A DNA stretch of 64,000 nucleotides, from the NCBI RefSeq assembly GCF_000004075.3, contig NC_026657.2:37992732-38056731 (forward strand), read 5' to 3'. Under the pieces are notes generated by a model. The model saw nothing but the letters and a program-made list of their open reading frames with translations, was not told the DNA's origin and did no database searches. Within the stretch, counting starts at the first letter, position 1, and the number at the start of each line of letters is the position of its first letter. The position numbers and the translations under genes were made by a program. Origin of the DNA: Cucumis sativus. Taxonomy: Eukaryota > Streptophyta > Magnoliopsida > Cucurbitales > Cucurbitaceae. Below are positions 1 through 64,000 of this stretch, in pieces.

Positions 1-697
1 ATCCTAGACCTGAAAATCTTACCTCTTCAGCCTTTTGCTTTCTTTCTCAGCCGCACTTCGTCCTCTGCTCCTTACGCTATCTGATGCAGGCGCTTTACCT
101 GGCGCTGAAATGCCGACTGTGGAGCCGGAGTTGCCGCAGATCTGCGGAACTCTACTTATCTCCTCCTCATCACTCTCCGCTCCTATATCTGCAGTAAAGA
201 AATGAACAATATACATAACGTAATTCTCCAGCAAACGAACAAAATCAGGATGCAATTCCAGAAACTTATTATTAATAGTTATATATACGGATCTACGTCA
301 ACAACTTTACACAAGCTTGAACGAGGAAGGATAATCGCATAGAAGAAATCATCATATTGTTACGAAATTAGGTTAGGAGGATATGTTTCAATCGAATACA
401 GAGCCGCTTGCAATTTCTTCGTGGAAAAAGATAGTAAAAGGAACGATGATAAAATGAAACAATTATTTGATTTTGAAAAATAAATTCGTCTCCGATAAAT
501 CAAAAGAACAAGAAAAAAATCCTAACGACATCCGGCTGCACTACTTCACGTTCAATATTTCCGCTAGAGATCGTAAAGAAAACAAAAGAAATTCAAATCA
601 AACCTTCTTTAACATCAAGTTGAAAAGCGGAGCTAGACGATCTTTCACTACTCGAGCGCATACGACTGACGGTGGCGGCGGAGGCTCGTCCCTGCAT
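1..697 (-). CDS. HY5: HY5-type bZIP transcription factor, first two exons (partial)
   Basis: HY5 proteins promote photomorphogenesis in the nucleus and are degraded through COP1. I read exon 1 at 697-604 (ATG at 697, donor GT at 603) and exon 2 at 188-23 (acceptor CTGCAG, donor GTAAG at 22-18). They join in phase and give 86 residues. Residues 15-31 (Ser-rich, then FQLDVKE) match the HY5 N-terminus. Residues 36-46 (ESDEEEISRVP) are the acidic COP1-binding motif ending in the key Val-Pro pair. The tail KESKRLKR leads into the basic region, which together with the leucine zipper lies beyond the window edge. HYH, the paralog, is less likely because its N-terminus differs and because OCP3 follows directly, as at the Arabidopsis HY5 locus. 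The first residues (MQGRASAATVSRM) differ from the HY5 version I remember. Confidence 0.88.
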
Positions 698-3600
698 TAC
701 GCCGACGAATAATCAACACCGAAAAGATTGGTGTGAGAGAAAAAAAATTGGAAAGCGAAGCGCTGCATAAAAGGAAATGAAGGACTGAAAAAAAGAGCGG
801 GATATGTTTGGTGACAGTGCCTTTATATGAGAGGATGTTGCTTTTGGTTAAATCTGGCCGTTCAATTACTTTTTCAATCTGACGGTTGATAAGCGAACAA
901 CGTGGATGAAGATGAGCTATACAAAGTGAAATCAATCAAAGGTTGTAAAGATGATAGCGTGGAGTATGTTACAGCCGTATGATTAGATTTTGAGAGCACA
1001 CATCCATACATTGTTGAAAGAAAAGACTCGCATTCGATTTATATATCCAAACTTTGTCACTTATATCAATTTAAACTATCTGGTAAGTGCATATTTTGAT
1101 CAACATTTTAATAAGACGTTTGAATTATTATAGTTAGATTATAATAATTTGTGTTTAGAGTGTAGATTGTTTTAGTATTGATTATAATATAATTTGTTTA
1201 AGATGTAAACTAATATAAATTAAAAAATCATAGTAAACACGGAAGCAAATAAGAAAAAAAATTATGAATATCAAATAGTAAAAGTTGTAACAACGTATTT
1301 CTATCGCAAACTTAGGGTTTTGAAATATTGTTTATTTTACCTAAGTGAATTTTAAATAGTATCTGCTGTAGCACGTTGGTTATTATAATTTTCTCATATT
1401 GAACTTTGAATGGCACCTAAAGTGTGGTAAAAGTTGCAATTTAGTATTCAAACTATAATCCATTAATTATTACATTATATAAATTTACAACAATTTAGTA
1501 GTTCTTTTATCAAAATTAAATATAAACTTTTTGACTTATAATATATACACATCCAACTAGATTATCAATCTACATGTGTAGGTTTTTTAATTAAATTCTA
1601 CAAAAAAAATTTAAAATGGACTAAATCATTCTCAATTATAAAACTACATGGATTAAATTGTTACTTAGTGTTTACAAATTTTCAATTTTCAAGCATAATG
1701 AAATACATCAATCAATTAAAGTTCATAAACTAAATTGCTACTTCTATAAAACATATATAGCGATCAAGATGTCTTTTCGTACGTTGATATGTTGCTTTAC
1801 ATACTCACATCTTTGTCACTCATCTATTAAATAAATATACGACAAAAGGTAACAAAAATAGTCATTTGTTTCAACATTTTAAAAAATACATATAAAAAAA
1901 ACAGGTTAACCATGAAATCAATCTCGATCAATCCACAAAAATAACAATTTAATAAGCGTGTTTTTATAGTTGAACGTTGAAATTATTTAATTTAAAAAAC
2001 AAGTTATTTTAAAAAGAAAAAAATAATAAAATATCGACTAATCAATCAAAACACCAAATGTTTCCCTTAAACAATTTTTTCAAACGAAGTAACATACTCT
2101 TTTTATTTCAACAAACTTTTTTCCATAAACAACCAAATGAGCATTTAGTGGCCTAAAAAGTTGAACGTAGGACCATTTTTATTTAAGATTCACTAACTTT
2201 GTACTAAAAAAGGGTGTTTTATATTCATTGAATAATATAGGTTAACACACTCATCTATCTATTGTTTCTCTCATATATTAATTATTGGGTTGGTAGTATA
2301 ATTATTTGGATAGTCGCAAATTTAGCAATTAAATTCAAAACAGTATATAGCAATATTTTTAAAAATTTGTAAATATAGCACAATTTGTCAAATTTTATCA
2401 AAGATATAAGTTTATCACCGATAGACCATATTGCAAATATTGGTCTATTACTGATAGACGTGATAGACTATACGAAGTCTATCAGCGACACAAATCTATT
2501 AATGATAGTTTTGCTATATTTATAATTTTTTAAAATTTTTTATATTCTTAATTATTATTGTTGAAATTGTTATCAATTGCAATTTCCCAAAACTATATGG
2601 TGTTATCCATAAATTATGTTCCAATAATTTATTATCGTAGCTAATAATTAAAACATAAATTAAAATATTTACGAAACATAGTAAATTTTAGTAATAGTTA
2701 TTGATAAGACTTATATCAATCTCATAATTTAAAATTTCGATATATTTTATAAATATTTTTATCAATTTTACTGGTTATAATAATATTCTCACTATATATA
2801 TTTAAGCATCGTCGTATTATATATTTGACATCTTTTATCATTTTAGGAATCTTTTGACTATGAATGAAGGAAGGAATCCACATTTCTCTTTAATTGATAG
2901 ATATGAGATGCAAAAGGTTAAATTGTCACATCATTTAAAACGTTAGGTACAAACATAGCTCAACCAACCAAAAATTTAAAAGTTTGAATTTTCCACCCGT
3001 ATTAATGAGCTCAAATATATACACATATATTAACTCTAGTTTTTTTTAGTACATTTGAGTGTAGTTTTTATTAAATAAACGTGGTTTTAGAAACTAATGT
3101 CAAAAATAAGGTTGGATCAAAACTACCCTATTTTTTCCATAATTTTGTCCCAATTATATATTTTTATTTTTAAAAAAAGTTATTAAATTTTAATTCACTA
3201 CTTTATCATTTTCTTTTTATTTACTTTTTAAAAAACGATTTTTTAAGTACAATTTAAAGGTGAGGATTTAAACTTGAAATCTCTTGTTCTAATTCTCAAA
3301 TTTTGTTGACGATATATTTACTTACGAGAATTAATTATTTTCTTCTATAAAATATGAGACATTTTTAAAAATAACAAAACAAAATAAAATATTTACTGAT
3401 AAACTATCGATGACAGAATTTGCTATCGGTTATAAATATTTTATAAAATTTGTTATTTTTTAAAATTCTTCCTAAAAAATTATAATTTTTTCTACATTTT
3501 TTTTATTACAAGCAGTAAAAGTAAAAGTAAAAGCGAAAGTCTCTAATGTCAGTTGTTGGTACAATTATTATATTCTTAGATGTATGGAATTTACAATTTT

Positions 3601-4363
3601 TTCAATAAATGATTACCAAATCTAAAAGAATCCCCACACTTTTTCAATTGGAAAAAGAGTAAGACTACCAAAGGTAACTTGTAAGCCTATTGTAAAAGCT
3701 TTGTTAGTTGCTTTCGACTCATAAATTTTAAATTCATACCATATCAAAAAATTATGGTAAATGATAAAATTAATAAAAATATGATAAAATTTTAGATCCT
3801 ACGTACATTGATAAACAATAATATAACTCTATCAGTGAGTATCAATATCTATCCTTTGTAGAATACAAAATTGTTATATTTTGTAAATATTTTGGTTCAT
3901 TTTGCCGTATTAGAAAATGACACAATACATATGTATATGTATATAAAAGTTTGTTTTATGTCCCATAATTCCTCTTCATAATGCTGGGATGGAATAACAT
4001 AACAAGTACTACTTAGTAGAATAACAAAAATATGCTCCTTGTCATTAGTAATGAAAGTGAAACTATCTATAGAAATCATTCTACAAAATTCTCGGCTCAT
4101 ATTATCAGCTACCCAAAAACAATATTCGATGTGACTATCTTGCATTCGGCATTCGAACTTTTTTCAGGTTCATGCTAGGCATCCAAACCAAACCCAATCT
4201 TCTACACAAACACTGCCAATGAAAGAATGAAATCTATAGTACATTTATTTTCTATTGCTCTTCTTGTTGAGTAATGGAAAAACACAACTAAAGTAGTTTA
4301 TTCGAAAGGAGAGATAAAGCAATAAAAAAACTAACCGTTGAGGCATTTGGTAGATGAAGAAGA
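698..4363. other. Intergenic: HY5 leader and promoter, then AT-rich DNA with MITE-like copies
   Basis: Roughly 698-950 is probably the HY5 leader and proximal promoter; an ACGT core lies near 900. From about 950 the DNA is AT-rich with no supported gene. It holds a degenerate copy of a GTGTTTGGG-type element (about 1150-1430), a foldback element (2340-2552) and fragments of the same family at about 3360-3480 and 3750-3900. The short open stretch at 3897-4145 on the minus strand has no recognisable content. The right end, below 4364, probably includes the OCP3 3' untranslated region. Confidence 0.6.
2340..2552. repeat. Foldback MITE-like element (family 1)
   Basis: The two ends form an imperfect inverted repeat of about 40 bases: AGTATATAGCAATATTTTTA with ATATAGCA at the left, and TGCTATATTTATAATTTTTT at the right. 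The centre holds several CTATCA/TGATAG palindromes. Related copies lie at 16935-17530 and 22150-22420. No coding capacity is present. The family identity is inferred from structure only. Confidence 0.55.
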
Positions 4364-7300
4364 TCAAGCAGATTGAGGAGAAGACCGATCAAAAGGTAGG
4401 CGTGGATCAGGAACTCCATCTTCAACTCGCTTATCTTCAAACCATTTCACTATTCTTTTGCGAGGCAGATTTGTCACTTGGACGATGCTACTAATCATTG
4501 CGTTCTGTATTTGTTGTGCAAAGAAGAAAAAAGTTAGACAATGGTAAAATAACATGTCACTTGATGACATACGTAGAGCTTGGTCAACGACCATCTTGAA
4601 GCTCGATAATTTAATCCTCTCCATCCCACCCCAATCCTACAATTGTTCCGTTAAGAAATAATATGCTATAGAATTTGAAGTTTTCAATACTGCTAAATTC
4701 TACCCTCATAACCTAGGGTTTTCTGAGTTTATGAGGTTTTTGAAGCAAAGTGAAGAATACGAAAGAAGCCACAAGTTTAAGTAAGGCAGTAAATATTCAC
4801 GAGCACACACAAAAAGAAAGAAGAATAAGTTTAATGAGAAGGCAAATGATCTTCAAGCTAAGGCTGGGCTGAGGCATGTCCCTAGGATTCGATCGGTGTT
4901 CATTACCACAATCTTCAACTTAGAAGATTTGGTATTCCTAATAAAGAGCTCTAAAAACAGTTTTTTAAGAAATCAATCCAAACCAACCCTTAGAGAGTTG
5001 AGATAAATGATTCCATTCATCCACACAGATGCACATACATATCCAAGATACAAATGTAAACCATTGGTTGATCTCCTATGTGTCCTAACAACATTAATGA
5101 TATCCTTGCCTCCCTACTGGTGGGTCGTTCTAAATATATATTTGGTTGGCCATTACACGTGCATTATTTGAACTCTGGTTTTTTATTTTTTTTGAATTCT
5201 TTGGAGTAAGTGCAATGGTCATCTCGAGTCTTTCTCATCCTTCCATTGCTTAATGGATTTTATTTTGTTTACCGTAAAAATAAGCCATTTGCTCATTTGT
5301 ACCTTGTTTCCAAATGGAAATCTGTGTTTTGATCACCTACGAGTGCGGGGTTTCCCCTATTTCATTTACCAATGAAATGTTTCTTATGCCAAATTGAGCA
5401 TAGCTATTGGAGTTTGTGGTTTGCATCCCCTACACCCAAATGCACTAAACTGGCACAGGAATTCATCAGATACTCAAAATGTAAAGATTTTATCTTCTTT
5501 TGAAGCACAGCTAATGGAGAAAACTATACTAAACTTACAGTTGGCCGCTTTGTTCTTCTATAAACTCTTTCAAGAGTTTCAATCTGAACCTTCTTCAGTC
5601 TCTTTTGAGCAGCCCAGCTCTGTTGCATGACATGAACAGGCACCTTCGTCACTTCCTCCTCTTTTGCAGTGTCTACTACTAGGGGTTCTTCATCAGTAGT
5701 TTGTAAGGTTTTAGTTTCTATAATTGATGGTTTAGGAGTGTCTGGAAGACTAGCACTCAACATCAGAAGATTGGGTGGTGGTTCGCGAAGCAACTCGAGA
5801 ACGACGGTCCTGTCGAGACAAAGTTCAGCAGCAAGACTCTTGATCTGCAAAGAAAAGGATGCATTAGCCTTCAGCAAGATAAACTTGCAAAGTAAACACT
5901 GCATTAGCATTTAGGAAGACTCTTCTTCAGTAAAGTCAACAACAAATTGAGAAAGTACATAGGGTTTTTTTTATATGGATGACCTTAAAAGTTAGGTGGA
6001 AACAAAATCTGACTGGTTTCTCAATATAAGTTTTTCTGGCATCGGTGAACGTATTTTATTTTTGGGCTCACTCCCTTTTCCCTCTCGCTCTCATTCTCAC
6101 TCTCTCTCCGATCCTATGTTGCCTCCTGTTGCTCTCACTCTCTATTTGACCATTTTGTTCTTGCTCTCGCTCCTCATGTTCCCTCACTCTTAGCTCCCTA
6201 TTTAAAGAGGTTTTATAGTATAAAATCTCATTTGGTATCTATTTGTAAGAGTATTGATATAATATTAAATCTACCTTCACTCACCAAAGTTTTTGGGTTG
6301 TGATTTAAAATGGTATCATAGTCTATGAAGTCCATGCCAACATTTGATCCAAAAAGAAAAATTTGGATCCAACCTTATGAATCATGAACCCAGTGAGGCA
6401 TATCTTGAAGGCCATGTTGAATAGCCCACGTTGATAAAATAGAGAGACGACACACAATCTTATTTAAGATCGATGAGTCTCCGAAAATGAAATTATAGTG
6501 ATTTCGTACTTTGATACCATGTATCTAATATCAGTCAGGATATTCAAATTTCGGGTCTTTCCAAACGGAACTGATTCAAGAAGATTTTGTGCTTTCTAGT
6601 TCCCAAATCAAACGGCAACAAAAACCACAGGTTACTGATATTGCATAAAAAGTTCAATGTTTGAAAAACTCACGCTCGTTTTACGGCGGCCTTTCTTCAA
6701 AGCCAAGGCTAGTCGTCGAAGTTGCCAGTTCTTTAGTTTTACAGGCATTTCCTCTTCTTCATCATCTTCATCGTCGCCGTCGTCGTCATCTTCTTCTTCT
6801 TCTTCTTCTTCTTCTTCTTCTTCTGCTTCTTCTTCTTCTTCATCAACATCGATGCCAAGAGCTAACCCTAGCTCGCGCTCAAGTCTGGCAAGGTCCTCTT
6901 CGCTAAATTCATCGTCTTCACCCTCATCCAAGGAAGACGCGTCATTCTTGAGATCTTCTTCCAGTTGACTAAACAACAACTCAAGAGCATCCTCCTCTAC
7001 ATCCTCCTCCTCGTCCCTAGCTTCTTTCGGAATCAAATTTCTCTGCAAAAAAAAAAAAAAAAAAGTAGAATAACAAAATTTGAAGTTTCAGATAAGCTTA
7101 ATTACACGCTCATGCCAACGCAACAGAAACAATAAAAGATTAAGTAAAATAAGATCACCACACTATCTAGAACTCTACCTTCTTTTTCTTCGAAGATGAT
7201 GAAGACGAGCTGACAGATGAATTTTGGTTCCGACGGCGAGCAAATGTGAGCGACAGAGTGCGACAAACCGGAGGACGATGCAGAAGAGTAAAATTGGATG

Positions 7301-7397
7301 GAAAAGGCCGGCGTCGAAAGAAGAATCTACCTCGGTCAGAAATCGACGGCGAACCTGGAAGTGCTTCCGGTGCCGTCGCCGGTGCCGAAAGAAACAT
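4364..7397 (-). CDS. OCP3: OCP3-type homeodomain transcription factor
   Basis: OCP3 (OVEREXPRESSOR OF CATIONIC PEROXIDASE 3) is a plant homeodomain protein that modulates defence to necrotrophs, ABA/JA signalling and drought response; a plastid role has also been reported. Exons: 7397-7179, 7042-6674, 5844-5539 and 4504-4364, all phase 0, giving 344 residues against about 354 in Arabidopsis. I chose ATG 7397; the frame is open further upstream but only through a GTG codon. Order: Ser/Arg-rich plastid-targeting-like N-terminus; EALELLFSQLEEDLKND-like acidic segment; a Glu/Asp run of about 30 residues encoded by a GAA/GAG repeat; the family signature KLKNWQLRRLALALKKGRRK; AAELCLDRTVVLELLREPPP; VHVMQQSWAAQKR; and a C-terminal homeodomain split between exons 3 and 4, with recognition helix residues KWFEDKR at 318-324. 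It follows HY5 on the same strand, as in Arabidopsis. Confidence 0.95.
6788..6840 (-). repeat. GAA/GAG trinucleotide repeat coding for an acidic run in OCP3
   Basis: On the plus strand this is a near-perfect TTC/TCT run inside OCP3 exon 2. It encodes most of the Glu-rich stretch of the protein. Trinucleotide runs of this kind usually vary in length between accessions without breaking frame. The plus-strand poly-Ser and poly-Leu open frames here are antisense by-products. Confidence 0.85.
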
Positions 7398-8524
7398 CGG
7401 TTGATTTATGTAGACAGACACTTTGTTCGATCAATATCAAGCGGCAAGATGATAAACCTTCCTGTTCCCTCCAAAACGACGCAGTTTACTTGCACGTGCG
7501 GAAAGTTTAATTTATTTCTACTCAATTTTGTTTTTTAAATGACCATTTTCGTCACTTTTTTCATTGTATTTTTATATGAATTATAAATATTTTTACCAAA
7601 ATTTTGACAATTTTTTTAATAATTTAGAGCGAAAATGCAAAGGATGATAAATGGGACGATAATTTTTTTTTTCTAGTCAGATTTATTTAAAATATAAGAT
7701 TTAAAATTAAAGAAGTACTGGATCAAAATTGAACAAGTCTTAAACACCAATCGATTCGTGTAAATTACCGAGTGGTGTATTAAAAAAAATTGTTTAACTT
7801 TCCTTATATTTCAATAAAAAATATTACAAAAAAAGAATAATGATAAGAAGTGAGTGTGGAGGAATCGAAAGCTACGTTCATTATTAAGTTAACTAATAAT
7901 ATTGATATTATATCATTTATATATGTATATATATATATATAACGGGTATAAAGTTGAAAGAGACTCAAACCCTAAACATATAATAAATTCATTGGTGGGT
8001 ATATTTATTTTGCATCAAAAGAAAACTCAACTATTTATATTTTTGTGAACACATTTATTTAACACGTATTACACGGCTTAATCGACTAGTTAAAAGTATT
8101 ATAATTTTTATTTTTTCCCATTAGTTAGTATCATTTCTACATCAAATTACTGTGTTGATCCATAAATATATCATTTGAATATTTTTTTATTTTTTAATTA
8201 ATTTTTCATCAAATTTGGTTAAATAATAATTATAATAACTTTCATCCCATGAAAGACTCATCAATGGGATAAGGGTAGAGACTAATTATGAGATTTATTC
8301 AACATAAGATTACTAATTAAATTAGAAGATGATATATTAACCAAACGTTACTTTTCAATAAGCGATTATATATATATATAATATATAGATATTTAAAAAA
8401 ATCTCCACTCTAAACATTACTAAAAACATAAAAATAGATTATAAATTAATAAGAGAGTTTATTTATTAATTTTGTTGAGCAAAAACTAAAGCCTATAGGA
8501 AACATAATGAAGAAAGATGTTTGG
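7398..8524. other. Intergenic: OCP3 leader/promoter and 3' side of the next gene
   Basis: The first 100-150 bases contain the OCP3 leader and a G-box. The rest is AT-rich, with a short TATATA run near 7920 and another near 8370. I see no gene or recognisable transposon. Confidence 0.6.
7493..7498. promoter_or_regulatory. G-box (CACGTG) upstream of OCP3
   Basis: A perfect CACGTG in the context TGCACGTGCG, about 95 bases upstream of the OCP3 start codon. G-boxes are bound by bZIP (including HY5-type) and bHLH factors. Function here is inferred only from position. Confidence 0.45.
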
Positions 8525-10330
8525 TTATAATTTGATTTCATGTAATAAATAAGCATTTCCTTTATAACTAAGCTGCCTAACCTCAGTCCCAACACAGAAT
8601 AAATGGCCTTCCAATCCCAATTCTCCCTTCATTCCAGCTGTTTCCCAAACAAGTTTAAAAATCCCCATTGCTCTATCAAGCTGCCTCACCCCATTCCATA
8701 CAATTTTCTCTTCATCACAGCTCAAAACCCTCCCCATGAACAACAAAAACTTGTCATTCCCATCACCCTTCAACAACCCACCACAAAAATCCACTTCAAT
8801 ATCCCTAAAATGCCCAAAAAGATAGTATAGTAAAAGGGTGAACAAGCACCTGGATGAGTGCCCCAATGTCTTTGAAAGCTTCTTTTGCACCAAGCTTTCT
8901 TGAAGTTTGGCTTCCCTAAATCCAATGCTTCTATCACTCCACACATCTTTGATTTGGGAAAGCCCTTCTTTCATAACCTCGAGCTTTGTTACATAATGGA
9001 CCAAACTCTTCTCGTCTTTCAGATAGCCGATCAGATCGTTGAACATCTCGAGCATGTCTTCCCATCTTGGCGGTGGAGATGACTTGACTACCGTTCGTGA
9101 TGGCGCTGGTCGAATCCATGAAGAGAAGTGAACATTTGAATTGGTGGCAGTATCCAAAAACTTTAGGCAACTTGAAACTATCTGAAGCGACATTTTGATC
9201 CCTTTGTCGGTTGAGCGATGAGATAATGGAAGCAACTCCAAATTTAACTCTTTCAGTATTTGATCCAATGCACCAGTCCAAATGTGATGCTGTGTAACCT
9301 GTTTAAACATCAAACATCAAACATATACTAATATAACATTTGGGTTTCATAGTGACTTATCCCAATGTTAACAAAAACAAAACACGACTTGGCCTAAAGG
9401 TGTTTGGAGATTTTGAGCCCAAGGATTCAAATTTCATAGCAACCAGCTCACCTAAGATAAAATTATAAGATCACCAATGCACCAAAAAAAACCTAAGTTA
9501 ATGGGTGATGGTAAATTTCTTAATATATCAATACTTTAAGGTTTTCCTTCACTTTGAAATATGTGAAAGATCTAACAAGTACAAATTAATATTACTTGGA
9601 GTGGAAATAACATTCTAAGAAAGATCTAACAAGTACAAATTAATATTACTTGGAGTGGAAATAACATTCTAAGAGTTTGAACACATGAACTCTTCTTAAT
9701 CTTAATATTAAATCACGGATGAATCTAAAATTTTAAGATAAGCTAATGGATGAAGGTAAGTTTAATGATATATCACTGCTTTAAAACACCGCCAATTTTC
9801 TTTTGGACAATTCTATATGGTCTAACCTGTGGGCATATGGTGTGGCGCACCAGTTTCCTTTGCTGGACTGTGACCCCGAGGATGTTGCACACCTTGGTGA
9901 GTGAATCAACAACCATAGCCTCTCGTTCACTTGAATTTCTGAACCATGCGTGAGGCTGACAATTTATAGAACTCGATCCAGCTATCTCTGTTATTCTCCT
10001 CTGAGCAGATGGAGAACCAATCAAGATTCTTACAAGGGACTTGAAAGTGCGCATTTCCTGTTCAATACGCTCATCGCTAATGGTCGAATCATCACTAGCA
10101 TTCACAACTCGTCCATCCATCAAATCCACATTCCTCAACTTACAGCTCAATTTCTTTATCTTCCCAAAAGCCTTCTCGTACCATTCAGACGGTAACACCT
10201 CTTGAACGGCGGAGGAGTCCTCTGCGGAATGATACAGCATAGAATTTGATTGTGAAGCCCCACATCTTGTGTTAGTGAGATGCTTTAAGCGAGAGATGAA
10301 AAACAGCCTCTGCAACTGATTATAAATCAT
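8525..10330 (-). CDS. Conserved plant protein of unknown function (two exons)
   Basis: Two long open exons join cleanly: 10330-9827 (donor CAG/GTTAGA) and 9298-8525 (acceptor AAACAG), phase 0, giving 425 residues from ATG 10330. A later in-frame ATG at 10240 (MLYHSAED) is an alternative start, because an acceptor-like TTGCAG lies just after the first ATG and a leader intron may end there. The protein is mostly helical, polar and without membrane segments or a signal peptide. Distinct blocks include SEWYEKAFGKIKKL, DERIEQEMRTFKSLVRILIG, QQRKLVRHTICPQVTQHHIW, LGHSSRCLFTLLLYYLFG and IFKLVWETAGMKG. I recall similar uncharacterised proteins in other dicots but no function. The intron holds a perfect 54-base tandem duplication. 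A same-frame open stretch at 10549-10361 just upstream, ending in stops, may be an upstream ORF. Confidence 0.75.
9565..9672. repeat. Perfect 54-bp tandem duplication in an intron
   Basis: The unit starting GAAAGATCTAACAAGTAC occupies 9565-9618 and is repeated without visible change at 9619-9672. It lies in the single intron of the unknown gene. The identity of the copies suggests a recent event, or an assembly artefact. Confidence 0.9.
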
Positions 10331-12360
10331 GACTCGAAAGTCACTTCATAAATTTACTCCCTAGTGGAAATCTGAGCAATGGGTTTGCATATTCTCCGGC
10401 GATAGTAAGTTTGCCATAGCCTGGAACTTGATTGCAGCATTTTGTCGAACAGTTGGTGGGTGCACCCTTAGAGAAACAAAAATGGAGAATTTGGGTTGTT
10501 GAAATCCTTGTGCAAGTAAATTGAAACAGAAGAACTCCACGATTGGCAACTGGAATTACAAGATTGATGAGAGAAATGAAGCGAAGAACTGAGAATATTA
10601 GCACTCACACCAAAATCTCCAGCTGAAGTAAACAAATACTTCTGTTTTTCTCGCCTCTCTTTTCAAACACAATTTTGGTCCTATTAATATTTTTCTAATT
10701 TAAAATTACATTTGATTCCTACTTTTAAAATAAAACTAAAAAAAAAATAGAAAGAAATACCTAAATTTAATACCAAATTTCACAAATATAATTCATTTTC
10801 TCGATTAGGATTCCCTAATAATTATAATCTTTATTAATTATATAAGATTTTCGAAACTAAATTCAAATGGTTTCTTTAATTACATTATATTTAATTTATT
10901 ATAGAAATTAAATAAAAATAGTTGATAAATTCTATATAAAATGAATACTATTCTAATATGTAATAGTTTAATAATTCAATATAACTATATTTCATTATTT
11001 TCATCACCACATATTGTGAAATTTATTTCGGTGCCGGCGACGACTTCATTTTCTTCCTCCTTCAATTTCGATATTTTCTTCCATCAATTTCGATATATAA
11101 TGCATATATCACCATACCAATACATAAAGAAAATTTGTACTTTTTAAAAAAGTTTCTGAAACGTAACCTACATTCCTATTTCTCTCCTTGTCGGTCCACC
11201 TTACAAATTAATATAAAAATCTTTTATTCATAAAATATAAATAAGTGAAATGAAATATATGAAAAACAATGTAAAACTAAAGAAAGAAGGGACAAAGAGA
11301 GATCAGGAGAAGATTTTTTCGAACACAATCACCCAAATAAAAATAATTAGGAATTTTTATTACAATATTTAATAAATACAAATATTAATCATGATTCACT
11401 TTTTTTTAATTTTTTCTCTTTTTATATATTATTAATAATAAAGATAGATAAATTGATCTTTAGCTTTTATATTCGTGTAAAATATTAATCAATATAGGAC
11501 ATTTCTGAAAATTTGTAAAATTTTAAATTTGTTATATGATGTACCATTTTAGGGTAGGTTAGTTAAAGACCCAACAAAAAATAGAATAATAAAGTTCATA
11601 TCAATACATTTTCTAAATTCAAACTTAAAAACCGACAACCCTATAATTGGTTCTACATGGTCATAATTTTGATAGATAAAAATTAAAAGAGGGAGAAAAA
11701 GAAAAACCTCTATACAACTTTCGAACGAAAAGGAAAGAAGCAAGAAACAACCCCATAGAAGTAAATGGTGAGGAAAAGGAACAAAGGAAAAGATAAAACA
11801 TATCTATAAATTCACTCACCCATTAAGTCAACAAAAGATCAATTGCAAATATTTTGATGAAAGAGGGAGTATTTTTCAGTTAATTTTAAGATCTAAGAAT
11901 GGACTAAAATGGGACAAGTTACATTATCTAATTTAAAATTGAATAAATTTACAAATATATAGTATGAATTGTTTTCCAATATAGCAAAATGCTATCAATT
12001 ATTTTTCATTCGAAACCAAGACACTTAATAATTTGGTTGGTTTAAGTGTGTTTAAGTATTCACCCGAACCACTAATTATCACGTGATAAAAAAAAAATCT
12101 TAAAAGATATAAACAAGAGGATATTTCATGTTTCAAAATCCTTTCTCGACCACATCTCCCTCTGAATAATTTGCAAAATGTAAACTACATTTCAACAAAT
12201 TTATGGTGAACATTTTTAGGAGTCAAATGTGGACAATCCACTAGTAATCAAAAACCAAAATTTTGCCATTCCCGTAAAATGATATCTGTTCTCCAAGAGG
12301 AATGCATATTATTGCGATTAAGTTAGCAAACATCAACTTAGAGAGAGACCATAATTAACT
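10331..12360. other. Intergenic: AT-rich, no supported gene
   Basis: The left part (to about 10680) is probably the leader of the unknown gene, with a donor-like GTGAGT near 10605. The rest is AT-rich with only short open stretches. A CACGTG occurs at 12080-12085. The right end is the 3' side of the armadillo gene. Confidence 0.55.
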
Positions 12361-13323
12361 TCACAACCATTGTGAATACACTGAATCAGAATTTGAATAC
12401 GAATCAAAGTCACTATTCATGATCTTATTCATGAGCAAACTAGCTCTCTCTCTCGCTTTTGCTGATCCTCTCACAGAAAGATCAGCAATAACTCCAAAAA
12501 ACTCTGGCAACTTCGAAGCATCACTCAAACAACCTTCGCTTTCGTCGAACAATCGCAAAAGTATCTCAGTTGCACCTTCTTTACTCAGCATGCACCTTCC
12601 TTTCAACACATTAACCATTGAAATTACGATCCGATCGGTTTTTATCAAAGCTCTCAACCCCTCCTCAAATCTAGCCAAGAGACCGAGAACAACAAGAGCA
12701 GTACCAGCGAGATCCTCACCGCTAGTACTCTCCACTACACTGATAAGAACTTGGATGGCTCCGGATCGAACTGCCACAGTGCAGTTCCCGTGAAACTGGC
12801 CTAGTTCAGCTAAGGAACAGAGAAGGTGATGGGCAGCAGGAATGTTGGGAACTTTAAGTGCTCTAACCAATAGTTGTATTGTCCCTGCTACACCAAACTT
12901 AGCTTTGTTTTTGTCTAACATTGCAAGGCTGCAAATCAATGAGGACGATAGCTTGACAGTGTCGGGGGAGCCAAGAGATATAAGTGTATTGAGATGGTAG
13001 ATGGTTTCCATTGATGCAAGAAGCTTTTTCATGTCATGGTTCAGAGAGAGGTTGAAGAGAATTGACAGTGAAAGAGATTGGATGGTAGAGGAAGATGATT
13101 TGGAAAGACCAATAAGAGTTGAAATCGATCCATCTACTTGTACAAGCAAGTTCCTGTGTAGAGGACTAACCTGAGTAATGGTGACCAAGTTTTGAAGAGC
13201 CTTTTCTTGAACTTCGTGAGCATCTGACCGAGCCCCCGCCATACACTCTGTTATGGTTTTATGTGCAGTAGCAACACTCATGGATCTCATGGAAGAAGAA
13301 GACTGGAAAGATGCAACTGACAT
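12361..13323 (-). CDS. Armadillo-repeat protein (U-box-type ARM domain without a U-box)
   Basis: A single uninterrupted reading frame of 320 residues from ATG 13323 (MSVASFQSSSSMRS); three more codons are open upstream but begin with TTG. After a Ser-rich head of about 25 residues, the protein is a run of helical ARM-type repeats: EVQEKALQNLVTITQVSP, GSISTLIGLSKSSSSTIQS, LSLSILFNLSLN, VKLSSSLICSLAMLD, GTIQLLVRALK, AAHHLLCSLAEL, GAIQVLISVVES, GTALVVLGLLARFEEG and GATEILLRLFDESEG. This resembles the C-terminal half of plant U-box E3 ligases, often named U-box protein 4-like or VAC8-like, but there is no U-box and so no sign of ligase activity. ARM arrays bind protein partners; the partner here is unknown. 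An acceptor-like TTGCAG near 13403 on the same strand suggests a leader intron. Confidence 0.85.
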   Translation of the reverse strand: MSVASFQSSSSMRSMSVATAHKTITECMAGARSDAHEVQEKALQNLVTITQVSPLHRNLLVQVDGSISTLIGLSKSSSSTIQSLSLSILFNLSLNHDMKKLLASMETIYHLNTLISLGSPDTVKLSSSLICSLAMLDKNKAKFGVAGTIQLLVRALKVPNIPAAHHLLCSLAELGQFHGNCTVAVRSGAIQVLISVVESTSGEDLAGTALVVLGLLARFEEGLRALIKTDRIVISMVNVLKGRCMLSKEGATEILLRLFDESEGCLSDASKLPEFFGVIADLSVRGSAKARERASLLMNKIMNSDFDSYSNSDSVYSQWL

Positions 13324-14761
13324 GATGCTCAAATAATATTATTCTGAAAAGAGCGAGGATAATACAAGCCTAGAAGTTTTAGAACGAACTTCAATTTCTA
13401 ACCTGCAATATAAATTAGAAGCTCTATTTTCTAGGGAGAACAGATAAAGTTAACTTGTGGCTGGATTTTTGGAAACATCATTCGTTGTTATCAAAGTATG
13501 AGTAAGGTATATTCCTGTTTTGGTCCTTAAAGAAATTCAACATAAGACAGAAGATGATCCAAGCATCCAAGAACCAGGCTGGAAATATAAATAAATATCA
13601 CCATGTAGTATGAATCAGTCCAAATAGCTGAAAAACAAGCAAGTCTAGTCAAACCACATAGTTGATTACTCCCTAAACGAAGGAATCAATCCTATAGTAG
13701 AATAGCCTTTTTCCTGGGTCTTGATTGGGGGGAGAGAGAGAGTATACACAGACAACACTAAAAAAAGTATATATTAGAGCTCAGGCAATAACATGTATAT
13801 AGAAAGCTTCCTTCTTTTTTTTCTCTTGCACTCGGAAGTTTGAAGGTATATAAATTTAATTAATTCTTTCCAATGCAAATAAACTCTAATCATGATATAC
13901 CAGTACAACTCTTCCAAAGTTCTCAGATTGCGACATCCTCTGTGTTGAAATAGAAAGGGCAAGGAAAAAGAGGAAGGCACAACTTTACAGGGCAAATAAG
14001 TGGGGATCGGGGAGACACCCCAAAATAGAAGCGCACGAGGGAATGGAATTAAAACATGGGGTGGGCTTATACAGAATTATTCAAGAAGAAGCAAGAAGTC
14101 AAAAGAGACAAAGGGGAAGAGAACTCACAAGAAGGATAATGAAGAGGCTGGAGTTGTTCCTTTCTGAGGATGCTCCTATCTGCCATCATTGGTTACAACC
14201 AAGTTCACAAGGGGAATCTGATGAAATTTACAGGACAAAACCACATGGCATTTAATATTCGGAAATCGTAAGATGGGCCCTGAATGCAGCAAAAGCCATG
14301 TCTCACCCGATGTTCAACGTCGCCAGGAAAACATGGACTCAATTAATTCTTTGACCCCACTGAAAACGACAAGAAATTCTACTTGCTTTCCAATGTCGTT
14401 ACATAAATATAATATTTTAAAAAACCCTAGCAAAAAATTATATTAAAAATCCAACCCAAGACTATAATTTGTAACAAGAATATAGACTAAAACAATGGGA
14501 CCAACAAAAGTCATAGAAAAAGGACTAATCGTGAAGGGGGAAATCTCATATGAAATCCAATCGAGATGATAAAACAAGTTTCACACTTATTATTTATCAA
14601 TGATGACTCGAACAGATGGTGAATAAAACTTTGATAATGAAATACAAAAGTTGAAAACAAACAAATGATGGAGAGATGTTCCAATCCATCACATATGGAA
14701 GAAACTGTGTCTTAAACGACATTTACTCCATCCAAAAATAACTATGAAAATTAAAAATAGC
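13324..14761. other. Intergenic: leader region of the ARM gene and 3' side of QCR7
   Basis: Probable 5' untranslated exon(s) and intron of the ARM gene lie at about 13330-14300 on the minus strand; a pyrimidine-rich stretch ending in CAACACAG at about 13940 could be another acceptor. A short GA repeat lies near 13731. Open stretches at 13774-13995 and 14043-14255 look non-coding. The right part is likely the QCR7 3' untranslated region. Confidence 0.5.
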
Positions 14762-16670
14762 TTAAGGAATGGTGCGCTGGAAAAGGGGCAATGCTCCCAA
14801 TGCTTCACGTTCTGCTCTCTCCTTCTTTACCTGCAAAACATACCCCAAAAGGGAGGGAAAAGAATCTTTAGGTTCATTCACTCAACTTTCTTCCACTTAA
14901 TAAAGAGAAATGAAATGGAATTATTTAATTTAGCTAAACGAAACCATTTACCCTAAAGTGCAAAGGGAAAATGATAAAGAAGCAATATAACAGCAGTCTT
15001 GCAAATCATTTACCCTATACCCTAAATTAGATTGTTTAATTTATTCTAAACTAAGTAGTATTCAAGAAATCAAAGGAGTTGTAATATACAAATAATGTAG
15101 GAAAACATATTGCCCTACGTGCTGCTGCTGCTGATGCTACATCATAGCTAACATTAATGCAAATTTCATTAACCTAAACTCAGACATAATATAAAGCAAT
15201 CAAGTACATCAATAAGAAGAATTGAAGCAGGCTAATCATCAAATCATCAACCTTGCGAAGTCAATTCTTATCCCAGCTTCCCTAGTCCCTTCCATACTCG
15301 CCAGTAAATAAAAATCAAAGAATCCAGACTAATAAAACCAAAACTTTAATTACCAGCACACAGTTTACTTATTTGCACGTGATAAAGTAATTTACTCGTG
15401 ACTCATGAAATTGTACAACAGAAGAGATCAAGAATTCAACCGCAAACAAAGTCCAACAAAAGTCATGAATTTACTTCAAAAGAAAGCATATCAAGGATTC
15501 ACACATATTACCCAAAAGCTTATAACTATCTAGAAAAGACAAGAGAGAAAGAGCGAGAAACCTCAAAGTAGAAACCAGATAACAATAGAACTACAGTAAA
15601 TAAACAATTCAACTGCAATGCAAGTACGAAGCAAAATACCATCTAATCTAACAGATGGTAAATAAAATCTCTCTCTTTTTTTTTTTTTGAATAATAATCT
15701 AACAGATGGTAAATAATATAAAAACCAATAAGTCCCAAATACAGGTTATAAGATACAAAAATCAAGTATCATGACTGACACTAAGAAATAGAACAGCCGC
15801 TTTATTCCTATGAACAGAGCCAGACATTTTCTTTCACTTTTTTTACCACACTTCTTTTTCACTTTAATAAAAAAAGCAGGAGATCTTGTATAATGGAAAG
15901 ACTTACAAGTGCCAGCATTTCCTGGAGATAGCTCCTGAATGGTGTTTGCATGGCCTGCCAATAGGTTAAAAAAAATTAAAATTCAAACTATTAACCAACT
16001 AACTACGGTTTACATGCTCGGTGACCTGCCAATAGGTTTACATGCTTGGAGGAAAATAATTAAACCCAATATAATTATTTCTTAATCCTCGGTGACCATG
16101 CAAAATCACAACCATCCAATAAATCCCAGATTTGAAGAATAGCGCACGCTCAACAATTATATTATGACCATGTTGGATATAGAATTAATACTGACTACTC
16201 CGTGACAACAAAACGTAGCATTTAGATATTCGGTAATAATAAACATACAACACATTTCCATTTCTTTTCAGCGAGGCTCAAACCCGATCTAACGAGGGAG
16301 AAAAACATCCATAGTAGAAAGAAAACCTGAAGATTATCGGGAAGATACTGATGCTTCATAGAAAGGTCCATGGCCCGTTTCAAACGCTGATTGCGTGCAT
16401 CAACAATCTCCCTCGGGAGTCGATCCAAAGCCTCCTTCACATCAACATCATAGTACGGATCATACAGATCGTCATATCGAAGACCTAACAAAGTAATAAA
16501 ACCCAAAATCAATTCCCAACAGATCAAAAATCGAAATCAAAGCCAGAGAAAAAGAAACGATTAGGGTTTCAGTTACCATAATTACGGAGTCGTTTGGTGA
16601 GAGTTTTCATGTGTTGACGAGCGAACCAATTCTTCTTTGGATCAACGAGGAACTGCATAAAGGACGCCAT
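14762..16670 (-). CDS. QCR7: Cytochrome b-c1 complex subunit 7 (14 kDa QCR7)
   Basis: QCR7 is a small matrix-side subunit of mitochondrial complex III (ubiquinol:cytochrome c oxidoreductase), needed for assembly around cytochrome b. Exons: 16670-16577, 16484-16327, 15954-15907 and 14830-14762; they join in frame to 122 residues, the usual plant length. The start MASFMQFLVDPKKNW, then HMKTLTKRLRNYG, LRYDDLYDPYYDVDVKEALD, RLPREIVDARNQRLKRAMDL, HQYLPDNLQ, AMQTPFRSYLQEML and the tail EREALGALPLFQRTIP are all near-invariant family segments. No cleavable presequence is expected for this subunit. A telo-box-like AGGGTTT lies in intron 1 next to the donor. The last intron (15906-14831) is over 1 kb and holds a 20-base direct repeat around a T-run. 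Confidence 0.96.
15645..15718. repeat. Direct repeat flanking a T-run in QCR7 intron 3
   Basis: The 20-base string AATCTAACAGATGGTAAATA appears at about 15646-15665 and again at about 15697-15716. The short segment between them contains a T-run. This could be a local duplication or the footprint of a small retroposed insert. Confidence 0.5.
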
Positions 16671-16934
16671 TTCGAACCCTCTCTCCTTTCTTCCTCCCCC
16701 AGAAAGATTTGCTCTCTGATTTTTTCTTTTTTCACTGCCCACTTCGGCTACAGCTTCGCCTTTCTCCCGTTTTCTGGAATAATCGCCTGGTCGAGTTGTT
16801 GGTAAGATTTTACGACGGAATGCGAAATTATAATCTTCAAACGAATCGGCCCATTACGTATACGGCCCAATGGAAGGCCCACCTACTTCATCTATCACTC
16901 GTAAATTTGGATGATACTCATAGACCAATATTTA

Positions 16935-17530
16935 CAGCATCTATTACCGACAGAATTTGATAAATTTGGCTATGTTTACAATTCTTTTAAAATATTACTA
17001 TGTACTTGATTATTTTGTAACTAATGGCTAAATTTACAATTATCTTTAATTATAATGGTCTTGGGGCGATTTGAGATATAACAATATTTAGCTATAAATA
17101 TAATAAAATTATCGCTGATAGACTTGTATGAGTGATAGATTCGTATGGTCTATCAGTAATATACCAATATTTACAATATGGTCTATCAATGGTAGAATTC
17201 TATCATAGAATTTGACAAAATTTTGTTATATTTACGTTTTTTTTAAATGTTGTTGTATATTCAATTATTTTATATCTAATTGCTAAATTTACAACTATTC
17301 CAATTATAATTGATCGTCATTTTAAGAATAACAACAAAGTATATAGTAACATTTTTTAAAAATTGCATATATAGCAAAATCTTTTGTTGATAGACTCATA
17401 TGATCTATTAGTGATAGGCTGATATTTGTAACATGATCTATTAGTGAAAGATTTCTATCATTTATAAAATTTGACAAATTTTGCTATCTTTTCAATTTTT
17501 TTAAATGTTGTTATATACTTAATTATTTTG
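16935..17530. repeat. Cluster of foldback MITE-like elements (family 1), about 2.5 copies
   Basis: Two nearly complete copies (about 17060-17275 and 17330-17525) follow a partial one (16935-17040), with a spacing of about 255 bases. Each has arms of about 40 bases: AGTATATAGTAACATTTTTT at the left of the last copy, matched by AAATGTTGTTATATACTT at its right. The centre carries CTATCAGTAAT/GTGATAG palindromes. The words GGCTAAATTTACAA and TGCTAAATTTACAA repeat between copies. No coding sequence. Confidence 0.6.
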
Positions 17531-17837
17531 AATATAATGGCTCATTTTTCTACCGTTCTGGTAAATATTGTAATTGAATTTGAAAATATAACCAAAATTA
17601 TGTTGTTATAGAATTGCATTTTTAATCCTTCCATTTTTGGGATTTGGTGATTTTGGTATTTGGGATTTTAATTTGGGAATATAACTTATGTTGTCTCCCT
17701 TTACATATCGTTTAGGATAAATTTCCCCTCATCCATTGCTCTCATTTCTTAACTTAACTTAGTGAATCTATGAAAATGAACATTTATAGTTTTGACCTTA
17801 GATGAGGTAATATGTGTATATTACTACTTATTTTCAC

Positions 17838-17909
17838 AAATAATTACATTTTAAAAGTAAAATCTTAAATGTGAAATAATTACATTTTAAAAGTAAAATC
17901 TTAAATGAG
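17838..17909. repeat. 36-bp tandem duplication
   Basis: The unit TAATTACATTTTAAAAGTAA followed by AATCTTAAATG is present twice with a period of 36 bases and almost no differences. Confidence 0.8.
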
Positions 17910-18135
17910 TGTTTGGGACAGGGCGATTTTTATAGTTTGATTAAAATAATTTAGGTTTGAATTAGTAGTATTTGGCGTGTAGGCTATTTTAGTTTGATAA
18001 GAAAATAGTAAAAATTGTAACAAAGAATAAAAAACTATGGATGCCAAATAGTAAACATTGTAGCAAATTGAAAGTTTTAAAATAACTTTTATCGTAATTA
18101 ATTGGATAATTTTAAATAGTATTTAGTGAGATGAT
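17900..18135. repeat. GTGTTTGGG-type MITE-like element (family 2)
   Basis: It begins GAGTGTTTGGGACAGGGCGA and contains ATTTTAGTTTGATAAG and TAGTAAAAATTGTAACAA. The same words occur near 1150-1430 and, as a more complete element with matching ends, at 33418-33680. Non-coding; assignment to a DNA-transposon-derived family is inference. Confidence 0.45.
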
Positions 18136-18409
18136 TATATCATATATATTATTTGCTTCATACAGTTAATTGTTTTATTTTTAACTTTACACTTGAACCC
18201 ATAGTGAAGGAGTTGCCACTTGTATGGACACAAGGAAGTCACCTAATTTCAGGTAAAGATGAGTTCTCTCTGTACTTGCTTAATGTTTTACTTTTTCTCT
18301 TCTTTTCACTTGAGTGTAGATCTATTCACAGAAGATTAAATAGCTATCACGACTTTCTTCTTTTTTATTTATTTACTGTAATTTATGGTTTTCTTGGTGT
18401 CCTTTAGAT

Positions 18410-19995
18410 GATGGTGAGATGAAGAGAGAAAGATGAACACACAAACGTTTTAAAAGTGGTTCGACAAATACCTACATCTACTGTGCTCTGGGAGCAAAAT
18501 GTTAATTTTTTTCAGTTTTCTTGTGTATGAAATATCAAAGTAGTATATGGTATTTATAGACTTTCCTATGTGTCCCTTAGTTAAGACTCTAGTTAGACTC
18601 GAAGTTAAAACCAACAGATTTATTTATACGTCTTTTACCATAAAAGATAACTGTTTTAGTAAGAGTTTCTCCCGCATAGTTTGAGGTAAAGTAAAGTAAT
18701 TGTAAGTGTCAATAGTAACTAATTAGCTTAATACATTCAAAAATACCATTTACAAAGTCACTCATGTAATTTTTTCACCTGTGACTTTAAGAAATTTCAA
18801 CATAACATGGTGGAAAAAAAGCACTTATAATGGTCGATTATACTTTTATTATGTGTATAAGAGAGTGAAACACAACAAGATTGAACTAAAACTTGCGAAT
18901 ACAGTAGTAGTAAAGAAGATTTCTGAAGTAGTAAACAGTTTAGCTCAAGAACACAGAAGTAGGGAAGATCAATGAAAGAAAAAGAATATTGTGAGAGAGA
19001 GAATTATATTTATATATACACTGATCTGAATCAAGGGTTTTCAAAATTAATACAAAGAAAAGATCACATCACAGAATTTCTTAACTTGTTTTCTTCCATT
19101 GATAAGCAACTAATTAATGAACTGTTGACAGCTAGAGAAACTGATCACAGTAACTAAGTATATGTTGGAGGTTATATATTCAGTCCTTCAACAAAAAAAT
19201 TGGTAGAGGTAAAGCTTTTCCATTATGTTTTAATTTTTAGTATACAAAGTATTTATATATATATATCACCATATATATATACTTCTTAACCATAAATCTT
19301 CCCCTCGAGACAAAATACTCCTTATATGCTGCGTTTTCTTTTCAAGAAAATGAGTAACCCTAGAACGTAACTACTCCACACTCAACTTGATAGCAAACTT
19401 AAGTCTGCTGGGCTTTCTTATGTTTTGATCTTACGGTACGTGTTCATTCTTCCTTTTTCAATTTTTCATCACTGATAAAATGCAATACAATATCAACATG
19501 TTTAGTTGTTCTATCATATAATAATTATTGTTGATTTTCAGTGAGATGAAATGATAAATGAAACGCATGCACTAATTTGGTTGTCACAAAATATGTCTAT
19601 TGTATTTTGTTTAAAACCCCATGCAACTCTTTAACTAATAATCCTTGTAACCATTGTAGCTTCTTGTACCGCCTCTATAGTTGCAATAAACTCAACTTCT
19701 ACTATAGATAGAATTGCTAGTACTGTTTGTATCAGCTAATTTCACTGCCTCCAAACATAAATGTATATAGTCTGTAAGAGTGACCTTATTAATTTTATCT
19801 AAATTATCTCTAGCAAAGCTGCCATATAATCAACATGCATAGCCATCGAGATCTAGATTGCGATATTTTGAATCTTTATACAGCATAGGCCAAAATTGAT
19901 ATATAGATCCGACTAATTGAGTAGCTAGCAGTAGCCATGTTGAATAATCCTTTTATTAATTCGTAGGCTGCCTGTAGCATCAGGGTATGGAACCC
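18410..19995 (-). mobile_element. Decayed Ty1/copia retrotransposon fossil
   Basis: On the minus strand, about 19990-19560 shows weak but ordered similarity to the end of a copia pol gene: a segment like the GYIFMFGGG region, then VEVEFIATIEAVQEAT and DIFCDNQ, which correspond to the RNase H motifs xEAEYxAxxEA and CDNQ. The stretch at about 18410-19300 would be the 3' LTR side; it contains a TGGTTCGAC word often seen in plant copia elements and a TATATATAAATATA promoter-like run in the same direction. The element is broken many times, lacks gag, integrase and most of the reverse transcriptase, and looks old. Confidence 0.5.
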
Positions 19996-21003
19996 TTAAA
20001 GTTCATCTTTGTTTCTTTAGGAGTAGCTAGGATGATATTGATGACTCTCTAGTATTCAACTGCTGCAATTTTTCTCGTATTACATACGTGCTTGTTCAAG
20101 GTTCAAACCCTAGAAAAACAAATATGAACTTTATTTCAAAGTTGTCATTATCATCGCCATATTTTTGCTATATGTTATAAATATTTTATCAAATTTATTG
20201 TTTTCTATCGTTAATTTCCTTGAAATAACATGTAACACCGAAATAGGTATAAAATTAGAAACCTAATTTCTTTCAAGTTTCTCTCCAAAATGTATTAAAC
20301 CAATCTTACATCGATCTCAACAACCTTCACAAAATATCACTATCAATGACTTTGACAACTAAAACGTGACATCTTATAGATATTGATTAAAGCACACATG
20401 AAGACATGTACATGACATATGAAATAATGAGAAAATGATATTCGATCTTTTAAAACGATAAGAACTTCTACTTTAATTACAATATTTCAAATGTAACAAA
20501 ATGAATCAAAATATTCGAATGATAAAAAATAATGACATAATATGTTTCTTTAGGACGTAGATAGGTGTATCTAATCATTGCCGGGAAAGAAAAGAGAGAG
20601 ATGGAGAGAAATAGGGAAGGGGGCCGTAGGAGAAGTAGAAGGAGAAATGATAGGTCAAATCAAAAGGGGAAAGTCAGTTTCAATAATAACTAATTTCGAC
20701 GCACACAACAATGCTTCAGGTTCAGGTGGTTAATGATAATGCCTCTCCACAAACCAACCATGGGAGTCGGGAAGAACGTCCAATCAATGGCTACCCCCCT
20801 TCTCTTCTCTTCCATCGCTCCATCCCTTTTTTTCTTTCTTAATTCTCTCCTCCAATCCAAATTTAGCTTCATCCATCGCCATGCTCGTCCATATTGGATT
20901 CCTTTTTCTTTACTCATCAATTCATAACTAATTAACCATTTTTCACTTCTCTCTTCCATCTCAGATTCCTAAATGCAAGCTGCTTACTTAGCTTGCCGCG
21001 CCT

Positions 21004-21700
21004 CACATTTGTAGGAGCTGAATCGACGACGGCCGGAGGATAATATGAGTAAGAGATTAATTATTGAACTGATCAAGATCAACCTGTAATCATCGAGAGG
21101 AAGGATTGAGAATTCTGGCTGCCTCAGATTAATGGTTTAGGAATTAGGTAGAGATGATTGATGAAATGAAGAATCTGTAAATCGAGAGAAGATGTCGTCG
21201 TTTAATACAATTACAGGTTCTTACAATATTATATAATTAACCCCATTCTTATTATTCTTCTTCTTCTTCTTCTTCTTTAGATTGTTGTGATCGTGATTTT
21301 GAGATTAATTAATTTAATTGTTGTAGGCTCAGGTTTGTAGGAACTGAATCGAGAGAAGGCTTAGGAAGTAGGGATTATTAGGGATTAATTATTTTCTTCA
21401 AAATGTCGAAGAAGTGGAAGAAGAAGGGATTATTAGGGAAATCAATGTGCGGGGCCGAGCAAGAACGAGAGATCGATCAAATAACGAGAAACGAAGGTAG
21501 TCATTACAGTCTCGACGGTAGTCATTACAGTCTCACCGGAGGAATCCTGCCGCCGCTAGGCGCCAATGGACAAAGTAATCGAAGATTAAAACTCCGTCGT
21601 CGTACAATATCGCCATTCGATTACAATTACAGGTTCTTGATTATTAATAATTACAAAGAACTGATCTAACCTCATTTTACTTCTTCTTCTTCTTCTTATT
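21004..21700 (+). repeat. Diverged tandem duplication of the channel gene's leader and first-exon region
   Basis: Block A (about 21004-21275) and block B (about 21327-21700) share a series of words in the same order: TTTGTAGGAGCTGAATCGA versus TTTGTAGGAACTGAATCGA; GAGATTAATTATT versus GGGATTAATTATT; ACAATTACAGGTTCTTA versus ACAATTACAGGTTCTTGA, which is the exon/donor junction; and a CCTCAT/CCCCAT word followed by a CTT run. Block B carries the true exon 1. Block A also has an ATG followed by a short open stretch ending at the duplicated donor. Confidence 0.7.
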
Positions 21701-24700
21701 ACTACATGAATTGAATTGAATCTCGCAGAGTTTGGGAAACGTTTCTGATATTTCTTGTATTGTACACGGCGTGGGTTTGTCCGTTTGAGTTCGGGTTCAT
21801 ACCTTCGCCAAAGGGACTTCTTGCTGCAATCGACAATATAGTGAATGGATTTTTCGCGATTGATATAGTATTGACATTCTTTGTGGCATATTTGGATAAA
21901 ACAACATACCTGCTGGTGGATGATCGGAAGCTGATAGCACTGAGATATGCGAAATCATGGTTGGTATTGGATGTAGTGTCAATTATCCCATCGGAAGTGG
22001 CTCGTGCTATTCTTCCTCCTTCGCTTCAGGCTTATGGATACTTCAATATGCTTCGTCTATGGCGTCTTCGAAGAGTCAGTTCCATGTTCGCCAGGTATAA
22101 TCAAATTCCCTTCAACTATATTCTCAACCATTCATAAATAGTTTAAAATTTAGTAATTCAATTTAAAATAATTAGCTTTCAAAATTTTTTAAAATAATAA
22201 ATTTTACCAAAACATTTACAATTTATAGCAAATTATATCACAAATAATTATTGATATGCTACACGAATAGAAATGATAGAATCCAAAATTTTGTTATAGC
22301 TTGTAAATATGTTATTTTATTTTGCTAGAGAAGACTATAACCGATAGAATCCAAAATTTTCCTATAACCGGTAAATATTTTATTTTATTTTGCTATTTTT
22401 AAAAATGTCCCTAGATTATATTAGTTTATCTCCCGTACAAGTCTACAATAGTCGTTAATTACAATTACCCAATTTATAATTTACTAAAAACAAACAGTAC
22501 CTCAATTCATTTTAAAAAATAACCAAATATCGACTTCAATATTTGATTTTATAAATACTAATTGATTATTTTTTCAATAAGTGACCGAAATGATATGGAC
22601 AAAATTTAAAACCCTACGAACCAAAAAAATTTAAAAATAATAACACTCAAAATATTTCATGGAAATATAACAAAATGGTCGTTAATTCTGTAAATGTTGT
22701 TATAACTAAATATTATTCTTAAAAATGTTACACATTGTAATTATACCTTAAAATCGATAAACCAAAGCCAAAGCCAAAACCAAAAATATAAGAAATAAAG
22801 TAGTATTCCGAAGTTTTATTTAAAGTATTTATTTGCTATTTTGTTTTCAATTTCTGTAAAACTTCAAAATCTATCTTAAAGTTATATCTATAATTAAAGT
22901 AACAATATTAAATATTTTCACCAAGATGATTACGAAGATTCATGATGAAATAGTCTTTAAAAGCTAATTAGATAGCAAATAATTGTGAACTTTACAAATC
23001 AAAACTATGCTTAAATCTTCATCTTTGCAAATTTCACCTTCTTTTCGTTAACTATTTCCATAAAATAATTTTTAGAAAACAATAAAACCTCACAAGTCAA
23101 AATCTTCATCTTCGTGTTGTTTCTTTGACTATTTTCATAGAACATTGATGAAAATTCAAGGTAAAATAGCAAATAATTATGAACTCCTTAAATCAAAACT
23201 ATACTTAAATCCTCATCTTTGAAAAATTCACTTGCATGTTGTTAGCTAAATATTGCTGCAACTACTTTCGACAAATATTGATGAGAATTCCTCACAAAGT
23301 ATCAATCTAAATAATAATAATAATACTAGATAAAAAAAAAAAAATTGTAAAAACTTGTTTTTTATTTTCGAGATTTTATTCGATATATCAATTACAATTA
23401 ATGAACTTAATTTAAAAAATAAATAAAAGAAGCAAATAATTTTGAAAACTATCCTTAAATCCTTGTATTCTCTTGGGATCTAAAGAAAATGTTTAGATGG
23501 TTATTGTGTAGATTGGGATATGATAGAGATGTAGTCCATGATTAAAAGTTTGATTTATTTTTCTTTGTCCCCTTTCAATAATGGCGGCAGGTTAGAAAAG
23601 GACAAGAACTTCAACTATTTCATGGTTCGATGTGCTAAGCTTATATTTGTAAGTCTTCTTGTTTTTTGCTTTATTAACTTAATTTTAACTTTTGAGCTAA
23701 TTGTTTCTACCTTCCAAACTTCCCAATTTAGTTCCAAAAGATTCAACCATAATCTAAAATCAATTATTAAAATTTTTTCAAATGAATTTTCAAGGATTAA
23801 TTAGAACCAACTTTTAAAAAAGTTTTCCATTCCTTATGTATATGTAAGTTCATGCTTTTTATTTGTTAGGAAAATGATTTTTAATATTAAATATTAAGCA
23901 TATAAATCCGACCAATATCAACAATTTTAAAAGAGCTATAGTTAGTTGCATATTAAAAGACACCTACTTTGAAAAATGAAATAGCTATCAAACACAATTT
24001 TTGAGTAGATTCTATCGTACGAGGATTGAATTGGATTGTATGTATATATATATATAGGTGTGCCTGTTCACGGCTCATTTTGCCGCGTGCTGCTTCTATC
24101 TAATAGCTGCAAACTATCCAGACCCAAAAGAGACATGGATAGCCTTGTCCATAGATGACTTTTATACAGCAAGTTTGGGGAGACGTTATGTTACGGCCAT
24201 TTATTGGTCAATTACCACAATCACAACCATTGGCTATGGCGATTTGCATCCCGTAAATGAACAAGAAATTACTTTTACCGTCTTTTACCTCTTCTTTATT
24301 CTCGGCTTGCAAGCTTATCTCATCGGAAATATGACTAACTTGATCGTCCATGGCACAAGTCGAACCAGGAAATTTGTAAGTTTATCTCAACCTTCTTTCT
24401 TTCTTTCTTTACGCTCATTAGTCGGATATGAGCTCATGAAATAGTACGACTTAATAGATACAAATGCTTCCAATAGCCACCTCAAGAAAGCATAACTCAA
24501 CGATAGATATATCCTTTGATGTTAGAGATTAAAATCTTCTCTTTTGTTTGTTTGATTCGAGATTAAGATTTGTGGAGGATTTTTTTGTCTTTATCAGTCG
24601 TTGAAAAGACAGTAACGTACCCGTTTTTATGTGTTCATCTTCATAACGTTGGTTGCATTGGATTATTTCAGAGGGACACCATCCAAGCATCCTCGAATTT

Positions 24701-27700
24701 TGCCCATAGAAATCAGCTACCTGTTCGACTTCAAGAACAGATGCTTGCTCATCTGTGTTTGAAATTCAGAACTGATTTAGAGGGATTACAACAACAAGAG
24801 ACAGTTGATGCTCTTCCAAAAGCCATCAGATCTAGCATTGCCCTCCATCTCTTCTATTCACTTGTTGATAGAACTTATTTGTTTAATGGAGTATCAACAG
24901 ACTTGATCTTTCAACTGGTAAAGATCTCAAATTCAATCCTTAACTTCTTTCTTACTGTCCACGCCTGTGTTAACACAACGATTTGGATAAAAGTAAACAA
25001 CATAAAGAAAAAGGGAGTTGAGATATCAACTTCCTTAAGCTTTGTTGAGCCTCGAAGCCAACAATAATACCTCACTCCACCTATCAAAACGATCCCTTAA
25101 GCTTGAGAATCTTGCTATTTAAGACTAGTAAATCAAATTATATAGAAAGCACCAACGGTTAATTTTCATTCATCAAAACTAACTTTTAAGTGGCATTCAA
25201 CCTTTGACTTTGGAAGGTAACTGAAATGAAGGCAGAGTACTTCCCTCCCAAAGAAGATATCATCCTGCAGAATGAAGCACCAACAGATTTCTATATCATT
25301 GTCACTGGCGCTGTGGTAAGAGCAAAAACAACCCCTTGATCTACTACACATTCCAAAATTTTTCGTATCCTTCGTGTCTGCACCTACAAGCATTTTCTGA
25401 ATATGAAGTTTTATTTACGTCCTAATATACGAGAAAGCTTTCTCCATCCAAGGCCAAATCTTAAGACAATTGAAGATTTTCAGCCTGATCTTTTAATTTG
25501 GAGGTTATATGAATTGTAGTAGTTGACCTTTACCACTAGAAATACATTTCATTTGAGAAAAAGTGAAATCATCAACTTTTTGAGAAATCGGTCCTTTTAA
25601 TTATTAGTTGGAGTCGTGCATGCTAGGCTTATTTCTCTCGATCTTTTCAACATGTAGGAGCTTAGAAAGATTGAGAAACTGACCCTTCTGATTTGATTTG
25701 TTCTTGACTTTGGCCTTAATAGACCAAATGAACTGCCAAATATAGACTATAGTATGCATACCAACTGAAATATGGCTTCTAGTATTATTTTTCTTCGTAA
25801 CCTCGACAAGAAGTTTATACTTCTTTGATTGAGTCATGGAATTTCTTCTGACGTTTACTCCACAATGCAGGATCTTATTACACAAAGACGTGGAATGGAA
25901 GAGGTAATTATGGGGGCAAGGTGGAACTATTTTAACAATTTAGGGTAACTGGATTTTCATGGCATTGACAACACATAAAATGATGTAATGAGGTTTGATT
26001 TTTTCTTGACAAGGATTGTTTCAGATCGTGGGTGAAGCAAAAAAAGGAGATGTCGTCGGTGAGATAGGTGTGCTTAGTTATAAACCGCAATTGTTTACAG
26101 TCCGAACAAGCCGTTTGAGTCAATTGTTGCGTTTGAATCGCACCACGTTTTTTAACTTGGTACAAGCAAGCGTTGGGGATGGGGCAATAATAATGAACAA
26201 TCTTCTTAAGGTCAGCAACTTTCCCTAATAATATTACTTTTTTATTCCTACACTGCTTGACTATAACAAAATATGAAAGGATGATGAAGATATCTCGAGA
26301 CGAGATTGCACTTGTTTGAGAAAATTAATCATTGAAAGTTCCTAGCATATCAATAATAAGGGGCTTTTGGGAGGATGGAATGGAATGGGTTCGAAATGGG
26401 TTCCACCTTATTCATATTTGGATTGAGGGCTATATACTCGGTTTGTAGTGCCAAATTCAGTTCTTTTCCACCATTTTCACGTTTTCCAATTCCGTTTCTG
26501 TTTTGTCCTTGATTCTCCGATCATTTAAACGCTCTTCAGATTTCCAGTAATTAAAATTACATTCCAGCCTCCCAAACAACCCTAAGATTGAAGGTCGGAG
26601 TAGCTCATGCATCAATTTTCTCCTTCAGAACTTAACCTTAGTTGTGAATGCTTAAAGAATGTCACTGATTCAAGTGACATCATTGAGAAAAGTCTCATCT
26701 ATTTAGTTATTGGTCACTTGGTCAAGTTCTTAAAGCTAAAAGATTGCAATCTATCTACCAGATGTGAAGCAAGTCTATGGCATTTACGAGTGACTTAGAA
26801 TTTATGCGCTAAGCGAAGCCACTAAGTTTTGGCTACCTGTATGTTTAAACTTTATCGTGCAGCACCTGAAGGAGATAAAAGACCCCATGATGGAGGAAAT
26901 TTTGCAAGAAGCAGAACAGACATTGTCTAGGGCCAAAATAGAAATGCCTCTCAATTTATACCATGCTGCCGACAGTGGTGATGATTTATTGTTGCATCAA
27001 TTGCTAAAGCGGGGTTTGAATCCAAATGAAGTAGATACCAGAGACGGGAAGACTGCACTTGTAAACAAATCCTATCTATTGTTCTTTGCTCATCTTGGCT
27101 AACCATAATTAATCGAAATGGAGTTATTAAACTTACCTGGCTATTTCCATTCTCAGCATATTGCAGCAGCCAAAGGAAAAGAACACTGCTTAGCTCTACT
27201 CCTAGAGTATGGAGCAGACCCGAACCAAAGAGGTATCTTTTGTAGTAGTAATTCCTGCAACCTGATGCTGAAAAGTTGGGGAAGTCAATTTGCTCAAGGC
27301 TCTTATGTTATGCAGACTTTGAAGGAAACGTACCCGTCTGGCAAGCAATACAAGGGAAGCATGAGTCCATAGTCAAGGTTCTAATGGACAACGGTGCCAA
27401 TATTTCTTCAGGCGACGTTGCTCAGTTTGCTTGCACTGCTGCAGAGAAAAACAGTCTAGATATGCTCAAATCCATCATCCATTGTGGTGGAGACATAACG
27501 CTACCAAGAAGCAATGGGACAACAGCTCTTCACATGGCAGTATGTGAAGGAAATAGTGAAACCGTAAAGTTCCTTTTAGATCACGGGGCTGACATTGATA
27601 AGCCAGATGTTAATGGATGGACTCCTCGAGGATTGGCAGATCATCAAGGCCATGAAAAGATAAAAGAACTATTCTCTGTCAAGCAAGCTGGTCAAACATC

Positions 27701-28457
27701 AGCTGCTGTCCGTATTCCCCAAAATCCTGAATCGAAATACGTACAGAAGTTCCCGAGCGAATCAAGCATGCCACCGCGAATTTCTGAAAACTCCTGCCCC
27801 ACTCCTATTCGAGAATCGTTTTTTTCTGATAGGCCACCAAGAAGGAGGAGCAATAATTTTCAGAACTCACTAGTGGGATTCATGACAACTAACACAGGTA
27901 AGGTTTTATTTTGCTTACTTAAGAAACTCATTGTCTCAATTTCCTAAATTTCGAGGGAACTAATGAATCAAAATCTCTAGATTGTGTAAACATTCTAAAA
28001 CCTAAAAGGAACACTCTTATATTGGTCTAACTAGACCATTGATACTCTAGATTTTCTCATTGTGCATAGAGAATTAGAAAATTATCTTATAAGATTGGAA
28101 CTGACTTTCTAAAGCCAGCTTTTAACATATATTATAACTGCTATTTAAAATCATACAGGTGAAAGGGACATTCTACAACGCGCATCACTCAGTTATAGCA
28201 ATAGCCAAAGCATGAGAATGACTTACCAGCAAAGAGTTACTATCAGTTGCCCTGAAACGGGAGACATTTCTGGAAAGCTAGTGCTTTTACCCAAATCCAA
28301 CCAAGAACTACGTGAAATAGGTTCCAGAAAATATGGGATTTCTATAGCAAAGGTTTTAACTAAAGAAGGAGCTGAAGTTGAGGATACATACCTTATCAGA
28401 GACGGCGATCACCTCGTACTTGTTGGTGATGCAGGTACTAGTCAACAAAAATTGTAG
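21403..28457 (+). CDS. Shaker-type inward-rectifying potassium channel, AKT5/AKT6 (SPIK)-like
   Basis: A plasma-membrane K+ uptake channel of the AKT1/AKT5/AKT6 group. Twelve coding exons (21403-21632, 21729-22094, 23591-23648, 24058-24375, 24672-24917, 25217-25315, 25871-25903, 26025-26210, 26863-27060, 27157-27232, 27316-27897, 28159-28457) join in frame to 896 residues; AKT1 has 857. Order: basic N-terminus; SNRRLKLRR then S1-S6; voltage sensor MLRLWRLRRV; selectivity filter TTIGYGD at 274-280; VHGTSRTRKFRDTIQAS linker; cyclic-nucleotide-binding-like domain (about 395-510) with YFPPKEDIILQNEAPTDFYI; five ankyrin repeats (about 520-700); and a KHA domain in the last exon (GKLVLLPKSNQELREIG to IRDGDHLVLVGD). 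The family works as tetramers and is typically activated by CIPK-CBL phosphorylation. Neighbours (QCR7, VHA-c'', CV, TIFY8) point to the Arabidopsis AKT5 and SPIK loci rather than AKT1. Confidence 0.93.
21496..21537 (+). repeat. 21-bp in-frame tandem duplication in channel exon 1
   Basis: The unit GGTAGTCATTACAGTCTC plus three bases occurs twice in a row and encodes GSHYSLD-GSHYSLT. Other AKT1-group proteins I remember have one copy (like SHFSLSTG) before the GILP motif. Confidence 0.85.
22275..22405. repeat. 68-bp tandem duplication within a foldback element in channel intron 2
   Basis: GATAGAATCCAAAATTTT followed by a GTAAATATNTTATTTTATTTTGCTA-type stretch occurs at 22275 and again at 22343. 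The surrounding DNA (22150-22420) is a diverged copy of foldback family 1. Confidence 0.55.
26361..26582. mobile_element. Tourist-like MITE (PIF/Harbinger-type ends) in channel intron 8
   Basis: A 222-base non-coding segment with terminal inverted repeats: left GGGCTTTTGGGAGGATGGAAT (first 20 bases shown to the A; 21 in all), right complement GGTTGTTTGGGAGGCTGGAA, matching at about 17 of 21 positions. Both ends are flanked by TAA (26357-26359 and 26583-26585), the target-site pattern of PIF/Harbinger elements. It has no transposase, so it is a non-autonomous DNA transposon. Confidence 0.7.
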
Positions 28458-29166
28458 AATTTGTTACAAAAAAAACCCACCTGAGTTGCTGCTTGCTCGG
28501 ACTATTGCATTGTACAAATGTATACTTTGTTATTCTTTTTCCCCCATCTTTTGTCTAGGACTTCAAGTCAAACAAATAACATTCAATATTTTGTATGTTC
28601 GTACTTTGCACAATCTGGATATTTCATAGTCTCAGACCTCAGTGCAGTGCTTTTTTTGCATTCGTAATTTTTTGTAAGTTAAATGTGTTACCATGTTCAG
28701 GATAAATTTATCATTTTCTTTCAGAAGACTACTCTATAAGTTCCTACATAATCAAGGTATCATTCCTACAACAAACATTAGTCTACACTCTTAGAATACA
28801 AAAAATGCAGGCAGTTCAGTAAGGGAGGCCATTCCAATCTAATTTATAAATATAAAAAAGACAAATTCAACTGCAACGCAGCAACTTCCATAGCTCATCC
28901 AGGCCAAATAATTAATGAAGTAAAACATCAGCTAAAAAGTAACCTGAAACTGAGCAATGATGAAAAGCTACATCTATAAATAAAACAATAACAATTATTA
29001 TAGGAATAAAAACTCAACTGTCTTATGCTCTGTCATCTCCTCCAACTTATCAATACCTGCAGACTGATGCTGTTGGAACAAATTGGGTTCCTCAAATAAA
29101 ACGACCTCCCATTATAAGGGAAATTATTTATTTACTTATTATCATTTGCACATAGGATCCATAATA
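28458..29166. other. Convergent 3' region between the channel gene and CCR4-6
   Basis: The 3' untranslated region of the plus-strand channel gene and that of the minus-strand CCR4-6 gene meet here. I see no other gene. Confidence 0.6.
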
Positions 29167-32100
29167 TCACTCTTCACGACTCCCTACAAATGCCAATTCA
29201 GTAGCTAAGGCAATGTGATCGCTGCCCCATTTCTGCAAAATGGTGATTAAATAAAACAGACAAGGAATTTGTTAGGATACCTCAAACTAGAATAAAATCT
29301 TCAAATATGATCATGAAGAAATATAAGATGAAGTACAAGTACTTGGAAACCTCCCTCTTGAGCATGCTAACTCAAGCCTTAAACCACTCAATGGGCAATG
29401 GCCACCTTCACCCACCAGATTTATAACAAGATTCACTAACTTTCCATCTAATTACACTTACACACTAAATTAATACTATACTAATATTCTTATCTAGGTA
29501 CCTTCCAAAATTAAACTTAAAACAGTTGACAAAGCAATAGGTATCAATTCTTCAATAAAACTAATTGCATGTTTAGGAAGTGATTCTAAAATGGTTAAAA
29601 TCATTTGGACATTTTCAAAATTATTCCAAAAATTGCTTTTATCATTGAAAATCAACTTTAATAGTATGAAGATTGCGTTAAAGTATAAGATTAAACATTT
29701 CATTGACTTTGAGTACGGAAGTTTCTGTATTGTTATCATCCATTGTTGTCTATGTTTGACTTAAAGAATGATGTAAAAGTCATGAAACCAAATGATATAT
29801 TAAGAATCAAATAAAATAATAGTAGTGGTAAATTGTGTTATAAAAGGAGTGATTCTCTTCGTTCCATCCTCTTCCCATATGATTTCAAAGCGTAGGTTGT
29901 GCACTCCCACTTGACTCATACATCATGACCTCACTTTCACCCATAGGAGGAAAGATGAGACAATCCCAACAGGAAGAAATGAAGGATTAAGAGAAATATT
30001 TCGTCTATGCAAATTATTGGAGTTACAAGCAACTGAAGCAGAAGACCCTATGTACAAATCCTAATGGACTTTTTCCGTCCAAGCAATTTCTACGAAAAAA
30101 ACTGAACAATGTTCAATGTAAAACCAATTTCAAATTGATGGGAGAATGCCGTTATAAAAATATAGGTCAAATCCAAACAAGAGAAGCCTACAAAAATGCA
30201 AAGAGTGGACTCAATTGCTTGTAGATAGGGGAAAAGGCAAAACTTGTTGCAATTGCAATCGCTAGACGATGTTCACAACCACCTCTTGTCAAAACCATCT
30301 TATTCTTAAACTTTTAAACCAACTTGAAGTTCATATACCATACCTTTGTAGGAAATCCCTGAGTCAACTGCTGCATGACTTGTTTCCTTATGGGGGCAAG
30401 CACCTTAACCGTCTGAAGACCTTCTGAACGCCTATACAAATATTAAACGGAACTGGATATTACTGTGAAATCGAAGCTCTATTTACTTTGATACATTGCT
30501 GATTACCCCCCTTCTCAAAATAATAATAATAATAAATTCCTTAAATTTCCGGACTAAACAGGCAGCATTTGAACATTATTCATCAACTTAAGAAGTACTA
30601 TCACTTTACCATATGTAGTCAACAGTGCCCAGAAAACACCTATTGTAACTAGTCGCCAGGGGTTCCCCATTCAAGTCTCTGGTCCCGGAAAGATCCTGCA
30701 AAGATGCCACTACAAAATTATGAGTATATTTCTAAAGGAAGAAGCATACACTAAAGAGAGGGAAAAAAAGATCATATGGAGTGATAGTCATCATTTGCAT
30801 CAGAGGAAAAGAAATATATTCATAGAATATTCCACCTCAGCTTCTGTATATGTGCTTCTAAGTCTTAGAGAGTGTTCAATTAGAGTGCTATCTGCATTGC
30901 CAGTAGCAGTTTCTATATCCTTTGGAGTCCATAATGAGCGATCATGAATCAGATTTTCGACTTCAAGAGACTTGGTATTCAATCCTGGCAACAAATCATT
31001 CTTAAATCCAGTAAGTGGTGCAACCAAGCTTTGATGACTACCAGAATGCTGAACCTCAAATGAAAAAGGATCTTCAACATCATGCAGAGCTGAGAGAAAT
31101 GTACGATCATCCTCAGTTAAGCTTCCATTTAATGTGGCTACATCCTGCTCATCTGAAGATAAAATCTCTGGTCTCTCATCCACCACAGGTTCAATCCTGG
31201 GCAAACCCAATGATGGGCCACCTTCAATATTCCTGGCAGAGGAGCTTTCCTTCTCACCTTCAGCAATTGAGTGGTCAAGAGTTACAACGTCAAAGGAGTC
31301 TATAGCAGTGTCAGCCATGGAGTTTTTGCAAGGTGTAGAAGAAACATTCTTTGGATCCAAAAAAACTGTACGAGAATCAAGCTGTACATCATCTAAGATA
31401 ATAGTATTGACAGAATCTTTGCTTTGCTTGGCAGAATTGTGATCCTTGAAACCATCTGTAGAAGATGTATTGTTTAAACGACAGTGACCAACTTTTTCTA
31501 TCTGCCGTTTCTCAGTTTCATTGAGATGTACTTTAGGGTCGGTTCCTAGAGGAGAAACTAGTTCACCAATTCTTTTACTGGTATGACCAACAGCAAACTC
31601 ATCTTCAGCACATGTGACTGAACATTCATTGAAGCTATCTGTCTTCTCACAGAAAGTTGTTTCCCCTACATTTTTGTGGTCAAACAAAGCACTATGCTGA
31701 CTTTCCTTTTGCCCTTCAGAATGTAGAGTAGTACCCTTCATTCCAAGTTGGAGATTGTTACAAGAAGTATCAAGCGCATCAATGTCAATGTGAGACCTAT
31801 CAGGAGACAAAATGTTATTCGCTGATTCAAGATTCTCATTTTTCATGCAGCTGTGTGAACAATCTTGCTTCTGTATGTCAGACACAGAACTATCTGGCTT
31901 CGTCTCACAATCACTAGATTCTGACCTCTGCTGGAGGGGAACTGAACCATTGGCATTCTGGAACCTGCACATGTGACGAGCATTTACTTTTAGTTTGATG
32001 TCACCATATGAAGCTTGCAATGCAGATAACCTAGCCAGTACAAACATTACCGAGGATTACGATAGAGTGATGAAGGTTGGAAAATCTCAGCAGAAGATTG

Positions 32101-35100
32101 TCCCGATACCTTGTCTCTATCCAATCCAGACAAATCTAGCTGTAATTAAGGGAATACTTTTATTATAGGATTTTTTATCAGACGTCCTGACCATGATGAA
32201 TACACAAACCTTAAGAAAGTATTACCTTCTGTTCTGAAATAAAGTTGTACAATGCACTCTGCAATTGTTAAAATGAAAAAAAAGTTATATAATATGGTAT
32301 GCATTTATTAATATAAACTATTACTATCATAGATTCGTAATTGTACTGAAGAAACTAAAACTATAAATATCAAGATTCAAGAGATCAAACTGCGTTACAC
32401 TAAGAATGCTTAACAAGACAACCTTTGGTGTACAATTAAAATCCCCACAGAGAACGATTGGAGCATTGTTCCAGATTTTTGAAATAGCATGAGCCTTCTC
32501 CAATAGAACCCTGACCTGTTTTAAAATATTGTACAAGTTACGCTTGCAAAAGCAATAATGAAAATGTTTAACTAGACATGCTAATGGAGGTCATAAACAT
32601 GCTTGAAACTCTAAAATCACAGGTTCAACCCAAAAGCTTAAGCTAAAGGAAAATTTAATATAATTTTTAACAGTCCCCACATGCGGGTTAGACTCAACAA
32701 GTGGAAATAAATATTAAATGGTAAGGAAAACAATGATATTGAACAAAAGACATCCTAAAGTAATCTCTTCTAATACCATCTTAAATCACCAATCTACTCA
32801 AAAGCTTACGTTGATGGGTGAAGATAATTTAATTATATCGGAGCTTTAGAACTTTAGAACTCCATTATGAGCAAAAAAATTTACAGCATAACCAATGACT
32901 TGCAGTATCAAGGACCAACAAAGAGCAGAAAGTGAAATTGTACTGATCTATCTACTTTATCTGCTAAAGAGCAGAGAATCAGAGAAGTTAAATGCGAAAA
33001 TACCTGGCCAAGCTTGATTTCTCCTCTTCTAGGGTTATACAGGACATGTATATTACATACTACAACTCTGTTGGGATTTGATGTGCTGCAAAGATATAAT
33101 ACAAATTTTTCAGAAATTAAAAATGTATGGAGCATAAAGTTCATAGTTACGAACTGAAAACACACGCCAGAAATGTTATTGTTAGACAAATAGAATAAAA
33201 GCTGTAAACTTCAAGTTCCAGGTCATGGATTCGGAATTGCAGAGTAAGAAATTATTTTATTATATCTTTACAACCCCAGAACCTTCCAGAAAAATATTGT
33301 ACCATAAAAAGAAAGACAAACCGTTCATTGGAACTTATTTGTTAACAGGAGCAGTGAATGGGAAGAAAAGAGAGTATCAAGGGAGATCTAAACTTATTTT
33401 AAATGGAAATCATTAGAAGTGTTTGGGGCCATGATTATCTAAGACTATAATAACCACTTCTTGCTATAGTAAATATAATTTAAGAGTCCTCAATTAGCTA
33501 CAGTACACACTATTTTTAAACTCCCCATTTGCTACAATTTTTACTATTTTACATTCATCATCTTTTTATTCTTTACTACAGTTTTTACAATTTACTTCTC
33601 AACTAAAATAATTTACACCTCAAGCACAAATTAATATAACCCAAACCAAAATAATCTACACCCAAAACACAATTTTTCTTTTAGCTGAAACGAAAATTTT
33701 CATTGATATAATGAAAAAAGTGTACAAAGTACAACAATAGTAGTAATAGGATTAGCAAGTGCACTCAAGCATCTCAACTAGGTTGATACGTCTTAGCACC
33801 CTTATCACATCCCACAAACTATTATAACCCAATTATAATATCCTACTTCTTGTCCAAAACTCCCCCTAAATTAATTAACTTAATCATTATTCATGAAACT
33901 TCCTCAAGACTGATTTACTTAAGAAAGCAAAGAGAGGTTATCAGCAAAAGAAAACACCTAAATTACCTAATCGGCTGAGTAACTGAATTGTCACCATTAT
34001 CTTGAGTCCTCTGCTGTTCAAGAAAATATAATACTGAGCAAAACAATTATGAAAAACAGGTGATAACCAACAAGAGAAATGATTAAGGAATTTAAAATAA
34101 CTCCCTACAAGAATAATCTCTAACATTACTCTGAAAATTCTGCAAATTTTCTTAAGAAAAGTTCCAAGAAAATTATTCTTCACCTAAGGAATTTAAAATA
34201 TAAACTAGAAACAGACACATAAATCCTGTTAGACTTCCAATTACAAGGGAGTATTCCAAGAAATGTAAAAGAGGAATTTCTGTTCCGAGTAATGATTAGA
34301 ATATAGAATGGGTAGTTTCTAGGTAGTTATTAAGTTTGGAAATTTGAATAGAGAGTTGCTACTCGCCATTTCCTTTTAAGTAGATTTGTGTTCTGTTGAT
34401 AGGTCATGTGTCTTTTTATCTTGAAACCAGTTTGTAATGTTAAATTGATACCTAGACCTGCATCCATACACGTTTATTATAGAATGGGCGGCAAGCGTAT
34501 TTAGTATAAACATACAATGACATACTAGATCACACAATATAATCAAATTTTTTACACTATATGAAGCTAGCAGAATATGATGTACACCTCCAGAACACAT
34601 ATCTGGGCAACATTGTCCCGTAGTCCAAGCTTATTGAACTCAATAAACTCCTCTTGCAGAAGCTTGAACCTATGAATATAAATATAATATCAAATTCCGA
34701 ACACTTAAACAAAGAAGAAACTCTGCAAAAAAATAACTATTAAAAAACGAAGAAGAAGAAAACTGTTGCAAGATGAAATATAGACAGAATCCTAATCCTG
34801 ACAAAGTTGCCAGCATCAACTGCAGCTAATGACATAAAATTTCCAGTCATATTCACTGTAAAACTAATTAAAGCCGTACAAATAATATTAATAATTGCAG
34901 TCAATTTAAAACTCTTGGTGCATGCATAACATCACAAATCAAGTTAGAGACTTTCTTTTTTATTCGTGGGTGTTCAGGCAAGTTTATGCATTCCTCGACT
35001 AATCTCACAGGACAATCCACCTGACCCTTCAACATTTGGATATCAAAGAAACTCATAGGAAATTAATTCCTAAGTAGGTGGCTATCATGATGGTTAAGTT

Positions 35101-47682: not shown

Positions 47683-48292
47683 ATGGCTTTAAGAATCAAC
47701 TGCTCATCTTCTTCACTTCTTCTCCTTCCTCAAGCTCCCCATTCCAATTCCTTCCACTCTACAAAATCGTCTAAATTATCTCTGTAAGTCTTCATCAAAT
47801 CACCACTCAATCTCTCTCTTCCGATTCTATATATAACGAATAAAACCGATATCTGTTTCGCAACTGTTTTTTTCATCTTTCAATTTCTCGATTGACTTCA
47901 GGAAAGAAGATGAACGATCATGGAGAAGTCGTCGAAGCGTATGCGCTTTAGGTTTAGCGAGTTTGATTTTCGCAATCGAAATCAGCGACGTCTTCATTGC
48001 TAGTGAATCTCTTGCTGTGGAATCGCCGCCGCAAGTACTTGTGGATTATTACTCACGGATCAGGCGTATGAAGAAGATATCGAGATGGAGCGATAAGATC
48101 AGAAAATGCGCTCCATGGCGAGCGAATTCGTTGGAGATCATTGTGCCGGAGAACCTCCCGAGGGCGTCACAGCGTCGGAAGTGGGAAGGAATTGCATATA
48201 ATGAATTCATAGATGTGAAGAAGAACGCTCCTCCGGGAATTCAAGTAAGTGCTTCTGAAATTAGCTCTGATAATTACTGTTTCTCTTTGTAA
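47683..48292 (+). CDS. CHLOROPLAST VESICULATION (CV)-like protein
   Basis: Exon 1 is 47683-47783 and exon 2 starts at 47902 (acceptor CTTCAG). The frame is open to a stop at 48292 (163 residues); a good donor, CAA/GTAAGT at 48245, means that coding may instead leave at residue 148 to a last exon I cannot place. The N-terminus (MALRINCSSSSLLLLPQAPH) is a plausible chloroplast transit peptide, followed by a hydrophobic VCALGLASLIFAIEISDVFI. The C-terminal block RWSDKIRKCAPWRANSLEII, then VPENLPRASQRRKWE, resembles the conserved C-terminus of CV as I remember it. CV is a stress- and senescence-induced protein that enters plastids, destabilises photosystem II components and drives chloroplast-derived vesicles to the vacuole. 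The neighbours VHA-c'' and an AKT channel reproduce the order around Arabidopsis CV (At2g25625), which strengthens the call. Confidence 0.68.
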
Positions 48293-51200
48293 AATTTGTA
48301 TGGATTTTACTTAGAAAGTCGTTTGATCAATCAATCACATGACTGGGTATATTGTTAATATTGCTTGTTTCGGTTGTTGTATCAATGAAATCCAAGTACA
48401 GATCGGCGTTGTTGTAGTACATGATGCAGTACGTTACATATTAATTAATTAAACTTCAAACCAATTCCGCTTTGCCATAAACGGCCCAATAATGTATTAT
48501 TGGGCCGCTTTTCTCCACTATAGTGGCCCAATTATGGAAGTTAATAGCGTTTTGGTATGAAAATACTTATAAATTGGAAGGAGTGCTCCACTCTTTACTT
48601 ATAAATTCTTCAATTCAGTACGGGCAGATGGAAGGTAAGTCATTGCTCGTCCGGTCAAGACTGCCCAAATGTTTATTTATATGTGTATATATGTTTCTTT
48701 GTATATGTATGTATATATGTAATATAGGTATGTATGTATGTTAAATTAACCATAAACCAATTTTTATTGCCTAAAATACACACACATATACATGTATATA
48801 TTTAAACACAATTTCATTTTGTTTTGTATAAGTTTATATACAAAAAAAATTTTAAATTTAAGACGGGTTTGATTTTTAGTTTTTTTAAATTAAAACATAC
48901 CAACTTTATTTTCATAGGTTGTTATTTAGTTTAGTCAGAAAATTTTTTAAAAATAGAAGATTTGACAAACTATTTACAATTGATAGCAAAATTTTAATTC
49001 CATTCCAAAATAGATAACATGGAGTGGGTTTAAATAATTATCATAATTATGATTAGGATTATTATACTTTTTCTCTTATTTCACTCCCTCCTTTTACTAT
49101 TTCACGTTCCTCTTCTCTTATTCCTCATCCTTCATTTCTCCTATATGTCACTGTTTCTTACTCTATCATTTCATTATTTTCCATTTCTCCAAACTTTGAT
49201 TATAATAACCTAAATTATAAGAATTTGTACCAAAAAACATAGTATAATAACTCGTCAACTATAATAACTACATATTATAATAACTTATTTCATGCTCTAA
49301 TATCCTTGAAAGACAAAATCTATTACACTTAATTTTTGTATAAATAGTTTGTTTGTTGTTTTGTTTCTTTTTATTTTGAAAATTTCACATTTTAAAATAT
49401 AGACACAATGGGATAGAATAAAGTAAATTTGGTTGCATAACTAACTAGAGATATCAAAAGTTCTAATTCTTTTAATATATTATTAGTCCTTCTAAATGAA
49501 ACTAGTGGATAAATTTGTTCGACTATGCTATTTGAGTAACAAAATGTACGAAATTATAAACTCTATATTGAAATATTAACTTGATATACAAAATACTACT
49601 ATGTAAACAACAATCTTATATCACACTTTTTTTAGAAATTCATTGAATAATAATTATATTTTGGTAAAAAAAAAAAACATAATGTAAATGTTAACTTGAA
49701 TATATAGACAATCAATTACTACAATCAAAATTTCTTAGTTGAAGCATATATTCATAGACAATAAATCATTCAAAGGTATTGAAGTACTAATGAAAACAAC
49801 AAAATTACTGGATATGTTAGTTATACTTTAAAATTCGAGAGCATGATCACATCAACCACTATACTTTATGCAGTTTTTGTAATTTGCTCACATTGAAAAA
49901 CTCATATACCCATTTACTCATTTTATAAATATTTGATAGAAGCTAGTCTCAATATTTTAAAAAATATATATTTATCCACTAATTTTACTAAGAAGGATCA
50001 ATTATATATTAAAAAAGAATTAGAACTTTTGATATTCACAAATAACAAGGTTTTAGAATTTTAGTTTGTTAGTTTATTAGCAAAATGATCCAATATAAGA
50101 AAAATTATCAAATTTTCTATACAATTATGCGTCATTTTGCTGAAAGAACTTATTTGTTTATATAAAATACTTTATTGGTTTTCAAATAAAATATTTGAAT
50201 GTTTAATATTTTCAAATTAAATTTATTATTGTTAAAAAAAACATGAATATATAATATAATAAACACTCAACTTATAAGATTTTCATGTTTTTAAACCCAA
50301 TCTAACTCCAACGAGTTAATAACTCAATCCAAACTATATGGATGGAATCAGATTACTTTTTTGAAACCCTTATATATAGTTTATAAATATGCATATGATT
50401 GATAACTTATAGAGTAAGATAAACTCAACTACTATATCCTAACCTAATTGGATTGTCAATGTTAACGTAGGCTTAACAATTTCTTAAAAAATTAAGTACT
50501 AATTGATTAGGGATGACAAAGTGGAATAAAGAAATGGACTCTCCATCTCAAATCACACAACAACCTTTTCCCCCGTCTCTCAAATTCCTAATTTGTTTTA
50601 GATGAAAACATTGAGATATCATCAGAACTTTCGTTAGTTCTAAATGGTTGAAGAGAACAGTTGGAATTTTCTAATTTACACGAACACACCATATCACCAT
50701 ATCACCATCTTACATTTTCATGTAAGTAATGTAAGTACACATGAGGATGATGTGATATATACATATACCATCAACATGTGTTGAAGATCAAAAGCTCCAC
50801 ATGACCAAGAGATATGTGGATATAAACACAATTAAAAAATATTTTACACTTTCAACCCGATAAATAGAGGCGGTACTAAAATTAAAATATTAATAAAAAT
50901 CCATGTATGTGTAATTTAGGTCGAGTTTGGTACAACTTTATTTTTGTTTATTTCTCTCTTAAATTTTGTATATTTTTAACTCTTGAGTTATTGATAATTT
51001 TCTTTTTAAAAAAACTTATAACTACGATATATTGAGCCAATTGACCGAACCAAAGTCGGTTGGTAGGAGAATGAGAAGGGTTGACTAATGTCGGTTTGAA
51101 AAAATTTCAAATCATAATTTTTCTTAAAAAAATCAAAGAGCTAAACCAACACAACCTACTAGCAACCCAAAACCAACTACCGCCTTTTATCTTTCGACTA

Positions 51201-51939
51201 TCAAGGTCGGCTTGAACTTTTTTACTAAACCCACTATAGTTAATATATAGTGGCGGTTTTAGTAGAAAAATCAATTATAACTAATGAATGGTTTAGGATT
51301 TATAAAGTTAAAAAGAAAAAAAAAATCAAATGAATGCAGGAAGGAATTGAAATTTTTAAATGGGAAAAAGCAAGAAAAAAAAACCCAAAGTACCCATTTA
51401 CCAAAGTGGCATAATGGAAGCATTAGCACTCCCATTTTAATCTCAAAATCAAAATAACCAAAATAGCCTTGAAAAAAAGAGTCTACCCATGATATGATAT
51501 GACATTACATCTTATTAGGGGCAAAAAGAAGTATAACCTAATTTTCCACTACTCTTCACAATAAGATAATATGGAAATTTTGATAGCAAGCTTTGAAGGC
51601 AACCAACTTCTTTTATGCATCAAACAAATATTAGCGAACCCCATCCCCTTAAGCAAGCAATTGACTGTTTTTGTATTTGCTAAAAATATAAATAACGACA
51701 ATGCTCATGAAAACTGGACTTAACAACAATACTTTCTATTATAAATCTCTTCACCCTTGAGTTTTGGCTAATTACCTCTTGCTACGACGAGAATGGCGAG
51801 GGCGGGATGGGGATGGAAAGAAAGCCGTTGTCGTCGCCTTAACAAAGCAATTCACTGTTATTTGGAGAAACAAGAAACTGATAGACGAAAATGGCAATAA
51901 GATTGGATCTAACAGTAATCTTACGATTTAGCTTTCTTT
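48293..51939. other. Long AT-rich intergenic stretch
   Basis: A GTATATATG/TATGTATG-type low-complexity stretch lies at about 48680-48745. Weak remnants similar to repeat family 2 (ATTATAATAACTTATTT words) lie around 49050-49300. About 51030-51260 carries GTCGGTT/AACCGAC-type words that look like an old repeat. About 51600-51939 is probably the TIFY8 3' untranslated region. I see no supported gene. Confidence 0.5.
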
Positions 51940-54900
51940 TTACTGTTCAGCATTGAGATCTGCTGCACGAACAGCTTTTTGGGTCTCTTCCGCTGCAACG
52001 CTGCGTGGATGATCACCTACAGCTACAGCCAGAATGTTGGTTTTGGTTTGTAATTTATTGGGTATAAAAGCCATTAAAATGAACCTAAATGAAAAAGATT
52101 GCATCAGCAAACTCGCAATCAACTTTCTAACAAAGTAAAATCTTACTATTGAGTCTTGAAAACCTGATAGATAGCTGTAAGAATCCATGATCGCATATAC
52201 TAATATATTTTGTTGTTAATAATCATACTCAGGTAATCCGATCTTCTTTTTAAGTTAGAATCACCTGCTTGTGTCGAGATCGGAGTATCGCCAACACCTC
52301 GACTGGTGGATATCAAACTATGATATAACTTTCCATGATAATCTTTAGCTGATTCTTGCTCACTAGGTATCCTAGTTATATTTAATTTAGGTGCTAAATT
52401 TGTTGACCAAGAGCCCCCATTTGATCCAGCTAAGGCCATTATAATATCAGCCTGAAAAATATTCGGCAACAAGTGCTGAGATTAATGGATAATTAATTAA
52501 CAATAAAAGAGATTAAACATGCAAACATGATTCTTCCTTCTAAAACGTGGTCAGTTGCTAACAAATATGAACTAGGAAACGAAAGATGTGGAACAAATTT
52601 TATACATTTCTTGACTTGTAATTAGATGGCACTTTACTCATGTATGTTGCCATTTACTCATTTGACTCAAAACTTTAGCATAGCTAAGTCTCGATTAAGT
52701 ATGCCGGAACCTATATTCCAATTGCCCATTTGATACAAAATTTGTAGAAGCCAAAGTCGATAAATCTTTACCAAGTATGCATGGGGAGCTTGTCAGTTCA
52801 AAAGTCCAAGAAAAAATGAGAATAGTATAACGCATACTTATAAATCCAGATTGGTTTCAAATGAAGCATTTGCCATATAGGAAAAAATACCTTGTTTGGA
52901 TGGACATCATCAAAAACATGAGCTTGACCGCCGTAGAAAATAGTCATCTGTCTGTTGTCGGAATCAAGACCCTGCTGACTGTCACAATATATTTAAACAC
53001 ACAGCACTATTAGGTCGGTTCACTACTCCACCTATACGTCTGTTTGTTTTGTCATCTATTTTTTACAAATGGTTTCAAAATTTCAAATTAATTTTTGGGG
53101 CGGGGGGAATTGCATTGAAAAACATGTATTTGGTTTTGGAAATTGACTAAAAATTTAAATGGTTACTTAAAGAAAGATGAAAACAGGGGAGAAACACAGT
53201 TTTCAAAAACCAAGTGGCAATCAATTGAGACCTTAATTGTTGAAGAACAAATGAAAATGTAAGCTGTTCAAAATGATCAGCGGTCTGGAATCTACCTTGA
53301 AGGGTTAGAAGATTTGTATGCTAAACTTTCGGTCTTGGTCTTCTGCTTGTCACAACTTTGCAACATTTGAGATGAGTGTCTTTGATCATGTCGAGCATTA
53401 AAGCTACTTAAGAGTCCAGGGTTTTTCATCCCAGTTCTAGATCCTTCATCAGCAGCAGATTGAGAAATATTGGAAGGAGCAACATTAAATTCCCTTGAAG
53501 AATTGGAAGCTATTTGATGAACACGAGGCACAAACTGACTCCCAAGTGAAGAATTTAGTGCAGAACTCATGTTTGATGGAATAGGTCTCTCCCATTTGGA
53601 AACACTAGGATTGAATCTAGTGCCAAGAGAATGTTGTGTGAGGGAAGAAGAAGCAATTCGTGGTGGCTGCATACTGTAGACCACCTCATTATCGTTGTAT
53701 CTTGGTCGATCTCCACCAGCTCCATTTTGTAGTATCTGATACAAGATCAAAGAAATTTATATCAAATTATCCATTAAAATCTTTTTCGCTCCCACGTGAG
53801 TACGACTAAAGAAACTAAAAGCTGTCAAAACCTTCACTGCATGCGACTCTCAAGAGAGTCAGAGGCTTACATGAGGAATTTGGTTTCTATATGGTCCCAT
53901 GAAAGCAGAATCTGGATTACCACGTTTAATCCCAGCTATTCGGTTACCGTTTTCAGGTCCAGATATATCATTCCTTGGACTATAGAATGGAACCCCTTCA
54001 AGGTAATCACAAACCTGATTTTCTATCAAAAGTGAGGAAAGAACAGAGTAAATTTCAAATCAGACAGATGTGAGATGACACTTGAAAATAAAGCAAAAGG
54101 CCACAGTAAGGATTCAAAATTATATACATCAGTAAGTTCAGTTCAAACTTCACAGATGAAACAAAATAAGGAATAGAAATGCACGTCACAACACTCAGTT
54201 CAAGGAGAGATATACAAGCTGAATGAGACTTTTGGCCTGAGTAGGAAGAAATTAACAAAGGGAAAGGAAGATTCTAGGAAAAAATAAGTGTAGTTTCCAT
54301 TTCAGAATAGCATATAGTTTTAAAAAAACAGAACTAAAAGAGATAACCAAATGGAAAAGAGGTCTTTCAGAAAGCTTCAAACCAATGGTGACCTCAAAGA
54401 AAACAAACCATTACACTTTACAGTGACATAAAGAGCAAAAGGAAAGAGCGTTGCAGACAGAAATTCTACGTTGCAGGAAGAAAATTTGAATAAAACTACC
54501 GAAGTCAACTTTATACAGAAAAGACGAGTTCACACATAATAATCAATATTTTATAATCAAAAGCTGCCTAATAAAAAAAATGTAACAAAAAATGAAGAAT
54601 CACGCTCAATGAGAATCGAGAAACTATCAGAAGACGATAACGATCGGAATATTCATCAAAACAAAAGGAAAACAGAAAAAATCGAAGTCATTCAGGCCAA
54701 AAGGAGAAGCAATTAAACAAAGGCAATAAAAACTAAATAACCTAGAAAAACGCAAATTGAAGATAGTGAATGTTAATTAAACAGACCAGACGCAAGATCG
54801 GAGGCAGCGGAGATGAGTCCACGGCCACCACTGGATGAAGCCAAAGCCGACGGCGGCGTCGATGCCTCTGAGAAGCTTACATCCGGCGTCTTCGCGGCCA

Positions 54901-55039
54901 AGAGTACGGAAGCATCTTTCGTCTTAATGCCAAGAAAATCATGGAAGATCGCATTACCTAACTGTGGAACCTGACTCGTACTCTTCTTCTCACCATTGCT
55001 GCAGTAACCAGCATCGGAATAAGCGCCTTGACGAGCCAT
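51940..55039 (-). CDS. TIFY8: TIFY8-type protein (TIFY motif, no Jas motif)
   Basis: TIFY8 is a nuclear transcriptional regulator of the TIFY family. It has a ZIM/TIFY domain for NINJA binding and dimerisation but lacks the Jas motif and so is not a JAZ. Exons: 55039-54787, 53995-53871, 53735-53296, 52978-52891, 52451-52229 and 52016-51940; these join in frame to 401 residues. The N-terminus (AIFHDFLGIKTKD) is a conserved TIFY8 feature. The middle is Ser/Asn-rich and disordered. The TIFY core MTIFYGGQAHVFDDV lies at 284-298 and continues as HPNKADIIMALAGSNGG over an exon junction typical of the family. The C-terminus has KRRSDYLS, then HPRSVAAEETQKAVRAADLN; there is no SLxRFLxKRK-like Jas motif. 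If the exon 5 donor is not used, the frame ends earlier, at 52200. The internal exon 2 acceptor (TTGAAG) is weak. Confidence 0.9.
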
Positions 55040-58000
55040 TAGAGACAGAACCACAAGCAACGCCTCTTTACGAAAGCATCCATTTCACTCTGCATAAAGA
55101 GCAAGAGTGTAGAGAACAACAAAAGACAAGAAACTCGGTTTTTGAAAAGAAACATACAGAGAACCAAAAACAAGAAAAAGGTAAAAAGAATCAGAAGAGA
55201 GAGGAAACTGAAAGAATCAGGCTCTTTTCTCGAGATAAACAGCACAGAAAAAGCATCTTGAGAAACTTCCCGACGCCGGCGCCGGTGAGGCTATTTGATT
55301 AAATGATGAGAAATTCAGTAATATCGTAAACGAATTTTGTTGCAGAATAAGGAAATTTTGAAGAGGTGTGAAGCTCATCAAAATCAAAATCAAAATCACA
55401 TGGAGAAAGAAATATGAATGATGAAAGATTTAGAAGGATGGAGACAGACAGCTTCTTCAGTCCATTGGAGAGAAAAATGAAATTATGGGTTTTAAGTTGC
55501 AAATTTTTTAGTTAAATTTGGTTTATTTGTGATTAAAATATAATCATTGTGTACTTAAATAAAATGTTCAAGCTTGTCTTCTCCGTTTTGCTTTTTAATA
55601 TTTACTCTCAAATTTATCTGCCTCATATTTATTTATTTCTTACAGCATAATTAATAGAAAAGTGGAAAAGTAATTAAATTTCATATAGATAATTTTCAAA
55701 ATATATTTCTAACAGTCAAATCGATCCATCATTTTCTAAAAAGATTAATTAAAAATATACAATCGGTTGATAGAGATAGAAATCGGCTTAATTTTCAATA
55801 AAAATTCAAACGAAAAATGTTTTTTTTAAACTATTGTAGTTAACACGAGCATGATTGGACTATGTTAGATATTATATTAAATTTGTCTTCACTTAGTTTT
55901 TATATTAATCGAGTGATATGCAACAATGATGTTTAATATTAATTTTCATTTCTTGGATATTTTTTGATATTTCAAGCCCGTGAAGAGTGTTAAATATTGT
56001 ATAAATTATAGAATCAAACTATCAAATTAATGATGGGTAATTGGTGTCTTTTTTATGCTAGGATTAAATTAACAAATTGCTTAACTTTATACTTTATTAT
56101 ATTTCAAATTAACACCTTGGTTTAAATATTATTTGCCTATCTCTATTTTTAGTTGTGTTCCTATCGGTTTTTGTACTTTTAGAATAATATATTTGGTCTA
56201 CATATTTTCACTTTTTTCCCACCTTAGTCCATGTACTTTCAAATCATATATTTTGGTATTTATAATTATTGTCAAAATCATTATTTTTATTACTCCATTT
56301 ACATTTTTTTCATATTTCGTTATTTTGTATCGAAGTTTTAAAAATATGGATCAAAATAGTCTAAAAAAATACATTTTAGTCTTCAAATTTGGATGAATAC
56401 GAGTGTTTAGTTCATGAAGATAAGAAAATGAACTTTAGTTCCTATGTTATAGTAATAGACCCCTTTGATAATTTTCAAAATGAATATTTATTTTTTTTTG
56501 TTTGAATAATTATAGTTTTCGTGTTTTAAAAAATAGGTTTAAAAGATAGAAGTATTTTTGTTTTTTTAAAAATTATTATACGATATTTAAAAAAAAAAAA
56601 GATTTAGAGAAGATATGAATTTAAGAAAATATCATTCTAATTTAAAAATTCATATAATTATTTAAAATAAAAGTATAAAAGTATCTGATGAATTTTAGAA
56701 AACTAAAAACTGGAAAAGATATATCTCGAAAACTCAAGAACCAAATAAGTGAATCTATGGTTATAAACGTGATATATTTTAAAACTCATGGACTAAATGC
56801 ACGTATTGTTCAATACTTAGTAATTAAAAAAATAATTTTTCATTTTCTCTCTTTCAAAATATTTTTTTATAAAAAAATTGCATAAATTAAATGAACAAAA
56901 GTAAAAAATGCAGATATGAAAATAAACATTTGAAATACAATAACCAAAAGAAAAGAAAGAAAATGCATGGACCAAAATATCCATAAATGAGACATCAATA
57001 TCAAATATCAACAATTGATATTTTCAAAATCTCTATTCCATTTTCTTTTCAATAACCATTTAAATTTAAAAATTTTCATTCTTTATTTCAATCTAAAAAA
57101 TATATATATTTTTATAAAGTTGGGAGAGCGAAATATTCAATCTCTAACTTTGGGGAAAAAATATTTAATAACATTAAATATATATATTATATGTTAGATA
57201 TTTTATTTTTGAATATCACTTTTTTGTCCTTTATTTTTTATGTTTATTGTATAGTAAGAGAATATTTCTATTTGGACCTCATGAAATGACAGAAGATATT
57301 TTTCATGTGTATTTCTCAAGTTAGGAATTAATATAAAGTCAATGCCACTTTTTCTCTTGTATTTTAAGTCTTTTTTCCTTCAATTTTTAATTCAATTCAG
57401 GGGAAAAAAACCCATCTTTTGTCTTTTTATTGAAAATCAATTAAAATTTTATTTTATGATTTTAGATTCACTTAATTAAATAAATACTACAAATTCTAAA
57501 AACAGCATTTTTTTTTTTTTTGTATTCAGATCTTGAGTTTTGAATTTTAAAATACAAATTCATATTAAATAAATATAAAAATTTTAAAATTACATAGACT
57601 CTATTATTTTTTTAAAAAATAATTAAAATATGTGTATTACAACGTATAATTTAGACTAATATGCAAAAACAACCAACTTATTTATAAATACTATATAAAA
57701 TGACAAAAAAAAAAGTTTAATTTTCTATTTTATTATTTTGCCATATTTGAAAATATATCCATTAATTTTTTTTAAACAAATAATTTCTAAATAAATGGTA
57801 TTAAATTCTTTGGTTCAGTTATTGAAAAATGGTAAAATTGACAAAATAGTTACAGCTCACCACAATGATGAAGCTTAAATAATAATATGATGTAAATTAT
57901 TTTAGTTTGAGAAAAAAATAAGGTTTTGGAATAGTGTTATAGCTAGACCAGGTACACTCCAAAAGCTTAATCTAAATGGTATTACATATGCAAATTCTTC

Positions 58001-59505
58001 TGCATTGTGTTATGCATGACAATAATTCGAGAGTGATTGCTATATTTGTTACCGCTCCTAACTATAGGAAGGCCAATGAAGCTCATAAAGAGGTACTAAT
58101 CCTCATCGTCTACATGGAACTAAAGTACCCAGAACTTCATTTGGTATGTAAACCTTCCAAAGCAGACCTTGATATAAGTATAACTACATAGATATTAATG
58201 TGTCTTTCTACTTCCAACAATTAGCTTCAAATTCCCACTCCAGAAACGCGATGTGATATTTAAAACAATATGATAACAACAATGGTTCAAGAAAGCAATT
58301 ATATAATCAAAAGCAAAGCATGCTCGAATGAAGATTATTAAAGCTGATAATTATCTATACGACCTAACTTAGAATAATAATCTAAACCCTTTTAAAAAGT
58401 AGGTACATAAATTGTGATTTTCCCCCAATCAAATTAGTTGATGTGTGTGATGCTCTAGTGGCAAAGAACTTGAAAGAAAAAGTGATCTTACGAGGATATG
58501 GAGTGGATTCCACTAGCTAGTCATCTCGGAAGAAATGTCTTGTCTGCATCTGGGTTTTTAACCTGAAACACACCGCTGTGGAGAAAATTGTTCGATGAAG
58601 TCGCCAACATGTGACTTTTTAACAATTGAGTTGAATGTAGACCGAAAGTTACTTGATTCCTAATAACCACAGATACAAATTCGATGTATTTTATATTTTC
58701 TCTTTCCTACATCGAAATGTTGTCAGCACCATTGTGGTGGCCTTCTCAAATAATTTCATCAGCATTCACAAAGCTCCTTGTCACATTGTTAATGGACAAT
58801 GATGCAATTCAACTGAAGTTCGGTTGCAAAAGCACTTGCCAACAATTGTGCGTTTCATCATCATTCTGTTGAAAAACCTTGCTTTTCAGCAACATCCACA
58901 TACGTCACATGCTTGAATTCAACACTCCCATCCTTGTTTTTCTCCCTGCCAATGCAGTTTTGGTCGCAAGACCTGAATTCAAAGTTGAAATTCAACAAAT
59001 GGATTTTGATCCCCGGGGGAAAAGGCTTTTTGCACATATAAAAGAATAACAGATTGAACAAAATAAAACGGGAAAGCCAAAATATGGATTTGGATTACAT
59101 TGATGTTCATGAACAGCTAATGTCAATTGCCACCTTCGACTCGGTCCTTGCTTCGACTACTCTCTATTGTGTTTCAACGAGACCTAATAATAATAATTTG
59201 GAAGAAGAGGTTAAATCAAATGGACTTGCGTTCTGTTCTACATTCAAATGTATAATACAATCCCAAGTCCAAAATGAATTCTTGCAATCTCTTCATTCAA
59301 TATACAAATGTCCCCTTAAAACACTAAATCCACAAAACAAAGTATGTTTATCCCCTCGTCAAACATCTGCACATGCCTGTGAAACTGGACCATATATTCG
59401 AGTTTCTCCAAAGATTCTAATGGAAAAATTATGTAGCGCAAGTCATTTTTTGTATAGCTAATGCACAGTTATTTGCCAGCAAAATCAAAATTTAAGTAGA
59501 TGGTT
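55040..59505. other. TIFY8 leader/promoter and long AT-rich intergenic stretch
   Basis: About 55040-55480 is the TIFY8 leader and promoter; GC-rich GACGCCGGCGCCGG lies at about 55271. From 55500 to 57950 the DNA is AT-rich with no supported gene; 56100-56830 has the look of an old, diverged repeat (words such as AGTCCATGTACTTTC and TTGGTCTACATATTTTC). Between 57976 and 59461 are short open stretches that I could not resolve (see 58498-59061). Confidence 0.5.
58498..59061 (-). other. Unresolved protein-like open stretches, possible gene or gene fragment
   Basis: On the minus strand, 59061-58861 is open and ends with FEFRSCDQNCIGREKNKDGS and then a VEFKHVTYVDVAEKQGFSTE-like tail. Further down, about 58569-58530 reads VKNPDADKTFLPR before a stop, behind an acceptor-like TTTCAG. 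The mixed, charged composition looks more like protein than the AT-rich surroundings, but I cannot connect the pieces into a model or name a family. It could be a decayed gene, a small unannotated gene or chance. Confidence 0.25.
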
Positions 59506-61594
59506 TCAAACAGTCCCAGGGTTGGCCTTCTTCTTGATATCATCTATCAACTTATTTGCACTAAAAACAGCATCTTCAGATGGACTTCTGCGTTTGACAA
59601 GCTCTCTAGGGTCTTTACAGACCTTCAACATTTCAGACATTGCCTCAGCTTTACGCATAATAGATGTTCTTCTGGCACGAATAGAATCAGGAGTTTGATT
59701 ATAGGTATCGGGTAACTTCTCTGAATGAGGAACCGAAGACATCATTTCTTGCAGCTTAGATGCCATTTTTGTCAATCCACGTTTCATGAATTCATCGTGC
59801 AATCTGCAGAAAGTAAGATATTGAGGAACAATTCCTCGATGAATCATGTGCTCAAATTCTGCAAAAGCTTCTTCAAACTTATGCATCTTACAAAGCAAAT
59901 GCATTAACATGGTGCTTGTAGCTAAATCCATGTCAAACCCTCTAGCCTTCATTTCATTGCAAACTTGAACTGCAAGGTTCAACCTCTCCTCTTCACATAA
60001 CATCTTCAGCAACAAGTGATATGTAAGTTTATCTGGCGCATATCCTGATTCAATCATTTTATTGTAAAGGCTCATACTCTCCTCAATTTTACCGTATTTA
60101 GAGAAGAATCTGAAAAAATAGTTATAGGTGGTCGGGGTTGGAGTGAATCCTCTACCAATCATCATCTTAAGGATCTTGCTAGCCCCAGAAAGATCTCCTG
60201 CTTTGCAATACCCCTTGACAAGAGAATTGTACGTTGAGATAGTCGGACCTTGCTCCAAAACCATGAACCGCTCCATCATTCCCAGTGCCTCCTTAAACCT
60301 CCCAGCTTCCCCAAGTGCATCAACTATAGGGTTATATACGATTGCATTTGGCTCAATACCTTCCCTCCTCATCTCATCCACCAATTCAATGGCAATTTCG
60401 ACACTACGCATTCGACAATACCCTTCTATTAGGGTGCCATATGTAACAACAGTGGGAGATATTTTGTTCTTCTTCATCTCAAACCAGAGCCTCTGAGCAT
60501 GTTTGAGCTTTCTTGATCGAAACCATCCATTTATAAGTATATTGTATGCTCGAATTGACGGTTCAAAACTAGAACCCATTTCCCTTTTCCTATTGAAATA
60601 CTCAGAAGCTACCCTGACATGGCCTTCTTTGCAGAGTGAATCCAGTAAAATCTCAAACAATCCCTCCGAGCCGGTCCCTGAAATTGTTTCTAGGTTGCAA
60701 GCAAATTCATACGTTCGAATAGCAGGTTGAACCATGCCTGAAGCAATTATCATCGCATAAGAACAAAAACGAAAATACAAATTAAACCGTTATCTCTAAC
60801 AAGAACATTCAATAGTAGATAATGAAAACATCAAGATGATTATAACTCTTAAATTGGAATGGCGAAGGATTGTGATTTCCAAATATGAATTTTCATATCC
60901 TGGGACGATTGAAAATAAATGGAAAATCTACCAAATCCATACAGAAATACCGACATTGTAGTCTCGTTAAAAATATACCTGCACGAGCATACCGCCTGAT
61001 CAATATCACGAAGACCTCCACCGAAACCAAAAAGGACTCTTCACCTCCACGTAGACGAGAAGTGATCAAAGACCAAGCAGAATCAAACTCCCTTGATTTC
61101 GCAAGCACGTTGATCAGACGGTTGAACAATGCAGCAGAGGGGCGAAATCCAGATTTCTTCGCAGCCCAAAGAAACAGCGAGTGCAAGAACTTAGGAGACG
61201 AATCAAAATGATCGAACACAGCTTCCAACAAACTCGAACTCGGCACGATTCCAGTCCGGTCCAAAGCATCCTCGAGCGCGGCACCGGGCCGAACACTGCG
61301 ATCGGAAAGGATGCTAGAAATGGTAGACAAGTCATTCGGCGAATAACTTGCTTCGAATTTCACGTCAATGGCAGAGTTAGGGTTTGAAATCACCGCAGAA
61401 TTTGATGGCAACGGATTGGCAGGCTGGTCGGGCAATGAAGGCCACTTTACGAGGGGCTTTCCTGGCGTGGACAGCCATGAATGAGGAGACAAAGAGGAGA
61501 ATTGCAGAGCTGAAAATCGAAAACTAGAAGGATGATTGTGTTGGATGGAGTGGAGGATTCTGTATATCAAAATGAGAGGTTTGTGAATGGGCAT
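59506..61594 (-). CDS. Mitochondrial pentatricopeptide repeat protein (At5g11310-like)
   Basis: PPR proteins bind organelle RNA base by base, one repeat per nucleotide, and act in editing, splicing or stability. Exon 1 (61594-60979) and exon 2 (60737-59506) join in frame to 615 residues. The first about 40 residues (MPIHKPLILIYRILHSIQHN) are basic, hydroxylated and Leu-rich, fitting a mitochondrial presequence. At least ten 35-residue P-class repeats follow, for example FNRLINVLAKSREFDSAWSL, YNILINGWFRSRKLKHAQRL, YGTLIEGYCRMRSVEIAIEL, YNSLVKGYCKAGDLSGASKI, YNYFFRFFSKYGKIEESMSL and YHLLLKMLCEEERLNLAVQV. There are no E, DYW or SMR domains, so it is a plain P-class protein. The tail is basic and carries SIRARRTSIMRKAEAMSEML. 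The 241-base intron is unusual, since most plant PPR genes lack introns. Locus neighbours suggest orthology with At5g11310 (about 602 residues, from memory). Confidence 0.88.
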
Positions 61595-61607
61595 TACGGG
61601 TTCAGGG

Positions 61608-61624
61608 ATTAGGGTTTAGGGTTT
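61608..61624 (-). promoter_or_regulatory. Double telo-box at the PPR gene start
   Basis: On the minus strand the sequence reads AAACCCTAAACCCTAAT, 14-30 bases upstream of the ATG. Telo-boxes (AAACCCTAA) are common in promoters and leaders of plant genes for translation and organelle biogenesis. Confidence 0.6.
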
Positions 61625-62099
61625 ATGCAGAGAGTAAAAGATGACGAACATAATACGGCGACAATCGTCCGACTAATTATTCCGGCAGCCGGTAGTGCAA
61701 CAAAAAATCTCGGACGTGCGTCTATTACACATAGTTAGGAAAATTTGAAGCGTTTGTACGGCCAAGTGAAGAGTCCGAATTCTGTTGTATGTTTTCATAA
61801 TCAAATAGTTCAGAAAATATGCAATTGGGAGACATTCGGAATTCTGTTTCTAAAAACGGTTTGAGGATTTTGTAATCTAAATAGTAGAAATTATACACAT
61901 TTTTTTTATGTTTTTATTGTCTCTCGAATTTGAATTTTATCTATAATTGTATTAAATAATGTAAAATATTAATTATAGTTTTTTTATGGTAAATTACAAA
62001 TTTGGTCGATGTGATTTTAAAACGTTATAATTTAGTTTTTGTGGTCTATAACTATAATTTAGATTTTTTTAGGTTATTATTGTAATTTCAATAAACGGT

Positions 62100-62632
62100 A
62101 GGATCTAGTCACTCTCATGCGTGTAAGTCAAATGATAATCTATTGCGAACAGGAGTTCACAATTCATTCAGAATTAAGACTAAGCTACATACGTCATTAT
62201 AATGAAATAGAAACTCAACTAATTAACAGAGTTACATTTAGTGGTTACTATTTCGTGATCCGGTCTTATGCAAAGTCGTTGCATAGGATATCCTCACTCT
62301 CATGTCACGTACACGAACGCGTTGAATCATTGTGTTTGTATCAAATACAAAGTGAGTAGTATCGAAGTGTTACCAAGATAAGGTATCTAACCTTATCTCT
62401 ATATTATGTACCTTTTAAACTGATCTCGAATATTGATTCATATATGTCTCTACATACTGTTCAATACTCATCAAAACAATTTATGACGTTAGTTTATTTG
62501 ATTTGAGTTATTAAGACAAAACTAATAGTTTAATCAATAATATTTATTGAAATGACAATAACAACACTTTTGTTAATAACAGTCAATGTATTATATTTAC
62601 GATCTACGAGTTTTAGGACATAAATCCCAACA
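62100..62632. mobile_element. Possible solo-LTR remnant of a retrotransposon
   Basis: The right edge, GAGTTTTAGGACATAAATCC followed by CAACA, resembles the ends of LTRs I remember from cucurbit retroelements. Internal low-GC sequence without coding content fits an LTR. No second copy or internal region lies in the window and the left end cannot be set. It is broken or partial and looks old; the assignment is tentative. Confidence 0.3.
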
Positions 62633-63435
62633 GACAGAACGTCGAGGAGCGACGACAACATGACAACGAGAAGATCTCTTCTTCTCAATCTCTCTCTCGT
62701 TTTCCTTCTTCTCTTTTGATTATGTGATTTACAGAATGAGAATGAGTTTATTAAAAGGGACACTCCTGATGCGTAGCCCGAAAGCGTCGAGAAATCCACC
62801 CCATTCCCAACGTATAACTAATCGCATCTGAAATAGGGATCCTTTTTCCCGATGCCTCTAACGTCACGTTGGAGGAAAGCCAACTATACAATTAATTCTT
62901 TCGCGCTCTTCCGACGCTACACTATAGACATCGCAATACCGAAGGCAGTCTCGACCTGTACAAAAGACATGTCGGGGCTTAGCCACATTTTTCCGATGTT
63001 CATTTGGCAGCGTTGGGAGAAAGGCCCACTTTCTGTTACGTCAAAAGAAACCTTGTATGTCGACGTTCCTTTGCCTGACACATTTTTGTACATTAGAAAA
63101 ACTCCAATTTCTTTTAGTGAACCCAACCTATCCGAAAATATGGTTGAGAATGTCTTCCAACCCAACCCATTACACTTCTAGTTGGATTTAACTTTTTTTC
63201 AGGTTAGGTTGAGTTTGGATTACACTTTTTAAAATTTGGTTAACCTAACCCACCCCATATTTCTAATATTATTCATATATTTATTATTATAGCTTGTGTA
63301 TATTTGTTATGATGTTTGTTTGAAGTTTGTAATAACTGTCTTGAACTTACATTTAATATTTGAGTTTTATGAAATTTTAGCTATTAACATGTGTGGTAAA
63401 CAAATTTAAGTCGATAAAAAATGTGCTTAAAATAA

Positions 63436-63499
63436 ATAAATAATCTGACAACCTAACCAAATAATAAATAAATAATCTGACAACCTAACCAAATATAAA
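63436..63499. repeat. 32-bp tandem duplication
   Basis: AATAATCTGACAACCTAACC with flanking AAATA bases occurs twice with a period of 32. Confidence 0.8.
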
Positions 63500-64000
63500 T
63501 TTTAAGGAATGAGTTGGATTGGAGACATTTGTTCGGATAAACGTCTAATCTTTTCAGGTGGATCTAAAAAATCCTCTCAACCCAACTCTTTATACAATCT
63601 TGGTGGAATGCATCAAAGTATTTCTCTAATAAAAAATACATTCGACAACCTTTTAGATTTTTGGTTACAATGATTAGGTGCACTCTGTTTAGTCTAAGGT
63701 ATCTTATCTCTTTTACATTGTATACATAATTAATTAAAAAATATAAAGAAAAAAAAACCAAACAAACAAGTGCACAACAAATACTGCATTTTAGGCATGA
63801 AATCCGATTGAGAGACATTCTCAACCCAACCCATATTTTTCGGTTATTTGGTTGGAGACATTCTCAACAGAGATAACTTGAATTTAGTTTATAATCCAAC
63901 CTAACCGAACCATATTTAGTAAAATATGAGTTGGATTGGATTGTAAATTATTTTTGTTGTTCGCTTATAGTTTCGAATTACTATAAAAAAATTTACATTT

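Follow-up and report, generated by a model that had tools for sequence, protein, structure and literature searches.

The closest described systems to the locus studied here are the alpha/beta duplicated blocks of Arabidopsis, in which one outgroup block corresponds to four segments with differing gene loss, and the matching regions of grape and strawberry. Grape is not known to have had a genome doubling after gamma. According to the available parts of the grape sources, chromosome 4 carries VvK4.1 (KC1 group; VIT_04s0008g04510), VvK1.2 (04990), HY5 (05210, chr4:4.72 Mb) and the SHN3 orthologue (05440), and elsewhere in grape are the other group-1 channel VvK1.1 (chr11), the SHN1 orthologue (chr9) and HYH (chr5) (PMC8508874, PMC4023599, PMC5146979). 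In strawberry, a mixture of chromosome 5 and chromosome 4 counterparts similar to that of cucumber was reported in 2010: in the available text of that report, At5g11280, OCP3 and HY5 of the HY5 fosmid 01I13 adjoin CESA1 (At4g32410) and SHS1 (At4g32400) (PMC2890015). A cucurbit-common tetraploidization has been reported for cucumber and its kin, as far as the available part of the source goes (PMC6856369). Here we analysed a stretch of 64,000 nucleotides from cucumber chromosome C3 (the window), and find it highly probable that it belongs to one ancestral eudicot block, which was doubled twice towards Arabidopsis with differing loss and once more in cucumber.

Results

Genes were called with an ad hoc gene finder and the families checked against Pfam and the PDB sequence set, giving the following features in the window.

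23-697, minus strand: HY5-type bZIP gene, coding exons 1-2 (limits about 604-697 and 23-188); gene model, Pfam bZIP_1 PF00170 on the joined exons, PDB 2oqq HY5 47 bits
4364-7461, minus strand: OCP3-like homeodomain gene; Pfam Homeodomain 30.1 bits, four matches in the own-genome search, all at its own locus
8582-10330, minus strand: gene at the position corresponding to At5g11280, which codes for an unknown protein; gene model, same place in strawberry fosmid 01I13
12361-13316, minus strand: ARM-repeat-like protein, without assigned Arabidopsis partner; Pfam ARM matches, all under the curated cut-offs
16284-16773, minus strand: QCR7, complex III 14 kDa subunit, coding exons 1-2 (model of the 3' end unreliable); Pfam UCR_14kD 67.5 bits, top PDB match 'Cytochrome b-c1 complex subunit 7-2' (8bep, 143.8 bits)
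21192-28434, plus strand: group-1 Shaker K+ channel, on the AKT5/AKT6 (grape K1.2) side; bit scores against AKT1 and AKT5
30167-39845, minus strand: CCR4/Angel-type nuclease gene (CCR4-6 by position); PDB CCR4-NOT subunit 6-like and Angel 2, 62.4 bits each
44876-45904, minus strand: VHA-c'' V-ATPase proteolipid; Pfam ATP-synt_C, own-genome search
47903-48244, plus strand: CV-like gene (chloroplast vesiculation, by position); matches a single other site in the genome, at C2:20.904 Mb, with 58% across 39 residues
51940-55039, minus strand: TIFY8-type gene; Pfam tify 54.9 bits, second copy at C2:20.846 Mb
59506-61594, minus strand: PPR gene (protein of 615 aa), positioned where SOAR1/At5g11310 would be expected; Pfam PPR_2 207.5 bits

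The bZIP exon and the last exon of HY5 lie beyond the left edge of the window. The similarity searches support the predicted identities of the HY5 bZIP, OCP3-like, QCR7, group-1 channel, CCR4/Angel-type, VHA-c'', tify and PPR genes at family level or better. The names CV, SOAR1 (within the PPR family), CCR4-6 (within its own family) and At5g11280-like are by position only. SOAR1/At5g11310 is about 602 aa long in the available part of its description (PMC4157714). Neither the CV-like nor the At5g11280-like protein had a match in Pfam, and the same was true of the piece of the CCR4-type gene, the family of which was placed by the PDB search instead; matches of this gene in the rest of the genome were at most 45% identical in the own-genome search. 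The original prediction had also called CV, a name for At2g25625 that is taken from the mere co-occurrence of the code with 'chloroplast vesiculation' in the available part of a literature listing. The gene would fit this call, as its sole other genome match, a short one, is at the expected place on C2.

Arabidopsis locus codes were taken from papers and not from a genome alignment, with the exception of At5g11350, At4g32470 and At5g11300, which are assumed here to be the codes of CCR4-6, QCR7 and cyclin A2, respectively. Direct comparison of sequences covered those Arabidopsis proteins whose structures have been solved, several Shaker channels and part of HY5 among them. Counterparts from Arabidopsis chromosomes 5, 4 and 2 alternate in the window, as had been predicted, according to the gene finder, Pfam, PDB sequences and published codes. 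No pair was discordant in order on At4g32 or At5g11 (0/21 for each, seven anchors, p about 0.0004), on At2g25 (0/15, six anchors, p about 0.003) or on At5g25 (0/6, four anchors only, p about 0.08), and a threshold of five ordered anchors per segment is reached by At4g32 (7), At2g25 (6) and At5g11 (7). Some of the anchors are partly named by position, which makes the test circular to that extent (CV on At2g25; PPR and the At5g11280-like gene on At5g11); when these are dropped, At2g25 and At5g11 keep five anchors each, fully ordered (2/5! = 0.017 each, by arithmetic). Furthermore, the order tests are not independent, because the transporter is counted on all four segments and cellulose synthase on two. 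When the assumed codes of CCR4-6 and the cyclin were included for At5g11, 3/36 pairs were discordant, a result that a single small inversion would give. In cucumber, CCR4-6 and PPR, together with cyclin A2 if its assumed code is used, are reversed relative to At5g11350, 11310 and 11300.

The count of three Arabidopsis segments has to be corrected to four, as At5g25 had been overlooked. UAfT1-4 (At5g25400, At5g11230, At4g32390 and At2g25520), which we assume to be the four Arabidopsis counterparts of the nucleotide-sugar transporter of the block, lie one on each segment, and more pairs across the four are EBF1/2, SHN2/3, CID5/6, VHA-c''1/2 and AKT5/AKT6. Through UAfT1-4 and these pairs, four Arabidopsis segments correspond to one outgroup block. 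In searches for co-mention in the literature, no pair was found among the six At2g25 codes, none, with six codes each, for At5g11310, At5g11350, At4g32470 or At5g11300, and among the At5g25/At5g11440 codes none other than the CID pair.

In cucumber the block is about 300 kb long and reaches past the window. Names of the flanking genes were read off the predicted proteins, with family-level Pfam matches for six. CESA and SHS1-like genes are located left of HY5, as forecast (gene models, Pfam). A Shaker gene in the other part of the flanks (C3:38.2003-38.2042 Mb) scored 552.9 bits with KAT3/KC1 versus 441.2 with AKT1 and 434.5 with KAT1; AtKC1 is At4g32650; a KC1-type channel had been forecast for this place in the flank, and its presence backs the reading as a block. 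In a read-through of the predicted gene list, none of the expected neighbours YUC1/4, SHM3, LEUNIG and NAA50 was noticed.

For grape, the predicted single block was recovered in the four genes covered by the look-up (OCP3, QCR7, VHA-c'', CV and TIFY8 being outside it): KC1, K1.2, HY5 and SHN are together on VIT_04s0008, and their order on chr4 is that of cucumber. With four anchors, order alone gives p about 0.08, and it is the co-location, not the order, that carries the weight. These data, together with the strawberry fosmid, bear directly on the idea that the eudicot ancestor had two unconnected blocks, which were joined only towards the cucurbits, with the older arrangement retained in Arabidopsis. 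The Arabidopsis HY5 group and AKT/VHA group are indeed on different chromosomes, but the available sources have the genes united in grape chr4 (KC1, K1.2, HY5, SHN) and in strawberry (At5g11280, OCP3, HY5, CESA1, SHS1; PMC2890015), and each of the four Arabidopsis segments has a UAfT copy. Fusion in cucurbits only, being contradicted by grape and strawberry, was rejected as scarcely conceivable.

At5g11/At5g25 and At4g32/At2g25 could be copies from the gamma triplication that predate the split from cucumber, in which case the interleaving would come from coincidental loss in several lineages. Older copies of block genes do exist in cucumber (an AKT1-type channel at C1:16.42 Mb, EBF at C1:17.05 and C2:1.33, UAfT at C2:1.26). 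However, the gene order of a single cucumber block agrees with that of all four Arabidopsis segments, and in the available grape sources chr4 combines genes of both sides and the further channel and SHN copies lie on chr11 and chr9, not on chr4. A gamma age of the segments was weighed and rejected as extremely improbable.

The segment C2:20.82-21.18 Mb holds 7 of the 11 block proteins searched (HY5, UAfT, EBF, VHA-c'', TIFY8, CYCA2 and CV-like). Cucumber thus carries the block twice in collinear form, as would be expected of a pair from the cucurbit-common tetraploidization. None of the 21 order pairs is discordant between C3 and C2; the C2 segment runs in the inverted direction, with 7/7 strands flipped. 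This corrects the earlier picture, as the cucumber block itself is one of two copies. As an indirect guide to the age of the pair, protein identities are mixed: the transporter is 85% identical to the C2:21.14 copy and, with 83%, hardly more distant from the C2:1.26 copy, and EBF is 66% identical to the C2:21.17 copy, with two further copies at 58% and 55%. Cyclin A2 has a match at C2:20.826, yet its best non-self match lies elsewhere. For AKT, SPOC, CCR4-6 and OCP3 (4/11 proteins) the own-genome searches found no C2 copy, read here as loss.

The channel of the window had been assigned to AKT5/AKT6 and not to AKT1. The comparison was one of phmmer bit scores only, against structurally characterised channels including AKT1, AKT5, KAT3, KAT1, SKOR and GORK, with AKT5 standing for the AKT5/AKT6 side. 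An orthologue of AKT1 would agree with the raw scores of the window channel (AKT1 658.5 bits, AKT5 614.3 bits) and with the label 'AKT1-like (group 1)' given to VvK1.2 in the available part of a grape review (grape sources PMC8508874, PMC4023599, PMC5146979). On the other hand, the channel at C1:16.42 Mb reaches 805.8 bits with AKT1 and 697.3 bits with AKT5, and the quartet sum that pairs the window channel with AKT5 and the C1 gene with AKT1 is 1420 bits, against 1356 and 1358-1361 for the alternatives. Grape K1.2 is moreover in the chr4 block and K1.1 on chr11, and in our own reading it is VvK1.1 that pairs with AKT1. Quartet and grape position thus argue for the AKT5/AKT6 side, and the AKT1 identity was rejected as very improbable. 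A three-residue indel in the voltage sensor, considered as a mark of AKT5, was dropped, as the AKT1-type C1 gene also has extra residues.

The call of HY5 and not HYH is borne out by the block and by the N-terminal stretch SSSERSSSSA and the tail ILKNTT, which are common to the window gene and the canonical C2 copy; an HY5-type N-terminus, a bZIP and the ILKNTT tail are all present in the window gene. An HYH identity would be in keeping with the identity to the C2 copy at only 101 of 149 aligned residues (68%), with a zipper that matches AtHY5 at 28/35 residues, below the 31/35 of the C2 copy, and with the own-genome search, in which no HY5/HYH-like gene was found beyond the window and C2 copies. 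The termini shared with C2 speak against it, as do the collinearity of the surrounding block with C2 and the location of grape HY5 in the chr4 block and of grape HYH on chr5, and this identity was likewise rejected as very unlikely. The COP1-binding core is VPE-hydrophobic-G/E in the available part of its description (PMC5049392). The C2 copy has VPEIG, but the window copy has VPQIC and departs from this core, and is therefore filed as a diverged copy at the HY5 locus, not as a full HY5. Judged from the predicted proteins, cucumber has a pair of HY5 copies, of which the one in the window has diverged.

Discussion

Order on four segments, grape and strawberry all support the reading of the original prediction, an ancestral block with reciprocal loss after duplication in the Brassicaceae line. 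An ancestral eudicot block, about 300 kb here, would have included the window. After the split from cucurbits, two doublings in the Arabidopsis line, presumably At-beta and At-alpha, would have produced At2g25, At4g32, At5g11 and At5g25, each of which would then have lost different genes. Such segment-specific loss would explain why genes that are still neighbours in cucumber (and in grape and strawberry as far as seen) are spread over three chromosomes of Arabidopsis. Towards cucumber, the block would have been doubled once more, the cucurbit-common tetraploidization being the likely event, with the C3 window as one copy and C2:20.82-21.18 Mb as the other, partly emptied copy. We infer the ages of the doublings, and also that the missing genes were lost and not moved.

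Gene identities are confirmed by position and the Arabidopsis partner segments corrected to four, but gene loss after polyploidy is a textbook process, long established. Of all the findings, only the HY5 pair holds some further interest. It is tentatively suggested, as a possibility that we ourselves consider rather doubtful, that after the cucurbit doubling the HY5 beside OCP3 became a second, functionally changed HY5, which could evade or weaken COP1-driven turnover and replace HYH, the canonical role remaining with the copy on C2. Weaker turnover of the window HY5 might result from the altered core, VPQIC for VPEIG, with the bZIP retained. Work on light signalling in cucumber must distinguish the two HY5 copies: the available part of the CsHY5 paper has one gene edited, XM_004138683, here without assignment to C3 or C2 (PMC12189740).

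The locus shows the same pattern as the alpha/beta blocks of Arabidopsis and does not differ from them in kind, being one more instance. The grape chr4 block is like that of cucumber in having the four genes on one chromosome in the same order, and the difference is that cucumber has had one more doubling, whereas none after gamma is known in grape. Strawberry 01I13 has five genes in the order of cucumber, but it is a single fosmid, and AKT, VHA-c'', TIFY8 and a chromosome 2 partner are absent from the genes described in the available part of the report (PMC2890015). Finally, the cucurbit-common tetraploidization, in the part of its description available, predicts a second copy of the block in cucumber, and one is present on C2 (PMC6856369).

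Results

The roughly 300 kb block of C3 that includes the window is interleaved with four Arabidopsis segments, and its gene order agrees fully with At4g32 (seven anchors), At2g25 (six), At5g11 (seven) and At5g25 (four). The interleaving put forward in the original prediction is real, but its count of three segments has to be raised to four, since the nucleotide-sugar transporter of the block (UAfT) has four Arabidopsis counterparts, one per segment, giving a cucumber to Arabidopsis relation of 1:4 and not 1:3. The comparison was made through locus codes printed in papers, here in excerpts, rather than by genome alignment: HY5, OCP3, At5g11280, CESA1 and SHS1 (PMC2890015), AKT1, AKT5, AKT6/SPIK and KC1 (PMC3410407, PMC8508874), VHA-c'' (PMC2424043), UAfT1-4 (PMC5773217), CID5/6 (PMC9400066), SHN1-3 (PMC5146979), EBF1/2 (PMC12290401), the ZIM gene At4g32570 (PMC3485569), the CESA gene At2g25540 (PMC2649120) and SOAR1 (PMC4157714). 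The At2g25625 code comes from a search listing. For CCR4-6, QCR7 and cyclin A2 we take the codes At5g11350, At4g32470 and At5g11300. The CV-like, PPR and At5g11280-like anchors are named partly by position and are therefore unfair as a test of order; without position-named anchors, At2g25 and At5g11 keep five each and the order is still complete. With these CCR4-6 and cyclin codes added to At5g11, 3 of 36 pairs are discordant, the mark of one small inversion.

The window spans C3:37,992,732-38,056,731 of an assembly that comprises 226.6 Mb in 88 contigs, and genes were called with an ad hoc gene finder over the window and 100 kb on either side, followed by Pfam and PDB sequence searches. These bore out most of the predicted gene list at family level. 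An At5g11280-like gene is added to it, named from its position as is the CV-like gene, and Pfam found no domain in either protein. Two further genes could be assigned to a family by sequence but take their individual names, SOAR1 (a PPR gene) and CCR4-6, from position; the CCR4-like piece scores 62.4 bits to CCR4-NOT 6-like and to Angel 2 alike in the PDB sequence search.

Other features of the window
6749-6841: triplet-repeat run within OCP3-like coding sequence; it encodes a long stretch of Glu and Asp
9565-9674: two perfect tandem copies of a 54-base unit, lying between At5g11280-like exons
47425-47496, plus strand: tRNA-Gly(TCC) gene, with the CV-like gene 0.4 kb downstream

Expected neighbours were written down before the flanks were inspected. 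CESA1 and SHS1 were predicted left of HY5, and genes of both families are present there. Six flank proteins given to Pfam received family-level support (AP2, carrier, cellulose synthase, CUE, F-box/LRR, TPT); the remaining names are our reading of the gene-finder predictions.

Genes flanking the window
Left 1 (outward from HY5): PGAP1-like gene
Left 2: cellulose synthase (Pfam family; best PDB chain 1,419 bits, next 990)
Left 3: SHS1-like carrier (Pfam family)
Left 4: AFG1-like ATPase
Left 5: nucleotide-sugar transporter (Pfam TPT)
Left 6: small zinc-finger gene
Left 7: SPX gene
Left 8: SNARE-like gene
Left 9: AP2 gene, SHINE type (Pfam AP2)
Left 10: EBF (Pfam F-box/LRR)
Left 11: TPX2-family gene
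Right, in listed order: cyclin A2; SPOC-domain gene; DnaJ
Right, next: CUE-domain CID-like gene (Pfam CUE); TamB/TIC236-like gene
Right, last listed: EPC-like gene; ArfGAP-like gene

As AtKC1 (At4g32650 in excerpts of PMC3410407 and PMC8508874) lies beyond TIFY8 on the Arabidopsis segment, a KC1-type channel was expected right of TIFY8 in cucumber. In the genome-wide channel search a Shaker gene came up some 145 kb beyond the right end of the window, at C3:38.2003-38.2042 Mb; it scores 552.9 bits to KAT3/KC1, 441.2 to AKT1, 434.5 to KAT1 and 391.8 to AKT5. On inspection of the ad hoc gene list alone (264 kb), neither the predicted YUC1/4, SHM3, LEUNIG and NAA50 nor a YUCCA-type monooxygenase was noticed. 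In Arabidopsis, YUC1 and YUC4 sit in the At4g32 and At5g11 segments. Plus-strand reverse-transcriptase-like frames (window coordinates +112631 to +115906) are flanked by two minus-strand halves of the TamB/TIC236-like gene, an arrangement that suggests a non-LTR element lodged in an intron.

Searched against their own genome, 7 of 11 block proteins match within C2:20.82-21.18 Mb: EBF (66%), UAfT (85%), HY5, VHA-c'', TIFY8, cyclin A2 and, over a short 39 residues, the CV-like protein; the channel, SPOC, CCR4-6 and OCP3 had no match there. All seven copies lie in inverted order and on the flipped strand relative to the C3 block. For cyclin A2 this match is not the best non-self one, and the other six agree without it. 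A clustering probability calculated as though every match were the best copy is too favourable on that account and is set aside. Additional EBF, UAfT and channel copies occur at C2:1.26-1.34 and C1:16.4-17.05 Mb, UAfT being 83% identical to the C2:1.26 copy, near its identity to the C2:20.82-21.18 copy. The C1:16.42-17.05 and C2:1.26-1.34 copies (AKT1-type channel, EBF, UAfT) resemble an older segment pair, perhaps of gamma age.

The two cucumber HY5 genes
Window copy, half inside the window, minus strand: exons at about 604-697 and 23-188 (gene model)
Window copy, bZIP exon: C3:37,992,481-642, outside the window
Window copy, final exon: ILKNTTTNKRSDGDAAKS, around window position -1,500
C2 copy: C2:21,120,384-21,121,138

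The C2 copy starts with MQEQATSS and also reads ESDEEIRRVPEIGG; the window copy, which reads ESDEEEISRVPQICG, is identical to it at 101 of 149 residues. At the COP1-binding core, described as VPE-hydrophobic-G/E in section 15 of PMC5049392, the window copy has VPQIC and the C2 copy VPEIG. Judged by sequence, the window gene is a diverged copy; its exons as modelled contain no stop, and it may be decaying or may have changed its role. No third HY5/HYH-like locus above 44% identity was found in the genome search (8 matches listed among the 33 candidates scored), and as the search scored the best candidates alone, a separate HYH is likely absent from the genome, though this is not proven.

Discussion

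The channel of the window (group-1 Shaker K+ type; 21192-28434, plus strand) has a higher raw score to AKT1 (658.5 bits) than to AKT5 (614.3), and the raw score by itself is thus misleading. Another cucumber channel lies at C1:16.42 Mb, with 805.8 bits to AKT1 and 697.3 to AKT5; AKT1 and AKT5 score 675.2 against each other, and the two cucumber channels 683-686. The quartet sum pairing the window channel with AKT5 and the C1 gene with AKT1 is 1420, compared to 1356 and 1358-1361 for the alternatives. In grape, K1.2 lies in the block and K1.1, in our reading the counterpart of AKT1, on chromosome 11, according to an excerpt of a review that applies the label AKT1-like, meaning group 1, to K1.2 (PMC8508874). 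The quartet sum and the place of K1.2 inside the grape block uphold AKT5/AKT6 rather than AKT1.

Polyploidy followed by gene loss, as originally proposed, is the correct reading given the collinearity, grape, strawberry and the second cucumber copy, and the pattern is an ordinary outcome of these processes. A fusion of the block in the cucurbit line is very unlikely, because grape and strawberry hold the compared genes together in the cucumber order. The single block predicted for grape is seen for the four genes compared, within the excerpts of the sources: VIT_04s0008g04510 (KC1 group) and 04990 (K1.2; PMC8508874), HY5 (05210; PMC4023599) and the SHN3 orthologue (05440; PMC5146979) share one chromosome in the cucumber order. 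In the excerpt describing strawberry fosmid 01I13, At5g11280, OCP3, HY5, CESA1 and SHS1 are likewise ordered as in cucumber (PMC2890015). The KC1/KAT3-type and AKT5/6-type channels lie in one block on cucumber C3, as they do on Arabidopsis chromosome 4 and grape chromosome 4.
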